NCBI RefSeq assembly: GCF_003387355.1
Contig: NZ_QUNH01000001.1
Location: forward strand, 1,126,023-1,190,022
Reading direction: 5' to 3'
Source of the DNA: Winogradskyella sediminis
GTDB lineage: Bacteria > Bacteroidota > Bacteroidia > Flavobacteriales > Flavobacteriaceae
Length of the DNA: 64,000 nucleotides
Shown piece by piece: positions 1-64,000 of this stretch (positions are counted from its first letter, which is position 1; each line of letters opens with the position of its first letter). The position numbers were made by a program, and so were the translations under genes. Under the pieces are notes generated by a model, which was not told the DNA's origin, searched no databases, and saw only the letters and a program-made list of their open reading frames with translations.

Positions 1-1
1 A

Positions 2-856
2 TCTCGAACTAAAAAGTACGATAAGGCAAATCAGCTGTTTTCAAACTTAATTGCAGCCGATAGTTTAAACCCCGATTACTATTATGAATTGGGTGTGGTT
101 TTAGAAAAACAAAAAGACACTACAGCATTACGGCAATTTCAGAAAACATTTGAACTAGATGAAACACATCAAAAGGCGATTTTTAAAATTGCAAAACAGC
201 ATTTAAAAAAACGCAATTTTTTAGAAGCTCATAGATATATAGACCGTGGCCTAGAAAGCTACGAAAACAATATAGAGCTAATCAGTTTAAAAGCACAAGC
301 CTATTACCATCAAGAGTACTATACCCATGCTGTAGTTTGGTTTAAAAAACTGTTGGATTTAGGTGAGAATTCCGAATTTATACATGAAAAATTAAGTTTG
401 AGTTACGCCCAAAATTCAGATTACGACGAGGCTATTTATCACCGAAAACAAGCCTTAAAGTATAGTCCAAATGATGCCAATGCCATCTTCACTATTGGGT
501 CTTATTATCAAAGTTTAAATAATTTTGAAATGGCTGAAAAGTACATCACAATGGCTTTATTATTAAAGGATCTGCCATTGTCAGATGAATATCAGCGTTT
601 GGGAATTATTTTTAATCGGCAGAAAAAATACGATCAAGCTATTAAAGCTTTTCAGAAATCAATAAAAGAAGACCCTTCAAACATGATGTCTGAGTTCTAT
701 CTACTTCGAACTAAAGATGAATATTATGCCGACATTGACTCTAAAATTAAATTGTACGAACAGTTTATTGAAAAGCATAAAAAAAGTCCGTTTTTAGGAT
801 ATGTTAAAGGCAGATTAAAAGAATTAAAAGAAGAAAAATTTTTAGAAGGCGAATAA
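2..856 (+). CDS. TPR-repeat protein, 5' end outside the window
   Basis: The reading frame is open from base 2 to the TAA at 856, so the gene starts before the window; about 284 residues are visible. The first internal start-like codon (TTG at 89) falls inside a repeat and is not a real start. The protein is built of degenerate 34-residue helix-turn-helix units: paired Tyr/Ala/Leu positions recur, for example around AIYHRKQALKYSPNDANA and the closing AIKAFQKSIKEDPSN. This is the standard tetratricopeptide pattern, used for protein-protein contacts. No enzymatic motif or signal peptide is visible in the part present. A specific partner cannot be named. Confidence 0.85.
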   Translation, partial: SRTKKYDKANQLFSNLIAADSLNPDYYYELGVVLEKQKDTTALRQFQKTFELDETHQKAIFKIAKQHLKKRNFLEAHRYIDRGLESYENNIELISLKAQAYYHQEYYTHAVVWFKKLLDLGENSEFIHEKLSLSYAQNSDYDEAIYHRKQALKYSPNDANAIFTIGSYYQSLNNFEMAEKYITMALLLKDLPLSDEYQRLGIIFNRQKKYDQAIKAFQKSIKEDPSNMMSEFYLLRTKDEYYADIDSKIKLYEQFIEKHKKSPFLGYVKGRLKELKEEKFLEGE

Positions 857-970
857 TATTCCTTGTAAAAATAAAAATTATCATACCATATTACGCTTCA
901 ATCTAAAAGCCTAGTAGTCTCGCTTCTTTTTCAATAAAATATCGTACTTTTCGCTATCATAACACTAGTA

Positions 971-1447
971 ATGAATCGAATTGTTTGTCTTTTAATCTTG
1001 CTTTTTGCAACCTCTTGCAATTATTTTGAAAAGAAGAAAGTCTATCCTGAAGATTTGCTTGAAGAAGAATTGCAAACTTTCAACTGGAATGAGGTCGACA
1101 CCTATCCGACCTTTACGGATTGTGAGCATATGACTTCTAAGGAAACTCATAAATTATGTTTTCAAAATACTTTAATTTCTAGCGTTAATCAATATTTGTC
1201 TGCTCAAAATTTTGTCGTTTCAAATGATGTTAACGATACCATTACACTTAAAATAAAAATTGATAAATCAGGCTTATTAAAGGTTACATCTATTAAGATA
1301 CGACCTGAAACAATTCAAGAGATACCAAAAATTGACAGCTTACTACGACAGAGTCTAAAAGGTGTCCCCAAAATTTATCCAGCGATTAAGCGCAATCAGC
1401 AAGTTACCACTGCTTTTGAGTTACCTGTTATTGTACGTATTAAATAA
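971..1447 (+). CDS. Small lipoprotein with TonB-C-like tail
   Basis: 158 residues. The N-terminus is a lipoprotein signal: positive MNR, a Leu-rich core and the lipobox ATSC, with Cys16 as the likely lipidated residue, followed by a Lys-rich stretch. From about residue 90 the sequence (kinetic 'TLKIKIDKSGLLKV' strand, then a Leu-Arg helix and 'ELPVIVRIK') resembles the beta-alpha-beta fold of TonB C-terminal domains, which in Bacteroidota is often found in small envelope proteins. The resemblance is by pattern only. It stands alone, 114 bases after the TPR gene and convergent with the glycosyltransferase gene downstream. Function unknown; likely anchored in the envelope. Confidence 0.7.
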   Translation: MNRIVCLLILLFATSCNYFEKKKVYPEDLLEEELQTFNWNEVDTYPTFTDCEHMTSKETHKLCFQNTLISSVNQYLSAQNFVVSNDVNDTITLKIKIDKSGLLKVTSIKIRPETIQEIPKIDSLLRQSLKGVPKIYPAIKRNQQVTTAFELPVIVRIK

Positions 1448-1466
1448 TTTTTTTTACTGAGTAGTT

Positions 1467-2609
1467 TTAGGCTTTAAAGGTTCTATTTTTCCATTCATAA
1501 GATTTAAAAAAGGTTAAAAAAACGATACTAACGTTAAATATTGGATAGATAATACTCAAAAAGATATAGGATAATAAAAGATTTTCTTGTTTAAAAAAAC
1601 GGGTGGTTTTAAATAGCAATAAAAAATCAATACTGAATTTAATACTGTATAAGGCCACAGCAATGTCTAGTGCTATACTATTAAAATAAATAGCGGGTAG
1701 CAAGCCTAAACACGTTAAGTTGCCAAAGAAAACAACGAATCCAGTTCCTTTTGTATATCTATTTTTGTTTTCACTTGTTTTAGAGGCCCAGCGTAAACGT
1801 TGGTGTATTAGTGCGCTCAGGCCATAAGCAGGATTTGTGGTTACGATAGCATTTTTAGATTTTAAATACTGCACTTTTTTAGCATCGTGGGCTATAAATT
1901 TTTCAAGAAGGAATATATCGTCTCCACTGGCAATAGTGTTATTGTCGTTAAATCCTTTTACGGTATAAAATAACTCTTTGCGATAACAGAAATTCGCTCC
2001 ATTACATAATATGGGCTTTTTTATGCCAAAACTACCAATGGTTGCTCCTTGCAAACTCAGCATGTCTAAAGTCTGAAAACGATTTAAAAAGGTCATTTTA
2101 CCGTGATAGGTAACAGGAGCAACAATACTATCAGGTTTTTTTAATTGAATACATTCATCCAAGGCATCTAGCCAGTACTTAGGTAAACTACAGTCGGCAT
2201 CTGTCGTAACAATCCAGTTGTATTTTGAAACTGAAACAGCAGCAGTAATGGCATCTTTTTTAGGTGAATTAGAAATTCTAATATTCTTTATAATCTGAAG
2301 GTCAACATTCGCAAATTTAAATGAGTTTTTTAGTACTATTGAATTGATGACGGCTACAGAATTGTCTTCAGAATCGTCGTCGACTAAAATAATTTCGAAC
2401 ATGGATTTTGGATACGCTAATTTTAAAATAGAATCTAACAGATTTGGAAGATTATTTGCTTCATTTCGAAATGGAATGATGACAGAAAATTTTGTCTTTG
2501 GTGGTATATCTCGTAGCTTAAAATTATCTACCAAGTCAAATCCGTAGCAAAGCAGACCTATAATACAGAGGTACGCTATAATGATAAAAACAACTACATA
2601 GGTCAGCAT
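1467..2609 (-). CDS. Membrane-anchored family 2 glycosyltransferase
   Basis: 380 residues. One N-terminal membrane helix (residues 1-24) precedes a GT-A domain: FSVIIPFRNE at the nucleotide-binding start, ILVDDDSEDNS, the metal-binding TTDAD (DxD type) and the acceptor-site motif QRLRW. Two or three hydrophobic helices close the protein (about 295-375). This is the layout of inverting GT2 enzymes that act at the inner face of the cytoplasmic membrane on lipid-linked sugars. Its start codon overlaps the stop of the upstream membrane gene (TAATG), so the two are translationally coupled. Sugar and acceptor cannot be told from sequence. Confidence 0.88.
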   Translation of the reverse strand: MLTYVVVFIIIAYLCIIGLLCYGFDLVDNFKLRDIPPKTKFSVIIPFRNEANNLPNLLDSILKLAYPKSMFEIILVDDDSEDNSVAVINSIVLKNSFKFANVDLQIIKNIRISNSPKKDAITAAVSVSKYNWIVTTDADCSLPKYWLDALDECIQLKKPDSIVAPVTYHGKMTFLNRFQTLDMLSLQGATIGSFGIKKPILCNGANFCYRKELFYTVKGFNDNNTIASGDDIFLLEKFIAHDAKKVQYLKSKNAIVTTNPAYGLSALIHQRLRWASKTSENKNRYTKGTGFVVFFGNLTCLGLLPAIYFNSIALDIAVALYSIKFSIDFLLLFKTTRFFKQENLLLSYIFLSIIYPIFNVSIVFLTFFKSYEWKNRTFKA

Positions 2610-3577
2610 TAATCTACGGATTTAGGAAGTTTAAAGTTGAGCACAAAATAACTGCCAAAAACACTTGGAAGTACAAAATTGAGTAGCCACATGAGACTTG
2701 TTATAGATAAAATAATAAACTCATTAACCGGAATATATGCAAATAAAAACACAGCAATACTACTTTTTATAACGACATCAAAAATTGAAATGGTGGGTAC
2801 AATAGAAGCGAGAAGATACATGCTTGTAATTACTAGCATAGCATCGTAATAATTAAGATCGATATTAAATACAGTTAATAGAAAGTAAAATTGAAATGAA
2901 AATATAAGATACCTAGCACAAGATAAAATTAGGTTTAAAACATGTGTTTTTAGTGGTATAGATTTAATAAAATCAATGACAGAAATAAGCGAAAACCCTT
3001 TTATTTTAAAATGTTTTTTTGATAATATCATACCAGTGAAGAGTCCAATAATTAAAATAATAATGCCTATAGTAATCATGTTAGTGTAATTAATAGCTAT
3101 AGCATATTGCCTTGCAAATAGTGTAAAACCAATACAGCCAAGTAATGTTGTTATAATCATTTGCGCCATATTACCCAACAGGTTTAATAATACAATTTTA
3201 GTTCGGTAAGGTTTGGTATAATAAATTGCTTTGGCACCATAGTCACCAATACGATTGGGAGTAATCAATGAGGCTGTTAGCCCTCCTAAACTCTGTTCTA
3301 AAGCAGATATAAATGAAATACCCTTAATTACCTTAACGAGCTGTTGCCATTTTGTAATTTCGAAAAACCAGTTAAAACCAGTTAAAATAATTAAAACAAG
3401 GCTATTCTTTAATGAAAAAACCTCATTTTTATTCAGAAAAACGACAAATTTGTTGAATTCTAAATGTTCGTTTTCAACAATTTTAGTATAAATAAAATAA
3501 AAAGCTGCAACAACAATAATCAACTTGATAAGTACAAAGAAGAATTGTTTAATTTTGTGAGATCCATTGTTATGCAT
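2609..3577 (-). CDS. LPG-synthase-like (UPF0104) multi-pass membrane protein
   Basis: 322 residues from ATG 3577. A longer frame begins at 3676, but it would run 72 bases into the divergent beta-barrel gene and adds no membrane segment; the shorter start leaves a 27-bp intergenic gap, so I prefer it. About eight hydrophobic helices are visible, with the GGLTASLITPNRIGDYGAKA loop pattern characteristic of the lysylphosphatidylglycerol synthase transmembrane family (flippase-like proteins lacking the transferase domain). Coupled by a one-base stop-start overlap to the glycosyltransferase gene after it, suggesting joint work on a lipid-linked glycan. Substrate unknown. Confidence 0.8.
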   Translation of the reverse strand: MHNNGSHKIKQFFFVLIKLIIVVAAFYFIYTKIVENEHLEFNKFVVFLNKNEVFSLKNSLVLIILTGFNWFFEITKWQQLVKVIKGISFISALEQSLGGLTASLITPNRIGDYGAKAIYYTKPYRTKIVLLNLLGNMAQMIITTLLGCIGFTLFARQYAIAINYTNMITIGIIILIIGLFTGMILSKKHFKIKGFSLISVIDFIKSIPLKTHVLNLILSCARYLIFSFQFYFLLTVFNIDLNYYDAMLVITSMYLLASIVPTISIFDVVIKSSIAVFLFAYIPVNEFIILSITSLMWLLNFVLPSVFGSYFVLNFKLPKSVD

Positions 3578-3604
3578 ACTACAAATAAAATCAAAAACTA
3601 ACAG

Positions 3605-4243
3605 ATGCAATACTATTTTAAACAATACCTTTTCTTTTTTGTAATCCTTTTTATAACGTTTAAAAGTGAAGCCCAATTAAAAGACACTGCAAAATGGAAA
3701 GCACTGTTTGCGGTTGGAGTCAATTACCCAACCACAGACGGATTTGTAAAAGGCTCATATGCTCAGTCATTAAATTTTCCAACGGTTAATTTAGGGATTC
3801 AACACATGCTAAAACGTCAATATGGTATAAAATTAGATTTGGGTTTTAACCGTTTTAAAAATGATGATGAGACACCAGAATTTAAAATTAATTACACAAG
3901 AGTTAATGCGCAGTTTGTTTATGACCCAACTGACCTTATCGGGATTTTACCCATGCGACTTCGGACTGTGGCTCATGCAGGACCAGGTGTATCCTTTGTA
4001 AAGCCTTTAGGAACCTTGGGTGATAATAAGCAAACTTTTATGAATCTTTTAGGAGGTTTGGAATTTAACTATGCTATAAATGAGAAGGTTTCGGTCTATA
4101 CGGACGTTTCTTATATTTACGGATTAACTTCTTTAGACAATTATAATCCGGCATTAAATGGCTTGGGAGCTTTTAATGGCAGTGTATTTAACCTTACCTT
4201 TGGATTGGCAGTCTCATTAAGTGGTTGCGAATACTGTAATTAA
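3605..4243 (+). CDS. Outer-membrane beta-barrel protein
   Basis: 212 residues. Signal peptide: MQYYFKQY then a Phe/Ile/Leu core and cleavage near SEA-Q. The mature part is made of alternating polar/hydrophobic strands (for example YGIKLDLGFNRF, YTRVNAQFVY, VYTDVSYIYG, VFNLTFGLAVSLSG) like the OmpA-type or 'outer membrane beta-barrel' families of Bacteroidota. There is no peptidoglycan-binding domain. The stop lies 4 bases before the ruvC start. The gene diverges from the UPF0104 gene with only 27 bases between them, so the two promoters must overlap or lie within coding sequence. Function unknown. Confidence 0.78.
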   Translation: MQYYFKQYLFFFVILFITFKSEAQLKDTAKWKALFAVGVNYPTTDGFVKGSYAQSLNFPTVNLGIQHMLKRQYGIKLDLGFNRFKNDDETPEFKINYTRVNAQFVYDPTDLIGILPMRLRTVAHAGPGVSFVKPLGTLGDNKQTFMNLLGGLEFNYAINEKVSVYTDVSYIYGLTSLDNYNPALNGLGAFNGSVFNLTFGLAVSLSGCEYCN

Positions 4244-4247
4244 AAGC

Positions 4248-4802
4248 ATGAGTAAAGAGAAAATTATTTTGGGCATTGATCCAGGAACTACAATTATGGG
4301 TTTTGGACTCATAAAAGTTGTAGGTAAAAAAATGGAATTTATGCAGCTTAATGAGCTCATCCTAAAAAAATACGATGACCATTATCTTAAATTAAAACTT
4401 ATTTTTGAACGTACCGTAGAACTCATCGATACGTATCACCCTGATGAAATAGCGATTGAAGCTCCTTTCTTTGGTAAAAACGTACAGAGTATGCTAAAGT
4501 TAGGACGTGCTCAAGGTGTTGCTATGGCAGCAGGTTTGTCTCGAGAAGTTCCAATTACAGAATATGCTCCTAAAAAAATAAAAATGGCAATTACCGGAAA
4601 TGGAAGTGCGAGTAAAGAGCAAGTGGCTAAAATGTTACAAAGCATGTTAGGTCTTAAAACTATTCCAAAGAATTTAGATTCTATGGATGGTTTGGCCGCA
4701 GCCGTTTGTCATTTTTATAACGAAGGTAGAGTTGAAGTTGGTAAAAGCTATTCGGGCTGGTCTGCCTTTGTAAAGCAGAATGAAGACCGCATAAAGAAGT
4801 AA
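4248..4802 (+). CDS. ruvC: Crossover junction endodeoxyribonuclease RuvC
   Basis: 184 residues from ATG 4248. An in-frame GTG at 4221 would extend it into the preceding gene and adds residues that RuvC does not have. RuvC resolves Holliday junctions as a dimer after RuvAB branch migration. The four acidic catalytic residues are in place: D11 in GIDPGTT, E71 in AIEAPFF, and D144 and D147 in DSMDGLAAA. The Gly/Arg segment MLKLGRAQGVA, which packs the dimer, is also typical. Length matches the family. It precedes a small secreted-protein gene and hemW. Confidence 0.96.
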   Translation: MSKEKIILGIDPGTTIMGFGLIKVVGKKMEFMQLNELILKKYDDHYLKLKLIFERTVELIDTYHPDEIAIEAPFFGKNVQSMLKLGRAQGVAMAAGLSREVPITEYAPKKIKMAITGNGSASKEQVAKMLQSMLGLKTIPKNLDSMDGLAAAVCHFYNEGRVEVGKSYSGWSAFVKQNEDRIKK

Positions 4803-4839
4803 ATAATTTACCGTTGTAGTATGCCGTTAAAAATAGTAA

Positions 4840-5205
4840 ATGAGATACATTATTTTACTTTTAATATTTAGCCAGTCCCTGTTAAGTTTTAGTCAAGGAC
4901 AAGTAGAAATGAATGATATTGCCTATGAAAATTATTATCAATCTCAGAAAATAAAAGATTCTTTAGTTAGTGAATTGAAACAACTAAATAGTAAGGACAC
5001 TACCTTTATATCAGCTTTAGATACTTCAGAAGAATTTTGGAATCTATTTGTAGATGAGCAATTTAAATTGAAATTTCCAAGGTTTGAATCTTGGGAAACA
5101 AGACGAGAAATTTATGGAAGTCAATTTGATATGTTGTATTATAATTTTTTAAAACGCTATTGCGATTTACGAATTTTAACCCTGTATAACTTATTTGAAG
5201 ACTAA
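4840..5205 (+). CDS. Small exported protein of unknown function
   Basis: 121 residues. The N-terminal MRYIILLLIFSQSLLSFSQ is a clear signal peptide, with cleavage expected near SFS-Q. The mature part is about 100 residues, charged and rich in Tyr, Phe and Leu, with no Cys and no motif I recognise. It sits between ruvC and hemW, 37 bases after the former and 30 before the latter, so probably shares their transcript. I do not recognise a family and propose no function. Confidence 0.6.
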   Translation: MRYIILLLIFSQSLLSFSQGQVEMNDIAYENYYQSQKIKDSLVSELKQLNSKDTTFISALDTSEEFWNLFVDEQFKLKFPRFESWETRREIYGSQFDMLYYNFLKRYCDLRILTLYNLFED

Positions 5206-5235
5206 AATAAAGTCTGACTGAATATTAAAAATAAA

Positions 5236-6369
5236 ATGAGCGGTATTTATATCCACATCCCATTTTGCAAGCAAGCATGTTATTATTGCGACTTCCATTT
5301 TTCGACATCCTTGAAGAAAAAAGATGAACTTGTAAATGCTTTAGCTCAAGAATTAAAACTTCGTAAAGATGAATTTAAAAATTCTAGCGTAGAAACGATT
5401 TATTTTGGTGGTGGAACACCAAGCCTTTTAACCAATGTTGAGTTACAATTTATAATAGATTCAGTTTATAAAAATTATAAGGTTTCAGCTAACCCAGAAA
5501 TTACACTTGAAGCCAATCCAGATGATTTATCTAAAGAGCGAATTATTGAGCTCTCTAAAAGTCCCATAAATCGTTTATCCATTGGTATTCAATCCTTTTT
5601 TGAAGCCGATTTAAAATTGATGAATCGCGCACATAATGCAAACGAAGCTAAAGAATGTTTGTCTGTGGCGACGCGCCACTTCGATAATATTTCTTTAGAT
5701 TTAATTTATGGCATCCCAGGAGCTTCAAACGCACAGTGGTTAGAAAATATAGAAACGGCCTTACGTTTTGGAGTTCCTCATATTTCAAGTTATGCTTTAA
5801 CGGTAGAACCTAAAACAGCCTTAGCGTCATTTATAAAAAAAGGTATAATTGACGATGTTGATGACGAGCAAGCGCATGAGCAATTTCATATGTTGAAAGC
5901 TAAATTAGAAGCTTCAGGATTTGTACATTACGAATTGTCTAATTTTGGAAAAGAAGGTTTTTTTAGCAAGAACAATTCGGCCTATTGGCAAGGGAAATCC
6001 TATTTAGGAATTGGTCCTTCGGCACACTCGTTTAATGGAAGGCAACGTGGCTGGAATGTGAGTAATAATTCAAAATACATAAAAGCCCTTCAGCAGCAGC
6101 AATTACCAATAGAAGTTGAAACTTTAACCCAAACAGATCAGTACAACGAATATGTAATGACTGGTTTGCGCACCATTTGGGGAGTGTCGCTATTAAAAGT
6201 AGAAAACGAATTTGGTATAGATTATAAAGATTATTTAATTGAACAGTCCAAAATTTTTATAAATCAACAATTATTGTATATTGATGATAAGCATATACGC
6301 GTCACTAAAAAAGGACAGTTTTTATGTGATGGTATTGCCAGTGAACTATTTAAAATTAACAAAGCGTGA
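5236..6369 (+). CDS. hemW: Radical SAM haem chaperone HemW
   Basis: 377 residues. The N-terminus carries the radical SAM cluster motif CKQACYYC (C11, C15, C18) followed by aromatic-rich CDFHFS, as in HemW (formerly misnamed oxygen-independent coproporphyrinogen oxidase). Further signs are YFGGGTPSLL, EANPDDL, RLSIGIQSF and the C-terminal HemN_C-type region (about 300-370). HemW binds haem and delivers it to target proteins; the HemN-specific extra N-terminal Cys is absent, as expected for HemW. The next gene begins on the stop codon (GTGA), so the two are coupled. A haem chaperone lies 2.5 kb upstream of two predicted haem sensors here, which may be coincidence. Confidence 0.93.
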   Translation: MSGIYIHIPFCKQACYYCDFHFSTSLKKKDELVNALAQELKLRKDEFKNSSVETIYFGGGTPSLLTNVELQFIIDSVYKNYKVSANPEITLEANPDDLSKERIIELSKSPINRLSIGIQSFFEADLKLMNRAHNANEAKECLSVATRHFDNISLDLIYGIPGASNAQWLENIETALRFGVPHISSYALTVEPKTALASFIKKGIIDDVDDEQAHEQFHMLKAKLEASGFVHYELSNFGKEGFFSKNNSAYWQGKSYLGIGPSAHSFNGRQRGWNVSNNSKYIKALQQQQLPIEVETLTQTDQYNEYVMTGLRTIWGVSLLKVENEFGIDYKDYLIEQSKIFINQQLLYIDDKHIRVTKKGQFLCDGIASELFKINKA

Positions 6370-7118
6370 TCGCAACTATTCAATACAAATCCAGAAAATT
6401 AAAAATAGATTTATTAGAACCGTTAGACCTCTCAATTCCTATAACAGGAAAGTCTACCAATGTAAATGCATGGTATTTAGAGCCGCCAACCATACAACCC
6501 GAAGTTATAGATGGAGATACCATAAGTGTTGCAGATGGAGCCGTGGTAAACTTTAATTCCATAAAATTTAACCCACATTCTCATGGTACGCACACCGAAA
6601 CGGTTGGTCATATCACTAAAGAAAGTTATCCTATAAACAAATGTTTAAAACAGTTTTTCTTCCTCGCTGAGGTTGTTACTGTGGCGCCAGAAAAATTAGG
6701 AGATGATTATGTCATTTCACGTAAACAGTTACAATTTGCCTTAGGTAATAAAAAACGTGAAGCTATTGTAATTAGAACCATGCCAAATACACGCGAAAAA
6801 TGTTCTAAACAATACTCGGATACCAATCCTACTTACCTTTTAGAGGATGCAGCCAATTACCTTAAGACTAAAGGTGTAAAGCATTTGCTAGTAGATTTGC
6901 CTAGTGTAGATAAAGAGCAAGATGGAGGAGCGCTTTTGGCTCATAATGCCTTTTGGAATACTAGCGGAAAATTGCGTTTAGATGCTACAATAACCGAGTT
7001 AATATACGTATCTAATAACATAGAAGATGGTAAATACATGCTTAATCTTCAGATTGCACCTTTTGAGAATGATGCGAGCCCAAGCAAACCTATTTTGTAT
7101 AAGATTATAGATAAATAG
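6366..7118 (+). CDS. Cyclase-family metal hydrolase (kynurenine formamidase-like)
   Basis: 250 residues, GTG start at 6366 overlapping the hemW stop by four bases. The zinc-binding motif of the cyclase/KynB family, HxGTHxxxxGH, is present as HSHGTHTETVGH, followed by 'VDLPSVDKEQDGGALLAHNAFWN', close to the family's second conserved block. KynB-like enzymes hydrolyse N-formylkynurenine; many homologues have other amide or lactone substrates. No kynurenine pathway genes lie nearby, so the substrate is open. Probably cytoplasmic (no signal peptide). Confidence 0.82.
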   Translation: MIATIQYKSRKLKIDLLEPLDLSIPITGKSTNVNAWYLEPPTIQPEVIDGDTISVADGAVVNFNSIKFNPHSHGTHTETVGHITKESYPINKCLKQFFFLAEVVTVAPEKLGDDYVISRKQLQFALGNKKREAIVIRTMPNTREKCSKQYSDTNPTYLLEDAANYLKTKGVKHLLVDLPSVDKEQDGGALLAHNAFWNTSGKLRLDATITELIYVSNNIEDGKYMLNLQIAPFENDASPSKPILYKIIDK

Positions 7119-7161
7119 CCTGTGACATTAACTTATTTTTAGTGTCATATATTTACATACT

Positions 7162-7773
7162 ATGGAAACATTTTTTATCATTATTATCAGTGTTTTGGTG
7201 ACTTTGGGTTTAGTGACCATTTACAAACAATGGAAAACGAAGCAGGTTCGAAACTCTCAATCTGTAATTTTACTAGATAAAATAAAACGGGTTTGTAAAT
7301 TTATTACTGTTGAAGGAGATTTTGCTGAAATATACCATTATGAAGATGTCAAAGAGAAATTTTTAAAACTAATTTTAAGTCGTAAAAAAGCGCTTGTAGT
7401 TATCAATGCGAAAGCTCACGTTGGTTTTGACTTTAGTAAAGTAGAAATGCGTTCTAATGCTAAGACTAAAACCATTATTTTATCTAAATTTCCGCAACCT
7501 GAAGTGTTATCTATAGAAAGTAACATTAATTATTACGATAAAAAAGATGGTATGTTTAATCGGTTTGAAGCATCGGATTTAACCGATTTACACACCAAAG
7601 CAAAAGCCCACATTATGGATAAAGTGCCAGAAAGTGGTTTGTTTAATTTAGCTAAACAAGAAGCTTTAGAAACTATTAATCTTATAGAAAATTTAGCGGA
7701 AACTATTGGATGGAAATTAGATTATTCAGCACTAAAGATTGAAACTGATGAGGACAATAAATTGTTGAAATGA
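7162..7773 (+). CDS. DUF4230 membrane-anchored protein
   Basis: 203 residues. A single N-terminal membrane helix (about 3-22) is followed by a domain with the layout of DUF4230: 'LLDKIKRVCKFITVEGDFAE', a central beta-rich part with 'VGFDFSKVEMR', and the C-terminal 'AKAHIMDKVPESGLFNLAKQEALETI' helix. The family is common in Bacteroidota and Firmicutes; its role is not established. The last four bases overlap the start of the MmcQ/YjbR gene (ATGA). Confidence 0.8.
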   Translation: METFFIIIISVLVTLGLVTIYKQWKTKQVRNSQSVILLDKIKRVCKFITVEGDFAEIYHYEDVKEKFLKLILSRKKALVVINAKAHVGFDFSKVEMRSNAKTKTIILSKFPQPEVLSIESNINYYDKKDGMFNRFEASDLTDLHTKAKAHIMDKVPESGLFNLAKQEALETINLIENLAETIGWKLDYSALKIETDEDNKLLK

Positions 7774-8132
7774 ATATAGAAGACTACAGAAATTATTGCC
7801 TAAATAAAAAGGAGGTGACAGAACATTTTCCTTTTGATAATGATACACTAGTTTTTAAAGTCTGTAATAAAATGTTTGCACTTGCCTCATTAAAACGTTG
7901 GGAAAATGGCGAAGCTTTTATCAATCTAAAATGCGATCCAGAATATGCCCAAGAGTTACGCGCCAAATTCGATAGTGTAAAGCCTGGTTACCACATGCAC
8001 AAAAAACAATGGAATAGCGTTTATGTCCTTACAGGAGAACTCTCTCCAAAACTTATTACAGATTTAATAGATCATTCTTATGATATGGTAGTGAAAGGGT
8101 TACCAAAAAAGACACAAGCATTATTAAAATAA
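7770..8132 (+). CDS. MmcQ/YjbR family DNA-binding-fold protein
   Basis: 120 residues. Family pattern: an N-terminal 'YRNYCLNKKEVTEHFPF', 'TLVFKVCNKMFALAS', then 'INLKCDPEYAQELRAKF', and the typical 'VKPGYHMHKKQWNSVYV' block, ending in a Leu-rich helix. The fold is CyaY-like; members are small, cytoplasmic and of uncertain function, though often called DNA-binding. Overlaps DUF4230 by four bases and is the last gene of the ruvC-hemW cluster before a 305-base gap. Confidence 0.85.
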   Translation: MNIEDYRNYCLNKKEVTEHFPFDNDTLVFKVCNKMFALASLKRWENGEAFINLKCDPEYAQELRAKFDSVKPGYHMHKKQWNSVYVLTGELSPKLITDLIDHSYDMVVKGLPKKTQALLK

Positions 8133-8323
8133 AAGCTTATTTGGGCTGTTTTGTAACCTCACTGCTTTGCCATTTTAGAGATCTTAAAAAACAAATGAGT
8201 TAAAAAGGGGTTTAGCTTTGTGTGAAATAGAGACTAAAGTATTGGTAGTTAGTAGTTTGGGGTGCTTTAATTTTAAAAAAAGAATATTTAAATTCATAGG
8301 TGTTTTCTAGATACATAACCGTT
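8133..8323. other. Intergenic stretch without recognised gene
   Basis: The first 190 bases of the 305-base gap before the signalling operon. I see no ORF, no convincing terminator hairpin and no repeat here. The remaining part (8324-8437) holds the phased-box promoter described separately. Confidence 0.5.
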
Positions 8324-8409
8324 CGTCGATACTAAAATGTAAATAAGCGATATTACCTACCAATTAAACGAAAATTAGGCTTTAAAACACATACACTATT
8401 GTAATTTTG
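8324..8409 (+). promoter_or_regulatory. Phased-box promoter of the H-NOX/LytTR operon
   Basis: Three 9-bp boxes start exactly 21 bp apart: CGTCGATAC (8324), AAGCGATAT (8345) and AAACGAAAA (8366). The last starts 36 bp before a flavobacterial -7 element TAATTTTG (8402-8409); the operon's first ATG is at 8438. The first box lies within ACCGTTCGTC (8318-8327), identical to the AlgR consensus of Pseudomonas, a LytTR regulator. No -33 TTG is present at the usual distance, which fits activator dependence. Binding by the operon's own LytTR protein (autoregulation) is inferred. Confidence 0.7.
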
Positions 8410-8437
8410 ATTCTTAAATTTAAAATAAACTTTAGGG

Positions 8438-8848
8438 ATGAGAAATCTTAATATACTACTTATAGAGGATGATATGATTGAGGTTATGAAATTTAATAGA
8501 GCAATTAATTCTCTAGGGTTAACACACGAAATCACTGAAGCAAATAATGGAGAGGAGGCTTTAGAGTTACTTAAGAAAAAAGATCAATTACCAGATATTA
8601 TTCTTCTAGATTTAAATATGCCAAAAATAAATGGCATTGAGTTTCTTAAAATTTTAAAAGCCGATGAACGATTAAGATATATACCAACAATTATCCTAAC
8701 AACCTCTAGTAATCAGAAAGATTTACTAGAATGTTTTGAAGTTGGAATTGCTGGCTATGTGTTAAAACCATTAAAATACGAGGATTATATTTCTAAAATC
8801 GAAAAAATATTAAGATATTGGAGTGTAAATGAATTGATAACTGTATAA
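8438..8848 (+). CDS. Single-domain response regulator (Rcp1/CheY type)
   Basis: 136 residues, one receiver domain and no output domain. Acidic pocket E10-D11-D12, phosphoacceptor D58 in ILLDLNMP, switch residue T89 in ILTTSSNQ, and Lys110 in VLKPL are all present, so phosphorylation should work. The long alpha4 region with 'SSNQKDLLECFEVGIAGYVLKP' is typical of Rcp1-like receivers that pair with PAS/phytochrome-type kinases. First gene of a seven-gene operon; its stop overlaps the H-NOX start by one base (TAATG). It could compete with the terminal LytTR receiver for phosphate or act as an intermediate. Confidence 0.9.
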   Translation: MRNLNILLIEDDMIEVMKFNRAINSLGLTHEITEANNGEEALELLKKKDQLPDIILLDLNMPKINGIEFLKILKADERLRYIPTIILTTSSNQKDLLECFEVGIAGYVLKPLKYEDYISKIEKILRYWSVNELITV

Positions 8849-9387
8849 TGAAAGGTATAATATTTACTGAGTTTTTAGATTTAGTTGAAGAGAAATTTGG
8901 GTTAGGAATGGTTGATAAAATTATTAATCAATCTAACCTAGAATCTGAAGGAGCATACACCTCAGTAGGAACGTACGAGTTTTCAGAAATGTTACAACTC
9001 ATAACGCATCTCAGTGAAAACACTGATATTTCTATAGATGATTTACTCATGGTGTACTCAGAACATCTGTTTAAAGCATTGGTAAAGGCACATCCAAATT
9101 TAGTAGAGCATTACAAGGATCCTATGAAACTTTTAGCTTCAATTGAAAATCATATTCATGTCGAAGTTCAAAAAATCTATCCAGATGCTCAATTACCTAC
9201 TTTTGAGCTTGAAGAGCAAACCGACCAACACATGGTTCTGGTTTATAAATCAGACAAAGGACTTTACGTATTAGGTAAAGGTTTAATGTTAGAAACTTTT
9301 AAACTTTTTAAGGTTCCTGTTGAAATTAATTATGAAAAACTCAATGCAGAAGGAACTGAGGTTCGGTTTTTTATAACAAAGAAATAA
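8848..9387 (+). CDS. H-NOX (HNOB) haem nitric-oxide-binding sensor
   Basis: 179 residues, the standard length of a stand-alone bacterial H-NOX. It begins with the family signature MKGIIFTEFLDLVEEKFG. The proximal haem ligand should be His104 in NHIHVEVQKIYPDAQLP, with the conserved Pro117 that distorts the haem. The propionate-binding YxSxR motif appears as Y133-K-S135-D-K137: Arg is replaced by Lys. Stand-alone H-NOX proteins bind NO on ferrous haem and control an adjacent histidine kinase; here the next gene, overlapping by one base, encodes such a kinase. In several proteobacteria this pairing controls biofilm formation. Cytoplasmic. Confidence 0.9.
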   Translation: MKGIIFTEFLDLVEEKFGLGMVDKIINQSNLESEGAYTSVGTYEFSEMLQLITHLSENTDISIDDLLMVYSEHLFKALVKAHPNLVEHYKDPMKLLASIENHIHVEVQKIYPDAQLPTFELEEQTDQHMVLVYKSDKGLYVLGKGLMLETFKLFKVPVEINYEKLNAEGTEVRFFITKK

Positions 9388-11369
9388 TGAGCTCAAACGA
9401 TAGTGAATTAGAAGTCTATAAAAGAGCTCTTGCTCGAGAAAAATTAGCTCGAAAAGCAGCTGAGAAAATTCTTGAAGACAAATCTACAGAACTCTACAAT
9501 ACGGCTCAAGAACTAAAACGCTCTAATCACAAATTACAAAAAATTCTTACAGAACGCACACTAGAGTTGCAAGGTGTATTCGAAAACATTATCGATGCCT
9601 ACATTGTTATGGATTTGTGGGGTAATGTTATTAAAATGAATGAGGCTGCAGCCAATTTGTTGGGCTTTGATTCTTACGAAGATTTTAATTTATTGAGCGT
9701 TGCAGACGTGTCTGAAGTAGAAAACGTTATGAATGCTTTCGATGTGTTACTGGTGCAAGGATCGGTAACTGATTTTAGAGTTAAACTCAACACCAAAAGT
9801 GGTGCTCAAATCCTTACACAGGTTAATGCTAGTATTATTTTAAATGAAAACGGAGAGCCCATAGCAGCTCAAGGTATTTTAAGAGACGTTACCCTAGAAA
9901 AACAAGCTAAAGACAAATTAAAACAATCCGAAAACCGACTGTTAACACTAATAAGCAACCTAGAAACAGGAATTTTATTAGAAGATGAAAACAGACGGAT
10001 TATACTCGTAAATCAGAAGTTCTGTGATATGTTTAGGTTAGCGCTAAATCCAAAGGAATTGGTCGGTAAAGATAGTGCACAGATATTTGAACAATCTAAA
10101 ACGATTTTTAGAGCTCCTAAAGGGTTTATTACCAGAGTTAATGTACTTCTAAAATCTAAAAAAGTGGTTATAGGAGATGAACTCAACACTACAAAAGGAG
10201 ATATACTCGAAAGAGATTTTATACCCATCATCAGTGATAATGAATACAAAGGAAATCTATGGAGTTATAGAGATGTCACCTTAAAGCGACATTATAGACA
10301 AAGCATAGAAATAGAAAAAGAAAAGTATAGAAGTATCATTGCAAATATGCATCTTGGGTTGGTTGAAATTGATGAGGAAGGTAGAGTTTTAATGGCCAAT
10401 CAAAGTTATCTTAATATGTCTGGCTATACTGAAGATGAGATTATAGGAGAAGTTGGGAAAGATATCTTATTAGCAAAAGCTGATAGAGATATGGTAGAAT
10501 CCCAAATGGAAAAAAGAAAAAAAGGTGTTACCAACGCCTACGAAGTAAAAATTAGAAATAAAAAAGGAGAATTAAGACATTGGTTATTAAGTGGGGCACC
10601 TAATTATAATGTTAATGGAAAAATCTCTGGGTCCATTGGTATTATATATGATATTACCGAATTAAAAGAACTGCAAATACAAAAAGAAAGTCTACTCTTA
10701 GAGTTAGAAAAAAGTAATAACGAATTACAAGAGTATGCACACATTGTTTCACACGATTTAAAATCTCCGCTAAGAAGTATTGATGCGCTTTTGCAATGGA
10801 TTAAAGAAGATAATAAAGATAGTTTAGATGAATTAAGTCTACAAAACATCAGCCTAATAGAAGTAACTTTAGAAAAGATGGAACAACTAATTTCAGACAT
10901 TCTAGAATACTCAAGTATTGGTTCAAGTCAGGCACAAAAGAAACCTGTGGATTTAAATGATCTTGTTGAAGGATTAGTGAAAATATTATATGTTCCTAAT
11001 CATATTGAGATTAAAATAAGCCATCCCTTACCAACGATATCAGGAGACAAAACCAAATTGCAACAGTTATTTCAAAACTTAATCAGCAATGCTGTAAAAT
11101 TTATTGATAAGCCAGAAGGAAGGATTGAAATTGCAGTAAAAGATTTATCAGATTATTATGAGTTCTCTATACAAGATAACGGTATGGGAATAGAAAAACG
11201 CTTTCACGATAAAATTTTTAAAATTTTTCATGCACTCAATAAAAGTAAAGATTCAACAGGAGTAGGGTTATCTATTGTTAAAAAAATTGTTGAACTACAT
11301 AGTGGTAAGATTTGGTTAGAAAGTACACCGAATGTTGGCACTACATTTTATTTCACCTTAAAAAAATAA
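9387..11369 (+). CDS. Triple-PAS histidine kinase, probable H-NOX partner
   Basis: 660 residues, no membrane segment. An N-terminal coiled coil (about 5-50) of the kind seen in H-NOX-associated kinases is followed by three PAS domains (about 52-175, 182-300, 306-430), a second short coil, a HisKA domain with phospho-acceptor His456 in HIVSHDLKSPLRS, and an HATPase_c domain with N box NLISNAVKF, G1 box DNGMGIE and G2 box STGVGLSIVKKIV. The start codon overlaps the H-NOX stop (TAATG) and the stop lies 2 bp before the FIST gene. Autophosphorylation controlled by H-NOX is the expected role by analogy with H-NOX/HnoK pairs. Confidence 0.9.
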   Translation: MSSNDSELEVYKRALAREKLARKAAEKILEDKSTELYNTAQELKRSNHKLQKILTERTLELQGVFENIIDAYIVMDLWGNVIKMNEAAANLLGFDSYEDFNLLSVADVSEVENVMNAFDVLLVQGSVTDFRVKLNTKSGAQILTQVNASIILNENGEPIAAQGILRDVTLEKQAKDKLKQSENRLLTLISNLETGILLEDENRRIILVNQKFCDMFRLALNPKELVGKDSAQIFEQSKTIFRAPKGFITRVNVLLKSKKVVIGDELNTTKGDILERDFIPIISDNEYKGNLWSYRDVTLKRHYRQSIEIEKEKYRSIIANMHLGLVEIDEEGRVLMANQSYLNMSGYTEDEIIGEVGKDILLAKADRDMVESQMEKRKKGVTNAYEVKIRNKKGELRHWLLSGAPNYNVNGKISGSIGIIYDITELKELQIQKESLLLELEKSNNELQEYAHIVSHDLKSPLRSIDALLQWIKEDNKDSLDELSLQNISLIEVTLEKMEQLISDILEYSSIGSSQAQKKPVDLNDLVEGLVKILYVPNHIEIKISHPLPTISGDKTKLQQLFQNLISNAVKFIDKPEGRIEIAVKDLSDYYEFSIQDNGMGIEKRFHDKIFKIFHALNKSKDSTGVGLSIVKKIVELHSGKIWLESTPNVGTTFYFTLKK

Positions 11370-11371
11370 TC

Positions 11372-12505
11372 ATGAAAATAGTTCAATTAGTTAAGTACAG
11401 GCAAAAGGACTGGGAATATCTTACTGATAAGCATGTGCTTAAAAAGCCATTGGTGATAGTTTTTGGAAACCGTCATCTTTTAGAGTGTCCTACAATCTAT
11501 GAAGACATTAAAGTGTTGTTTCCTGATGGTGATATTGTGTTTGGTTCTGCCTGTGCAGAAATTTCATCGGTTACGGTTAACGAAGGCAGTATTACAATTA
11601 CAGCAATAGAGTTTGAGCGAACTCATTTTATAATTAAAACGAGTAATATTTTAAATAAAGATTTAGATAGTTACAAAACCGGAGGCGCTTTAGTTAAACA
11701 GTTTCCTAAAGAAGGTTTAAAATATGTATTTGTAGTTTCTGAAGGTAGTTTTGTTAACGGTAGTCAATTAACAAAAGGGATGCGAGATGCTATTGAAAAG
11801 AACATCTTAATAACAGGTGGACTTTGTGGTGATGATGAGCGTTTTGAGAAAACTATTGCTGGATATAATGAAAATCCTAAACAAGGAGAAATAGTCGCTA
11901 TTGGTTTTTATGGAGACTCACTAGAGATTTCATTTTCTATTCATGGAGGTTGGACACCTTTTGGACCAGAACGTACGGTGACTAAATCTGAAGGTAATGT
12001 TCTTTATGAATTAGATGGTAAACCAGCACTAGACTTATATAAAACATACTTAGGTGATAAGGCTAAAGATTTGCCAAGCGCAGCACTTTTGTATCCACTA
12101 AATGTCACTTTATTATCCGAAAAACAATCTATAGTAAGGTCAATTCTTAGTGTAGATGAAGACCAGAATGCAGTTGTTTTAGCAGGCGATATAGCAGAAG
12201 GAGCCAAAGTACAATTAATGATGACCAACGTAGATCAAATTGCAAATGCGTCTGAGCGAGCAGCAAGGCAGGCTCTTGAGCTAAGATCATCTACACCAGA
12301 ATTGGCGATGTTGGTAAGTTGTATTGGTAGAAAATTGGTGTTAGACCAACGTGTAGAAGAAGAAATAGAAGAAGTTATTGAAGTCCTAGGGCCAAAGACC
12401 GCCATTTCAGGATTTTATTCTTACGGAGAAATTGCACCTTTTCATGGAGAAATGGCTTGTCAATTGCACAACCAAACCATGACCATAACTTTAATAAGTG
12501 AATAA
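11372..12505 (+). CDS. FIST-domain sensor, NosP-like
   Basis: 377 residues from ATG 11372; an in-frame GTG at 11312 would overlap the kinase gene and is not used. Both FIST halves are visible: an N-terminal domain with 'DGDIVFGSACAEISS', 'SEGSFVNGSQLTKGM' and 'ITGGLCGDDERF', and a C-terminal domain from about residue 190 (GGWTPFGPERTVT, 'LDGKPALDLYKTYLG') ending in FYSYGEIAPF. FIST proteins coded beside histidine kinases include NosP, a haem-based NO sensor; others bind small metabolites. I cannot confirm a haem ligand from sequence alone. The next kinase gene starts at the base immediately after its stop. Confidence 0.85.
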   Translation: MKIVQLVKYRQKDWEYLTDKHVLKKPLVIVFGNRHLLECPTIYEDIKVLFPDGDIVFGSACAEISSVTVNEGSITITAIEFERTHFIIKTSNILNKDLDSYKTGGALVKQFPKEGLKYVFVVSEGSFVNGSQLTKGMRDAIEKNILITGGLCGDDERFEKTIAGYNENPKQGEIVAIGFYGDSLEISFSIHGGWTPFGPERTVTKSEGNVLYELDGKPALDLYKTYLGDKAKDLPSAALLYPLNVTLLSEKQSIVRSILSVDEDQNAVVLAGDIAEGAKVQLMMTNVDQIANASERAARQALELRSSTPELAMLVSCIGRKLVLDQRVEEEIEEVIEVLGPKTAISGFYSYGEIAPFHGEMACQLHNQTMTITLISE

Positions 12506-13570
12506 ATGAATTCGCTATTAAAAAGACAGGTACGTAAATATTTAAGTGAAGAACTTAGAGAAAATAAAGATTTAGATGAATTTCTAAGTGCTATTGATCG
12601 ATCGTACAATAATTATGATGAGCATTCTGCAATGATTCAAAGAGCCATGGCTATTAGCTCAGAAGAATTATTTGCAGCAAACAAACAATTGCGTTTAGAG
12701 GCTCAAGAACAGAAAGAGCTCATTGTAAAATTGAAAAGTCTTATAAACAAACTTGGAGTCTTGGATAGTAATCTAAACCAAAATACTACTAACACCGATA
12801 TAAGTGGGTTAAAGTTAGTAGATTTTATTGAGGGTCAGGCCAAAGAGATTATAGAAATGAGCAAAGAGAAAGAATCATTGCTTAGTGCCTTATCCCAACA
12901 AAATCAAGAATTGAGCGATTATGCGCATATGGTCTCGCACGATTTAAAATCACCATTACGCAATATCGATACACTGACCTCTTGGCTATTAAAAGATCAC
13001 ATAGATAATTTAGACAAGCATGGAGCTAACCAATTGCAATTGATTAGAACCAATGTTCAAAAAATGGATACTTTAATCAGTGGAATTTTAAGTTATTCAA
13101 CCGTATGTAAGGGAGATAAGAATTTTTATGATGTAGATTTAAATGTCTTAATAAAAAATACTATTGCTTCTATAAATGTTCCAAAGGATTTTAAAATAAA
13201 AGTAAATCCGCTACCTATTGTTAGTGGAGACAGGAGCCGATTAATTCAACTGTTTCAAAATTTATTAGAAAATGCCATTAAGTACAACGATAAAGAAATA
13301 GGCCAAGTAGAAATAGGAGGAAAAGATATTGGGGAATATTGGCAATTTTATGTCAAAGATAATGGTAAAGGTATTGACCAAATATATTTTGATCGGATTT
13401 TTAAAACTTTTGTAAAGTTAGAAAACACTGCAGAATCTTCAGGAATTGGTTTGTCTATCGTTAAGAAAATTATTGAATTTTATAGTGGTAAAATTTGGTT
13501 AACATCAGAAATAAAAAAAGGAACAACTTTCTTTTTTACAATACAAAAAAATCATGAGAGAACAGCCTAA
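12506..13570 (+). CDS. Histidine kinase without PAS domain, probable FIST partner
   Basis: 354 residues, soluble. The first 80 residues (LLKRQVRKYL, 'FLSAIDRSYNNYDEHSAMI', 'AISSEELFAANKQLR') form the charged coil found in kinases paired with FIST/NosP proteins. A second coil leads to HisKA with His145 in HMVSHDLKSPLRN, and HATPase_c with NLLENAIKY, DNGKGID and SSGIGLSIVKKI. The HisKA and ATPase parts closely resemble those of the first kinase in the operon, suggesting duplication and a shared downstream target. Its 3' end overlaps the Hpt gene by 17 bases. Input presumably comes from the FIST protein. Confidence 0.88.
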   Translation: MNSLLKRQVRKYLSEELRENKDLDEFLSAIDRSYNNYDEHSAMIQRAMAISSEELFAANKQLRLEAQEQKELIVKLKSLINKLGVLDSNLNQNTTNTDISGLKLVDFIEGQAKEIIEMSKEKESLLSALSQQNQELSDYAHMVSHDLKSPLRNIDTLTSWLLKDHIDNLDKHGANQLQLIRTNVQKMDTLISGILSYSTVCKGDKNFYDVDLNVLIKNTIASINVPKDFKIKVNPLPIVSGDRSRLIQLFQNLLENAIKYNDKEIGQVEIGGKDIGEYWQFYVKDNGKGIDQIYFDRIFKTFVKLENTAESSGIGLSIVKKIIEFYSGKIWLTSEIKKGTTFFFTIQKNHERTA

Positions 13571-13874
13571 TCTATCGTACATTAATCAAATGTCTGGAGG
13601 AGATAAAGACTTTGAAGAAAAGTTAATGGGAATTATAAAAATTGAATATCCGAAAGAAAAACAAACCTACTTACATAACATTGAAGCAAAAAAATATAAA
13701 GACTCCGCAGATAATGTTCATAAACTTAAACATAAAATTAGTATTTTAGGACTTGAAAAGAGTTACGGAATTGCAGTTACTTATGAAGAAAACCTATTAA
13801 ATGGTAAAGAAGACGGACGGAAAGATTTTGAAGCAATTCTAGATACAATCACAGATTATTTAGAGACCTTTTAA
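13554..13874 (+). CDS. Hpt phosphotransfer protein
   Basis: 106 residues, a single all-helical histidine phosphotransfer domain. The phospho-acceptor is His56 in NVHKLKHKISILG, matching the HxLKG(S/A) motif of Hpt domains with Lys59 and His60 following; a second helix pair closes the bundle. Overlaps the kinase gene by 17 bases and lies 9 bases before the LytTR regulator. A free Hpt lets the two kinases pass phosphate through a receiver (the first gene, or one at 15172) to the LytTR receiver, or drain it back. Start is the only ATG available in frame. Confidence 0.87.
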   Translation: MREQPNLSYINQMSGGDKDFEEKLMGIIKIEYPKEKQTYLHNIEAKKYKDSADNVHKLKHKISILGLEKSYGIAVTYEENLLNGKEDGRKDFEAILDTITDYLETF

Positions 13875-13883
13875 AACTATGTT

Positions 13884-14597
13884 ATGAATTGTATAATTAT
13901 CGATGACGAGGCAACAGCAAGAGCGATCATTAGTCAGTTGTGTACTAATGAATCTTCTTTAAATGTGCTAGAGGAATTTCCTAATGCAATTCAAGCTATA
14001 AAATACCTCAATCAACATGAGGTAGATCTTATCTTTTTAGATATTCATATGCCAGATTTTACCGGTTTCGATTTTATTGAAACCATAAAAAATCCTCCTA
14101 AAATAATACTAACAACCTCCGATCCAAATTTCGCAATTCAAGCTTTTGAGTACGATTGCATTGTAGACTACCTCGTTAAACCTATTATTCCTGAGCGCTT
14201 TTTAAAAGCTATTATTAAAGCACAGGCTATTCCAAATAAAGTTAAAGACGACATTGGGGCTTCAGATGAGGTAGAGACAAGTTCTGGGAATGATCTGTAT
14301 ATAAACATTGATAGAAGGTTGATTAAAATAGATATACCTACTATTTATTTAATAGAAGCTAAGGGAGATTATATTCAAATAAAAACAGAAACGAAGAACT
14401 ACACGGTACATTCTACCATGAAAAAAATTGAAGATAAATTACCAGATAGTATTTTCTTAAAGATTCATCGTTCTTATATTATTAACGTCGAAAAGATTAT
14501 TGACATCGAAGACAATAGTGTGCTAATTAAAAAAGATGTCATTCCTGTTAGTAGATCTAACAGACCAAAATTAATGAAACGACTAAATTTGTTGTAA
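13884..14597 (+). CDS. LytTR-family response regulator
   Basis: 237 residues. Receiver domain 1-115 with D7-D8-E9, phosphoacceptor D53 in FLDIHMPDF, T77 and K99; a short linker; then a LytTR DNA-binding domain (about 137-235) with 'IPTIYLIEAKGDYIQIKT', 'FLKIHRSYIIN', and 'IPVSRSNRPKLMKRL'. LytTR proteins (AlgR, AgrA, ComE) bind pairs of direct repeats about two helical turns apart. The 21-bp-phased boxes before this operon and before six transcription units downstream are therefore plausible targets. Last gene of the operon; a terminator and a candidate small RNA follow. Confidence 0.93.
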   Translation: MNCIIIDDEATARAIISQLCTNESSLNVLEEFPNAIQAIKYLNQHEVDLIFLDIHMPDFTGFDFIETIKNPPKIILTTSDPNFAIQAFEYDCIVDYLVKPIIPERFLKAIIKAQAIPNKVKDDIGASDEVETSSGNDLYINIDRRLIKIDIPTIYLIEAKGDYIQIKTETKNYTVHSTMKKIEDKLPDSIFLKIHRSYIINVEKIIDIEDNSVLIKKDVIPVSRSNRPKLMKRLNLL

Positions 14598-14604
14598 AAC
14601 CATT

Positions 14605-14689
14605 CGTCGATACATTACTTACACTCAAAGTGTTCTGCTTAGACCTTATCTAAATATTACAAACGCTATTAACATTTCCACTAATTTTG
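14605..14689 (+). promoter_or_regulatory. Phased-box promoter of candidate sRNA
   Basis: Boxes at 21-bp spacing: CGTCGATAC (14605), a weak CAAAGTGTT (14626) and TATCTAAAT (14647), then the -7 element TAATTTTG (14682-14689), 35 bp after the start of the last box. The first box sits in ACCATTCGTC, one mismatch from the AlgR site. It begins 8 bases after the LytTR stop codon and points to a gap with no sizeable ORF before a strong terminator. Confidence 0.62.
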
Positions 14690-14693
14690 AATT

Positions 14694-14766
14694 AGAAATC
14701 AAGTGGTTATGATTTTTAAGGTTTGGTAGTTAAGAAAAAAGGACAAAGTTATTTTGTCCTTTTTAT
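14694..14766 (+). ncRNA. Candidate LytTR-controlled small RNA
   Basis: Defined by a promoter and a terminator: the -7 element at 14682-14689 should start transcription near 14694-14696, and the hairpin at 14735-14764 with its T-run should stop it near 14766. The transcript would be about 70 nt. It contains only a 6-codon reading frame (ATG at 14709), so it is more likely an RNA regulator than a gene for a protein, though a leader peptide cannot be excluded. No known RNA family is recognised. If the upstream operon reads through, it would share this terminator. Confidence 0.45.
14735..14766 (+). terminator. Rho-independent terminator
   Basis: GGACAAA (14741-14747) pairs with TTTGTCC (14753-14759) around a 5-base loop; flanking A and T runs extend the stem and provide the U tail. 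It ends the signalling operon and the candidate sRNA. Confidence 0.85.
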
Positions 14767-14807
14767 TACGTATTCAAAAAGAGCTTCATCACATTTATCA
14801 TAATATT

Positions 14808-14832
14808 TTGTACTACCCTACATTTAGTACAA
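14808..14832. repeat. Hyphenated inverted repeat
   Basis: TTGTACTA (14808-14815) and TAGTACAA (14825-14832) are perfect 8-bp inverted arms separated by 9 bases. No T-run follows, so it looks more like a protein-binding site than a terminator. It is followed by the short direct repeat AGCTAAT-AGCTAAT (about 14838-14850). Confidence 0.5.
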
Positions 14833-14854
14833 CCCTAGCTAATAGCTAATTTGG

Positions 14855-14890
14855 AAAAGGCAGAAACATTCGTTTTTGCCTTTTTGTTTT
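14855..14890 (+). terminator. Second rho-independent terminator
   Basis: AAAAGGCA (14855-14862) pairs with TGCCTTTT (14877-14884), with AAA/TTT pairing further in and a T-rich tail to 14890. It lies 90 bases after the first terminator and 80 before the next promoter, insulating the exopolysaccharide locus. Confidence 0.75.
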
Positions 14891-14965
14891 TAAATACACT
14901 CATTGTAAGCTATTTCTGTGTTTTCTTAATAATAGGTAAATGCTTCAAAACATCTAAAAACAAGA

Positions 14966-15051
14966 CACCAATTATTTTAAGTCATTGGTCTACACTAAAT
15001 GTTAGTCTATCGAAATTTAAGCTAAAAACACATAACGCACGGCTAAGTTTG
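14966..15051 (+). promoter_or_regulatory. Phased-box promoter of the REC/phosphoglycosyl transferase unit
   Basis: Boxes GGTCTACAC (14987) and TATCGAAAT (15008) are 21 bp apart, with a weaker one in phase at 14966 (CACCAATTA). The -7 element TAAGTTTG occupies 15044-15051, exactly 36 bp after the start of the last box. No TTG lies at the -33 position. The first ATG downstream is at 15172. Confidence 0.7.
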
Positions 15052-15171
15052 TACCAGAGAAAAATAAAAACTCTAACCGATTATAATTAAAGTTCTTAAA
15101 AAAGAATATTTCAAATTAACAGTTATAAAATTTTAAGCCCCTAACTACAAATACATTTTAATTTAAATATT

Positions 15172-15558
15172 ATGAAGAAAAAAATACTAGCTATAGATGA
15201 TGAGCTAACAATGACAACCTTGTTAGAATTCTTTTTAGGTAACAATTACGATGTAGTTACTGTCAATTCTGGTAAAGAAGCTTTAAAATGGTTAGATGGT
15301 AATTTACCAGACTTAATTATTAGCGATATTCAAATGAGTGATCTCGATGGTTTTGAGTTTTTAAAACAGTTTAGGTTAAGAGGCTATACAAAGCATACAC
15401 CTGTAATAATGCTGTCGGGTAGAGCAGAAAGTAAAGAACGTGTAAAATGCTATAAACTCGGTGCACAAGATTATCTTACAAAACCATTTAATCCTGAAGA
15501 ATTAGATGAAGTAGTGAAAAAAAACTTGTACCCAATACATTATGCTAACGCCTGGTAG
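15172..15558 (+). CDS. CheY-like single-domain response regulator
   Basis: 128 residues, one receiver: D9-D10 in AIDDE, phosphoacceptor D52 in IISDIQMSD, S82 in MLSGRAES and K104 in LTKPFNPEE. No output domain. It lies 37 bases before the phosphoglycosyl transferase gene whose N-terminus is itself a receiver-like domain, in the same predicted transcript. It may receive phosphate from the upstream relay and act on exopolysaccharide assembly by protein contact, but that is inference. Confidence 0.9.
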   Translation: MKKKILAIDDELTMTTLLEFFLGNNYDVVTVNSGKEALKWLDGNLPDLIISDIQMSDLDGFEFLKQFRLRGYTKHTPVIMLSGRAESKERVKCYKLGAQDYLTKPFNPEELDEVVKKNLYPIHYANAW

Positions 15559-15595
15559 AAGTAAAGCTTTTACGTAGATATAATTCCCAGAAAAC

Positions 15596-16777
15596 ATGAA
15601 AACACTCTACATAGGAAAAAATAAGAATGAGGTACAATGGAGTGTCGAAAACACCGAAATCTCAGTCTTGTATTCCAACAATGGTCTAGAAGCCATTAAT
15701 ATACTAAAAACCCAAAAGGATATAGGCGCTATAATTTGTGAATACAATCTGTCGGGAAATAATGGATTGTTTTTGCATCAACAACTTAAGGAAGAATATA
15801 ATCTATCTTCCATACCTTTTGTGTTGTTATTAGAAGAGCATAGTCCTAAAATTTATAGCGAAGCTTTTAAAGCTGGCGTCAATGATTACTTTGTAATGAA
15901 ATCTACTTCAATCGAGCAGATTATTTTAAGAACGAGACAATTAGCTCACCAAAATAAAGAAACCGCAGTGCCTCATAGTACAAGTAAACCTGCGACATAC
16001 AAATTTCCAATATCTAAGCGTATTTTTGATATAACAATAGCATCCTTTATTTTGTTAATGCTTTCCCCTTTGTTACTAATTATCATTATTGCCATTCGTA
16101 TAGAGTCCAAAGGCAAAGTCTATTACATTGCAAAACGAGTAGGCAGAAAAACATTTGATTTTTACAAACTTAGATCTATGCATAATGGTTCTGATAAGTT
16201 ACTAAAGCAGTTGGCTAAAGAAAAGAATCAGTACAGTAAAACTCCAGATACAACTAAAACCGAAACATCATCTTGTCCTAGATGTAATGCATTGCCAAAA
16301 GGTGAATTTTGTTCACCAGTTAAATACGCAGAAGAAAACAAAGTTTGTGATTATTGGTATATGGAACTCAAAAAGCAAGACCAATCTAATAACTCTAGCT
16401 TTATTAAAATAGTAGATGACCCAAGAATCACTAAAGTGGGAAAAATTATTAGAAATACAAGTATTGATGAATTACCTCAACTCATTAATGTTATAAAAGG
16501 AGATATGTCTTTAGTAGGTAACAGACCGCTTCCCGTTTACGAAGCCGAGTTACTAACCCAAGATCAAATGTCTAAGCGTTTTTTAGCGCCAGCTGGTATT
16601 ACAGGTTTGTGGCAAGTGGAATTAAGAGGTAAAGGAGGTGATATGTCTGAAGAAGAGCGTATTGCATTAGATAATAGATATGCGGATTATTTTACAGGAA
16701 ATAATTATTCACTTTGGTTCGATTTAAAAATTCTATTAAGAACCGTGCCTGCATTATTTCAAAAAAGTACAGTTTAG
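15596..16777 (+). CDS. Pseudo-receiver fused to a polyprenyl-P phosphoglycosyl transferase
   Basis: 393 residues. Residues 1-118 have the receiver fold pattern, but the acidic pair is missing and the phosphoacceptor Asp is Glu (E49 in IICEYNLSG); Lys102 survives without the following Pro. Residues 138-393 form a bacterial sugar transferase: a membrane helix (about 145-167), the SKGKVYYIAKRVGR and FYKLRSM blocks, the catalytic Asp-Glu pair D291-E292 in IDELPQLINVIKGDMSLVGNRPL, and the C-terminal GITGLWQ. This class moves a sugar phosphate from a UDP-sugar to undecaprenyl phosphate, the first step of exopolysaccharide repeat-unit synthesis. A four-Cys insert (C227, C230, C239, C251) splits the domain. 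Confidence 0.9.
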   Translation: MKTLYIGKNKNEVQWSVENTEISVLYSNNGLEAINILKTQKDIGAIICEYNLSGNNGLFLHQQLKEEYNLSSIPFVLLLEEHSPKIYSEAFKAGVNDYFVMKSTSIEQIILRTRQLAHQNKETAVPHSTSKPATYKFPISKRIFDITIASFILLMLSPLLLIIIIAIRIESKGKVYYIAKRVGRKTFDFYKLRSMHNGSDKLLKQLAKEKNQYSKTPDTTKTETSSCPRCNALPKGEFCSPVKYAEENKVCDYWYMELKKQDQSNNSSFIKIVDDPRITKVGKIIRNTSIDELPQLINVIKGDMSLVGNRPLPVYEAELLTQDQMSKRFLAPAGITGLWQVELRGKGGDMSEEERIALDNRYADYFTGNNYSLWFDLKILLRTVPALFQKSTV

Positions 16778-16800
16778 TTTTATATATTTTTGGTTGAGAG

Positions 16801-16844
16801 AGCTGCTATTTCATATGAATGAGATAGTAGCTTTTTTTTTTTTA
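16801..16844 (+). terminator. Rho-independent terminator
   Basis: A 14-pair stem: AGCTGCTATTTCAT (16801-16814) against ATGAGATAGTAGCT (16819-16832), with two G-T pairs, then an unbroken run of 12 T. It ends the REC/phosphoglycosyl transferase transcript. Confidence 0.92.
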
Positions 16845-16875
16845 AGGAACAATCTTTAACGGAATAACATAGCTT

Positions 16876-16961
16876 AATCATTGTACCCATTCAACTCATC
16901 TACACTAACTGTCCATCCATCGAAATATAGCCGAATTCGCTCTAAGCTCCATGTAGTTTTG
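16876..16961 (+). promoter_or_regulatory. Phased-box promoter of the TolC/Wzc/Wzx unit
   Basis: CATCTACAC (16897) and CATCGAAAT (16918) are 21 bp apart, with a weak in-phase box AATCATTGT at 16876. The -7 element TAGTTTTG is at 16954-16961, exactly 36 bp after the start of the last box; transcription would start near 16966, before the ATG at 17004. No -33 TTG is seen. Confidence 0.72.
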
Positions 16962-17003
16962 TACGAGTAATATAAGTATAATCGAGACCATTTGTCCCAA
17001 GCT

Positions 17004-17738
17004 ATGACACAAACAATAAAAATAATACTAACATCGGTACTTTTTGTATTTGCTAGTTCTTGCTTATTAGCGCAAGATTCTATAGCAAGTACCATAGAAG
17101 AAGAATCTCTAAAGTTAATGGTGCCTAAATTAGAAGTCTTAATGGATTCGGCTTTAGTTAATAATGGTATGTTAGCATATAGAAAGGATGAGATTGAAGT
17201 AAAAAAGGCCAACTTAAAAGCTAAGCGTCGTAATTGGACTAGAAATTTTGGAATTCAAGCAGATACCAGATATGGTAATTATAACAACTTTTCAAATAGT
17301 GTTAGCGAAGCGGAAACAGTAACCTTAACTAGTGCAACCACACAAACAACCTATGCCGTAGGACTATATCTTAAAATTCCAGTCTTCGATATATTTAATC
17401 GTAAGTCTGAAATGAAACAAGCCAAATTCGAAATCTCTCAAGCAGAAAATTTTGTAAAATTTCAAGAATATGAAATCAGAGAAAAAGTAATTCGGTATTA
17501 CGAAGATTTACTTCTTAAAGAAAATATTTTAAAAATTCAAGCTATCAACTTAAGCGATGCAAGGGTTAATATGGAAATGGCTAAAAAAGAATTCACTAAT
17601 GGCCAAATAGAAATGTACGAATACATTAGAATTTCTGACATTACAGCAGGTGTGGCTACAGAATTTGAAAAAGCAAAATCTAATTTATTGCTTGCAAAAA
17701 AATTATTAGAAAATTACACAGGGATTAAAATCAACTAA
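17004..17738 (+). CDS. Half-length TolC-family outer-membrane protein
   Basis: 244 residues from ATG 17004 (a TTG at 16992 is also in frame). Signal peptide with cleavage near LLA-Q (residues about 20). The mature part follows one TolC repeat: helix 'LMDSALVNNGMLAYRKDEIEVKKANLK', strands 'GIQADTRYG' and 'YAVGLYLKIPVFD', then long helices to the end. Normal TolC proteins hold two such repeats in about 430-480 residues; only one is present and the ORF is intact. It precedes the Wzc-like gene by 18 bases and no Wza-type exporter is seen, so it may form the outer-membrane exit for the polysaccharide. Confidence 0.75.
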   Translation: MTQTIKIILTSVLFVFASSCLLAQDSIASTIEEESLKLMVPKLEVLMDSALVNNGMLAYRKDEIEVKKANLKAKRRNWTRNFGIQADTRYGNYNNFSNSVSEAETVTLTSATTQTTYAVGLYLKIPVFDIFNRKSEMKQAKFEISQAENFVKFQEYEIREKVIRYYEDLLLKENILKIQAINLSDARVNMEMAKKEFTNGQIEMYEYIRISDITAGVATEFEKAKSNLLLAKKLLENYTGIKIN

Positions 17739-17756
17739 GCCTTAAGACGTATCATA

Positions 17757-20075
17757 ATGAAACCACTAGACTTTATAAAACTAATACTTAAACACAAGGT
17801 AATTTTAATTGTTGTACCACTCTTGTTTGGGGTTTTGGCTTTGGTACTTACGGCTAACCCAAAAAGAAATTACTACTCAGAAACGGTATTATATACTGGT
17901 ATAGCTTCGGGTTCATCTATAGAAATGGATAAATCTTTTAACTATTTGGCTGCTAACAATGCCTTCGATAATCTTATAAATATATTAAAGTCTAGAGATA
18001 CACAAGAAGAAGTGGCTGTTAGATTGTTGAGTCAGCACATATTACTAGATCAGCCTAATCATAAATTTATATCTGAAAATGCTTTTGAAGAACTACAAGA
18101 CATTCTTCCAGAAAATTTAAAATTGGATTTGGCTAAAGCTGTAGACTTAAATCAAGATGCAGCATCTCAATATGAAGCTACCGTTGCATATTTAATAGAA
18201 TTGATGAACAGCGATAATTCAAACTTTGTCTATTCTTTGTTAAGTTACGACCATCCGCATTATTCCTTAGAAGCGATATCTAAAGTTAAGGTAGAACGCA
18301 TCTCTTCGAGTGATCTTGTAAAATTAACCTACGAAATTGATGATCCTGGTATTTGTCAGCAAACCCTTAAGATTTATACGGAAGTCTGTAAGCAAAAGTA
18401 TAAAGATTTAAAAGAGAGCGGATCGGATACGGTTGTAAAATATTTTGAAGCGCAACTTTCAGAATCTGAAAAAAAATTAAAGGCCATTGAACAAAAATTA
18501 TTAAAGTTTAATCAGGAAAATAATATCATTAATTATTACGAACAAAGTAAAGCCGTAGCTATTGTAAAAGAAGATATGGGTGTGGCCTACAAAAAAGGTA
18601 TGGCGCAGTTAGCAGGTTCAGAGGCGTCAGCACAACGATTACAAAAGAAATTGGCCATTCAAGAAGCCATACAGCAGAAGAACAATGCCATTGTAAATAG
18701 TAAAAAGGAATTGGGAGATCTTAATTACAAAATTGGTATGTACAGTGCCAAAGCTGGAGATGATGAAGCGTCAAAGCAAAAATTAGAGACATTAAATAAG
18801 CAGGCTAAAGTACTTCAAGAAAAAATAAAGTCTAATGTTGATGAATTGTATACGTTTCAGAATTCAACAGATGGTGTTCCTATTAAAAAAGTGCTTCCAG
18901 ATTGGGTAGATAAAGAGGTTGAAACAGAAGATTTAAAAGCGAAACTCTCTGTGATGAATGCTCAAAGTCAGGCCATAGATGAGCAGTTTGCGGCCTATGC
19001 ACCTGCAGGAGCTAATTTAAAACGTATAGAACGAGAGATTAACGTAGCAGAGCAGGAGTATTTAGAAATATTACATGGACTTAATTTGGCAAAACTGAAA
19101 TTCCAAGATGCTCAATTGTCTAGTAATTTAACAGCTGTAGATCCTCCCTTTTTTCCACTTAAGCCCATACCCTCTAAACGTAAAATTATTGTAATAGCAT
19201 TGGTATTAGTCACAGGAATTATAATTCTTGCCGCGATCTTATTTATGGAATTTTTTGATGATACTTTAAAAAATCAAAAAAATGCAGAGCAAAAGCTTAA
19301 TCTACCTGCATTGGGAATGCTTCCTAAATTGTTTGTGGCTAAACCACATTTAGATATGGTTAAAATTCAAGAGCGTTTAATGGATTTTATAATGCAAAAT
19401 TTTTATCAAACATTTAAAGATAAAACCAAATCTCCAAAAATTATTACAGTGTTTAGTACTCGGAAGTATGAAGGTAAAAGTGTAATTACAACTAATATTG
19501 CTAAGCGTATAAAGGCATCTGGTCATTCGGTTAAGGTTATCAATCATTCAAACGAAAAGCTATCCATTGCAAAACCTCCTAAATATACATGGTTATATAA
19601 GTTTTTTGGATATCAGAATCCTACCATAGATTATAAACATCCTTTTCTTACCGCTGTTACGGATAATAGTTTAGAGGCTGAAGAGTATCAAACCTATTCG
19701 GTTGGTGCAGATTACAGAGATATTAAATCGGTTAATGACCTCGGTATAGATATTAATGAAAGTGAAAATACACCTGATTATATCTTAATCGAATTGCCAA
19801 GTATGTTAGAGTGCAATTATCCTGCAGAATTATTGACAAAATCAGATTTAGCATTAATGGTGTGTCGCTCAAATAGATTGTGGTCTAATGCAGATAATAC
19901 AATGCTAGATCAGGTAAAATCATTATTGGGAGGTAAGGTTAAATTTATCATTAACGGTGTCGATCTAAAAGAAGTAGAGAATGTAATAGGCGAATTACCT
20001 AAAGAGCGATCTGCAACTAGAGTGCGATTAAAAAACATGTTTCGCTTTCAGTTTTATACTAGTAACCATATTTAA
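17757..20075 (+). CDS. Wzc-like polysaccharide co-polymerase with decayed kinase domain
   Basis: 772 residues. A Wzz domain begins with a membrane helix (about 14-33), is followed by a long periplasmic coiled-coil region and ends in a second helix (about 476-498) preceded by Pro-rich DPPFFPLKPIPSKRK, the GNVR/Wzc layout. The cytoplasmic part resembles BY-kinases but is eroded: GKS of Walker A remains (K574 in YEGKSVITTNIAK), the A' motif (normally DxDxR) reads INHSN, and Walker B Asp is Glu (E679 in ILIELPSM). The C-terminal Tyr cluster is absent. It likely sets chain length with Wzy, without normal kinase activity. Confidence 0.87.
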   Translation: MKPLDFIKLILKHKVILIVVPLLFGVLALVLTANPKRNYYSETVLYTGIASGSSIEMDKSFNYLAANNAFDNLINILKSRDTQEEVAVRLLSQHILLDQPNHKFISENAFEELQDILPENLKLDLAKAVDLNQDAASQYEATVAYLIELMNSDNSNFVYSLLSYDHPHYSLEAISKVKVERISSSDLVKLTYEIDDPGICQQTLKIYTEVCKQKYKDLKESGSDTVVKYFEAQLSESEKKLKAIEQKLLKFNQENNIINYYEQSKAVAIVKEDMGVAYKKGMAQLAGSEASAQRLQKKLAIQEAIQQKNNAIVNSKKELGDLNYKIGMYSAKAGDDEASKQKLETLNKQAKVLQEKIKSNVDELYTFQNSTDGVPIKKVLPDWVDKEVETEDLKAKLSVMNAQSQAIDEQFAAYAPAGANLKRIEREINVAEQEYLEILHGLNLAKLKFQDAQLSSNLTAVDPPFFPLKPIPSKRKIIVIALVLVTGIIILAAILFMEFFDDTLKNQKNAEQKLNLPALGMLPKLFVAKPHLDMVKIQERLMDFIMQNFYQTFKDKTKSPKIITVFSTRKYEGKSVITTNIAKRIKASGHSVKVINHSNEKLSIAKPPKYTWLYKFFGYQNPTIDYKHPFLTAVTDNSLEAEEYQTYSVGADYRDIKSVNDLGIDINESENTPDYILIELPSMLECNYPAELLTKSDLALMVCRSNRLWSNADNTMLDQVKSLLGGKVKFIINGVDLKEVENVIGELPKERSATRVRLKNMFRFQFYTSNHI

Positions 20076-20078
20076 AAC

Positions 20079-21449
20079 ATGAAAAAACTGCTCCATAAAA
20101 TTATTAAAGAGGATAATTTCTTGTCCTTATCAGGAAATCTAATTATTGCGTTTTTAGGGTTTTGTGGTTTTGCCTTGCTTGCAAGGAGTTTAGAAACAGA
20201 AGAATTTGCACAATGGGTTTTATTTATTTCCGGAGGTTCACTTGTAGAAATGTTGCGCTACGGTATTACAAACAACGGATTGGTAAGATTTTTATCTGGT
20301 GCTGCGGCAGAGCGTAGAGACCAATTTATAGGTGCTAATGTTATTATTAGTGTTTTAGCAACCATAGTTATAGCTCTTATATTAATAGCGTTTAAACAAA
20401 TTTTTAGTAGTACTATAGCGAATTCATCATACGCGCTATTTTTTAATTGGTATCCTATTTTGGCATTTGTTAATCTTCCATTTAATAACGCTTTAGTTGT
20501 ACAACAGGCAAAAATGAAGTATGACAAAATTTTAATAATTAAAGCAATTAATAGCGGTTTGTTTTTCTCTTTCTTAGTTATGAATACGTTTTATTTAAAA
20601 CGATCGATATTAGATGTCATCCTTGTGTTTATAGGCATTAATGCATTTACTTCACTGATTTGCATATTAAAATCTTGGGATGGCATAACATTGTTTAGAA
20701 GAGCTAATAAAAGCACCTTTAAAACCCTATTAAACTTTGGTAAATACAGCACATTTACTTTAATAGGAACAAACTTATTACGTAATGCAGATATTTTTAT
20801 CATTAGTATTAGTCCGTTTGGAGATGTCGCAGTAGCTTTGTTTAGTATTCCATTAAAGCTTACCGAAATTCAACAAATTCCTTTAAGAAGTTTTACTGCT
20901 ACCGCATTTCCTAAAATGTCTAAGGCCAGTTTAGAAATGAAGACTGAAAAAGTGAAGGCTTTGTTTGAAGTCTATTCCGGTGCACTAACTTATATGTTTT
21001 TTGCACTATCATTAATCACTTTTGTTTTTGCAAAAGAATTTGTAATTCTCATATCTGGTTATCAATATTTAGAATCATCGGTTATGGGTATAGATATTGT
21101 TTCCATTGTTAGAATTTTATCTGTTTATGGTGTTTTGCTGCCTATTGATAGGATGACGGGAATAGGGCTAGATAGCATTAATAAGCCACAAATAAATGCG
21201 TTAAAGGTATTAATTATGTTATCGGCTAACATTATTGGAGATTTTATAGCCATCTATATTTTTAAGTCTATTGAAATGGTTGCGGTGTCTACGCTAGTGT
21301 TTACAAGCTTAGGGATAGTTGTAGGCTTCCATTTTCTCAATAAAAATTTCAGCATTTCCTTGTTAGAAATTTTTAAGCAAGGTAATTCCTTTTACAAATC
21401 GTTATGGTTACAATTTAAGGCCTTTAGAAGTAAGCAAGCTACTATATAG
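20079..21449 (+). CDS. Wzx-type repeat-unit flippase
   Basis: 456 residues, 12 or more hydrophobic helices across the whole length, opening with the 'SGNLIIAFLGFCGFALLARSLETEEFAQW' pattern of the oligosaccharide flippase (MATE-like Wzx) family. It starts 3 bases after the Wzc-like stop, hence same transcript. Wzx proteins move undecaprenyl-diphosphate-linked repeat units across the inner membrane, which fits the neighbouring initiating transferase and polymerase. Poor sequence conservation is normal for the family, so the call rests on topology, the N-terminal pattern and context. Confidence 0.87.
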   Translation: MKKLLHKIIKEDNFLSLSGNLIIAFLGFCGFALLARSLETEEFAQWVLFISGGSLVEMLRYGITNNGLVRFLSGAAAERRDQFIGANVIISVLATIVIALILIAFKQIFSSTIANSSYALFFNWYPILAFVNLPFNNALVVQQAKMKYDKILIIKAINSGLFFSFLVMNTFYLKRSILDVILVFIGINAFTSLICILKSWDGITLFRRANKSTFKTLLNFGKYSTFTLIGTNLLRNADIFIISISPFGDVAVALFSIPLKLTEIQQIPLRSFTATAFPKMSKASLEMKTEKVKALFEVYSGALTYMFFALSLITFVFAKEFVILISGYQYLESSVMGIDIVSIVRILSVYGVLLPIDRMTGIGLDSINKPQINALKVLIMLSANIIGDFIAIYIFKSIEMVAVSTLVFTSLGIVVGFHFLNKNFSISLLEIFKQGNSFYKSLWLQFKAFRSKQATI

Positions 21450-21549
21450 TTATAGAATATGAATCTACTTTAGGTGTTTCATTATTTGTGTAACTTATTT
21501 CAATGGCCGAAAGTTACCGTACCAAATGTCTTTCTTATTAAAATTACTT

Positions 21550-21635
21550 AATCAATACCAGTTAACTATTCGTCTACATTAAAGGTTCATCCATCGAAAT
21601 CTAACAGAATTCTCTCTAATTGAAAAGTATGTTTG
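21550..21635 (+). promoter_or_regulatory. Phased-box promoter of the Wzy/glycosyltransferase unit
   Basis: Three in-phase boxes: AATCAATAC (21550), CGTCTACAT (21571) and CATCGAAAT (21592), each 21 bp apart. The -7 element TATGTTTG lies at 21628-21635, exactly 36 bp after the last box start, the same geometry as upstream of the TolC gene. The second box lies in ACTATTCGTC (21565-21574), near the AlgR consensus. The ATG follows at 21676. Confidence 0.75.
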
Positions 21636-21675
21636 TAGTGATAAACAGACTATTATAAAGTCTGATCTATTGACA

Positions 21676-23151
21676 ATGAATGCTTTAAATAAACATATCA
21701 ACCCATTTGAAACAAAATCTGGTTCTATGCGTATTACAAATCGTAATACCATAATTGCAGTAATTAGTTTATTATTAATTTCAGGTTTGGTCATTGTTAA
21801 AGCTCAGATTATAGGTTTAGCACTGTGTGTGGGATTATTAGCAATAATAGGTTTGGTGTATGTTGTTTTTAAGACGCCTAAATTTGGTATTTACTTACTT
21901 ATTATTTTAGGTTTTTTTGTTACAGGTGCTTCTCGATATGTTGTAGCGCCTTGGGGATTAACCATTGATGCAATGTTAGTTTTAGTCTATGTTGCTCTCT
22001 TTTTTAAAGGGTTTGCGATACAAATTCCATGGTATAGAGCAAAATCTAGCTTAACAGTGGTGGTTACCTTGTGGATGGCTTACGTTTTTCTTCAATTAGG
22101 GAACCCAGAAGTATTGAGCAGAGAGGCTTGGTTTTATGCTATGAGAGGTGTTGGCTTATATCAATTCTTAGTAATTCCGTTACTATTTATGTTATTTAAT
22201 AAGCAGAAAGATCTCAATAACTTTTTCATTATTTGGGGAGTGCTTTCTGTTATAGGAACGGTAAAGGGGTTACAGCAATTTTATTTTGGAGTAGATCCTT
22301 TTGAGCAGCGCTGGCTAGATCAAGGAGGTGCAGAAACTCATGTGCTTTTTGGTAAATTAAGAGTATTTTCATTTTACTCAGATGCTGGTCAGTATGGTGC
22401 TTCACAAGGCCATGCCGGAGTTGTGTTTGGTATTTTAGCCTTGTTTAGAAAATCGAGCTTAAAACTTAGATTGTTCTTTATCACTGTCGCTTTAGCTGGA
22501 CTTCTAGGAATGATGATTTCTGGGACGAGAGGTGCTATTTCAGTTCCGGCTATTGGTGGTTTTATGTTTTTAATTCTTAGAAAAAATATCAAAATTCTTA
22601 TTCTGGGAGCTGTCTTAGGTATTGGTGTCTATGTGTTTTTTGCGCATACCACTATAGGCCAGGGAAATGCAGAAATAAGGAGAATGCGAACCGCCTTTGA
22701 TCCCAATGAAGCATCCTTGCAGGTACGATTGGCCAACCAAAGAAAGTTAAAAGGCTATTTGGCAACAAGACCATTTGGCGGAGGACTTGGTGCCACAGGA
22801 AATTGGGGGCAACGTTTTACACCACAAAGCTTTTTAGCCAATACGGCTACCGATAGTTGGTATGTAATGATCTGGGCAGATACAGGAGTGGTTGGATTGG
22901 TATATTACCTATTTATGCTATTCTTTATTCTTATTACAGGAGCACGTAACGTCATGTTTAAGATAAAAGATAAAAACCTTAAAATACAAATCACCGCGAT
23001 TACCTGCGGTATGGCAGGTATTATGATGGCCTCTTATGGCAATGGTGTTTTTGGGCAAATGCCAACAGGAATACTTATGTACGTCACCATGGTGTTTATG
23101 TTTATAGCACCTCAATTAGATAAAAAAGCAATTACAGCAATAAAAAAATAA
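21676..23151 (+). CDS. O-antigen ligase/polymerase-like (Wzy) membrane protein
   Basis: 491 residues from ATG 21676 (an in-frame TTG lies two codons upstream). At least ten hydrophobic helices; a large periplasmic loop in the second half holds the features usual for Wzy/WaaL proteins (GTRGAIS, then 'RLANQRKLKGYLATRPFGGGLGATGNWGQ' with Arg and Gly residues, and TDSWYVMIWADTGVVGL). These proteins join undecaprenyl-linked repeat units into polymer. With Wzx, the Wzc-like protein and the phosphoglycosyl transferase this completes a Wzx/Wzy pathway. First gene of the unit driven from the promoter at 21550-21635. Confidence 0.85.
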   Translation: MNALNKHINPFETKSGSMRITNRNTIIAVISLLLISGLVIVKAQIIGLALCVGLLAIIGLVYVVFKTPKFGIYLLIILGFFVTGASRYVVAPWGLTIDAMLVLVYVALFFKGFAIQIPWYRAKSSLTVVVTLWMAYVFLQLGNPEVLSREAWFYAMRGVGLYQFLVIPLLFMLFNKQKDLNNFFIIWGVLSVIGTVKGLQQFYFGVDPFEQRWLDQGGAETHVLFGKLRVFSFYSDAGQYGASQGHAGVVFGILALFRKSSLKLRLFFITVALAGLLGMMISGTRGAISVPAIGGFMFLILRKNIKILILGAVLGIGVYVFFAHTTIGQGNAEIRRMRTAFDPNEASLQVRLANQRKLKGYLATRPFGGGLGATGNWGQRFTPQSFLANTATDSWYVMIWADTGVVGLVYYLFMLFFILITGARNVMFKIKDKNLKIQITAITCGMAGIMMASYGNGVFGQMPTGILMYVTMVFMFIAPQLDKKAITAIKK

Positions 23152-23154
23152 GTC

Positions 23155-24120
23155 ATGAATTTTAGAAGTATCAGCGATTTAAACGAAACTATTTTACGAC
23201 AACTTCACGTTATACCGAGACATTTTGATTTGGTTGTCGGTGTCCCAAGAAGTGGTATGATGCCAGCAAACCTTTTGTCCCTTTACCTCAATTTACCTTA
23301 TACAGATATTCACTCATTTATTAAAGGTTTTGTGTATAAAGCCGGAGCGCGAAAACAATTTTTTGATGCTTCAGAATATAAAAATATTTTGGTGGTAGAT
23401 GATAGTATTGCATCGGGTTCGGCATTAGCAGAATGTAAGGAGAGCTTAGCACATTTAAATCAAAAATTTAATTTTAGTTACTGTGTTGTTTATGCAACTC
23501 CAGAAAAAGCTAAGGCTGTAGATTTTGCATTAGAAAATGTAGCAACACCTCGCTATTTTCAATGGAATATCTTTAACCATTCTACATTAGATAAGGCTTG
23601 TTTTGATATTGACGGTGTGCTTTGTGTTGATCCTTCTAAAGAACAAAACGATGATGGTCCTAATTATAAATCGTTTTTACTTAATGCAGCACCATTATAT
23701 ATTCCAGGAAGTAAAATAGGCACTTTAGTGACTTCTAGGTTAGAAAAATATCGCGAAGAAACTGAAATCTGGTTAAAAAAACATGGCATTAAATACGACA
23801 AATTGGTGATGTTAGACTTGCCAGATATGAAAGCGAGACAAAAGGCTAATTGTCATGGTAGCCATAAAGCTAAAGAGTATAAAAATAGTACTTACAACTT
23901 ATTTATTGAAAGCGATTTAAGACAAGCCATAGAGATCAATAAGCTGACTAAAAAACCTGTGTTCTGTACAGAAAACTTTAAAATGATTTATGACTCAGAA
24001 TCTCTAACTTATAACATTAAAAGTGGAAAGTATTTACCATTTTTAAGAGAAACCGCACTTCAACTTAGAACAAAGCTTGGTAAGTTAAAACGTAAAGAGC
24101 TAAAGTTTAAGTCTCATTAA
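23155..24120 (+). CDS. PRPP-type phosphoribosyltransferase fused to a HAD-like domain
   Basis: 321 residues. Residues 1-130 are a type I phosphoribosyltransferase: GVPRSG loop (29-34) and the 13-residue PRPP motif VVDDSIASGSAL (80-91). From about 147 a HAD-like domain begins with CFDIDGVLC (D151, D153), continuing with a Thr-Ser motif LVTSR and a late Lys; a 'FIESDLRQA' motif near the end matches the last acidic HAD motif. PRPP-dependent transfer followed by dephosphorylation is the logic used to build ribofuranose into some capsules, so a role in making a ribose donor or decoration is possible. Lies 3 bases after the polymerase gene. Confidence 0.8.
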   Translation: MNFRSISDLNETILRQLHVIPRHFDLVVGVPRSGMMPANLLSLYLNLPYTDIHSFIKGFVYKAGARKQFFDASEYKNILVVDDSIASGSALAECKESLAHLNQKFNFSYCVVYATPEKAKAVDFALENVATPRYFQWNIFNHSTLDKACFDIDGVLCVDPSKEQNDDGPNYKSFLLNAAPLYIPGSKIGTLVTSRLEKYREETEIWLKKHGIKYDKLVMLDLPDMKARQKANCHGSHKAKEYKNSTYNLFIESDLRQAIEINKLTKKPVFCTENFKMIYDSESLTYNIKSGKYLPFLRETALQLRTKLGKLKRKELKFKSH

Positions 24121-24148
24121 TTATTCAATTTTTTTAAACCTTGTATCC

Positions 24149-25360
24149 ATGGAAACTGTGAATCAAATAATAAGATATATTATCAATAGTTTTGAAGTTA
24201 TTATACTCATTTACTTTGCTGTATCTAGTGTATACGTCTTACTTTTTGCTTTAGCTGGTCATGGCTACAAAAGACGAAAGGTTTTTACTAATCAAAATAT
24301 AAATAGCATGGCTGTTTTTATTCCAGCCTATAAGGAAGATGCTGTGATTGTAAGTGTAGCAAAAACAGCATTAGAACAACATTATCCATCTGCTAATTTT
24401 GATGTGATAGTGATCGCAGACTCATTACAAGCAGAAACGCTTACTAATCTTAAAAAACTTCCTATTAAATTAGTAGAGGTAGATTTTGAAAATAGTACAA
24501 AGGCTAAAGCGTTAAATGCAGCAATTAATAGCTTATCTGAGAATTATGATTATGCCATCATTCTCGATGCAGATAATATAATGGAAGCCGAGTTTCTAAA
24601 TAAAATGAATAATGCCTTTAATCATGGCTTTCAGGTAGTTCAGGCTCATAGAAAGGCGAAAAATTTAAATACATCTTTTGCTATTTTAGATGCTGCAAGC
24701 GAAGAAATTAACAACCATATTTTTAGAAAAGGTCATAGTGCTTTAGGATTGTCTTCGGGTTTAATTGGTTCTGGTATGGGCTTTGAGTACCGTTTGTTTC
24801 AATCAATTATGAAAACTGTAACAGCTGTTGGTGGTTTTGATAAAGAATTGGAATTTGAATTAGCAAAAAATAACATTACAATCGAATATCTTCAGGATAC
24901 CGTAGTTTTAGATGAAAAAATTCAGCGATCGTCAGACTTTTCTAATCAAAGAAGACGTTGGTTAGCGACACAATTTATCTATTTTAAACGCAATTATAAA
25001 TTAGGGTTTAAAGCACTTCTCAATGGAAATATGAATTTCTTTGATAAAGTGTTTCAGATGATGGTACCACCTAGAATTCTATTATTAGGTGTAACCACAA
25101 TCATTACGCTCATTTACATATTAATCGATTTCGGATTTAAAGTAAATACCTTCATATCTAGCTATTACTGGATAATTACTTACGCATTATTAATCGCTAC
25201 GTTTGTTTTAGCCTTGCCTAAATCATTTTACAATGCAAACACCTTAAAAGCTATGGCTTCAATGCCTTCTGCGTTCTTTAGGATGTTCCGTTTGCTTTTT
25301 AATTTAAAAGGTGCAAATTCAAAATTTATTCATACATCACACGGTGTCACAAAAAACTAG
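24149..25360 (+). CDS. Membrane GT2 glycosyltransferase
   Basis: 403 residues. One N-terminal membrane helix (about 15-38), a GT-A domain with VFIPAYKED, VIVIADS, the metal-binding DADN in IILDADNIME, and the acceptor motif QRRRW (like processive synthases), then three C-terminal helices (about 310-375). It is the second enzyme of the unit after the PRTase-HAD protein. Processive or single-addition action cannot be decided; the Q(R/Q)xRW motif alone is shared by both kinds. Confidence 0.87.
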   Translation: METVNQIIRYIINSFEVIILIYFAVSSVYVLLFALAGHGYKRRKVFTNQNINSMAVFIPAYKEDAVIVSVAKTALEQHYPSANFDVIVIADSLQAETLTNLKKLPIKLVEVDFENSTKAKALNAAINSLSENYDYAIILDADNIMEAEFLNKMNNAFNHGFQVVQAHRKAKNLNTSFAILDAASEEINNHIFRKGHSALGLSSGLIGSGMGFEYRLFQSIMKTVTAVGGFDKELEFELAKNNITIEYLQDTVVLDEKIQRSSDFSNQRRRWLATQFIYFKRNYKLGFKALLNGNMNFFDKVFQMMVPPRILLLGVTTIITLIYILIDFGFKVNTFISSYYWIITYALLIATFVLALPKSFYNANTLKAMASMPSAFFRMFRLLFNLKGANSKFIHTSHGVTKN

Positions 25361-25363
25361 AGG

Positions 25364-26527
25364 ATGAAAATTGGTATTGAAGCCCAGCGATTATATCGTC
25401 CGCATAAGCACGGAATGGATAGAGTAGCGTTAGAGTTGATTAAGAATTTGCAAGTCTTAGACAAAGAAAACGATTACGTTATTTTTGTGAAACCTGATAC
25501 TGATAACACGGTAATTTCGGAAACTGAGAATTTTAAAATTGTTGAAGTAGAGGCCGCATCTTATCCTATTTGGGAACAGTTAAAACTTCCAAAAATGGTA
25601 AAAGCGCATCAATGCGATGTGCTTCATTGTACCAGTAATACCGCACCTTTATTTATAGATGTGCCATTGGTTACAACACTTCACGATATTATTTTTAAAG
25701 AAACAAGTGTTTTTTCGCAACTGATTAGTAGCGCTTCTTGGTATCAAAAATTCGGAAATTTTTACAGAAGATTAATCGTTAATAAAGTTGTAAAGCAAAG
25801 CGACGTGCTCATCACAGTTTCTAATTTTGAAAAAGAAAATATTAGCAATAGGTATCAGCTTCAAACATCAAAAATAAATACGGTTCATAACGGTGTAAAT
25901 ACAAATTTTGTATCCAGTTTTAACAGGTTTGAAATTGAACGGGTCAAACAAAACTATCAATTACCTCAAAATTTTTTATTACACCTTGCCAATACCGATC
26001 CTAGAAAGAATACAGCACGAGTGCTAAGGGCATTTTATAAATATATTGGCACTACTACAGATGATGTTAAACTTGTTTTGGTCGGACTGAATGAAGCTAC
26101 TTTAAACACTCTATTAAAACAAATTGGTTTAGGTAAAGTACTTAAAGATAAAATAGTCCTTACAGGATATGTGTTAGATGAAGATTTACCCATTATATTT
26201 CATTTAGCTGAGGTTTTCTTGTTCCCTTCGTTGCGCGAAGGTTTCGGCATCCCTATTATTGAAGCTATGGCTTGTGGTGTTCCGGTAATTACTTCAAACA
26301 CTTCGTCTATGCCAGAGGTGGCGGGCGATGCGGCATACTTAGTAAATCCTAAAAATGAAACAGAAATTTTTGAAGCTATTCTAAAAATACGTGTAGTCAC
26401 AACCTTAAAAAAAGAGCTTATTAAAAAAGGACTTAAGCAGTACCAATTATTTACATGGGAAAATGCGGCAAAAAAAGTTTTAGAAATTTATAAGCAATTC
26501 GATAAAAAAAATAGTCAGTCGTTATGA
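25364..26527 (+). CDS. GT4 glycosyltransferase
   Basis: 387 residues, no membrane helix. GT-B fold with N-terminal MKIGIEAQRLYRP and HGMDRVALEL, a central linker, and a GT4 C-terminal domain carrying TDPRKNTARVLRAF, 'FLFPSLREGFGIPIIEAMACGVPVI' (the EX7E donor-binding motif: E-GFGIPIIE) and 'SSMPEVAGDAA'. This is a retaining transferase of the mannosyl/glucosyl kind. Its stop overlaps the next transferase gene by four bases (ATGA). Confidence 0.92.
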   Translation: MKIGIEAQRLYRPHKHGMDRVALELIKNLQVLDKENDYVIFVKPDTDNTVISETENFKIVEVEAASYPIWEQLKLPKMVKAHQCDVLHCTSNTAPLFIDVPLVTTLHDIIFKETSVFSQLISSASWYQKFGNFYRRLIVNKVVKQSDVLITVSNFEKENISNRYQLQTSKINTVHNGVNTNFVSSFNRFEIERVKQNYQLPQNFLLHLANTDPRKNTARVLRAFYKYIGTTTDDVKLVLVGLNEATLNTLLKQIGLGKVLKDKIVLTGYVLDEDLPIIFHLAEVFLFPSLREGFGIPIIEAMACGVPVITSNTSSMPEVAGDAAYLVNPKNETEIFEAILKIRVVTTLKKELIKKGLKQYQLFTWENAAKKVLEIYKQFDKKNSQSL

Positions 26528-27726
26528 TACAAGATAGAGACATAATAGTCATTGGTATACAACCTTGGGATATTAAAATTGGCAGTAATTGTAAGAACAT
26601 TGCTGCAGAGTTTGCTAAGCATAATCGTGTATTGTACGTTAATCCACCATTAGACAGAATTACCAAATACAAGCAAAAACAGGAAGAACATATTCAGAAA
26701 CGATTAAAAATTGCGAAAGGTGAAGCACCTGATTTACAAAAAATAGAGCACAACTTATGGAATCTGTATCCAAAAACATTAATAGAATCAATCAATTGGA
26801 TTAATAACGCATCTGTCTTTGATTTTTTTAATAAACGTAATACAAAACTGTTTGCGCAAGATATAAAAGCGGCTGCAACCCGTTTAGGCTTTAACAATGT
26901 TTTGTTGTTTAATGATAGTTCCATGTTCTTAGGGCTTTATTTAAAAAACTATTTAAATCCTGATGTCTACACATATTATGTTAGAGATAATTTAATAAAA
27001 GTTCCGTATTGGAAAAAACATGGAGAACGCATAGAACCTCAGGTCATTGCTCAGGCAGATGTTGTGGTTAATAATTCTGAATACTATGTAGATTATACTT
27101 CAAAATATAATGCCCATAGTTTTATGGTAGGTCAGGGTTGCGATGTCACTATGTTTAACGATGAAGATGGGGTTATAAAAATACCACAAGAGTTTGCAGC
27201 CATCAAGGGACCAGTTATTGGCTATGTTGGGTCGCTAACAACCTTGCGTTTAGATATTGAATTAATTACGTTTATAGCTCAACAACGACCAGATTGGAAT
27301 ATCGTTTTAGTAGGGCCTGAAGATGACAATTTTAAGGCTTCTAGTTTACATCAGTTATCTAATGTTTATTTTTTTGGGAACAAGCCGGCAGACCAATTAG
27401 CGTCATATATAAAAGGTTTTGATATTGCTATAAATCCTCAGGTTGTTAATGAAATTACTATAGGTAATTACCCCAGAAAAATAGATGAATATTTAGCCAT
27501 GGGTAAACCTGTAGTTGCCACAACCACTAAGGCTATGCAAATGTTTAAAGATTACACCTATTTAGGTGAAACAAAGGAAGATTATGTGCAATTAATAGAA
27601 AAAGCACTATCTGAACATTCAGATATTAAAGCAAAACAACAAATTGATTTTGCAAATACGCATACTTGGAGCAATAGTGTTAACGCTATTTATAACGCTA
27701 TGCAATCCTCATTAAAAAATAATTAG
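26524..27726 (+). CDS. GT-B glycosyltransferase
   Basis: 400 residues, soluble. N-terminal half starts with IIVIGIQPWDIKIGSNCK and has the pattern of group 1 transferases that act on exopolysaccharides; C-terminal half has 'GPVIGYVGSLTTLRLD', 'IVLVGPEDDN', 'QLASYIKGFDIAINP' and the donor-site 'PRKIDEYLAMGKPVVAT'. Start overlaps the GT4 stop. Donor and acceptor are unknown. Position in the operon suggests it adds the sugar after the GT4 enzyme. Confidence 0.88.
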   Translation: MIQDRDIIVIGIQPWDIKIGSNCKNIAAEFAKHNRVLYVNPPLDRITKYKQKQEEHIQKRLKIAKGEAPDLQKIEHNLWNLYPKTLIESINWINNASVFDFFNKRNTKLFAQDIKAAATRLGFNNVLLFNDSSMFLGLYLKNYLNPDVYTYYVRDNLIKVPYWKKHGERIEPQVIAQADVVVNNSEYYVDYTSKYNAHSFMVGQGCDVTMFNDEDGVIKIPQEFAAIKGPVIGYVGSLTTLRLDIELITFIAQQRPDWNIVLVGPEDDNFKASSLHQLSNVYFFGNKPADQLASYIKGFDIAINPQVVNEITIGNYPRKIDEYLAMGKPVVATTTKAMQMFKDYTYLGETKEDYVQLIEKALSEHSDIKAKQQIDFANTHTWSNSVNAIYNAMQSSLKNN

Positions 27727-27728
27727 TT

Positions 27729-28346
27729 ATGTCTTTTGTAACAGCAATAAAATCAAATCCGACTTTAAAACGACTTGCGCATTGGTCCATACTTATACCT
27801 AATCAAGCAAGACCACGTTTATGGATAAAATGGTTTGTAAACCCTTTTGTTCATCATAGAGGAAAAAATTCTTGTATTAGAAGACGAACAAGACTCGATG
27901 TAGTGCCTTGGAGTAAATTTAGTTTAGGAGACGCATCAACTATAGAAGATTTTTCTGCGTTAAATAACGGAGTAGGAGATGTTATAATAGGGAATAGAAC
28001 TCGTATCGGATTAAGTAATACTATTATTGGTCCGGTAACCATTGGTGACGATGTAAGGTTGGCACAAAATGTGGTGTTATCGGGTTTAAATCATAACTAT
28101 GAAGGTATTGAGAGTCCAATTCACGAGCAAGGTGTTTCTACAAAACCTATAGTTATAGAATCGGAATCTTGGATTGGAGCCAATGTTGTTATCGTTCCAG
28201 GTGTTACCATTGGTAAACATTCTATTGTCGCAGCTGGTAGTGTGGTGACTAAAAGTATGCCACCATATTCTGTTATAGTTGGTAATCCGGCAAAAGTTTT
28301 AAAACAGTATAATCCTGAAACTCAACTTTGGGAGAAAACAATTTAA
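27729..28346 (+). CDS. Hexapeptide-repeat acyltransferase
   Basis: 205 residues. The C-terminal two thirds are left-handed beta-helix hexapeptide repeats (IIGNRTRIGLSNTIIG, 'VTIGDDVRLAQNVVLSG', 'SWIGANVVIVPGVTIGKHSIVAAGSVVT') ending with the typical YSVIVGNPAKVLK. His in GLNHNYEG is at the place of the usual catalytic His of xenobiotic-acetyltransferase-type enzymes. It should O-acetylate (or acylate) a sugar of the repeat unit in the cytoplasm. Last gene of the Wzy unit, 2 bases after the preceding transferase. Confidence 0.9.
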   Translation: MSFVTAIKSNPTLKRLAHWSILIPNQARPRLWIKWFVNPFVHHRGKNSCIRRRTRLDVVPWSKFSLGDASTIEDFSALNNGVGDVIIGNRTRIGLSNTIIGPVTIGDDVRLAQNVVLSGLNHNYEGIESPIHEQGVSTKPIVIESESWIGANVVIVPGVTIGKHSIVAAGSVVTKSMPPYSVIVGNPAKVLKQYNPETQLWEKTI

Positions 28347-28375
28347 AGCCGTTTGCGTAAAGATAGGAAACAGTC

Positions 28376-28460
28376 TATCGATACTAATCGGCGATTTGTC
28401 TATACAGAAAGTCATCATAAAGAAAATTAATAAAATTCATCTAGTGACGGTCTAATTTTA
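28376..28460 (+). promoter_or_regulatory. Phased-box promoter of the last glycosyltransferase unit
   Basis: TATCGATAC (28376), TGTCTATAC (28397) and TAAAGAAAA (28418) are each 21 bp apart; the -7 element TAATTTTA (28453-28460, final A for G) begins 35 bp after the last box. It sits 30 bases after the acyltransferase stop and 17 before the next ATG (28477). Confidence 0.66.
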
Positions 28461-28476
28461 CGGTAAAATCAACGTC

Positions 28477-29667
28477 ATGGAAACTTTAAAAGTATTGTTC
28501 TGGATTTTATTAATCATCATTATATACACGTATGTTGGCTATGGCGTTGTGCTGTATGCGTTGGTGAAAATTAAACGACTTTTTAAAAGAAAGACCGAGG
28601 ATACTTTCAGTGCTGATGAATGGCCAGAAGTCACCCTTTTAATTCCAGCATACAACGAGAGTGATTATGTGAGCCAGAAGATGAAGAACACCATGCAGTT
28701 GAATTATCCCTCAGACAAATTGAAAATTGTATGGGTTACAGACGGATCTAATGACGGTACGGACGCTCGCTTAAAACAATATGATAATGTAGAGCTCTAT
28801 CATAAAGACGAAAGAAAAGGTAAAATAAATGCTATGAACCGCGTAATGCCTTTTGTAAAAACGCCTATAGTCATTTTTAGTGACGCAAATACAGATCTCG
28901 GCAAAGATTCAATTATTCATATTGTTAATTGTTTTAAAGATGCCAAAGTAGGTTGTGTATCTGGTGAAAAAAGAATTGTGGATAAGACTAGTGATGCTGC
29001 AGCTGGAGCCGGAGAGGGTTTATATTGGAAATATGAATCCATGTTAAAAAAATGGGATGCAGAGTTGTATTCAGCTGTTGGTGCAGCTGGCGAATTATTT
29101 GCAATTAGAACTGAGTTGTATCAAGAAGTTGAACAAGATACGTTGTTAGATGATTTTATAATCTCTTTAAGAGTTGCTCAACAAGGTTATACCATACAAT
29201 ATAATCCTGAAGCCTATGCTATAGAAACAGCTTCTGCAAATGTAAAAGAAGAATTAAAACGAAAAGTTAGAATTTCAGCAGGTGGTATACAGTCTGTAAT
29301 AAGACTACATGCTTTACTTAATATTTTTAAATATGGTGTTTTATCATTTCAGTATATATCGCATCGTGTTTTGCGTTGGACGGTAACTCCGCTTAGTTTA
29401 TTATTGTTACTTCCGATATCTGCGATTTTAGCAGCAAACGTTGGTTTTAGTAGTCTTCATTTTTATAGTCTATTTTTCTGGGCACAATTACTGATGTATG
29501 TCTGTGCTTTATTAGGTTGGTTGTTAGAAAATAATGCTACAAGTGTTAAAATACTATTTGTACCTTACTATTTCTTTATCATGAATTTATCCGTAGTCCT
29601 CGGTTTTTTTAGGTTTATAAATAATAATCAATCGGTAAACTGGGAACGTGCAAAAAGAGCACACTAA
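28477..29667 (+). CDS. Membrane GT2 glycosyltransferase
   Basis: 396 residues. N-terminal membrane helix (about 5-27), GT-A domain with VTLLIPAYNES, IVWVTDGSNDGTD, the metal site SDAN in VIFSDANTDLG, 'VGAAGELFAIRTELY' and 'LLDDFIISLRVAQQG', with KRKVRISAGG in place of the common QRxRW acceptor motif; three C-terminal helices (about 300-385). It belongs to the same broad class as the enzyme at 24149 but differs in its motifs. It has its own phased-box promoter. Confidence 0.88.
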   Translation: METLKVLFWILLIIIIYTYVGYGVVLYALVKIKRLFKRKTEDTFSADEWPEVTLLIPAYNESDYVSQKMKNTMQLNYPSDKLKIVWVTDGSNDGTDARLKQYDNVELYHKDERKGKINAMNRVMPFVKTPIVIFSDANTDLGKDSIIHIVNCFKDAKVGCVSGEKRIVDKTSDAAAGAGEGLYWKYESMLKKWDAELYSAVGAAGELFAIRTELYQEVEQDTLLDDFIISLRVAQQGYTIQYNPEAYAIETASANVKEELKRKVRISAGGIQSVIRLHALLNIFKYGVLSFQYISHRVLRWTVTPLSLLLLLPISAILAANVGFSSLHFYSLFFWAQLLMYVCALLGWLLENNATSVKILFVPYYFFIMNLSVVLGFFRFINNNQSVNWERAKRAH

Positions 29668-29699
29668 TAGTGCATTTTAATAAAGAAAATTCAGCAAAT

Positions 29700-30161
29700 A
29701 TGCACGTAGGCCTCATCATTGTATTTAATCATTTTAAGGATTCACAGCTTAAGTCAGATTTTATTACTTCACTCAAAGCACTTCATAATATTAAGATTTG
29801 TTTGGTCTGTAATAGTAATGATGATATAGTGTTGGAGCAGCTTAACGAGATCGCTTATCACGGAGATCATATAGCTGTTGTAAGTACCAAACGAACCAAA
29901 TCAACTTCTTCCGCAGTAAAAGCTGGAGCCAGATATGTATATAACCATTATAACCTTAAATATGTGGGTTATATCGCTGATTTTTCAAGTTTAGAGAGTT
30001 TTGAATTTGTAAAAAAATTTGAGAGTCATCAGCAAACTATAATCACTTTAATTAAAGAAGAAATCGCTGCGAAAAAAGTTAAACAAACTTATTACCAAAG
30101 TTTGTTTTCAATACCTAAACACCTAGATAAGGTGTTAGCAATGTCTCAAAAGATAAGTTAA
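29700..30161 (+). CDS. Short GT-A-like protein, function unknown
   Basis: 153 residues from ATG 29700; a GTG at 29670 would add ten residues. The sequence follows the first half of a GT2 fold: HVGLIIVFNHFKDS strand, 'NIKICLVCNSNDDIVLEQL', an Ala-Gly helix 'SSAVKAGARYVYNHYNLKYVGYI' and then ADFSS where the metal-binding DxD would be. The acceptor half is absent. It may be a reduced transferase or an accessory subunit of the GT2 encoded just upstream (33 bases). No clear family assignment. Confidence 0.6.
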   Translation: MHVGLIIVFNHFKDSQLKSDFITSLKALHNIKICLVCNSNDDIVLEQLNEIAYHGDHIAVVSTKRTKSTSSAVKAGARYVYNHYNLKYVGYIADFSSLESFEFVKKFESHQQTIITLIKEEIAAKKVKQTYYQSLFSIPKHLDKVLAMSQKIS

Positions 30162-30177
30162 AATACATTCTGCAATT

Positions 30178-30262
30178 CGTCGATAGTAAATAGCTTTCTA
30201 GCCCTTGTGCTATACGACATATAGAAAATATAAATCTCGCGTCTAATTACGAGGTAATTTTA
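30178..30262 (+). promoter_or_regulatory. Phased-box promoter of the LruC lipoprotein gene
   Basis: CGTCGATAG (30178) and TATAGAAAA (30220) are 42 bp (two periods) apart, with a poor match between them at 30199. The -7 element TAATTTTA (30255-30262) starts 35 bp after the last box, as at 28453. The -7 element ends only 5 bases before the predicted ATG at 30268, so translation more likely starts at the in-frame ATG 30286, or the mRNA is nearly leaderless. Confidence 0.58.
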
Positions 30263-30267
30263 CAGAA

Positions 30268-32274
30268 ATGAAAAAACAAGTTATTATGAAAATAAATATT
30301 TTACACGTGTTAAGCCTAGCGCTTTTAGTTGTTTTTGGCTCTTGTGCTAAACCAGACATTAATGGAGATGGATCATCTTCAACGGATACGGATAATAGTA
30401 TTAATGTTCCTGAAGGCTTTGACTATAGTACCTATAGAACCGTAGATATTGTAATTAATGATAACGAATCTGCTAAATATGATGTCTATGCTTACATAGA
30501 AGATCCTTATTTTTTAGGAAGTGAAACGTTTGTTAACCAATCTAATGAAACGGTCACTGAAAATATTTACAGAAATGACATTATTAACAAGTTAATTTTT
30601 TCAGGAGTAACTCAGAATGGCCTTCTTAAGCAGTCTATTAATATTCCTACATTTTATGATAAAGTGTATATTCGAAGAGTAAAGGATTTAAATTATACGT
30701 CTTCAATAGAAGAGATTTATAGCAATGAGGTTAATTATACACACTTTACATCTTCAGGAAGATCATCTACGGATAGTACCATTGTAAACGATTATTTATA
30801 TTGCGTTAATGGTTCTGGTGAGTTATTTCAAGTTAATCCTTTAGATGGAGTGCTTACCTATATATCAGATATGCCAATGGGAAGTTGGACTTGTGCAATA
30901 GACCAAGAAAATAAAGTATTGTACTCTATTGGAAAAAGTAATCCGCATCCACTTATGAAATACTCAATAGAAAATGATACATGGGAAACCGTGGCTAATT
31001 TAGGTATTGGTGGACCAAGATTAGACTTCAATAAAAATGATGGTTTACTGTATTTTTCTAACTTAGATAAATTATACACATTTGATCCAGCAAATGGAAA
31101 TAACTTAAATATATGGACCATTAACGATTTACATAATACAAGTGGTGGTGATTTAGCATTTGCTGAAGATGGTACCTTATTTTTATGTACGTTCTCTGGT
31201 TTGTACCGTTTAGAACTTAATGCTAATGGCGAATATGATAGCTATCGTATTAGTGCAGATAATTTACCTTTCTCACCAACTTCTATGACGTTTGATTCTA
31301 ATCAAGAATTATGGTTGGCAAGTAATGGTAATAGTTCAGATTTAATTATTATGGATACCGTAACAGGTGGTTGGCAGTATGCCTATGGTGTAAGTGCCAA
31401 TAATACTACTGATTTTGGAGTGACAATAAATGATCTTACAACCTTTAGAGTTTATTCTGAAGATACAGATAATACCGATACAGATGGAGATGGGATTTTA
31501 GATAGAGATGATGCCTACCCAGAAGAAGCAGATAAGGCTTTTGAAATGTTTACACCAAGTAAATACGGTACAGGAACCATTGCTTTTGAAGACCTATGGC
31601 CTTCTAATGGTGATTATGATTTTAACGATATGGCTTTAAATTATCAAGCAATCGCCGTATTAAATTCCGATAATTTAGCAGTACAAATAGACTTTATTGC
31701 TAAGGTGAAATCAAATTCAGCAGGTTATATAAATGGAATAGGAGTAGAAATAGAAGGGTTAACTAGTGATCAAATTGAAAGTGTCTCAGGAACGAGTTAT
31801 ACCGAAAATTATATTCAAGTAGCTACCAATGGAACTGAAACCAATCAAGCTAAAGCGGTTGTGATATTAACAGATAATGCTATTAATTTAACGAACCAAA
31901 CAACTATTTCTATCAAATTTACGGAACCAGTATCTACAGAAGCGTTGGGAGTTGCACCATTTAATCCGTTTATTATTGCAAATAAGGTTCGTGAAAATGA
32001 AATACACTTGCCTTATTATAATCCTACAAGTTTGGGTAATAATAGTATTGAGATCGAAGGTTTAAATAACGATCCTAATGGAAACTACGTATCTAGTAAT
32101 GGTTATCCTTGGGCAATTAGTATTATACACGATTTTAATGTGCCAAAAGAAGCTGTAAAAATTAACGACGCTTATAATTATTTTAATGAGTGGGCAGAAT
32201 CAGGTGGAACACAGGCTTTAGATTGGTATAAGGATAATCCAGGTAATAGAAATTCAAATTTATTAACCGACTAA
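30268..32274 (+). CDS. LruC-domain lipoprotein with beta-propeller-like region
   Basis: 668 residues from ATG 30268; ATG 30286 (six codons in) is equally good and fits the promoter better. Lipoprotein signal with lipobox FGSC. Residues about 150-400 repeat strands such as YLYCVNGSGELFQVNPLDG and 'DGLLYFSNLDKLYTFDPANG', suggesting a propeller. A calcium-type segment DTDGDGILDRDDA (about 400-412) leads to a LruC domain (DUF4842) with FEDLWPSNGDYDFNDMALNY. LruC proteins are surface lipoproteins of unknown role in Bacteroidota and Leptospira. The shared promoter type places it in the exopolysaccharide regulon, perhaps binding or anchoring the polymer. Confidence 0.82.
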   Translation: MKKQVIMKINILHVLSLALLVVFGSCAKPDINGDGSSSTDTDNSINVPEGFDYSTYRTVDIVINDNESAKYDVYAYIEDPYFLGSETFVNQSNETVTENIYRNDIINKLIFSGVTQNGLLKQSINIPTFYDKVYIRRVKDLNYTSSIEEIYSNEVNYTHFTSSGRSSTDSTIVNDYLYCVNGSGELFQVNPLDGVLTYISDMPMGSWTCAIDQENKVLYSIGKSNPHPLMKYSIENDTWETVANLGIGGPRLDFNKNDGLLYFSNLDKLYTFDPANGNNLNIWTINDLHNTSGGDLAFAEDGTLFLCTFSGLYRLELNANGEYDSYRISADNLPFSPTSMTFDSNQELWLASNGNSSDLIIMDTVTGGWQYAYGVSANNTTDFGVTINDLTTFRVYSEDTDNTDTDGDGILDRDDAYPEEADKAFEMFTPSKYGTGTIAFEDLWPSNGDYDFNDMALNYQAIAVLNSDNLAVQIDFIAKVKSNSAGYINGIGVEIEGLTSDQIESVSGTSYTENYIQVATNGTETNQAKAVVILTDNAINLTNQTTISIKFTEPVSTEALGVAPFNPFIIANKVRENEIHLPYYNPTSLGNNSIEIEGLNNDPNGNYVSSNGYPWAISIIHDFNVPKEAVKINDAYNYFNEWAESGGTQALDWYKDNPGNRNSNLLTD

Positions 32275-32344
32275 GCTTGTACTGTAAGATCCTAGAAATG
32301 TAATAATTCTAAGGGGTTAGACTAAAATAATAGAGAGATAATTC

Positions 32345-32352
32345 TATATTTG
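32345..32352 (+). promoter_or_regulatory. Flavobacterial -7 element before the PhnA-like gene
   Basis: TATATTTG matches TAnnTTTG. Transcription would begin near 32358, which is after the upstream in-frame start at 32350 and supports the ATG at 32377. No clear -33 TTG is seen at 17-23 bp. Confidence 0.5.
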
Positions 32353-32376
32353 CTCATCCATAAAATAAATAATAAG

Positions 32377-32940
32377 ATGAGTATAGAAAAAACACTTCAA
32401 CAAAGAAGTAACGGTTGCTGTGAATTATGTGGTAATACTGAGAAACTATCTGTTTACGAAGTGCCAGACACTAAAGATTTAGCCTTATATGCTTGTAATC
32501 TGTGTGTCAATCAAATGACTGATTCTGATGCTATCGACATCAATCACTGGAGATGTCTTAATGATAGTATGTGGAGTGAGCACGATGCCGTAAAGATTAT
32601 GGCTTGGAGAATGCTAAATAGAATTGAAGCAGATTGGACCCAAGATCTTTTAAATATGATGTATTTAGAAGATGATATTTTAGAATTAGCTAAGGCCTCT
32701 GGAGACGGTGAAGATGAGGATGATAAATTAATTCATAGAGATGTTAACGGAGTCATTTTAGAACATGGAGACTCTGTGGTTTTAATAAAAGATCTTAAGG
32801 TAAAAGGGTCTAGTATGGTGGCCAAGCAAGGTACTGCTGTTAGAAATATTAGGTTAGATCATGAAAATGAAACCTATATAGAAGGAAGAGTAGATGGCCA
32901 ACAAATTGTTATTATTACGGACTATGTAAAGAAGACCTAA
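32377..32940 (+). CDS. PhnA-domain zinc-ribbon protein
   Basis: 187 residues from ATG 32377 (an upstream TTG frame is not used; see the -7 element). N-terminal zinc ribbon with Cys pairs CELC (near residue 15) and CNLC (near 43), then an acidic linker (GDGEDEDDK), and a C-terminal PhnA domain (about 120-187): 'GVILEHGDSVVLIKDLKVKGSS', 'VRNIRLDHENETYIEGRVDG', ending IVIITDYVKK. PhnA was named for alkylphosphonate loci but is not an established part of phosphonate breakdown; no phn genes lie here. Cytoplasmic, function unknown. Confidence 0.85.
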   Translation: MSIEKTLQQRSNGCCELCGNTEKLSVYEVPDTKDLALYACNLCVNQMTDSDAIDINHWRCLNDSMWSEHDAVKIMAWRMLNRIEADWTQDLLNMMYLEDDILELAKASGDGEDEDDKLIHRDVNGVILEHGDSVVLIKDLKVKGSSMVAKQGTAVRNIRLDHENETYIEGRVDGQQIVIITDYVKKT

Positions 32941-32984
32941 TAAAGGTTGTTTTGATACAGAAAGTATCAAATAAATACAATTTA

Positions 32985-33023
32985 AAAGCTTGATTCTTAA
33001 TTGATTCGGGCTTTGTTTTTTTT
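32985..33023 (+). terminator. Rho-independent terminator
   Basis: A 12-pair stem with G-T pairs and one mismatch: AAAGCTTGATTC (32985-32996) against GATTCGGGCTTT (33003-33014), 6-base loop, followed by a T-run to 33023. Ends the PhnA transcript. Confidence 0.85.
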
Positions 33024-33213
33024 ATTTAATACGATGTTGTTTATCGAGATTATCAACCAAATAATTCGAGTTAACAAGGCAAATTGGCGCTTTGTCGAAA
33101 ATAACTGAAAATCATATGGTTAAATCCGATATTGTGGTAATCCCTCTAAATAATATCGTAAAGTTTGCTGATTAATAGCCTCAATTAGTATCAACACTTA
33201 AACATTATTTATT

Positions 33214-33528
33214 ATGGACTTACAAATTACAAATTACAATAATCGATTTCAAATTAAGGGAGCTTTAAATAAGCTGAACCTAAAAACTTTCGATGCGCAT
33301 TTTTCAAACGTATTTGATAAACTGGATAGTATCCTACTGGATATTGAACAGGTTCATAGTATTGATAGAGCAGGTGTAATGGCCTTAGCAAAATTACATA
33401 ACGAATCCATTTCAAAATCAAAACAATTATCTATAATTGGTATTGGATGTAAAGAGTTGTATCAGCACTTTAAAACTGAAGAAACAAAACAGACTGTAGT
33501 TTCTCCGCGTAAGGTTGTAGCAGCTTAA
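33214..33528 (+). CDS. STAS-domain protein
   Basis: 104 residues, one STAS (sulfate transporter / anti-sigma antagonist) domain: strand 'NRFQIKGALNKLN', then 'SILLDIEQVHSIDRAGVMALAKLHNESISKSKQLSIIGI', with Ser in VHSIDRAG at the place where anti-sigma antagonists are phosphorylated. No RsbW-type kinase or PP2C phosphatase lies nearby, so the partner is elsewhere. The Flavobacteria usually lack the full stress-sigma switch, so its role is open. Confidence 0.75.
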   Translation: MDLQITNYNNRFQIKGALNKLNLKTFDAHFSNVFDKLDSILLDIEQVHSIDRAGVMALAKLHNESISKSKQLSIIGIGCKELYQHFKTEETKQTVVSPRKVVAA

Positions 33529-33637
33529 CCATAGACAAGTCTGATAAAGTAATAGAGGTTTAGTGATTCTAAAGCCCTTATAGTGATAGAAGGTCGTCTC
33601 GGAATCACTTTATTTTTGATGCTTGTTGAATTAAATA

Positions 33638-34105
33638 TTAGCAAGACATATCAGCGACTATTTTCCATTCGCCATCTATCTTTTTAAAAATTATCATAAA
33701 GACTCCGTTGGCATCTCCTGCTTGGCGTTTTAGATGGTATTCACCCATCACCCAATAGTTATCGCCTTCGATATTTGATATGTCATTGATTACAAAATGA
33801 AGTGTTCCGCTTTCAGCTTTTGTAGGATAGCCTTTTTTATAATTGGCTAAAGTTTGATCCCAACCATATGTTAGCCCTCTGCTGCCGTAAAATTTTAGGG
33901 AATCACTTTTCCAATACCCTTGCATAAAACCTTCTAAATCATGATTGTTCCAAGCAATTTCTTGTGCTTCCATTACTAAGTGTATACCAGCTTCAGCAAG
34001 TGATGTAGAATCATCAGTGTTAGTGGTTTCTGTGGTCACATCAGCCTTAATGCTAATACAGCTAAAACACAATAGGGCTATAGCAATGGCGAGAATATAT
34101 TTCAT
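33638..34105 (-). CDS. SnoaL-like (NTF2-fold) lipoprotein
   Basis: 155 residues from ATG 34105; the longer frame from 34141 puts a non-signal stretch in front of a clean lipoprotein signal (MKYILAIAIALLCFSC, lipobox CFSC) and is rejected. The mature domain is NTF2-like (DUF4440/SnoaL type): 'VMEAQEIAWNNHDLEGFMQGYWKSD', 'SRGLTYGWDQTLANYKKGYP', and the final 'MIIFKKIDGEWKIVADMS'. Such proteins bind or turn over small molecules; the ligand here is unknown. Anchored in the envelope. Lies 44 bases after the DUF4407 gene on the same strand. Confidence 0.82.
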   Translation of the reverse strand: MKYILAIAIALLCFSCISIKADVTTETTNTDDSTSLAEAGIHLVMEAQEIAWNNHDLEGFMQGYWKSDSLKFYGSRGLTYGWDQTLANYKKGYPTKAESGTLHFVINDISNIEGDNYWVMGEYHLKRQAGDANGVFMIIFKKIDGEWKIVADMSC

Positions 34106-34149
34106 AAGAATTGGTTGTTGTTTATCATTTAAAAATAACAACTAATTTT

Positions 34150-35250
34150 CTAAAGTATACCTTTTTGTTGTTTTAAAAACGCATCAGCTTGATTTTGCAT
34201 AAGAATTTTTGCTTGTTTCCGCTTATAGTTCATCACGTCTTCTTCATCTGCAATTTCAGTGTAAACTTTATTGTTAATGTCATTATCGGTTTTTAAAAGG
34301 AGTTGACGCTCAGCAACTTTTTGCATGGTCCAGGCTTGAATCACGGTTTCTTGGTCTTGCAGTTTATAATCAAATTCCCCTTTTGGCGCTAATAGTTTGG
34401 CTATGATTGGCGAGGTTTCAATCGCTAAAAACAATAGAAAAATAAAAAAGGATGGTAGCCAAGGTAATTCGCCCAAAGCGGTGATACGTGCCATTAAACC
34501 ATCAAAATTATCAATAATAGGTTGTGAGGTTTCAACGTGAGCTGTATAATCGTCTTGAAGCGTTGCTATTTGGGTTTCAAGCGCTTCGATTTTAGTTTTA
34601 GTATCAGATTTTAATTGTTGTAACTCGGCTAATCCAGCATCATGCTTGTCGCGCTTTTCCTTATACACAGGACCTTTGCCCAAAAGTTTAGAACCCGCTG
34701 TGCCTTCAGCTTCTGAAATATAAGTATCATATAAACCATTGACTTCCGTTTCTTTGGCATCAACTTGAGCATTTAAGCCTGAAATTTCACTTTCAAGCGC
34801 AGCAATTTTAGGACTAAATTGTTCAGCGATTTGATTTTGGTTCGCTAAGGTTAAATCATTTTTTTGTTCTAATAACACTTGATTAATTTCCTTTTCAAAA
34901 ATCTTCAATTCTAAAGGTTTCGATATCACTACTGCAATAATAAGTGCTAAGAAAAGTCGTGGAGTGGCTTGAAGGATTTCATCTAAAATATTGTCGCGCT
35001 TTTTAATCGTTGAAACAATATAGCGGTCTAAATTAAAAATGAGTAAACCCCAAATGAGGCCAAAGAAAATTGAAGCATACAGATTGTCGAAAACCGAGAA
35101 AAGTGCATAACTAGCTGCAATGGTAGCCATAACAGCGGTAAAGAAAACGGTAGCTCCAATACCTGCATATTTGTTCTGTTCGCCAATGGAGCAGTCGTTT
35201 AAAATGTCGGTGTCAGCGCCAGAGCAAAGGATGAAGAATTGCTTTAACAT
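34150..35250 (-). CDS. DUF4407 membrane protein
   Basis: 366 residues. Opens with the DUF4407 signature FFILCSGADTDIL, two adjacent membrane helices (about 28-72), the NLDRYIV motif, a third helix (about 93-112), a long coiled coil with 'ALESEISGLNAQVDAKE' (about 120-250) and a fourth helix (about 262-282), then a charged tail. Membrane protein of unknown function, common in Bacteroidota. Located between the SnoaL-like lipoprotein and a terminator that ends the BlaR1-like transcript, so it likely has its own promoter. Confidence 0.88.
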   Translation of the reverse strand: MLKQFFILCSGADTDILNDCSIGEQNKYAGIGATVFFTAVMATIAASYALFSVFDNLYASIFFGLIWGLLIFNLDRYIVSTIKKRDNILDEILQATPRLFLALIIAVVISKPLELKIFEKEINQVLLEQKNDLTLANQNQIAEQFSPKIAALESEISGLNAQVDAKETEVNGLYDTYISEAEGTAGSKLLGKGPVYKEKRDKHDAGLAELQQLKSDTKTKIEALETQIATLQDDYTAHVETSQPIIDNFDGLMARITALGELPWLPSFFIFLLFLAIETSPIIAKLLAPKGEFDYKLQDQETVIQAWTMQKVAERQLLLKTDNDINNKVYTEIADEEDVMNYKRKQAKILMQNQADAFLKQQKGIL

Positions 35251-35338
35251 AAGTGTTTGTTTTTTGATTGACCTAAAATTTAGGCTGATTGATTGACTAT
35301 TAAACGCTAAAACTTACTGTTTGTTACATGTTTAGATG

Positions 35339-35367
35339 AAAAAAGCCTCAATTAAGAGGCCTTTTTT
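35339..35367 (-). terminator. Terminator after the BlaI/BlaR1-type operon
   Basis: GCCTC (35345-35349) pairs with GAGGC (35356-35360), flanked by A and T runs on both sides, so it can work in both directions. It lies 36 bases past the BlaR1-like stop on the minus strand. Confidence 0.8.
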
Positions 35368-35402
35368 ATAAAAATCTAAAAATATTGATACTTCTTAAGT
35401 AT

Positions 35403-38264
35403 TTAATTGGTAATCTTAATGATTAGCGGTTCAATTATTATGTCAGAGTCGTCTTTAATGTCAAATAGAACAAGATGATCACCTATATTAATATCACTAA
35501 TGTGCTTTACCGAATTTAAATCAATAGAATGTCCTTTTAAAAATTGGGTTGCTTTTCCTGGAATCTTGAGTTTAAACGAGGATATATTTCCGTTTTTAGT
35601 AGAAAGTTCTAAATTTTTAAATGTCTCTATTGTCATTTCTATTTCCGATGTTCTTATGGCTTTACCATTAACCATGACATTAATAGATAGTTGCTCATCA
35701 GCTTTTCCTTTCACTCCGATAAGGATTGGTTTTTTGGATATATAAATTAAAGGACGAGCTGTATCAGTTTTTTGAGCATTAACATTCAGTTTAGGATTCG
35801 TTTTTATTAAAGCAATGGCTTCATCTGAAGAAATAGATTTTCCTTGATTAAAGAATTTAGCGTTTGCTTTTGCCATTCTAACGATAAAATCTAATGTAGT
35901 TTCTGGTGGTGGTGGAGGTGGAAATTTTAAGCCCGTTGTCTTTAGTTCATCATCCGCAATTGGTAATTCTACAGAATTTTCTTTCTGGGCTGAAGTCATA
36001 CGTTTATAGATTCCAACATATTTTATTAAGTCTTTTTGTTTTACAATTGGATAATTCGCTGTTTTACCGTTGCTTTCGTCTTCTTGAGCAGCCAGTGTTT
36101 CTTTTTTTAGTTGCCTCGCCCAAGCATTGTATTCTGCAACTTCTTTATCTGTTGCTATTTCTTGTTCTGAAAAATGACTCTCAATGGCAAAAGGCGTATT
36201 ACCTTTTGCTCTATTTATTTCTTGATTAGGTGCTACAATACGATAAAATCCGTAATCCTGAAGCGAATTATAAATAAACCAAACTTCCTTATTTGAAATT
36301 TCTTTGGAAGATTTCACATGAATATTCATATAAATTTTACGCTGCTCAGGAGTAATATCTTGATGTAATTGATTAAATACATCTACAAATGTTTCCTTTG
36401 TTGCTTTTATGCCATCTATCAAATATGAATTTTCATTTAAAACTTTTAACTCAATACTTCTTGCGTAGATCTTTTTTTTCTCAGCACTTGAAAGTTTAAC
36501 TAAATAATTTCCGTCAGCATCTTTTTGAGTTGTCATATTGGTTCGTTTGCCGTTGTTGTTTATGGCAATAGCTTTTGCTTCTTTAGCAGAGATTTTTTCA
36601 TCATCTAAATAGAACGTGGCATCTTCGTTGTCCATTTCAATAATATATTCTAAAAACGAAGGATTATATACACTTTGGGTGTCACCAGCGTTTGGACCTC
36701 CTTTAGATGTTTGTTTTATAGGAGGTGGAGGAGGTGCTATTGAGGGTGCATCAGATTGAATAATCTTAAAGTCATATTTTCTAACCAAAGCGATTACGTT
36801 TTCTAATGTCTTTTCTGAAGCATCACTTTTATCGATTCTGACGAAAACTGAGTTGGATTCATCAAAGGACTTCGATAATGTTTTTAATCTCCACTCAATA
36901 CTCTCCAAAGAAGCATAATTGTTTTCTACTAATAATTCTCCGTTTCTGTTGATTAGAATTACCATGATTGGTTTTTCCTTCAGATTATAATTAGCCTTTT
37001 GAATAGATAAAGGAGGTGGAGGAGGTGGAAGAAGCGCAGCTGTTTCTTCTGCTGTTAACTCATTGCGTTTTTTGTAATATGTTATACCATTAAGGGTAAT
37101 TTGTACATAAGGTTTTATTGGTGAAATAGGTCTTTTTACTTTTGCTTTATTTTCTTCAGACATTCTATAATATAGACCTCCTAAATCTGAAAATAAGTCA
37201 TCTAACTTTTCTTGTTCTTGCTTTAATTTGTTGATGTAATGTGGTTCAGTAGTTCTAAGCGCTTCATAGATGTCGTATTTTTTTAAATAGATTTCAACAA
37301 CGTTTTGGTCTACATAATGAATTGGCAACTCCTCCACTATTTTTAATTCATCTTTAATGTGTTCAACATGGTCAATAATGGATGATTCTTCTTTTTCAAC
37401 ATATTCCTTTTCAGCAAAACTGTAAAAAAGAATCGCAATAATTGGCAATACTAATAAGGTACTTAGCCAAACTCGGGTTTTGGAGGTTTGTGTTTTCATA
37501 ACTGTAAATCGTTTTTTGATTGATGAATAATTGATGGCACTCGAGAATTGATAGTCTTGAGTGTTTGATGAAAATTGTAATAATATGTTTTGATAGGTTT
37601 TAGTGTTCACACCTTGTTTTAAAACGGCTTGGTCAGCTAAAAACTCATGATTAAGTTTTACATGATGTTTCAATATGTAAATTAAGGGATGAAACCAAAA
37701 TGCAATTTGAAGTAACTCTAAAATAATAATATCTAAACTGTGTAACTGCTTGGAGTGCGTTTCTTCGTGAAGTAAGACTTCTTTCGGAATGTTGTTAGAT
37801 GCATATCTTGTTTTATTAAAAAAGATATATCTAAAAAAGGAATGTGGAATTGTGTTTTCTTGAAGTAAAACATAAATAAATGAACGCGTTTTGATGTTTT
37901 CATTCTTAGAAATACGTCGTTGCATTCTTATAAGATTTATAATAAATCGTGACGTAAATACTAAAACGCCAAGTCCGTAAATTAACCAAAGTATGGTTTC
38001 TAAATTGAAGAAAGGCACTTCTTCAATAGTTACTTCTTCTATTGCTAATTCTATTGGAAAATATTCAGGAGCCGTTTCAAAACCGGTAACAAAAGGCTCA
38101 ACATATTCTGTTATGGTTAACGTAGGAATTACTAATGCCAAAATTAATGTAGCTAGTAAATAGAAACGCTTAAAACGGTGCATGTTTTGCCGTTCTAAAA
38201 AGAATACATAGACTAACCAAAATACACCTAAGCACGCCGAAAATTTTAATATATACGTTTCCAT
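35403..38264 (-). CDS. BlaR1/MecR1-like M56 metallopeptidase with very long periplasmic region
   Basis: 953 residues. Four membrane helices (about 5-24, 35-53, 90-112, 267-285) surround an M56 protease domain with the zinc motif HEETH (166-170) and the third ligand in NHEFLADQA (E207), as in BlaR1/MecR1. Instead of a penicillin-binding sensor, residues 290-953 form a large exported region with three poly-Pro runs (PPPPPP type) and two related segments (LEYIIEMDNEDATFYLDDEKIS and LDFIVRMAKANAKFFNQGKSIS). The expected action is signal-induced cleavage of the BlaI-like repressor encoded 2 bases upstream. The signal is unlikely to be a beta-lactam bound in the usual way. Confidence 0.85.
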   Translation of the reverse strand: METYILKFSACLGVFWLVYVFFLERQNMHRFKRFYLLATLILALVIPTLTITEYVEPFVTGFETAPEYFPIELAIEEVTIEEVPFFNLETILWLIYGLGVLVFTSRFIINLIRMQRRISKNENIKTRSFIYVLLQENTIPHSFFRYIFFNKTRYASNNIPKEVLLHEETHSKQLHSLDIIILELLQIAFWFHPLIYILKHHVKLNHEFLADQAVLKQGVNTKTYQNILLQFSSNTQDYQFSSAINYSSIKKRFTVMKTQTSKTRVWLSTLLVLPIIAILFYSFAEKEYVEKEESSIIDHVEHIKDELKIVEELPIHYVDQNVVEIYLKKYDIYEALRTTEPHYINKLKQEQEKLDDLFSDLGGLYYRMSEENKAKVKRPISPIKPYVQITLNGITYYKKRNELTAEETAALLPPPPPPLSIQKANYNLKEKPIMVILINRNGELLVENNYASLESIEWRLKTLSKSFDESNSVFVRIDKSDASEKTLENVIALVRKYDFKIIQSDAPSIAPPPPPIKQTSKGGPNAGDTQSVYNPSFLEYIIEMDNEDATFYLDDEKISAKEAKAIAINNNGKRTNMTTQKDADGNYLVKLSSAEKKKIYARSIELKVLNENSYLIDGIKATKETFVDVFNQLHQDITPEQRKIYMNIHVKSSKEISNKEVWFIYNSLQDYGFYRIVAPNQEINRAKGNTPFAIESHFSEQEIATDKEVAEYNAWARQLKKETLAAQEDESNGKTANYPIVKQKDLIKYVGIYKRMTSAQKENSVELPIADDELKTTGLKFPPPPPPETTLDFIVRMAKANAKFFNQGKSISSDEAIALIKTNPKLNVNAQKTDTARPLIYISKKPILIGVKGKADEQLSINVMVNGKAIRTSEIEMTIETFKNLELSTKNGNISSFKLKIPGKATQFLKGHSIDLNSVKHISDINIGDHLVLFDIKDDSDIIIEPLIIKITN

Positions 38265-38266
38265 AA

Positions 38267-38632
38267 TTATCGGTTTTTTATTTCTGTATCTATAATTTTC
38301 TTTAGTGCTTCTAACTCTTCTTTAGTTAAATCGGTTTTTTGCGTGAAAAAGGAAGCAAATTGCGAAGCGCTATCATTAAAAAATGTTTTAATGAGTCCGT
38401 TAACGTGCTTTGAGAAATAATCTTCTTTCTTTACTAATGGATAATATTCTCTAGACTTCCCGAAGGTTTTATAATCTACAAAACCTTTACCAATCATACG
38501 TTTAAGCAAGGTGGCAACTGTTGTGGTGGCCGGTTTAGGATCTGGATAGATATCTAAGAGATCTTTCATAAAAGCTTTTTCAAGCTTCCAGAGGTACTGC
38601 ATTAATTGTTCTTCGGTTTTTGAAAGTTGCAT
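38267..38632 (-). CDS. BlaI/MecI-family repressor
   Basis: 121 residues. Winged-helix N-terminus: 'LSKTEEQLMQYLWKLEKAFMKDLLDIYPDPKPATTTVATLLKRM' with the recognition-helix Thr/Val pattern, 'GFVDYKTFGKSREYYPLV' wing, then a helical dimer domain containing KTFFNDSA near the usual protease-sensitive site (Asn-Phe in BlaI). Binds palindromic operators as a dimer; two such palindromes lie directly upstream at 38653-38698. Paired with the M56 protease gene (2-base spacing), forming an autoregulated switch. Confidence 0.93.
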   Translation of the reverse strand: MQLSKTEEQLMQYLWKLEKAFMKDLLDIYPDPKPATTTVATLLKRMIGKGFVDYKTFGKSREYYPLVKKEDYFSKHVNGLIKTFFNDSASQFASFFTQKTDLTKEELEALKKIIDTEIKNR

Positions 38633-38652
38633 GCTCTACATATTTAGAATTG

Positions 38653-38698
38653 ACTCTACAAATGTAGAGTATATGTTTTAATTCTACAAGTGTAGAGT
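38653..38698 (-). promoter_or_regulatory. Promoter with two BlaI-type operators
   Basis: Two palindromes of the TACAnnTGTA type: ACTCTACA-AA-TGTAGAGT (38653-38670, perfect) and ATTCTACA-AG-TGTAGAGT (38681-38698, one mismatch), centres 28 bp apart. On the minus strand a promoter TTG (38689-38687), 20-bp spacer, TACATTTG (38666-38659) overlaps both: one operator covers -7, the other -33. Transcription would start near 38648, about 16 bases before the repressor ATG. Confidence 0.85.
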
Positions 38699-38710
38699 TG
38701 AAATACCAAT

Positions 38711-38749
38711 AAAAAAATCCGTTCAAGCGGAACGGATTCTGTTTTTTTT
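38711..38749. terminator. Bidirectional terminator
   Basis: AATCCGTTC (38716-38724) pairs perfectly with GAACGGATT (38730-38738), with a 5-base loop, A-run before and T-run after. It separates the M20 dipeptidase gene from the BlaI-type operon. Confidence 0.85.
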
Positions 38750-38878
38750 GGTCTAAATGTATTGCGTTAAATAGGTTTTAGCAATCCTGAACCACTTATC
38801 ATTTCTTAACTAATTAAAGATTAAAACCCGGAAATTCCATTGCAGTTAATTTAGTTTCTATAAACTTTTAACCGCAAC

Positions 38879-38951
38879 TTGTCATTCCTGCGAAGGCAGG
38901 AATCCATTAATATTCTACATTTTTAGATTCCTGACTTCGCAGGAATGACAA
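38879..38951. repeat. REP-like inverted element
   Basis: TTGTCATTCCTGCGAAG (38879-38895) is inverted as CTTCGCAGGAATGACAA (38935-38951). Each end also folds by itself (ATTCCTGC-GAAG-GCAGGAAT and ATTCCTG...CAGGAAT). It is a composite extragenic palindrome of a kind common in bacteria with the CATTCCTGCGAAGGCAGG core. It fills most of the 379-base gap between the BlaI gene and the dipeptidase together with the terminators on each side. Confidence 0.75.
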
Positions 38952-38988
38952 ACGATTTTTAAAAAGAAATTCATTCTTTATCAAAGCT

Positions 38989-39005
38989 ACGGACTTCTAG
39001 TCCGT
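38989..39005. repeat. Short hairpin after the dipeptidase gene
   Basis: ACGGACT-TCT-AGTCCGT is a perfect 7-bp inverted repeat with a 3-base loop, 7 bases past the dipeptidase stop codon (minus strand). No T-run follows on the minus strand, so it may protect the mRNA 3' end rather than terminate. Confidence 0.55.
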
Positions 39006-39011
39006 CGTGGT

Positions 39012-40400
39012 TTATTTTGATAATTCTGTAAAATATTTATAAAAATGCGGAATGGTTTCAATACCTTTAAGGTAATTCCACACTCCAAAATGTTCGTTTG
39101 GTGAGTGTATTGCATCACTATCTAAACCAAAGCCCATTAAAATGGTTTTACTTTTCAATTCTTCTTCAAAAAGCGAGACAATAGGAATACTTCCTCCACT
39201 TCGTTGAGGGATTGGTGTTTTTCCAAACGTTTGTTCATATGCTTTTGAAGCTGCTTTATAACCTAAACTATCAATAGGAGTCACATAACCTTGTCCACCA
39301 TGATGAGGTGTAACTTTAACCTTTACTCCATCTGGTGCTATACTTTCAAAGTGCGTTTTAAATAAGTCTGTAATCTCTTCCCATTCTTGGTGAGGCACTA
39401 AACGCATAGAGATTTTGGCATAAGCCTTACTGGCAATTACTGTTTTGGCACCTTCACCTGTATAACCTCCCCAAATACCATTCACATCTAAAGTTGGTCT
39501 AATAGAATTACGCTCGTTAGTAGAATAACCAGCTTCACCATAAACAGCATCGATATCTAAAGATTTTTTATAACCCTCTAAAGAAAATGGAGCTTTTGCC
39601 ATTTCGGCACGTTCTTCATCCGAAAGGTTTTCAACTTTATCATAAAAACCTGGAATGGTGATATGATTGTTCTCATCGTGTAGTGATGCAATCATTTTAG
39701 TTAATACATTAATTGGGTTGGCTACGGCACCTCCATAAAGTCCAGAGTGTAAATCTCGGTTTGGACCTGTAACTTCAACTTCAACATAACTTAAACCTCT
39801 TAAGCCGGTTGTGATGGATGGTACATCTGGTGCTATCATTCCTGTATCAGAAATCAGTATGACATCATTTTTTAATTTTTCATGATTATTTTTTACAAAT
39901 GTTGATAAGTTGACACTACCTACTTCTTCTTCACCTTCTATCATGAACTTTACATTACATGGCAATTCGTTGTTAGCTGTCATGTATTCCATGGCTTTTA
40001 CATGCATATACATTTGACCTTTATCATCACAGGCACCTCTGGCAAAAATGGCACCTTCAGGGTGTAATTCTGTTTTTTGAATAACAGGTTCAAAAGGAGG
40101 TGAGTTCCACAAATCTAAAGGGTCTGGTGGTTGTACATCGTAATGGCCATAAACCAAAACAGTCGGTAAATTTTTGTCAATTATTTTTTCGGCATACACA
40201 ATAGGGTAGCCTGCTGTTTCACAAATTTCAACGTGGTCGCAGCCTGCTTTTTCGAGGCTTAATTTTACGGCATCGGCTGTTTTAAGTACGTCTCCTTTAT
40301 AGGCAGAGTCTGCGCTAATGGATGGCATTTTTAGTAAATCTATAAGTTCGTTTAGAAAACGATCTTTATTGTCATTAATATAAGATTGTATGGATTGCAT
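39012..40400 (-). CDS. M20 family dipeptidase
   Basis: 462 residues, the usual length. Zinc-ligand motifs of the M20 (carnosinase/ArgE/DapE-like) fold: YGHYDVQPPDPLDLW (His and Asp), 'FARGACDDKGQMYMHV' (bridging Asp), IEGEEEVGS (catalytic Glu and ligand Glu), ISDTG (Asp) and the C-terminal DAIHSPNEHF (His). Cytoplasmic, no signal peptide. Hydrolyses dipeptides or N-terminal residues. A -7 element (TATTTTTG on the minus strand, 40427-40420) lies about 20 bases upstream of the start. Confidence 0.95.
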   Translation of the reverse strand: MQSIQSYINDNKDRFLNELIDLLKMPSISADSAYKGDVLKTADAVKLSLEKAGCDHVEICETAGYPIVYAEKIIDKNLPTVLVYGHYDVQPPDPLDLWNSPPFEPVIQKTELHPEGAIFARGACDDKGQMYMHVKAMEYMTANNELPCNVKFMIEGEEEVGSVNLSTFVKNNHEKLKNDVILISDTGMIAPDVPSITTGLRGLSYVEVEVTGPNRDLHSGLYGGAVANPINVLTKMIASLHDENNHITIPGFYDKVENLSDEERAEMAKAPFSLEGYKKSLDIDAVYGEAGYSTNERNSIRPTLDVNGIWGGYTGEGAKTVIASKAYAKISMRLVPHQEWEEITDLFKTHFESIAPDGVKVKVTPHHGGQGYVTPIDSLGYKAASKAYEQTFGKTPIPQRSGGSIPIVSLFEEELKSKTILMGFGLDSDAIHSPNEHFGVWNYLKGIETIPHFYKYFTELSK

Positions 40401-40419
40401 AATACGGTTTGATTTTACT

Positions 40420-40427
40420 CAAAAATA
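40420..40427 (-). promoter_or_regulatory. -7 element of the dipeptidase gene
   Basis: TATTTTTG on the minus strand matches TAnnTTTG, 20 bases before the ATG at 40400. No TTG is found 17-23 bp further upstream, so the assignment rests on one element. Confidence 0.4.
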
Positions 40428-40500
40428 GGAATTTAAAGAGGAATAAATTCATCTCCTCAAAAATTTAAGAAATGATTTAGAATTCTTGAAAAATTAGTAT

Positions 40501-40529
40501 TTGTATATTCAAACTATTGTTTATATTTG
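40501..40529 (+). promoter_or_regulatory. Promoter of tRNA-Leu
   Basis: TTG (40501-40503), 18-bp spacer, TATATTTG (40522-40529): a full match to the flavobacterial consensus. It ends 24 bases before the mature tRNA. It is a useful contrast to the phased-box promoters, which lack the TTG. Confidence 0.8.
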
Positions 40530-40553
40530 CATCCCAATATTTATTGGATAGTT

Positions 40554-40635
40554 GCAGGCGTGGTGGAATTGGTAGACACGCTAGACTTAGGATCTAGTGC
40601 CGCGAGGTGTGAGAGTTCGAGTCTCTCCGCCTGTA
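40554..40635 (+). tRNA. tRNA-Leu (anticodon UAG)
   Basis: 82 nt. Acceptor stem GCAGGCG (40554-40560) pairs with CGCCTGT (40628-40634; first pair G-U), discriminator A at 40635. Anticodon stem CTAGA/TCTAG (40581-40585, 40593-40597) with loop CTTAGGA, anticodon TAG at 40588-40590. T arm GAGAG-TTCGAGT-CTCTC (40611-40627). A long variable region (class II) as expected for leucine. CCA is not encoded. Confidence 0.97.
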
Positions 40636-40647
40636 CTTAGTAAAAGA

Positions 40648-40680
40648 GCTTCTCAATTTTGAGAGGCTTTTTGTTTTTAT
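40648..40680 (+). terminator. Terminator of tRNA-Leu
   Basis: GCTTCTC (40648-40654) pairs with GAGAGGC (40661-40667; one T-G pair), 6-base loop, then a T-rich tail. It lies 12 bases after the tRNA. Confidence 0.85.
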
Positions 40681-40841
40681 AATACCCCGTTTATTAGCTG
40701 CTTAGGTAGGGTCTTAATAAGTATCCGTATGACTTTTTTAGTTTATTTTATGCGTTTTATACTTTTAAATTCAGAGTACAAAAAGAAGAAAGATAATTTA
40801 CTATAATTATTTGTTAGGTTACCATTTATTTGTAGACCTAG

Positions 40842-40871
40842 TTGTTTCGAAATTTGCAACGTATAATTTTA
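40842..40871 (+). promoter_or_regulatory. Probable promoter of the MFS gene
   Basis: TTG (40842-40844), 19-bp spacer, TAATTTTA (40864-40871; final A for G). The ATG follows at 40888. The stretch from 40681 to 40841 before it holds nothing else that I recognise. Confidence 0.45.
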
Positions 40872-40887
40872 GAAGCAGTAGTAAACT

Positions 40888-42090
40888 ATGAAGAATGAAA
40901 TTTCTAACAAAAAGGCATTATTTGCTTTAGCGATAGGAGGCTTTGGTATTGGGTTAACCGAATTTGTTATTATGGGTATTTTACCTAATGTAGCAAATGC
41001 CTTAAATATTACAATTCCTGAAGCCGGCCATTTTATTGCGGCTTATGCATTAGGGGTTGTTGTTGGTGCGCCTTTACTTACTAGCTTAAGCCGTAAAATA
41101 GAACCACATCGCATGCTTTTGCTCTTAATGCTATGGTTCACCGTTTTTAATACCTTATCTGCGTTTTCTCCAAGTTATAAAATGATGCTAATGATGCGTT
41201 TTTTGTCAGGTTTACCACATGGAGCATTTTTTGGAATAGGCGCAGTGGTCGCAGGAAAGCTTGCTAGGCAAGGTAAATCTGCACAGGCTATCGCTATTAT
41301 GTTTACGGGATTAACCGTAGCTAATGTTATAGGAGTACCAATTGGAACATATCTAGGTAATCAATATCATTGGAGCGCTTCATTTATTATGGTAGGTGTT
41401 GTAGGATTAATAACCTTAGTGAGTATTTACTATTGGATGCCACAGCTTAATAAGACTGAAAAGAAAACCATTACACCAGATCATAAAGGACTAAAAAATC
41501 TAGAATTATGGGCGTTAATAGCATTAACGACTGTAGGAACAGGTGGTTTTTTTGCGTGGTACAGTTATATTGCACCACTATTAAAAGAAACCGTAAGCTT
41601 ATCTAGTAATGCGATTAGCTATGCCATGATAATGGCTGGATTGGGGATGTTTTTTGGTAACTTTATTGGAGCAAAATTAGCTGAAATATTTTCGCCTTTA
41701 AGAGCTGTAGCAATTAGTCTCGTTGCAATGAGTACAGTGTTAATTTTAAACTCTTTTTTACTTACTAATACTATTATAGCTTTAGGGTTTACGTTTTTAG
41801 TAGGTATGATTGCATTTACCATTTCAACGCCTATACAAATGGCAATTATTAACAGTGCAAAAGGATTAGAAATGCTAGGTTCTTCTATGAATCAGAGTGC
41901 TTTTAATATGGGTAATGCTTTAGGTGCTTATTTAGCAGGTTTACCTATAGCTTTTGGTTATAGTGTATCTTCCTCTTCATTGGTAGGAGCGGCTCTTGCC
42001 TTTTTGGGTGCTATTGTAGCGCTTAGTATCTTATTTTATCGCATGAGAAAAATCAAGAAAATTGAAAAACTAGCCTATCATTCTTGTTAA
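40888..42090 (+). CDS. MFS exporter (DHA1 family, AraJ/PbuE-like)
   Basis: 400 residues with 12 predicted helices. N-terminal signature LAIGGFGIGLTEFVIMGILPNVA is that of the DHA1 drug/nucleoside/arabinose exporter group (AraJ, YdhP, PbuE); the loop between helices 2 and 3 has 'SLSRKIEPHRMLL', and helix 4 to 5 'RFLSGLPHGAFFGIGAVVAGKL'. A proton-driven exporter of small molecules in the inner membrane. Stands alone between the tRNA and the convergent amylase gene. Substrate not predictable. Confidence 0.9.
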   Translation: MKNEISNKKALFALAIGGFGIGLTEFVIMGILPNVANALNITIPEAGHFIAAYALGVVVGAPLLTSLSRKIEPHRMLLLLMLWFTVFNTLSAFSPSYKMMLMMRFLSGLPHGAFFGIGAVVAGKLARQGKSAQAIAIMFTGLTVANVIGVPIGTYLGNQYHWSASFIMVGVVGLITLVSIYYWMPQLNKTEKKTITPDHKGLKNLELWALIALTTVGTGGFFAWYSYIAPLLKETVSLSSNAISYAMIMAGLGMFFGNFIGAKLAEIFSPLRAVAISLVAMSTVLILNSFLLTNTIIALGFTFLVGMIAFTISTPIQMAIINSAKGLEMLGSSMNQSAFNMGNALGAYLAGLPIAFGYSVSSSSLVGAALAFLGAIVALSILFYRMRKIKKIEKLAYHSC

Positions 42091-42130
42091 TTCGAAACTG
42101 CCTTACTATAGATTTGGAAGAATTTTAAGT

Positions 42131-42171
42131 ATAAAAAAAAAGAGCTTCCCAATGTGAGAAACTCTTTTCTA
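42131..42171. terminator. Terminator between convergent genes
   Basis: A-rich run, AAAGAG...TTC pairing imperfectly with GAA...CTCTTT (about 42139-42148 and 42157-42168), then T-rich sequence. It can serve the MFS gene (plus) and the amylase gene (minus). Confidence 0.65.
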
Positions 42172-42194
42172 TACGCTATAAATATTTTAAAAAT

Positions 42195-45089
42195 TTAGAG
42201 CTTGACTAACTTCGTTGTTTTTATTTGATTTTTATTATTGATAGCCTTAACAATATACATTCCTGTATTTAAATTAGAGATATCAAATTGATCCATTCTG
42301 TTAAAATCTCCTTTATAGGATTGAACCATTTTGCCTGTTAAATCATAAATTTCAATATTAGAAACATTGGTATTTATATGAAATTTTGAGGAAGAAGGAT
42401 TAGGATAAAGATTAAAATTTGATAGTGCTATATCATCGACGTTAAGTGCATTTGAAGTTGTATTTCCTAAAATTCTAAACTGACCTGCTGGAATCGTAAT
42501 TGCAGAATTAGAGTTACTAACGGTTGTACTACCAGTCACATCCATTAAGTCATACCAAGTTGTAGTAACATTATTAGGGAAATTAGTGTCTATACTTCTA
42601 GTAACCACATCGAAATTAGCATAAATAATTACGTTTCGTAATTGTGATGATGGAATTGAAGTATCAAAAATATCAATTCTTGGAGTTAAATCTCCAGAAG
42701 TAATCGCATAATCGCCTTCAAATACTGGTTCTTCAATTTTTAACTTATGTAGCTTAGACCAATCCTCATAAATCTGACCTCTTAACGCATCGGTGAACCA
42801 GTTGTTTGCCCATTGAGGTTGAGGTTTGGTATCTAGTTTACAACCGTCATTATTATAACTTCCATCGTTACAAGTAAAAATGGAAATATCCATTCCTAAT
42901 TCTCCAAAATGCCAAATCATTTTTGGGCCAGGTACCATTACGGATACGGCTCCTAATGCAGACATTCGAGATAATGCCGTATTTAAGTCTTGTACATTAT
43001 GACTACTGTTGGTTGTATTTCCGAAGGTAATATTTTTATACATTAAGCGCTCTTCATCATGACTTTCGGCATAACCTACAACTCTAGGTCCATTAAAGTT
43101 TGCATGAGCTTTATGTCCCATTCGGCTAATGTTTTTATCACCACCTTGAGCCATAGTGAGTTCACTGTAGGGGGAATTCATAATGCCCCACATCATTACA
43201 CCTTTACCTTCATTTAGACGGTAGTTAGCCCATTCTTTTTCTTCGTTGTCTGATCCTAAATGTTCAAAAATAACATAATGATCTGGGTCTACAGACCATG
43301 AGTGATCTGCGTATTCTTTTAAAACATCTACACGATCTTGCTGATAACTTCCAGTACAACCTTCATCACCACCGTATGTACCATTGCCACAATTTTGCGT
43401 AAATCCTTTTGTTAAATCCCAGCGAAACCCATCTATGTTATATTCTTCAATCCAATAACTTACTACTTGCTTAACATATGTTTTTGTATAATCAGAACTG
43501 TGGTCAAAATCGTTACCAACACTATATGAGTGTGTTGGGTAAACATTAAAATAAGGATTGTCAGTAGATGGGCCTCCCCAACCGTCACCATCAGGATCGT
43601 CCATCCACATTCTTACCATAGGATTTCTGCCGAATGCATGATTGAATGCGATGTCTAAAATAACAGCAATACCGTTTTGATGACAAACATCTACAAGCTC
43701 TTTAAACTTTTCTTGTGTACCATAATATTTATCGATAGCCATATGGAATGCCGTGTTATAACCCCAACTTTCGTTACCTTCATATTCCATGATTGGCATT
43801 AATTCAATGGCATTGACATTTAAGTTTTTGAAATAGTCAATTTTGTCAATAATATCTTGAAAATTGCGATCTGTGTCGAAGTCTCTTAATAGGACCTCAT
43901 AAATAATTAAGTCTTCTTCTGCTGGTTTTATAAAATTAGGAACTTCCCAATCATAAGGAGTTTGACCTGTTTGTAAAACAGTAACTTCACGTTCTTGCCC
44001 TACAGGATAAGCAGGGATATTCGGATATGTGGTTTCTGAAATATAAGGATCATCAAAAGGAGATAAAACTAAAGAAGAATAAGGATCTGCAACTTTAACT
44101 ATAGAAGGAGAATTTGCGATAGGGTTGGTGTCAAACACCCAATATTGATAGGTTTCTATAGCTCCTGATGTTAGACCAGAGATTTCTAACCAATATTTAC
44201 CAGTAGAAGGGTCACGTTTCATTACATCACTATTGGTTGGCGAGTAGTTGTTCCAACTTCCTGCAACTTGAATAAACTCTTTACCAGGAGCTGTTAAAAC
44301 TAGTGTCGCCTTTGTAGCGTCTGAATGGTAATTAATGCCATCAACCATATTAGCTGGCATTGTTTCTGTTATTAAATTGGGTACAACGATGACTTCAAAA
44401 CTAGTTTCTCCAGTTTCGGTAGAGCCTGGAGGTGTACCGACGAATTTTACAGTACCACTTTCTGTAATATTTGAAAGAGTTGAATTACATGAAGGAAAAC
44501 CACAGCTGCCAGTTGCTACAGAGACTTCGTTATAAAATATTTCAAAACTACCCATTACTGTAGTAGAGCCTTGGTATATAACTGTAGCACTTATGTCTAA
44601 ATCATCTCCAGAATTGATAACAACAATTTCACTAGAAGGTTGTGCTATATTAATAAGCACTTTACCTACCGGATAGATGAAATCGTTGCAACCATCATCT
44701 TTTAATTCTTGACTCCCGTTTTCATTTCTAAATACCATCCCTATTTGGGTTGCACTATCTGCTTGAGTTTGTGTAATACCATAATATGTTTGAGGAGTAA
44801 TAGTGATACTAAAAGTACCATCACCATTATTTGTCATTTCACCAACGCCATCATCAAATCCCCAATTTCCAACAACACCATATCCAAAAGCATCAGAGTT
44901 ATTTCCTATACCTGAATGCATATATACTTTTGTAGGGTTATCTAATCCGTTACAGTTACTATCTGTACTATTAACGTCTATGGTAATAGTTACTGGTTCA
45001 TCTACTTCAATGGCACTTACGCTAAGACTGACTTGCGCATAAGTGACGTAAGAAAATAAAATATAAAGTATAAGTAGTGTTTTTTTCAT
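42195..45089 (-). CDS. Secreted GH13 alpha-amylase with T9SS sorting tail
   Basis: 964 residues. Signal peptide (cleavage near TYA-Q). Beta-rich N-terminal modules (about 20-370, including a starch/glycogen-branching-type domain near 250-350) precede a GH13 barrel: region I DIAFNHAFG, region II GFRWDLTKG with nucleophile D558, region III FEHLGSD with acid/base E609, region IV ESHDEER. Residues about 890-964 form a type A T9SS sorting domain (NLYPNPSSSKFHI, IYDLTGKMVQ, LNTGMYIVKA, TTKLVKL), so it is secreted or surface-attached. It should cut starch or glycogen outside the cell for uptake by the SusC/D system encoded upstream. Confidence 0.93.
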   Translation of the reverse strand: MKKTLLILYILFSYVTYAQVSLSVSAIEVDEPVTITIDVNSTDSNCNGLDNPTKVYMHSGIGNNSDAFGYGVVGNWGFDDGVGEMTNNGDGTFSITITPQTYYGITQTQADSATQIGMVFRNENGSQELKDDGCNDFIYPVGKVLINIAQPSSEIVVINSGDDLDISATVIYQGSTTVMGSFEIFYNEVSVATGSCGFPSCNSTLSNITESGTVKFVGTPPGSTETGETSFEVIVVPNLITETMPANMVDGINYHSDATKATLVLTAPGKEFIQVAGSWNNYSPTNSDVMKRDPSTGKYWLEISGLTSGAIETYQYWVFDTNPIANSPSIVKVADPYSSLVLSPFDDPYISETTYPNIPAYPVGQEREVTVLQTGQTPYDWEVPNFIKPAEEDLIIYEVLLRDFDTDRNFQDIIDKIDYFKNLNVNAIELMPIMEYEGNESWGYNTAFHMAIDKYYGTQEKFKELVDVCHQNGIAVILDIAFNHAFGRNPMVRMWMDDPDGDGWGGPSTDNPYFNVYPTHSYSVGNDFDHSSDYTKTYVKQVVSYWIEEYNIDGFRWDLTKGFTQNCGNGTYGGDEGCTGSYQQDRVDVLKEYADHSWSVDPDHYVIFEHLGSDNEEKEWANYRLNEGKGVMMWGIMNSPYSELTMAQGGDKNISRMGHKAHANFNGPRVVGYAESHDEERLMYKNITFGNTTNSSHNVQDLNTALSRMSALGAVSVMVPGPKMIWHFGELGMDISIFTCNDGSYNNDGCKLDTKPQPQWANNWFTDALRGQIYEDWSKLHKLKIEEPVFEGDYAITSGDLTPRIDIFDTSIPSSQLRNVIIYANFDVVTRSIDTNFPNNVTTTWYDLMDVTGSTTVSNSNSAITIPAGQFRILGNTTSNALNVDDIALSNFNLYPNPSSSKFHINTNVSNIEIYDLTGKMVQSYKGDFNRMDQFDISNLNTGMYIVKAINNKNQIKTTKLVKL

Positions 45090-45104
45090 AGTTAAAATTT
45101 TTAA

Positions 45105-45138
45105 TAAAAAAAGCTATGCATGAAACATAGCTTCTTTT
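45105..45138 (-). terminator. Terminator between SusE/F-like and amylase genes
   Basis: AAGCTATG (45111-45118) pairs perfectly with CATAGCTT (45126-45133), 7-base loop. On the minus strand a T-run follows. Amylase may thus be partly uncoupled from the susCDE transcript. Confidence 0.75.
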
Positions 45139-45153
45139 ATAATTATATATTAA

Positions 45154-46950
45154 TTAATCTAGTGTTATCGTTAAATTTAAGGTATCAACAGTTAAAGTAT
45201 ATGTACCTGGTGTGCCATCGAATGAGAAATTACTATCTCCGTCCATGGCGTTACTAAAATTAGCATCAATAATGTAACCTTCGTTTTCGTAAGTTGGATA
45301 ATTAGTGCCTGTTCCCCAATCTCCATTTACGGTAAAGAATCTAAAGGCGTCATTAGTGAATTCCACTTCACCAGAATAGATACCTGCACCAGTACATGAT
45401 AAAATAGCTGGATTTGCCCAATCCCATCCAGTTCCAACGACACCAGCACCAACTAAATATAATTGTTCATATTCGCATTGCAATTGTTCAGGGCCTAATG
45501 TTATTGTTTTGTTTATATCATCTACAGTTAAGAAATATGTACCTGGTGTACCATTGAAAGAGAAGTTACTGTCACCATCCATAGCATTACTAAAGTTACT
45601 ATCTATAGTATAACCCATTCCTTCATAAGTTGGATAGTTAGTACCTGTTCCCCAATCTCCATTGACGTTAAAGAATCTAAAAGCATCATTAATCAAAGCT
45701 ACATTTCCTGAGTAGGTTCCATTTCCTGTACAAGGTAAAGCAACAGGAGTATCCCATGCCCAACCAGCATCAGCAATACCTGCACCTACTAACCATAATT
45801 GATCAAAGTTACAGTTTGGGCCAACTACGGGTGGTCCTAATGTAATTGTCTTAGCTTCAGTATCTATCTCAATAAAATATTCACCTGGTGTTCCGGTAAA
45901 CTGAAAGTTACTGTCACCATCTAATGCATTAACTAAATTAGAGTCTATGGTATAACCTACAGCTTCATAATAAGGATAGTTTAATCCAGAGCCCCAATCT
46001 TCAGCCACGGTAAAGAATCTAAAGGCATCGTTAATTAAATTGATGTTTCCAGAATACTTAGTACCTTGTAAAGGTAGTTCTACTGGAGTTGCCCAATCCC
46101 ATCCTGCATCTACGGCGCCTGCACCAACAATATATAACACAGGAGCTAACTCAATATTAAATGGAGTAACAGTAATTGTAATAGGATCTGAATAACGTTC
46201 CATGTTGCCACCATCCATTTCTATAGTAGCTTTAATTCTTACATCTAAACTAGCCGCTTCTTCAGCCGTAAGACCTGCATTAAGTACAATTTCATTGAAG
46301 GCTTCGTGCGTGCTTGTATAGGTCATACCTTCTGCGATTTCAGATACTGCACTAGCGAAGTCTGTTCCTGCTTGCGCAAATTGTATTTCATAATTTACGG
46401 TGACAGTGGTGTTTTCTCCAAAGTCTGGGTCTTCCCAAGATACTGCAATAGCCTCATCATTTAAAGTCGTCTCAAGTAATACGATTTCGAAGGTATTATC
46501 AGGACTAGTAATTACAGGAATAGCTTCAGAATATGAAGATACACTAAAGCTTACACTATTAGTCGTAATCGATCCAGCCGTTACTCTCATAAAAACAGTG
46601 AATGGCTCAAAAGCATCTGCTCCAGCACCTAACAATGTATTGTTGAATTCTGCAACTGTCATTGTAAAGCGATCTGTACTAGACGATCCAATTACGGTCG
46701 GGTTTTCAAATAAAGCATCAGGTGATAACTCTACGATGTAACTATCTCCAGAATCTAATTGGTCATTCCACACAATAGTGAAAGCTTCGTTATTTGGAAG
46801 GTTATAATTTAAATTGATATTAGATATCGCTGGCTCCAAAAGTGTAAATGAAGCTTCTGGAGTCGTAATATCAATACTTTCTTCTGTTTCGCACGCTACA
46901 AAAACTAAGAATAGACTTAATATAAGCGCACTAATTTTATTGAATTTCAT
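45154..46950 (-). CDS. SusE/SusF-like lipoprotein with three starch-binding repeats
   Basis: 598 residues. Lipobox FVAC (Cys20). A SusE-type N-terminal region with two Ig/FN3-like domains (about 30-145, 146-262) is followed by three near-identical modules at 270-372, 384-487 and 496-598. Each contains GAG...GW(D/A)W, LxxTGxGxYSG, NDAFRFFxVxxDWGxGxNYPxYE, GYxIDxN and DGDSNFxFxGTPGxY. In SusE/SusF such C-terminal modules bind starch at the cell surface with aromatic residues; Trp and Tyr are conserved in all three. Lies 12 bases after the other SusE-like gene. Confidence 0.9.
   Translation of the reverse strand: MKFNKISALILSLFLVFVACETEESIDITTPEASFTLLEPAISNINLNYNLPNNEAFTIVWNDQLDSGDSYIVELSPDALFENPTVIGSSSTDRFTMTVAEFNNTLLGAGADAFEPFTVFMRVTAGSITTNSVSFSVSSYSEAIPVITSPDNTFEIVLLETTLNDEAIAVSWEDPDFGENTTVTVNYEIQFAQAGTDFASAVSEIAEGMTYTSTHEAFNEIVLNAGLTAEEAASLDVRIKATIEMDGGNMERYSDPITITVTPFNIELAPVLYIVGAGAVDAGWDWATPVELPLQGTKYSGNINLINDAFRFFTVAEDWGSGLNYPYYEAVGYTIDSNLVNALDGDSNFQFTGTPGEYFIEIDTEAKTITLGPPVVGPNCNFDQLWLVGAGIADAGWAWDTPVALPCTGNGTYSGNVALINDAFRFFNVNGDWGTGTNYPTYEGMGYTIDSNFSNAMDGDSNFSFNGTPGTYFLTVDDINKTITLGPEQLQCEYEQLYLVGAGVVGTGWDWANPAILSCTGAGIYSGEVEFTNDAFRFFTVNGDWGTGTNYPTYENEGYIIDANFSNAMDGDSNFSFDGTPGTYTLTVDTLNLTITLD
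45157..46143 (-). repeat. Three tandem carbohydrate-binding module repeats
   Basis: Coding repeats R1 (45835-46143), R2 (45490-45801) and R3 (45157-45465), about 310 bp each with a period of 336-342 bp. R2 and R3 are more alike than either is to R1, in which TGNG is replaced by QGTK and GDWGTG by EDWGSG, suggesting two duplication rounds. Confidence 0.85.
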
Positions 46951-46962
46951 AGTGTTATTTTT

Positions 46963-48105
46963 TTATAAGTTAAGTGGGATTAATATATAATCTCCAGTTA
47001 AGTCGCTAAACCAAACCTCATAATCGTCTTGAACAATGACAGGAATAGATCCGCCTCCATCAGTGGCTACACCAGAAAATGATGTTGACCCTCCCCAAGA
47101 GCTACCTGTGTTAGTTACAATTTGCAAATCTCCAGATTGAAGATTTACACTGTTCACATACCACAAATGGCTATCAAAAGTAGATTGTGTTAAAGCAGTA
47201 TCAGCGTTCAGTGCTGAACCTTGAAGTGTCATACTTGTATAGCTAGCAGCACCTGAGGCATCAAAAGCTTCCGTTATATAAGTATTAGACGAAAAGTTAA
47301 TGGTAAAGGTATAATAACCATCACTTGGCACACCAAAACGACCTGGATCACCATCTTGAGTTCCTGGGTTTCCAGCTATAGCTTCAGCAGTAGATAATAT
47401 AATATCGTCACTACCTTCAGGTGTTAAAGTTCCCCATTGTGGTTGCCATTGACCTCTTATTTCTAAGAGTTTAAATCGACCATCATCAATGCCACCGGCT
47501 CCTTTAGTGAAAAAACCAGTATAAGTATGAATATTACTGTTTTCCCCATCTCTAAATAATGGAGGGTTATTATTATTGTTATTCCAATCAGCAGCGGTTC
47601 CATTTCCAACTAAATAAAACTCTTCAAAAACATAATTGAAGTAAGGTTGAACTTGAAAACTGATGATATTAGAGCTAACCGGAAGACCATTTTGAGTTCC
47701 AATAGAACTTTCTACCTTAGCATATAAAGTGCTGAACATAAAAGGAGGTAAGCCAACAGCACCTGCAGAAGAATTTAATTCGTTAACCGATAATGTTGCT
47801 GATGTTGTTCCAGTAATAGTTGTAGCTACCACAGGATTTGTAAACGCTTCATCAGCGGCAAAAATAACGCTATAATTTTCTGAGGCTGGCTGTCCATAAT
47901 CTGCTTCATTCCAATTAAATGTTATTGCAGGATTTCCAGGATTAGAGGCATCCAACTCAATAACTGTAATAGGAAGTTCTGCAAGGGTAATTGGGTCTGT
48001 TTCTGTAGCTGTAAATACTGAAGTGTCATCTTCACAAGAATTCACAAGGAATCCTAGAGAGAGCACAGTTAATAGTACAACTTTAAGTTTTAATATTTTT
48101 TTCAT
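46963..48105 (-). CDS. SusE-like lipoprotein
   Basis: 380 residues. Lipobox VNSC after a hydrophobic signal. N-terminal SusE domain (about 35-150; 'NPGNPAITFNWNEADYGQPASENYSV', 'STLYAKVESSIGTQNG' pattern), then a C-terminal carbohydrate-binding region (about 160-375) with 'EFYLVGNGTAADWNNNN', GRFKLLEIRGQW and FGVPSDGYYTFTINF. Expected to bind maltodextrins at the cell surface. The order susC-susD-susE-susF-amylase matches maltodextrin loci of other Flavobacteriaceae. Confidence 0.87.
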   Translation of the reverse strand: MKKILKLKVVLLTVLSLGFLVNSCEDDTSVFTATETDPITLAELPITVIELDASNPGNPAITFNWNEADYGQPASENYSVIFAADEAFTNPVVATTITGTTSATLSVNELNSSAGAVGLPPFMFSTLYAKVESSIGTQNGLPVSSNIISFQVQPYFNYVFEEFYLVGNGTAADWNNNNNNPPLFRDGENSNIHTYTGFFTKGAGGIDDGRFKLLEIRGQWQPQWGTLTPEGSDDIILSTAEAIAGNPGTQDGDPGRFGVPSDGYYTFTINFSSNTYITEAFDASGAASYTSMTLQGSALNADTALTQSTFDSHLWYVNSVNLQSGDLQIVTNTGSSWGGSTSFSGVATDGGGSIPVIVQDDYEVWFSDLTGDYILIPLNL

Positions 48106-48116
48106 CGCTTTATTTT

Positions 48117-49715
48117 TTAGTATCCAGGATTTTGAGTAAGATTCGGATTAGAAGACATACTTAAACTAGGTATTGGAAAAAGGTTTAAGTGAGCTGGTAT
48201 AGCAATACCATTACTTCCATTTCCTTTCCATGCCCAATTGTAATTTCCACCAGTAAATAATCCAAAACGAATTAAATCTTGTCTTCTGTGTCCTTCCCAA
48301 TGTAATTCTCTAGATCTTTCATCTAATATAAAAGGTAGGGTTAAATCAGAAGCAGCAATCATATTAGGGTTATTGGCACGAGTTCTCAACTCATTCACTA
48401 AATTAACAGCTTCGGTGATAGTTCCTCCACCTCCACGAAGGTGTGCTTCTGCATACATTAAATATACATCAGCTAATCTAAATAATGGAAAATCAGTATC
48501 AACAAAAGTTTCATCTGCACCTGCAACACCATCTGAACTTACATTAGAATATTTTTGGATAATATACCCTTGATTTGGGTCGGAAATATCTGTGATACCT
48601 ATTGGTCGATCTTCGGATATAATAGTATTTCTATCGTCATCTATAAAATCACCACCTTCCCAAAGTTGAGCAAACTCTTTTCTCACTCGTAAGGCTCCAC
48701 CCCAAGCTGCTTCTGATACACCAACCTCTGCACCATTAACCTCAAGACTTCCAACAGAACCATTAATCATTACTGTTGTAGGTCCATAGTTTTGAATGGT
48801 AACTCCATCAGAAATAATAGGAAAAATAATTTCTCCTGTTGCTGAATTTAAGTTATTGTCTGCTTGGAAGTTTTGTTTGTATTCTGATGCTAATACGTAC
48901 CCAGAGTTAAGTAACTGTTGACAATACGTCATACAATCAGCATATCTTGGTGTGCCTGTATAAACTTCTGCATTAAGGTATATTTTAGCGAGTAGCATAT
49001 ACGCTACACCCTTATCTGCTCTACCGTATTGGTTTTGACCTGCATCTACTAGATCAGATTCAATATCTAACAATTCACTTTCAATAAATTCAAAAAGTTC
49101 AGTTCGGTTAGCCACTGGTAAAACAGTGTTTACAGCATCTGCTTCTGTACCAAAGTTTGCTTTTCCAAAAAGATCCATCAAGTAGTAATATGATAATGCT
49201 CTTAATAATCTAGCTTCTGCACGATATTCTACTATTTCAGCACGTGTAGTTTCAGACACACCTCGGGCATCTAACTTGTCTGAGGTAGTTTCTCTCAAAA
49301 AATTATTTGCAAGAGCAATAGTTAAATGAGATCTACTGTACATTCCTAAAATTAAAGGGTTTTGAGCTGTCCAAATGTTACGTTGAAGTTCTCTTGTTCC
49401 TGGGTCGTTTTCATAAGACCAAATCATTTGGTCCGCGGTTAACGTCTGTAAATAAACTAATACACGTCCAAATTGACTTGTTCCTGCATCAATACCCTCA
49501 ATATTTGAAGATTCCGGACCACTGGTTCCTGTTAAGGCAAGATTTGCATATACACCAGCAATTACTCGTTCGTAGGCAGACTCGTCTTCGTAAAGTTCAA
49601 TGCCTAATAAAGTGTCGTCGTCATTCGGTGTAATATTGAGGTCATCAGTACATGATGTCAATAAAAACACTGCTAATAAAGTGAAGACACTAATATTTTT
49701 TATTATTCTTTTCAT
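48117..49715 (-). CDS. susD: SusD/RagB-family starch-binding lipoprotein
   Basis: 532 residues. Lipoprotein signal with lipobox LTSC. SusD features: N-terminal 'YEDESAYERVIAGVYANLALTG', TPR-like helices ('EYRAEARLLRALSYYYLMDLFG', 'ADKGVAYMLLAKIYLNAEVY'), and C-terminal 'FPLFRLADVYLMYAEAHLRGG', 'VNELRTRANN', 'ILDERSRELHWEGHRRQDLIRFG'. SusD forms the lid of the SusC channel and captures the glycan. 5 bases after susC. Confidence 0.96.
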   Translation of the reverse strand: MKRIIKNISVFTLLAVFLLTSCTDDLNITPNDDDTLLGIELYEDESAYERVIAGVYANLALTGTSGPESSNIEGIDAGTSQFGRVLVYLQTLTADQMIWSYENDPGTRELQRNIWTAQNPLILGMYSRSHLTIALANNFLRETTSDKLDARGVSETTRAEIVEYRAEARLLRALSYYYLMDLFGKANFGTEADAVNTVLPVANRTELFEFIESELLDIESDLVDAGQNQYGRADKGVAYMLLAKIYLNAEVYTGTPRYADCMTYCQQLLNSGYVLASEYKQNFQADNNLNSATGEIIFPIISDGVTIQNYGPTTVMINGSVGSLEVNGAEVGVSEAAWGGALRVRKEFAQLWEGGDFIDDDRNTIISEDRPIGITDISDPNQGYIIQKYSNVSSDGVAGADETFVDTDFPLFRLADVYLMYAEAHLRGGGGTITEAVNLVNELRTRANNPNMIAASDLTLPFILDERSRELHWEGHRRQDLIRFGLFTGGNYNWAWKGNGSNGIAIPAHLNLFPIPSLSMSSNPNLTQNPGY

Positions 49716-49720
49716 AGTTG

Positions 49721-52618
49721 TTAAAATTTGAAATTAGCACCAATTAATATGTTTCTTGGTCTAGGATATATTGTATTGTCAATACCATTAAAGACTTCTG
49801 GATCTAAACCACTATATTCTGTAATAGTAAATACATTTTGGATACCAGCCCAAAGTCGAATCGATGATATAAATTTTGATAAGTTTTTAAAGGTATAGCC
49901 TAATGTAATGTTATCCATTTTTAGGAAAGAAGCATTTTCAACATAGACATCCGAGATGATAACATCAGATGTAGTTTGAAAATTAGTATCTAATACAGAT
50001 GTTGGTATATTCCCTAATACGGCGTTACTTCGCAATAAATCGTATTGAGCACGAGAAGAATTTACATTGTTGTAAACATAATTCCCAATATTAGCTCTTA
50101 AGTTGAATGATAAATCAAAACCTTTATATTCTACGTTAGTTTGAAACCCTAAAATAACATCTGCATCTGGGTTTTCTTTAAGGTAACGGTCTTCATCATT
50201 AATTATATTGTCACCATTTAAATCAGCATAAGCACCTTCAATATAGTTGCCTTGTCCATCTTGTAGTTGTTTAAATACGTAGAAAGAGTTTGGAGATTCT
50301 CCTTCTCTAAATAATTGAACAAAGTTTCCAGTTCCTCCAGCAATCCCTCCTGTAGTTACATCTTGTCCAAAGGCTAACTCAGTGATCTCTCTATCTAAAA
50401 GTGTAGCGTTAAAATTAAAGTTTAAGTTAAAATCTTCTTTTCTAATAACGTCTGTATTAACTGTAAACTCTAATCCCTGAATTCTCAAATTACCAATATT
50501 CTGTACAATACTGTTTGAGAAGTTACTTCCATCTGGAACAGGGGCATTAAATAGTAAGTCTTCAGAATCTTTTTGAAATACATTTAAACTACCCGAAACA
50601 CGGTTTTCGAATAACCCGTAATCCAGACCGATCTCTAATGTTTTTGTTTCTTCCCATTTTAAGTCAGGATTTATTTCTGAAGGTATTAAAGAAGAAACTA
50701 TACCATTACCAAATTGGTATTGAGAATTGTTTTGACCCGCTTGATAACGGCTTAAAAATAAATCGCGTTCTCCAATTTCTTGTTGCCCTGTAATACCATA
50801 ACCTACTCTTAATTTTAAATTAGATATGGTATTAGAATCTTTAAGAAAATCTTCATCGCTCAATTGCCATGCAAATGCTCCTGCATAGAAATCTCCCCAT
50901 CTATTATCTTCACTAAAACGTGATGTCCCATCTCTTCTATAGGTAAGCGTCATTAAGTACTTTTCAGCTACTGATAAATTAGCTCTTCCAAAGAATCCTA
51001 TTAAAACAGTATCCGGATCGGCAAATGTATCTCCAAAACTATTTGGGTCAATCTGGTTTCCTGTATAATTCCCTTCGTTTGTAAATTTTTGGTAAGAATA
51101 GCCGGCTGTTAAATCGGTACCAATTGAACCAAAATCTTTTTTATAATTCAAGAAACCATCTAAAGACTGATTTGTTCTTTCTTGGTAACTGAATGATCTA
51201 TTACCTTTAATTGGGTCATTAGTTGCGTATACAGAGTTGTTACGTGTAATACCCTCAGTTTTGTCGTAACCTAAATTCAATACAAGCTTCATTTCAGGTA
51301 AGAAATGAAATTTATAATCGAAATTGATGTTTCCGTAAAAACGTTCTGAATCTCCAATATTATTAGTTTGTAATAATGATGCGACCGGATTAGAACCCCC
51401 TAATAAAAGTGTATTTCCATTTCTGTGTTGGTAAAACCCTCCAAATGGCGATGTGGAATCATAAACTGGTTGTGTTGGGTCGTACCCAATTGCTGCACCA
51501 ATTTGTCCAGAGTCACCAAACCTATTATCCTCATATGAAAGATTGGTGTTTAAGTTAACTTTAAGATGATTATCAAAAAACGTTGGATTTAAAGATAAAG
51601 ATAGGTTACGTCTCTCAAATTCTGAGGTTAAAATAGCCCCTTCTTGTTCTGTGACACCAAAAGAAAAACGTGCTGGAATCGCATTAAATAAAGATCCTCT
51701 TAGCGTAAGGTTATGGTTTACAGATACTGTTTCTCTAAAAATTTCATCTTGCCAGTTTGTATTAGCATCTCCTAGTTGCGAAACAAAGTTATCTGGTAAG
51801 TTCTGTGCAGTAACTAATTCTCGATATTCATCTGCAGAGAAGACTTCGATTTGTTCGTCAATATCTCCAAAAGTATATTGTACATCATAATCAACACTAA
51901 ACTCTGATTTACCTTTTTTAGTGACAATAATAATAACACCATTTGAAGCTCGAGAACCATAGATAGCAGTAGCAGATGCATCTTTTAACACAGTAAAGGA
52001 ATCAATGTCGTTAGGGTTAATACTTGCTAAAACACCTCTAGAACCACCAACGTTATCATTAGTAATTGGTAATCCATCAATAACAATTAAAGGATTATTT
52101 GAAGCATTAATCGAAGAACCACCCCTAATCTTAATTTCGGAACCCGATCCTGGGGCACCACTTGTATTAACGGTAACTCCGGCAACTCGACCACTTAATA
52201 AATTTTCTGGCGTTACAATATTTCCTCGTGTGAAATCTTTAGATGTAACAGCGTCCACAGACCCTGTGGCATCTTTCTTAGTGGTAGTACCGTAACCAAT
52301 TAGTATAACTTCATCTAATTGAGAAGCATCCTCCTCTATAGCAATATTTATACTAGCTTGTCCAGTATACTCAATTTCTTGAGTAGTATAACCTAGGTAA
52401 GAAACTACAATAATTTCACCCTGGCTAACTTCTAAGGCAAACTTACCGTCAAAATCTGTAGAGGTTCCTCTGGCAGTACCTTTAATAATAACATTTACAC
52501 CTGGTAGAGGCATGGCGTTTGCTTTATCTGTAACAGTACCTGTAACGGTAGTTTGCGCCAGCAAAGTTGCAGGCAACATAATGAGACAGAGTAGTAAAGC
52601 ATTTAAAACTGTTTTCAT
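49721..52618 (-). CDS. susC: SusC/RagA-family TonB-dependent outer-membrane transporter
   Basis: 965 residues. Signal peptide (cleavage near LLA-Q), carboxypeptidase-regulatory-like domain (about 23-100: VTGTVTDKANAMPLPGVNV, 'STDFDGKFALEV', VVSYLGYTTQEI), TonB-box region DEVILIGYGTTTKKD, plug domain (about 115-225: 'GRVAGVTVNTSGAPGSGSEIKIRGGSSI', 'IYGSRASNGVIIIVTKKGK'), then a 22-strand barrel ending in an aromatic-terminated strand NILIGANFKF. It imports maltodextrins with SusD. First gene of the minus-strand sus operon; a LacI operator palindrome lies 110 bases upstream. Confidence 0.97.
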   Translation of the reverse strand: MKTVLNALLLCLIMLPATLLAQTTVTGTVTDKANAMPLPGVNVIIKGTARGTSTDFDGKFALEVSQGEIIVVSYLGYTTQEIEYTGQASINIAIEEDASQLDEVILIGYGTTTKKDATGSVDAVTSKDFTRGNIVTPENLLSGRVAGVTVNTSGAPGSGSEIKIRGGSSINASNNPLIVIDGLPITNDNVGGSRGVLASINPNDIDSFTVLKDASATAIYGSRASNGVIIIVTKKGKSEFSVDYDVQYTFGDIDEQIEVFSADEYRELVTAQNLPDNFVSQLGDANTNWQDEIFRETVSVNHNLTLRGSLFNAIPARFSFGVTEQEGAILTSEFERRNLSLSLNPTFFDNHLKVNLNTNLSYEDNRFGDSGQIGAAIGYDPTQPVYDSTSPFGGFYQHRNGNTLLLGGSNPVASLLQTNNIGDSERFYGNINFDYKFHFLPEMKLVLNLGYDKTEGITRNNSVYATNDPIKGNRSFSYQERTNQSLDGFLNYKKDFGSIGTDLTAGYSYQKFTNEGNYTGNQIDPNSFGDTFADPDTVLIGFFGRANLSVAEKYLMTLTYRRDGTSRFSEDNRWGDFYAGAFAWQLSDEDFLKDSNTISNLKLRVGYGITGQQEIGERDLFLSRYQAGQNNSQYQFGNGIVSSLIPSEINPDLKWEETKTLEIGLDYGLFENRVSGSLNVFQKDSEDLLFNAPVPDGSNFSNSIVQNIGNLRIQGLEFTVNTDVIRKEDFNLNFNFNATLLDREITELAFGQDVTTGGIAGGTGNFVQLFREGESPNSFYVFKQLQDGQGNYIEGAYADLNGDNIINDEDRYLKENPDADVILGFQTNVEYKGFDLSFNLRANIGNYVYNNVNSSRAQYDLLRSNAVLGNIPTSVLDTNFQTTSDVIISDVYVENASFLKMDNITLGYTFKNLSKFISSIRLWAGIQNVFTITEYSGLDPEVFNGIDNTIYPRPRNILIGANFKF

Positions 52619-52654
52619 AAAATGTTTTTAAATTAATTGCTTAGTTTATTTGAT

Positions 52655-52671
52655 TTATATTTTCACTTCTC
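52655..52671. repeat. 17-bp sequence shared with the MFS leader (copy 1)
   Basis: TTATATTTTCACTTCTC occurs here, 37-53 bases upstream of susC, and again exactly at 53991-54007 upstream of the MFS sugar transporter gene. Here it is flanked by inverted ATTTAT/ATAAAT (52653-52658, 52675-52680). Confidence 0.6.
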
Positions 52672-52727
52672 GGGATAAATCTATGTAAATTTAATCTGAT
52701 TTAACTTTAAAATAACATGACGAAAGT

Positions 52728-52745
52728 CACGAAAACGTTTTCGTG
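52728..52745. promoter_or_regulatory. LacI-type operator palindrome
   Basis: CACGAAAACGTTTTCGTG is a perfect 18-bp palindrome with a central CG, the usual form of a LacI/PurR/CcpA-family operator. It lies 110 bases upstream of susC and 145 upstream of the divergent LacI gene, and is probably bound by that regulator to control susCDEF. Confidence 0.82.
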
Positions 52746-52889
52746 TTAAGAACTTTTTGTTAAACAGGGAGATTGTCAGTCAAATAATCAAAAATTGTGC
52801 TTTTTTCAATAAAGTTGCCTAAAAATTATGAAGTTACAAATTATGAATCTAATTTTTGACTTATATTCGTTGCCTATTTTGTGTCCGTT

Positions 52890-53936
52890 ATGAAAAGAAA
52901 AATTACCCTAAAACAAATCGCTAGAGAACTCGATGTTTCAATTTCTACAGTATCGAAAGCTTTAAGAAATAGTAAAGAAATTAGTGCAGATACAATTCAA
53001 AAAGTACAAGCATTTGCAAAACTATATAATTATAGACCAAACAATATTGCATTAAGTTTAAAAAACAGGAAAACAAATACTATCGGTATCATTATTCCCG
53101 AAATTGTGCATCATTTCTTCTCTAAGGTTATTAGAGGTGTAGAGTTGGTCGCTAACCAAAGAGGCTATAATGTTATTATTGGTCTGTCTAATGAGTCTTT
53201 TTCAAAAGAGGTTATCAATATGGAAATGCTTGCCAATGGAAGTATAGATGGTTTTATTCTTTCTATGTCCAAGGAAACGTTACAGCAGCAAGATTATCAC
53301 CATTATAACGAAACCATGAATCAAGGGATGCCTATTGTTATGTTTGATCGTGTGGTGTCTGATATTAGATGTGATAAAGTGATTGTTGATGATTTTAACG
53401 GAGCAAAAAATGCAGTAAACAAGCTTATTGCCAACAAATGTAAATCCATAGCATTGATTACTACTAGAGACTACGTTAGTGTTGGGAAGTTACGAACACA
53501 AGGATACATCGAAGCATTACAAGAACATCATATTACACCGCAAGCCGAATTGATATTAAAAATGGACGATACTTTAGATTACGAGGTTCATTTAGAGAAA
53601 TTAGAGGCTGAAATAGAACAACTATTTAAAGCCCATGAAAAGATTGATGGTGTGTTTGCGGTAAATGAATTGTACGCATTATCAGCTATGAAAGTAGCTA
53701 GAAAATTAGGCTTAAATGTGCCAGAAGACATACAGGTTATTGGCTTCACTGACGGAGTGCTGTCTAAGCATTCAACCCCTAGTTTAACTACAGTTAGTCA
53801 GCATGCACAACAAATGGGCGAGCGTGCTGCGGACCTTTTAATTGATAAAATTGAATCTGAATTTAGTACTGAAGAAGAACAATTTCAAACCATTGTAATT
53901 AATACAGAGCTAATAGAGCGAGAATCCACCAAATAG
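52890..53936 (+). CDS. LacI-family transcriptional regulator
   Basis: 348 residues from ATG 52890; a GTG at 52881 is in frame but adds three atypical residues. N-terminal helix-turn-helix (ITLKQIARELDVSISTVSKALRNSKEIS) and hinge (NIALSLKNRKTNTIGIIIP), then a two-lobed periplasmic-binding-protein-like sensor domain with 'HFFSKVIRGVE', 'PIVMFDRVV', 'VIVDDFNGAKNAV', 'IDGVFAVNELYALSAM', 'VIGFTDGVLSKHSTPSLTTVSQ'. Likely senses maltose or a derivative and controls both arms of the maltodextrin locus. Divergent from susC, upstream of the MFS transporter gene. Confidence 0.95.
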   Translation: MKRKITLKQIARELDVSISTVSKALRNSKEISADTIQKVQAFAKLYNYRPNNIALSLKNRKTNTIGIIIPEIVHHFFSKVIRGVELVANQRGYNVIIGLSNESFSKEVINMEMLANGSIDGFILSMSKETLQQQDYHHYNETMNQGMPIVMFDRVVSDIRCDKVIVDDFNGAKNAVNKLIANKCKSIALITTRDYVSVGKLRTQGYIEALQEHHITPQAELILKMDDTLDYEVHLEKLEAEIEQLFKAHEKIDGVFAVNELYALSAMKVARKLGLNVPEDIQVIGFTDGVLSKHSTPSLTTVSQHAQQMGERAADLLIDKIESEFSTEEEQFQTIVINTELIERESTK

Positions 53937-53946
53937 AAATTTTTCA

Positions 53947-53975
53947 TTGTTGTTTTAAAATCTTTTATATCTTTG
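53947..53975 (+). promoter_or_regulatory. Promoter of the intracellular maltose operon
   Basis: TTG (53947-53949), 18-bp spacer, TATCTTTG (53968-53975), a full consensus match. Transcription would start near 53981, just before a 9-bp inverted repeat (AAAACTTAT 53986-53994 / ATAAGTTTT 54013-54021) in the leader. Confidence 0.72.
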
Positions 53976-53990
53976 TAGCATATTCAAAAC

Positions 53991-54007
53991 TTATATTTTC
54001 ACTTCTC
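53991..54007. repeat. 17-bp sequence shared with the susC upstream region (copy 2)
   Basis: Identical to 52655-52671. It lies largely in the loop of the leader inverted repeat 53986-54021, between the promoter and the MFS ATG at 54070. Same strand as copy 1, but the downstream genes run in opposite directions. Confidence 0.6.
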
Positions 54008-54069
54008 AATAAATAAGTTTTGATAAGCTAAGCTTGTCAGAATAGTATTAACTTTAATTATACTATTTA

Positions 54070-55428
54070 ATGGAAAAGCGTAGATTAAGTTTCTGGCAAA
54101 TCTGGAACATGAGTTTTGGATTTCTAGGAATTCAGATGGGTTTTGCCCTTCAAAATGCCAACGCAAGTAGAATTCTTCAAATTTTTGGAGCGGATGTCCA
54201 TGAGTTATCATGGTTCTGGATTATAGCCCCTTTAATGGGACTTATTGTACAACCTATTGTAGGTTATTACAGTGATAGAACTTGGGGAAAACTAGGACGA
54301 AGGAAACCTTATTTTTTAGTTGGAGCTATTTTGGCATCTATTGGTTTGGTTTTAATGCCACAAGCCGACATGTTCATTGCATTTTTGCCAGCACTATGGG
54401 TTGGAGCCGGAATGCTAATGATTATGGATGCGTCTTTTAATATTGCCATGGAGCCTTTTCGGGCTTTAGTTGGTGATAATTTAAGAACCGATCAGCGTAC
54501 TGCAGGTTTTAGTATTCAAACGGCCTTAATTGGTTTTGGAGCAGTAATTGGCTCTTGGTTACCTTATGCTTTAAACCATTGGTTTGGAGTGTCAAACGTA
54601 ACAGTAGCAGGTGTAGTTCCTTTAAATCTCGTTTGGTCGTTTATTATAGGAGCTCTAATCTTAATTGGCTCTATTCTAGTAACCGTTATTACTACTAAAG
54701 AATATTCTCCAGAGGAACTTCAGGCTTTCGATAATGAACACCTCGATTCTGCTAATACAGAAATTCTTGTGGAAGAAAAATCGAGCCTGTTAGATATTTT
54801 TGAAGACTTTACAAAAATGCCTGCTACAATGCGTCAATTAAGTTGGGTGCAGTTCTTTTCGTGGTTTGGGCTTTTTGGTATGTGGGTGTTTGCTACACCA
54901 GCTATCGCTCAACATATTTATGGCTTGCCGCATACAGATAGTAGTAGCTCTACATATCAAGACGCTGGTGATTGGATTGGTATTCTCTTTGGAGTCTATA
55001 ACCTTGTGTCTGCTTTTTACGCATTTGCATTGCCTTACATCGCTAAGCAATTAGGGAGAAAGCGTACACATGCCATTTCTCTTGTAATTGGTGGATTGGG
55101 ATTACTATCTATTTATATTATGCCAGATAAAAACTGGCTTATCGTTTCTATGATCGGAATAGGGATTGCGTGGGCAAGTATTTTAGCGATGCCGTATGCT
55201 ATCTTAGCAGGTTCTATATCGCCTAAAAAAATGGGAGTATATATGGGAATATTTAACTTCTTCATTGTAATTCCTCAAATTATCAATGCCTTAATTGGTG
55301 GCCCTCTTGTAAAATATGCTTATGGCAATCAAGCCATATTTGCTTTAATGATGAGTGGTATTAGTTTCTTAATCGCAGCAGCATTAGTATCAAAAGTTAA
55401 AGACGTTGACGACGTTGTACAAAAATAA
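54070..55428 (+). CDS. MFS sugar transporter (SLC45-like, maltose type)
   Basis: 452 residues with 12 helices. It opens with LSFWQIWNMSFGFLGIQMGFALQNANASRI and has 'PIVGYYSDRTWGKLGRRKPYF', both typical of the SLC45-like/GPH-related maltose and sucrose importers of Bacteroidota. The large central loop separates two six-helix halves. It should bring maltose or maltodextrins from periplasm to cytoplasm, feeding the maltose phosphorylase encoded two genes later. First gene of the plus-strand operon. Confidence 0.92.
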   Translation: MEKRRLSFWQIWNMSFGFLGIQMGFALQNANASRILQIFGADVHELSWFWIIAPLMGLIVQPIVGYYSDRTWGKLGRRKPYFLVGAILASIGLVLMPQADMFIAFLPALWVGAGMLMIMDASFNIAMEPFRALVGDNLRTDQRTAGFSIQTALIGFGAVIGSWLPYALNHWFGVSNVTVAGVVPLNLVWSFIIGALILIGSILVTVITTKEYSPEELQAFDNEHLDSANTEILVEEKSSLLDIFEDFTKMPATMRQLSWVQFFSWFGLFGMWVFATPAIAQHIYGLPHTDSSSSTYQDAGDWIGILFGVYNLVSAFYAFALPYIAKQLGRKRTHAISLVIGGLGLLSIYIMPDKNWLIVSMIGIGIAWASILAMPYAILAGSISPKKMGVYMGIFNFFIVIPQIINALIGGPLVKYAYGNQAIFALMMSGISFLIAAALVSKVKDVDDVVQK

Positions 55429-55432
55429 AAAA

Positions 55433-56089
55433 ATGAGTAAAAAAGGATTCATATTCGATTTAGACGGTGTCATCGTAGATACTGCAAAATATCACTTTTT
55501 AGCTTGGCAGAGACTCGCTAAAGGCCTAGATATTGATTTTACAGAAGAAGAAAACGAGCAATTAAAAGGAGTTAGCCGCGTGCGCTCTTTAGAAAAAATA
55601 TTAGCCTGGGGAAATAAAACCATTTCACAAGAATTGTTTAATGAACTTATGGGTAAAAAAAATGAAGAGTATTTAAGCTTTATCGCTGAGATGGACGAGA
55701 ACGAAATCTTACCAGATGTTCCTAGAGTTTTAAACCTTTTAAAAGAAATGGATCAGCCAATTTCCTTAGGTTCTGCAAGTAAAAATGCACGTACAATTTT
55801 AGAACGTGTTAATCTAAGGTCTAGTTTTAATGCCATTGTAGATGGAAACGATGTTTCAAAAGCAAAACCAGATCCAGAAGTGTTTTTAATTGCAGCCAAA
55901 CAGATTAATATAGCACCTAAAGATTGTATTGTTTTTGAAGATTCTGTAGCTGGTGTTACAGCGGCTAATTCTGCAAATATGATTTCCATAGGTATAGGAA
56001 GTAAAGACGTCTTAGGACACGCAACATATGTATTCAGTGATTTTACTGAAATTTCAGACGATTTTATAAAATCTCTAATAGAAAATTAA
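55433..56089 (+). CDS. pgmB: Beta-phosphoglucomutase
   Basis: 218 residues from ATG 55433 (an in-frame start at 55406 overlaps the transporter gene and is not used). HAD superfamily with FDLDGVIVDT: nucleophile D9 and acid/base D11; cap-domain GVSRVRSLEKIL with the catalytic Arg/Lys; SASKNA (Thr/Ser motif); KPDPEVF and FEDSVAGV (last acidic motif). It converts beta-glucose-1-phosphate, the product of inverting maltose phosphorylase, to glucose-6-phosphate. The next gene encodes that phosphorylase, which makes the assignment firm. Confidence 0.95.
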   Translation: MSKKGFIFDLDGVIVDTAKYHFLAWQRLAKGLDIDFTEEENEQLKGVSRVRSLEKILAWGNKTISQELFNELMGKKNEEYLSFIAEMDENEILPDVPRVLNLLKEMDQPISLGSASKNARTILERVNLRSSFNAIVDGNDVSKAKPDPEVFLIAAKQINIAPKDCIVFEDSVAGVTAANSANMISIGIGSKDVLGHATYVFSDFTEISDDFIKSLIEN

Positions 56090-56134
56090 TCAAAAGTCAA
56101 ACATCTCAATTAGAGATTTTTAAACATTATAATA

Positions 56135-58441
56135 ATGAACCTAGATTATATCATCCCAAACAACTGGTCGATTTTAGAAGAAGGATTCGAACCAACTCAT
56201 GTAAAAGCATCTGAAAGCTTATTTAGTATAGGTAATGGAGCCATGGGACAACGTGCTAATTTTGAAGAAAAATACACCGGACCAACATTTCAAGGAAGCT
56301 ATATTGCAGGAGTGTATTATCCAGATAAAACCAGAGTTGGTTGGTGGAAAAATGGCTATCCAGAATACTTTGCTAAAGTATTAAATGCACCAAGTTGGAT
56401 AGGTATTAACATTACAGTTAATAACGAGCAACTCGATTTATTTGCTTGTAAAGACGTGAAAAACTTCCGTAGAGAATTAAACCTGAAAGAAGGTTGGTTG
56501 TCTCGTAGTTTTGTTGCAACGCTTCAAAATGATATCGAGGTTGAAGTTAAAACTAAACGTTTCTTAAGTCTAGATTTGGATGAAGTAGGTGCTATTAACT
56601 ATAATATTACCCCTTTAAATTCGGATGCCGAAATTACTTTTGAGCCATATTTAGATTCAGGTATCACAAATGAAGATACCAATTGGGACGATAAGTTTTG
56701 GGATACTTTAAAGGTGAGCCATGAGAATCATCAAGCCTTTATAGAGGCTAAAACCATGAAAACCGATTTTTATACCTGTACGTTTATGGAATCTGAGGTG
56801 TTTATTGACGGTAAATCCGTTTTAATAGAACCAGATTTTACCTCAGATGCCAATTTAGCGTCTTTTAAATATTCGTATAACGTAAAGCAAAACGAAACCT
56901 ATACCATTCACAAATTTGGTGGGTATACTGTTGATCGTGATCACGAAAAAAATGAATTAGTGTCCGCTGCAAAAAACACCTTAGACAAAGCGAAATCAGC
57001 TGGCTATTCAAAGTTATTAGATGATCAAAAGCAAGCTTGGGCTCAAATTTGGGATATGGCAGATATTACTATCGAAGGAGATGTCAAAGCACAGCAAGGT
57101 ATTCGATTTAATATTTTCCACCTCAACCAAACATATCTTGGTACTGATGAAACGTTAAATATTGGTCCAAAAGGATTTACTGGAGAAAAATATGGAGGAA
57201 GTACCTATTGGGATACTGAAGCCTATTGTATTCCTTTTTACATGGCTACAAAAGATCAAAGCGTAGCCAGAAAATTATTAGCATATAGACATAACCACTT
57301 ACAAAAGGCCATAGAAAACGCCGAAAAATTAGGATTTACTAATGGAGCAGCATTATATCCTATGGTAACAATGAATGGCGAAGAATGCCATAACGAATGG
57401 GAAATTACCTTTGAAGAAATCCATAGAAATGGGGCAATTGCTTTTGCTATATTTAATTATTATAGATATACAGGAGATTTTAGTTACATTCCTGAAATGG
57501 GACTTGAAGTCTTAATTGGAATTTCACGTTTTTGGCATCAAAGAGTTAATTTCTCTTCACAAAAGAATAAGTATGTAATTCTTGGAGTAACCGGACCAAA
57601 TGAATACGAAAACAATATTAATAATAATTGGTACACTAATTACATTGCTAAATGGTGTATTGATTACACTTTGGAAACCATTGAAAAAGTGAAAGAAGGT
57701 TATGCTGATGATTACGAAAGAATTTTAGGTAAAACAAAAATCACACACGAGGAATTAGCACTTTGGAAAAAAGTTGCAGATAATATGTATTTTCCTTATT
57801 CGGAAGAACATAATGTATATCTTCAACAAGATGGTTTCTTAGATAAAGAATTAATTACAGTAGCCGATTTAGATAAATCACAACGCCCAATTAATCAAAA
57901 GTGGTCATGGGACAGGATTTTACGTTCACCTTATATTAAACAAGCCGATTTGTTACAAGGGATGTATTTCTTTGAAGATCAATTTACCAATGAAGAATTA
58001 GAACGTCATTTCGATTTTTATGAACCATTCACAGTTCATGAAAGCTCACTCTCTCCTTGCGTGCATAGTATTCAGGCAGCGAAGTTAGATCGCATGGATC
58101 AAGCCTATACGTTCTATTTAAGAACATCGCGTTTAGATTTAGATGATTATAATCACGAAGTTCATGAAGGTTTACACATTACATCAATGGCTGGTACTTG
58201 GATGAGTATCGTTGAAGGTTTTGGTGGTATGCGTGTAAAGAATGACACCTTATCTTTTGAACCTAAAATTCCTGCACAATGGGAAGGCTATTCGTTTAAG
58301 GTGAATTTTAGACATCAAATTATTACTGTGAGTGTTAGTCAGAATGAAACACAATTTAAGCTTGAAGGCGATAAAGATTTAACCATTTACGTGGATGGAA
58401 AAGAAGTGGCTATAAGTCCTAATAATATGGTTACTGTTTAA
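56135..58441 (+). CDS. GH65 maltose phosphorylase
   Basis: 768 residues, normal length. N-terminal super-sandwich (about 1-270), linker and (alpha/alpha)6 barrel with KGFTGEKYGGSTYWDTEAY and the catalytic acid E490 in TGPNEYENNINNNWYTN, the phosphate-binding region near HESSLSPCVHSIQAA, 'LHITSMAGTWMSIVEGFGGMRV', and a short beta C-domain. GH65 enzymes of this subtype split maltose with phosphate into glucose and beta-glucose-1-phosphate. No signal peptide, so cytoplasmic. Works with pgmB (45 bases upstream). Kojibiose or trehalose phosphorylase is less likely given the sus context. Confidence 0.92.
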   Translation: MNLDYIIPNNWSILEEGFEPTHVKASESLFSIGNGAMGQRANFEEKYTGPTFQGSYIAGVYYPDKTRVGWWKNGYPEYFAKVLNAPSWIGINITVNNEQLDLFACKDVKNFRRELNLKEGWLSRSFVATLQNDIEVEVKTKRFLSLDLDEVGAINYNITPLNSDAEITFEPYLDSGITNEDTNWDDKFWDTLKVSHENHQAFIEAKTMKTDFYTCTFMESEVFIDGKSVLIEPDFTSDANLASFKYSYNVKQNETYTIHKFGGYTVDRDHEKNELVSAAKNTLDKAKSAGYSKLLDDQKQAWAQIWDMADITIEGDVKAQQGIRFNIFHLNQTYLGTDETLNIGPKGFTGEKYGGSTYWDTEAYCIPFYMATKDQSVARKLLAYRHNHLQKAIENAEKLGFTNGAALYPMVTMNGEECHNEWEITFEEIHRNGAIAFAIFNYYRYTGDFSYIPEMGLEVLIGISRFWHQRVNFSSQKNKYVILGVTGPNEYENNINNNWYTNYIAKWCIDYTLETIEKVKEGYADDYERILGKTKITHEELALWKKVADNMYFPYSEEHNVYLQQDGFLDKELITVADLDKSQRPINQKWSWDRILRSPYIKQADLLQGMYFFEDQFTNEELERHFDFYEPFTVHESSLSPCVHSIQAAKLDRMDQAYTFYLRTSRLDLDDYNHEVHEGLHITSMAGTWMSIVEGFGGMRVKNDTLSFEPKIPAQWEGYSFKVNFRHQIITVSVSQNETQFKLEGDKDLTIYVDGKEVAISPNNMVTV

Positions 58442-58448
58442 TTTAACT

Positions 58449-58530
58449 GACCTTGCAGGTTTTAAAACCTGCAAGGTCTAAAATAAAAAATAAATATCCT
58501 GCAAGGCATGTACTGAACTTGATTCAGTAT
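58449..58530. repeat. Extragenic palindromic element, copy 1
   Basis: A perfect 30-bp palindrome (58449-58478: GACCTTGCAGGTTTT and its reverse complement), then ATATCCTGCAAGG (58494-58506), then an inverted TACTGAA/TTCAGTA (58512-58530). A related element follows the esterase gene (61531-61615). It resembles repeats seen between genes of many Flavobacteriaceae. Confidence 0.75.
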
Positions 58531-58594
58531 CTAACTTGTAGGTATTTGTTTAAGGTTACGATAACAACTTGTTTCTTTTTTAAAATAAAATACA

Positions 58595-60535
58595 ATGAAA
58601 ACACTAAAATTAACTCTATTAACGCTACTAGTTGCAATCGTGTTTTCGTGTCAAGAAACCACATCTGAGGTGAAAGAGGTTTCAGAATCTGTAACAGAAA
58701 TTCAAAACGACATCGAAAAAGTTGAGCCACCTCATTGGTGGATTGGCTTCAAAAATCAAAGACTTCAACTTTTAGTTAAGCATCCTAATATAGGGAAGGC
58801 TACACCTAAAATGTCTTATCAAGGTGTTTCTATAATTAAAGTTCATAAAGCAGACAGTCCTAATTATCTCTTTCTAGATTTAGAGATTTCTGAAACGGCA
58901 AAAGCAGGGCAATTCAATATTAAATTCCAACATGAGGACGGTTCAGAATTAATTCAAACTTACGAACTAAAATCTCGTGAAAAACCGGCAGAAGATTACG
59001 TTGGTTTTGACAGTTCAGATGCCATTTATTTAATCACTCCTGATCGTTTTGCGAATGCCAATCCTCAAAATGATAGCGTAGAAGGATTACTTCAACAAGG
59101 CATTGATAAAACAGATAATTATGCAAGACACGGTGGAGATATTCAGGGAATTACAGAGCATCTAAACTATATTGAAGATTTAGGATTTACTGCCGTATGG
59201 CCGTGTCCACTATTAATTAACGATATGCCAAGTGGATCCTATCATGGTTATGCCATGACGGATTTTTATAAAGTCGATCCTCGGTTTGGGACCTTAGATG
59301 ACTATCGAAATTTAGCTGATGATTTAAGGTCGCGAAATATGAAACTCATCATGGATCAAGTCGCCAATCATTGTGGATTAGAGCATTGGTGGATGAAAGA
59401 TTTACCATTTAAAGATTGGGTAAATTACCAAGATCTATACGAAGAAAATATAGATAACTGGGATTGGAAAGTTACTAAAACCTCAAATCATAGACGGACT
59501 ACAAATCAAGATCCGTACGCGTCTCAAATAGATCATCGCGAGATGTCCGATGGTTGGTTTGTATCTAGTATGCCAGATTTAAATCAACGCAACCCGTTTA
59601 TGGCCAACTATATTATTCAAAATAGTATTTGGTGGGTAGAAACATTAGGTTTAGGAGGCATTCGTCAAGATACTTATCCTTATCCAGATAAAACATTTAT
59701 GAGTCAATGGGCAGGAGCCATTATGACCGAATACCCTAATTTTTCTATAGTAGGTGAGGAATGGAGTTATAATCCACTACTAATTGGGTACTGGCAAGAA
59801 GGCCATGAAAATAAGGATCAATACGATTCTAACTTAAAATCGACTATGGATTTTGCCATGCAAAAACATATAATTGATGCCTTAAACGAAGAAGAGTCGT
59901 GGGACAAAGGCCTTGTTAAAATGTATGAAGGTTTAGCTAACGACTTTGCTTATACGTCACCAAAAGATATTATGGCATTTTTAGATAACCATGATAAGAG
60001 TCGTGTGTTTACAGAATTTAATGGTGATGTAGCGAACACCAAAATGGCGTTAAGTTATTTATTAATGCTGCCAAGAATCCCACAAATTTATTATGGAACT
60101 GAAATCTTAATGGACGATTTTGATAATCCTGGAGACCATGGTTTAATTCGTACTGATTTTCCTGGTGGCTGGGAAGGTGATACGATTAATGCTTTTACAG
60201 GAGAAGGTCTTTCAGATGCTCAAAAAGAGATGCAGTCTTTTCTCAAAAAAATATTGAATTACAGAAAAACGAGTGAAGCCATTCACAATGGAAAAACTAT
60301 GCATTTTGCACCACAAGACGGTGTTTATGTTTTAGCTAGATTTATCGAGAATGAAACTATTGTTCATGTGATTAATAAAAATGAGACTCCTATAGAGATT
60401 GATTTAAATTATTATGAAGAAATAGGGTTAAAAGGCAAAACCCTAAAGAATGTGATCACCGGAAATACTATGGTTTGGGATGAGAGTTTAAAACTAAATA
60501 AAAAAGGCAGTGTAATTCTGACCACAAAATTATAA
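58595..60535 (+). CDS. GH13 alpha-glucan hydrolase lipoprotein (SusA/neopullulanase-like)
   Basis: 646 residues. Lipobox FSC after a 19-residue signal. N-terminal cyclomaltodextrinase-type beta domain (about 45-135, WWIGFKNQRLQLLVKH). GH13 barrel: 'DAIYLITPDRFANANP', region I DQVANHCG, region II GGIRQDTYPY with nucleophile D359, region III VGEEW with E388, region IV FLDNHDKSR. C-terminal beta domain. Like SusA it should cut imported maltodextrins in the periplasm. Coupled to the next gene by TAATG overlap. Confidence 0.92.
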   Translation: MKTLKLTLLTLLVAIVFSCQETTSEVKEVSESVTEIQNDIEKVEPPHWWIGFKNQRLQLLVKHPNIGKATPKMSYQGVSIIKVHKADSPNYLFLDLEISETAKAGQFNIKFQHEDGSELIQTYELKSREKPAEDYVGFDSSDAIYLITPDRFANANPQNDSVEGLLQQGIDKTDNYARHGGDIQGITEHLNYIEDLGFTAVWPCPLLINDMPSGSYHGYAMTDFYKVDPRFGTLDDYRNLADDLRSRNMKLIMDQVANHCGLEHWWMKDLPFKDWVNYQDLYEENIDNWDWKVTKTSNHRRTTNQDPYASQIDHREMSDGWFVSSMPDLNQRNPFMANYIIQNSIWWVETLGLGGIRQDTYPYPDKTFMSQWAGAIMTEYPNFSIVGEEWSYNPLLIGYWQEGHENKDQYDSNLKSTMDFAMQKHIIDALNEEESWDKGLVKMYEGLANDFAYTSPKDIMAFLDNHDKSRVFTEFNGDVANTKMALSYLLMLPRIPQIYYGTEILMDDFDNPGDHGLIRTDFPGGWEGDTINAFTGEGLSDAQKEMQSFLKKILNYRKTSEAIHNGKTMHFAPQDGVYVLARFIENETIVHVINKNETPIEIDLNYYEEIGLKGKTLKNVITGNTMVWDESLKLNKKGSVILTTKL

Positions 60536-61506
60536 TGATGAAAAATCTATGCTACGCTTTAATTTTATTGATATTGTTTTCATGTAAGAACGAAACAAAA
60601 CCAGTTGAAAAGGTGAACACTGAAACCAACGTGCCAGCAGTTAAATTTCAACATTTAAAGTCAACCGAACTTTATAAGGGCGAAATACATCGTGTAGATA
60701 GCTTTCCTTCAAAGTATATACAACCAAGACCAGTTGATGTTTGGTTGCCAGAAGATTATGTGGATTCACAGAAGTATAAAGTTTTGTATATGCATGATGG
60801 ACAAATGTTATTTGATGCTAAAACAACATGGAATAAACAGGAATGGAAAGTTGATGATTGGGCTTCAAAGTTAATGGAGAAGAATAAAACTAAAGATTTT
60901 ATTGTCGTAGCCGTTCATAATATACCCGAAATCCGTTGGCAAGATTTGTTTCCGCAAAAAGCTATAGATTTTATAGATGAACGCATTAAGGATTCGCTTG
61001 TTGATATAGCAGGTAAAAAGAACATACAGCTTAATGGTGATAACTATCTAAAATTTATAGTTGAAGAGTTAAAACCTGTAATAGATGAAACATATTCTGT
61101 AAGTACTGAACGAGAACACACATTTGTTATGGGTTCAAGTATGGGAGGTCTAATGTCAATGTATGCCATTTCAGAATATCCTGAAATTTTTGGTGGTGCA
61201 GCATGTTTATCAACCCATTGGGTTGGCGCCATGCCAATGGTTAATAATCCGTATCCTGATGCCATTTTTAAATACATGGAAGCCAACTTACCACAAGCTG
61301 GACAACACAAATTGTACTTCGATTATGGTAACAAAACCTTAGACGAACATTATCCGCAATACGCTCCACGAGTTGATGTCATTTTAAAAGCCAAAGGCTA
61401 TACAGATAAGGATTCTAAAAATTTATTTTTTGAAGGTACAGATCATTCTGAAAATTCGTGGAATAAACGATTAGATCAACCGTTAACATTTTTATTAGAT
61501 AAGTAA
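60535..61506 (+). CDS. Esterase-D-like alpha/beta hydrolase lipoprotein
   Basis: 323 residues; ATG 60535 and ATG 60538 are both possible, the first overlapping the GH13 stop by one base. Lipobox FSC. Alpha/beta-hydrolase with oxyanion segment YMHDGQMLF, nucleophile elbow GSSMGG (Ser), late Asp region near LYFDYGNKTLDEHY and GTDHSENSW (His), the putative esterase D (Fes/IroE-like) family. It may remove acyl groups from glucans or be unrelated to starch. Periplasmic or outer-membrane anchored. Found in many flavobacterial maltodextrin loci. Confidence 0.85.
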   Translation: MMKNLCYALILLILFSCKNETKPVEKVNTETNVPAVKFQHLKSTELYKGEIHRVDSFPSKYIQPRPVDVWLPEDYVDSQKYKVLYMHDGQMLFDAKTTWNKQEWKVDDWASKLMEKNKTKDFIVVAVHNIPEIRWQDLFPQKAIDFIDERIKDSLVDIAGKKNIQLNGDNYLKFIVEELKPVIDETYSVSTEREHTFVMGSSMGGLMSMYAISEYPEIFGGAACLSTHWVGAMPMVNNPYPDAIFKYMEANLPQAGQHKLYFDYGNKTLDEHYPQYAPRVDVILKAKGYTDKDSKNLFFEGTDHSENSWNKRLDQPLTFLLDK

Positions 61507-61530
61507 AAATTAATTAAATTAATTAGACCT

Positions 61531-61615
61531 GACCTAGCGGGTTTTTAAAACCTAGCAGATCTAAAATAGTATCACAGAAACATATCCTGCAAGGTGTCTA
61601 AAACCTTTTAGGTAT
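61531..61615. repeat. Extragenic palindromic element, copy 2 (degenerate)
   Basis: GACCTAGCGGG (61531) and CCTAGCAGATC (61551-61561) form an imperfect version of the palindrome at 58449-58478, and ATATCCTGCAAGG (61582-61594) repeats 58494-58506 exactly. It fills the 120-base gap before the GH31 gene. Confidence 0.65.
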
Positions 61616-61626
61616 AAATGCTAAAT

Positions 61627-64000
61627 ATGAAAACATATATTTTCTTAATCCTCAGTCTATTTTTTACGGTTTCAATTTCGGCTCAAAATGTAGCGCGTAA
61701 GTTTATAGATGCTGAAAATATTCACGATGGGACACAGGTTTCAATTAAAGTGAGCGATGGTTATTATTTAATTAGACCATTTTCTTCTCATATTGTAGAA
61801 ACCACATTTGTGCCGAATGGAGAAGTTTTAAAACCAGAATCTCATACAGTTATTTTAAAGCCAAATGCATCTAAGTTTAAAATTTCAGAAATTGGGCAAG
61901 ATATTATTCTAACAACTAATGATGAGTTATCTGTTACCATCACTAAAACCCCATTTCAAATTTCCTACTATTACAAAGGCAAACTCATCACGTCTGAAAA
62001 AGCAGGTTATGTTAAAAACGACAGTCTAGAAACTATAGAATTCAACCTCACCAAAGACGAGGTGCTTTACGGAGGAGGCGCAAGAGCTTTAGGAATGAAT
62101 CGTCGTGGACATCGACTGCAACTCTACAACAGAGCACATTACGGTTACGAAACCCATAGTGAATTAATGAACTTTACCATGCCAATTGTGTTGTCGTCTA
62201 ACAAATACATGATCCATTTTGATAACGCACCTATCGGCTTTTTAGATTTGGATAGCAAAGGAGATAATACGTTGAAGTATGAAACTATTTCAGGACGAAA
62301 AACATATCAAGTGATTGTTGGAGATTCTTGGTACGACATTACCAATAATTACACTGATTTAACAGGGAAGCAACCCATGTTACCACGTTGGGCGTTGGGG
62401 AATTTCTCAAGTCGTTTTGGCTACCATTCTCAGGAAGAAGTAGAAATGACGATCGCTAAATTTAAAGACGAAGAAATTCCCGTGGATGCTATTATTCTCG
62501 ATTTATATTGGTTCGGGAAAGACTTAAAAGGCACCATGGGAAATTTGGAAGTGTTTAGAGATTCTTTTCCAGATTTTGAAGGCATGGTAAAACGTCTGAA
62601 CAATAAAGGTGTAAAAACCATCACCATCACAGAACCGTTTGTTTTAACCACGTCTAAAAAATGGGATGAAGCTGTTGAAAAAGATGTGTTGGCTAAAGAT
62701 TCTGTCGGGAATCCGGCCAAATACGATTTCTATTTTGGTAACACCGGACTCATAGATATTTACAAGCCTGAAGGCGAAAAGTGGTTCTGGAATATTTATA
62801 AAGAGCTTGTCAAAATGGGAGTTGCAGGTATTTGGGGAGATTTAGGAGAACCTGAGGTGCATCCAAGTTGGGTACAACATCACACAGGTTCTGCAGACGA
62901 AGTTCATAATATCTACGGTCACGATTGGGCACGGTTAATTCACGAAGGTTATCAGCGTGATTTCCCAAACACAAGACCCTTCATTTTAATGCGTGCAGGT
63001 TATTCGGGCTCGCAACGCTATGGTATGATTCCATGGTCTGGCGACGTGAATAGAACTTGGGGAGGTTTACAATCACAACCTGAAATTGCCTTACAAATGG
63101 GCATGCAAGGTTTGGCGTATATGCATTCTGATTTAGGCGGTTTTGCGGGTGCTAATTTAGATGATGAATTGTATGTGCGTTGGTTGCAATACGGCGTGTT
63201 CAATCCTATTTTTAGACCACATGCTCAAGAAGATGTGCCTAGCGAACCTGTTTTTAGAAGCGAGAAAGCAAAATCTTTAGCTAAAGAAGCGATTGAGTTA
63301 CGTTACAGATTATTGCCATACAATTACAATTTGGTTTATGAAAATAACCAATTCGGGAAACCGTTGATGCGACCATTATTTTTTGAAGAATCTGATAATC
63401 CTGAATTATTTAATTACTCAAAAACCTATTTATGGGGAAATGATATTTTGGTGTCGCCTGTTTTGGAAGCTGGTAAAAAAGAGCAGGAGGTTTATTTTCC
63501 AAAGAACAATGTGTGGTTCGATTTTTATACTCATGAAAAGATTGAAGGTGGACAAACAAAAACGGTTCAACTAAAAGAAAATTCAATTCCGACGTATGTG
63601 AGAGCTGGTGCTTTTATTCCAATAGCAGAGTTGGTGCAAACCACCATAGATTATAAGGATACGTATTATCAGGTGCATTATTACTATGATGAATCTGTAA
63701 CTGCGAGTTCAGCTCAAATTTACACAGATAATGGCATGTCTTCAGGTCCCATTCAAAATGAAAATTATGAATTGCTTTCGTTTAATATGAGCAAAAAAGG
63801 ACATCGATTACAATTTGAAATTAATGACGTTATCGGTGATAACCTTGAAACAGAAGGTCGCGTATTTTATTTACTAATTCATGGACTAGATAAAAAACCA
63901 AAAAGCGTAATTGTTGGACCAAGTCGTCGATTTGAATGGGATGAAAATTCAAAAGTGCTTAAAATCCCAGTTGAGCGCAATCCAAGGGAACATTCTCTAA
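61627..64000 (+). CDS. GH31 alpha-glucosidase, 3' end outside the window
   Basis: 791 residues visible, frame still open at base 64000 (last full codon CTA). Signal peptide ISA-Q, so exported. GH31 layout: N-terminal beta domain (about 20-235; FLSRPFSS pattern, EVLYGGGARALGMNRRG), catalytic barrel from about 240 (PRWALGNFSSRFGYHSQEEV, 'AIILDLYWFG'), nucleophile D405 in GIWGDLGEP, acid/base D473 in IPWSGDVNRTWGG, then a C-terminal beta domain with EDVPSEP upstream. It releases glucose from the non-reducing ends of maltodextrins. Closes the plus-strand maltose operon. Confidence 0.93.
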   Translation, partial: MKTYIFLILSLFFTVSISAQNVARKFIDAENIHDGTQVSIKVSDGYYLIRPFSSHIVETTFVPNGEVLKPESHTVILKPNASKFKISEIGQDIILTTNDELSVTITKTPFQISYYYKGKLITSEKAGYVKNDSLETIEFNLTKDEVLYGGGARALGMNRRGHRLQLYNRAHYGYETHSELMNFTMPIVLSSNKYMIHFDNAPIGFLDLDSKGDNTLKYETISGRKTYQVIVGDSWYDITNNYTDLTGKQPMLPRWALGNFSSRFGYHSQEEVEMTIAKFKDEEIPVDAIILDLYWFGKDLKGTMGNLEVFRDSFPDFEGMVKRLNNKGVKTITITEPFVLTTSKKWDEAVEKDVLAKDSVGNPAKYDFYFGNTGLIDIYKPEGEKWFWNIYKELVKMGVAGIWGDLGEPEVHPSWVQHHTGSADEVHNIYGHDWARLIHEGYQRDFPNTRPFILMRAGYSGSQRYGMIPWSGDVNRTWGGLQSQPEIALQMGMQGLAYMHSDLGGFAGANLDDELYVRWLQYGVFNPIFRPHAQEDVPSEPVFRSEKAKSLAKEAIELRYRLLPYNYNLVYENNQFGKPLMRPLFFEESDNPELFNYSKTYLWGNDILVSPVLEAGKKEQEVYFPKNNVWFDFYTHEKIEGGQTKTVQLKENSIPTYVRAGAFIPIAELVQTTIDYKDTYYQVHYYYDESVTASSAQIYTDNGMSSGPIQNENYELLSFNMSKKGHRLQFEINDVIGDNLETEGRVFYLLIHGLDKKPKSVIVGPSRRFEWDENSKVLKIPVERNPREHSL

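Follow-up and report, generated by a model that had tools for sequence, protein, structure and literature searches.

The window analysed here is a 64,000-nucleotide stretch of Winogradskyella sediminis DNA, in which a signalling cassette (8438-14597) stands ahead of a series of polysaccharide genes; the genes and triple-box promoters between 8315 and 32274 lie on its forward strand. The cassette begins with REC1, a single-domain receiver (8438-8848; PF00072, E 9e-24) whose D11, D58 and K110 are invariant in 77 of 77 orthologues. H-NOX proteins are characterised by a conserved histidine and a YxSxR motif, and the HNOB domain of the haem gas sensor encoded next (8848-9387; PF07700, E 2e-36) matches this pattern: among its orthologues H104 is conserved in 75 of 75, H102 in 74 of 75 and both Y133 and S135 in 75 of 75, and R137 is found in 71 of 75, with K at this position in the window protein. 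The closest solved structure is 6bdd (E 9e-70), named in excerpts of PMC7356049 as the Ka (Kordia algicida) H-NOX.

A histidine kinase with three PAS stretches (9387-11369; PAS, HisKA, HATPase_c) precedes a protein with FIST N and C domains (11372-12505; PF08495/PF10442), for which the mechanical ORF begins at 11312 and 11372 is our chosen start. This protein scores 56 bits against the NosP model NF041558, for which the curated cut-off is 450, and because its FIST domains are present and that cut-off is missed we call it NosP-like only. A second histidine kinase with no recognised sensor domain (12506-13570; HisKA and HATPase_c), for which residue counts were set aside because they take in hits on the PAS kinase, is followed by an HPt-like phosphotransfer protein (13554-13874), which matches PF01627 below cut-off (E 0.012; 16.3 bits against 24.6) and has an H56, within VHK(L/I)KHKI, that is invariant in 80 of 80 orthologues. 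The last gene encodes a REC-LytTR response regulator (13884-14597; PF00072 and PF04397), with D53 and K99 invariant in 80 of 80 orthologues. It is the cassette's only protein with a recognised DNA-binding domain and is the putative binder of the promoter boxes described below. The earlier note on this DNA had left out the H-NOX/FIST phosphorelay standing at the start of the locus.

Triple-box promoters of the polysaccharide locus

Most gene groups of the polysaccharide locus begin from a promoter of one type. The earlier note had proposed seven such promoters, each with three 9-bp boxes at 21-bp steps, and the analysis recovers every one of them at the stated coordinates, box triple and -7 element alike, with box 3 and the -7 element 36, 35, 36, 36, 36, 35 and 35 nt apart in order along the window. 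Each site was scored with a leave-one-out matrix (built from the other six sites, both window strands being scanned), with a matrix from 80 other loci whose sites were themselves selected using the window's matrix, and with a profile HMM; the scores are given below in this order.

Promoter 1 (8315-8409; boxes 8324/8345/8366, -7 at 8402; 35.6, 45.7 and E 1.6e-8) precedes REC1, the first gene of the signalling operon. Promoter 2 (14596-14689; boxes 14605/14626/14647, -7 at 14682; a weak 11.9, then 32.8 and E 0.42) is without a gene of its own; a hairpin lies downstream at about 14736-14764 (fold z -4.45), and many relatives have a site in the same place, immediately 3' of the LytTR gene. Promoter 3 (14957-15051; boxes 14966/14987/15008, -7 at 15044; 29.9, 46.9 and E 9.9e-11) precedes REC2 (15172-15558) and a receiver-sugar transferase fusion (15596-16777), both assigned by domain search. 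The export genes (16992-21449), encoding OEP (16992), a Wzz-like protein below the Pfam cut-off (17757) and a Wzx-type flippase (20079), follow promoter 4 (16867-16961; boxes 16876/16897/16918, -7 at 16954; 30.5, 36.3 and E 2.1e-9). Promoter 5 (21541-21635; boxes 21550/21571/21592, -7 at 21628; 34.3, 52.5 and E 6.4e-13) stands before a group (21670-28346) encoding a Wzy-type polymerase, a phosphoribosyltransferase-like protein, a GT2, two GT4 and a hexapeptide acyltransferase, and promoter 6 (28367-28460; boxes 28376/28397/28418, -7 at 28453; 29.1, 36.3 and E 3.3e-7) before a pair (28477-30161) encoding a GT2 (28477) and, at 29670, a 163-aa protein that fits no family clearly. The weak promoter 7 (30169-30262; boxes 30178/30199/30220, -7 at 30255; 12.5, 12.4 and E 0.22) adjoins the gene of an LruC/DUF4842 protein (30268-32274), by eye probably a surface lipoprotein, whose homologue in another genus (genome G192, locus L169) has a strong site scoring 43.4. 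STAS-type genes carry motif sites in relatives; before the STAS gene at 33214, position 33051 scores just 1.0 with the relatives' matrix and was not counted.

In the leave-one-out test the sites at 8324, 14966, 16876, 21550 and 28376 score 29-36, versus 11.0-12.8 for the best unrelated position; one other position equals the score of 14605 and none that of 30178. Scored on boxes alone, 14605 and 30178 are equalled by 48 and 16 of 127,705 positions, respectively. With the relatives' matrix 30178 scores 12.4 and the other six sites 32.8-52.5; unrelated positions in the window reach at most 4.7, and 4 Mb of Markov-1 sequence at most 9.1. Phased boxes thus stand far above background at five of the seven proposed promoters and are weak at 14605, which is supported by its position and the relatives' matrix, and at 30178. 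Every one of the six cluster gaps of at least 106 bp contains a site (one contains two), and the 15 junctions no longer than 37 bp contain none.

A profile HMM search of the organism's own 3.8-Mb genome, in which 150 of 7079 first-look candidates were scored, returned the five strong sites at E 6e-13 to 3e-7 and the best place elsewhere at E 0.014; 30178 and 14605 were not separated from background. The genome-wide scan that the earlier note had proposed therefore ranks these five first, all of them inside this locus. Among the 23 outside loci examined, the sole candidate is C2:54843 (E 0.014, matrix 11.3), which precedes the gene of a 476-aa protein whose N-terminus resembles a signal peptide.

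Architecture of the promoter in related loci

The same promoter type is present in all 80 related loci fetched, which were chosen through their LytTR gene and together hold 318 sites. Its consensus consists of two strong 21-bp-phased boxes, aCCATTC(A/G)TC(G/T)ACAC, then a different, degenerate half-box as box 3, TCnAnCGAAA, and finally TAnnTTTG at a fixed distance of 35/36 nt downstream of box 3. For those sites at which an ORF could be identified, the start codon follows the -7 element by a median of 34 nt, and most of the 80 loci have a site 20-80 bp upstream of REC1. The conserved core of a box is ~15 bp, longer than the 9 bp first described, and begins ~5 bp further upstream than that 9-mer register, which was rejected. 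Since the conserved box reaches beyond the 9-mer in this way, the AlgR-type sequence ACCGTTCGTC flagged earlier is part of the box and represents one of its forms. From -66 to -10 relative to box 1 no conservation suggestive of a fourth box was found (at most 0.10 bits per position).

The possibility that AT-rich promoter sequence was aligned by chance and picked by eye draws on the two weak sites and on the slight 21-bp self-similarity of the seven window sites, which is 0.354 at shift 21 versus 0.343 at shift 27. In 215 non-redundant sites from relatives the same measure is sharp, at 0.478 versus at most 0.308 elsewhere in the range of shifts 14-28. When box-only matrices were trained on one half of the loci and applied to the other, the LytTR strand yielded 166 and 156 sites and the opposite strand 0 and 2. 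An exact TAnnTTTG was found 82 and 62 times in the 90 nt following the start of box 3, with 77 and all 62 of these at 35/36; only 77 of the 166 and 62 of the 156 test sites have it at this spacing, the remainder having variants or none. Alignment A1 comprises 70 sites from the best-scoring 110 of 163. Leave-one-out, cross-validation and whole-genome tests refute chance for the five strong sites and, combined with the occurrence in 80 of 80 relatives, leave it a negligible probability overall. The boxes almost certainly represent a real shared promoter.

LytTR-type operators have the consensus [TA][AC][CA]GTTN[AG][TG]. Compared by eye, boxes 1 and 2 read ACC(A/G)TTC(A/G)T and agree with it at 8 or 9 of 9 positions, and box 3 does not fit. 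Their 21-bp period corresponds to the 9-bp direct repeats 10-13 bp apart reported for such operators in the parts of PMC11347149 used here.

Sigma-A promoters of Bacteroidota carry a -33 TTG element, which the earlier note had found missing from these seven promoters and present, as TTG-N18, at tRNA promoters. There is indeed no TTG 17-26 nt 5' of the -7 in any of the seven, and TTG-N18-TATATTTG can be read from the sequence upstream of the tRNA-Leu gene. The sites do carry the TAnnTTTG that excerpts of PMC9723704 place at -12 to -5 of Bacteroidota sigma-A promoters, two window sites having TTTA in place of TTTG. Among the relatives' motif promoters with an exact TAnnTTTG, 0 of 103 have a TTG 18-25 nt before the -7; a control set of 72 other promoters showed no clear TTG peak and was uninformative on this point. 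Because box 3 ends upstream of the -33 position and this TTG is absent, the motif promoters look, from their sequence, unable to work alone.

The same boxes and the same LytTR protein might instead serve repression, as with CoxC, a repressor whose three LytTR repeats, spaced by two helical turns, overlap the -35 box (PMC11347149, in excerpt). In our promoters box 3 ends 5' of that region and the TTG is lacking, and according to the same excerpts most regulators of the LytTR type are activators with binding sites upstream of -35. We consider repression unlikely, and judge from this layout that the LytTR protein in all likelihood acts by activation.

Co-occurrence of the motif and the LytTR gene

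In 199 genomes of the family (198 genera), searched with stricter filters than the own genome, motif and LytTR gene occur together in 71 and are both missing from 115, with the motif alone in 2 and LytTR alone in 11. Nine of these 11 have a weak, partly partial match (E at most 0.01) within 10 kb of the LytTR gene. In same-genus genomes the motif is found in 13 of 13 with a LytTR orthologue versus 0 of 12 without, two of the latter being less than 90% complete (G020, G023). The Fisher values of 2.6e-39 for the family and 1.9e-7 for the genus overstate the evidence because the genomes are related. The motif is present in many related genera, almost solely alongside the LytTR gene and usually with an NO-type sensor gene adjoining. 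Among the matches listed, some sites lie far from the LytTR gene on the same contig, at 1.6-2.0 Mb (either way round) in G213 and at ~0.93 Mb in G162; with distances above 0.9 Mb, its action must be in trans.

Because the kinases, REC1 and HPt are encoded in the same cassette as LytTR, co-occurrence by itself does not set LytTR apart from them, and the boxes could also be read by a regulator encoded elsewhere, the H-NOX/LytTR cassette being just one of its targets. The own genome encodes 14 LytTR domains, and 2 of the 73 motif-positive genomes, G196 and G088, have no LytTR match at E 1e-60 or better and contain nothing closer than paralogue-like proteins with identities up to 40%; G196 is 87% complete and the G088 cassette looks decayed. 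Against a regulator elsewhere, the 12 same-genus genomes without the orthologue have no strong motif despite 18-41 first-look candidates each, drawn from other LytTR proteins or response regulators. G026 combines the motif (E 2.7e-5) with a LytTR protein of 53% identity that has no adjoining H-NOX gene, and G037 and G030, which have H-NOX without such a LytTR, show no strong motif. A separate regulator is thus improbable, and the cassette's LytTR protein is very probably the binder, as predicted from domain content and gene distribution.

Proposed mechanism and relation to known systems

We propose that the REC-LytTR response regulator encoded in the locus itself (13884-14597) uses the boxes as its operator. 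Once phosphorylated, its LytTR protomers would occupy box 1 (~-98 to -78), box 2 (~-74 to -56) and box 3 (~-49 to -40) on one helix face, bringing RNA polymerase to a sigma-A promoter with a TAnnTTTG -7 and no -33 TTG. The targets switched on would be the regulator's own operon and the operons for exopolysaccharide export, polymerase and glycosyltransferases; in relatives they may also include secreted proteins and STAS proteins, some at distant sites. Binding and activation taken jointly, leaving NO input aside, appear probable. The earlier note's reading as an activator-dependent, LytTR-type regulon over the whole exopolysaccharide locus gains support from the genome-wide scan, the 80 of 80 related loci, the 199-genome co-occurrence and the trans sites, with the refinements that two sites out of seven are weak and the unit at 14682 is geneless.

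Phosphate would most likely pass from a kinase (9387 and/or 12506) to REC1, the HPt-like protein and LytTR, an order we regard as fairly likely. Kinase activity would be under the control of H-NOX and the FIST protein, responding to a diatomic gas for which NO is the likeliest candidate; we favour NO, with some reserve, as the main input, and the sign of its effect is a part of the mechanism that we infer. Another ligand (O2, CO, or a quorum signal via the PAS kinase) could feed the same polysaccharide wiring, as the three PAS stretches of the first kinase and the lysine at position 137 of the window H-NOX might suggest. Just 46 of the 80 loci encode a FIST protein at 45% identity or above, with weaker ones in a few more (cassette counts need 45% identity, which leaves out weaker FIST, HPt and kinase homologues). 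H-NOX is absent from two uncut loci (L025, L079) and unlinked to LytTR in G026, and gas sensing is therefore not part of every cassette copy. Set against this, H-NOX and NosP are NO sensors that set kinases acting through HPt on vibrio biofilm genes, according to passages of PMC6769237 and PMC8738867, and we hold another ligand to be the less likely input, if a serious contender.

Given that the promoter is found almost solely alongside this regulator gene, the arrangement looks like a conserved gas-to-slime switch. Its generalisation to a Flavobacteriaceae-wide gas-responsive regulon, with the triple-box promoter as a portable plug, is about evenly balanced in our estimate: modules for surface polysaccharide and secreted proteins would swap freely among genera, each new one bringing or gaining a LytTR promoter, and one conserved phosphorelay, mostly with H-NOX and often with FIST, would control from linked and distant sites any surface that a strain makes.

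Marine flavobacteria both make and break down polysaccharide on a major scale, and to our knowledge few of their transcription-factor sites are known. A motif readable from sequence here ties a mostly H-NOX-bearing cassette to surface-polysaccharide and secreted-protein genes in 73 of 199 genomes (198 genera), more than one third of the sampled genera, and predicts targets in other genomes. It makes NO control of flavobacterial biofilm polysaccharide a directly testable question, and shows how, in a promoter of the Bacteroidota, a LytTR factor may stand in for the -33 element. Our searches of open-access full texts turned up no description of a LytTR triple-box polysaccharide switch.

AlgR of Pseudomonas is likewise a REC-LytTR protein controlling an exopolysaccharide, and ACCGTTCGTC, given by the earlier note as the AlgR sequence, is the point of likeness; unlike AlgR, the present system belongs to another phylum and another promoter type. 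By analogy, the boxes and their architecture agree with the LytTR operators in the parts of PMC6193735 and PMC11347149 drawn on here. Three-repeat LytTR operators are already known from RcoM-1 and CoxC, LytTR proteins of aerobic CO oxidation, whose direct repeats also lie about two helical turns apart and are linked to diatomic gas sensing (PMC11347149, in part). CoxC is a single protein with both a sensor and a LytTR domain, and the repeats are 8-bp TTCNNGCA/TTNNNGCN (same excerpts). The present system has a response regulator of the REC-LytTR type, boxes that are longer, a single locus with five to seven such promoters, and a Bacteroidota -7. In the sections of PMC6193735 cited, HdrRM, BrsRM and Bacteroides LRS-like operons have promoter-upstream direct repeats of 9-11 bp, mostly 11-12 bp between, and autoregulation, as here; the Bacteroides examples lie upstream of TATCTTTG. 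Those systems have two repeats and a membrane partner, the Bacteroides case being presumed for the regulator's own operon, in contrast to the three boxes, phosphorelay cassette and polysaccharide regulon of this locus. Closest in wiring are Vibrio fischeri, where H-NOX/HahK acts through the SypF HPt on syp (PMC8738867, in excerpt), and V. cholerae, where NosP/VpsS acts through an HPt step on biofilm polysaccharide (PMC6769237, likewise in excerpt): in each, as proposed here, a haem NO sensor stands beside a kinase that feeds an HPt step and biofilm polysaccharide genes. Unlike in both vibrios, the output here would be a LytTR response regulator that shares an operon with the sensor and has its boxes in front of the polysaccharide genes.

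The promoters of the window cluster

The window covers C1:1126023-1190022 of a 3.80-Mb genome. Between 8438 and 32274 every annotated gene is read from the + strand; a pair of small ORFs on the minus strand was treated as spurious. The cluster starts with a signalling operon encoding REC1, H-NOX, a PAS kinase, FIST, a second kinase, an HPt-like protein and REC-LytTR (hereafter LytTR), followed on the same strand by REC2, a receiver-sugar-transferase fusion, OEP, Wzz-like and Wzx genes, Wzy with glycosyltransferases, and an LruC-domain protein. The H-NOX protein (8848-9384) reads YKSDK, a motif whose last position is R in 71 of 75 orthologues. The fusion (15596-16777) matches Response_reg at 31.5 bits (cut-off 30.2), and by eye has Glu (ICEY) at the position of the phosphorylated Asp, so its receiver-like domain is perhaps a pseudo-receiver.

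An earlier note described seven promoters here, each with three boxes 21 bp apart and a -7 element, TAnnTTT(G/A), 35 or 36 nt after the third; all seven (first boxes at 8324, 14605, 14966, 16876, 21550, 28376 and 30178) are present as described. A window box was likened there to AlgR's. In leave-one-out scores five sets stand clear of all else in the window, and 14605 and 30178 are weak. All six gaps between cluster genes that measure 106 bp or more contain a site, with two in the 574-bp gap; the other 15 junctions, all 37 bp or shorter, contain none. The putative promoter at 30178 scores weakly, and a homologous gene has a strong site. The STAS gene at 33051-33528 has a very weak match only (score 1.0), in contrast to STAS-type genes in relatives, which have the motif.

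At the place corresponding to 14605, a site is present in many relatives. In the window this promoter (14682-14764) has no gene of its own, only a stable hairpin at about 14736-14764 (fold z -4.45), absent from the consensus terminator scan, which listed only 14854-14885. It would be either orphaned or the source of a short RNA ending in the hairpin. Many relatives have a long ORF at this place, T9SS-sorted in the two scanned (L011 and L089).

Conservation with a LytTR regulator

Eighty loci were fetched by their orthologous LytTR (74-87% identity to that at 13884-14597). The best named relatives are mostly Winogradskyella, and the source is probably this genus or one near it. Genes at 45% identity or more to those of the cassette were found for REC1 in 77, H-NOX in 75, HPt in 78, PAS kinase in 74 and FIST in 46; REC1 and H-NOX are absent from L048, L077 and L081, which are cut short. 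All 80 loci have at least one match above 20 to the seven-site matrix on the LytTR strand, the opposite strand reaching at most 15.6, and a refined matrix finds 318 sites (score 18 or more) across all 80. The consensus of 215 non-redundant sites is aaaaCCATTC(A/G)TC(G/T)ACAC for box 1, CCATTC(A/G)TC(T/G)ACACTAAA for box 2 and TCnAnCGAAA for box 3, then TAnnTTT(G/A). When matrices of the boxes alone were trained on one half of the loci and tested on the other, exact TAnnTTTG stood 35 or 36 nt from box 3 in 77/82 and 62/62 instances, among 166 and 156 sites, to be read with the caution that training sites had been picked with the -7 element included.

Genes downstream of the relatives' sites group into clusters, some matching the window's own REC1, OEP, Wzy and Wzz. 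Scanned members of others are T9SS-sorted DUF6923 proteins (two scanned) and, with one scanned of each, a GT4, a STAS protein, a CAP protein and a small familyless protein; further clusters are of flippase and UDP-sugar dehydrogenase type, as read from sequence by eye. One cluster comprises 20 small proteins (median 118 aa), encoded just before REC1 and preceded by their own motif copy; its member in L012 (4002-4397) gave no Pfam or NCBIfam match.

In the genome-wide scan that the earlier note had proposed, the five strong sites lead the 3.80-Mb genome (E 6e-13 to 3e-7), the best site outside having E 0.014. The latter (G000:C2:54843-54926, L096), a weak motif with a matrix score of 11.3, precedes a 476-aa protein whose start resembles a signal peptide and is a possible trans target. 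A LytTR orthologue occurs in 12 of 24 other same-genus genomes (81-88% identity in eleven, 71% in one). Among all 25, 13 have a strong motif (E<=1.2e-8), and none of the other 12 has a match better than 1.1e-4; LytTR (E<=1e-60) is found in exactly those 13, and H-NOX likewise. Across 199 family genomes (motif E<=1e-5, LytTR E<=1e-60), 71 have both, 2 the motif only, 11 LytTR only and 115 neither. Ten of the 11 LytTR-only genomes have a motif match at E<=0.01, in nine of them within 10 kb of LytTR, some being partial. The finding is real and stronger than first claimed: this is a conserved regulon promoter found across the family and linked to a single REC-LytTR protein, in most cases alongside a gas sensor.

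The motif-only genomes are G196 (87% complete) and G088. In the latter (G088:C9, L172) a decayed-looking cassette keeps its motif copies, with a short H-NOX frame and a 140-aa FIST frame after which there is no kinase 2, HPt or LytTR. G170 carries a tandem pair of LytTR orthologues (C1:1376298-1378238; 69% and 67% identity).

Purely local duplication of one promoter is argued against by sites far from LytTR. One in G213, before a 2359-aa protein, is 1.6 or 2.0 Mb away (either way round a 3.58-Mb contig); in G162 one lies about 0.93 Mb away, before a 906-aa protein whose start resembles a signal peptide. Two genomes have sites on a contig other than LytTR's: in G192, where a homologous polysaccharide cluster lies, before the LruC/DUF4842 gene (score 43.4), and in G183 before a GT4-like and a STAS-like gene, both named by eye.

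Proposed phosphorelay, promoter anatomy and known operators

The receiver Asp/Lys and HPt His residues are invariant among orthologues, which fits a predicted phosphate route from kinase to REC1, HPt and LytTR. In a member of another family (G026:C1:2210714, L182), a kinase, a REC1-like gene, a small ORF and LytTR occur with no adjoining H-NOX, and weaker motifs lie elsewhere; the gas sensor may thus have been preceded by the relay. In vibrios, according to the available portions of PMC8738867 and PMC6769237, signals from H-NOX and NosP reach biofilm genes through comparable relays, and the NO-bound sensor lowers kinase output. By analogy, NO would lower polysaccharide transcription here, the sign of the effect being a guess.

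Placing the -7 element at -12 to -5, as in the accessible part of PMC9723704, puts the conserved box parts by arithmetic from the consensus near -98/-78, -74/-56 and -49/-40. The earlier note's claim of no -33 TTG held for all seven window sites (0/7), and TTG was found at offsets 18-25 in 0 of 103 relatives' promoters; as also claimed, the window's tRNA-Leu gene is preceded by TTG-N18-TATATTTG. Judged from sequence, upstream boxes and an absent -33 TTG are the anatomy of an activator-dependent promoter, with activation predicted. LytTR, the sole recognised DNA-binding protein of the cassette, is predicted to bind the boxes and activate the promoters.

Published LytTR operators, as far as the available parts of PMC11347149 and PMC6193735 describe them, are direct repeats with spacing similar to that here, and those of RcoM and CoxC (PMC11347149, same part) have three repeats, as do the present promoters. 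The promoter type falls within the known LytTR operators, as a new variant.
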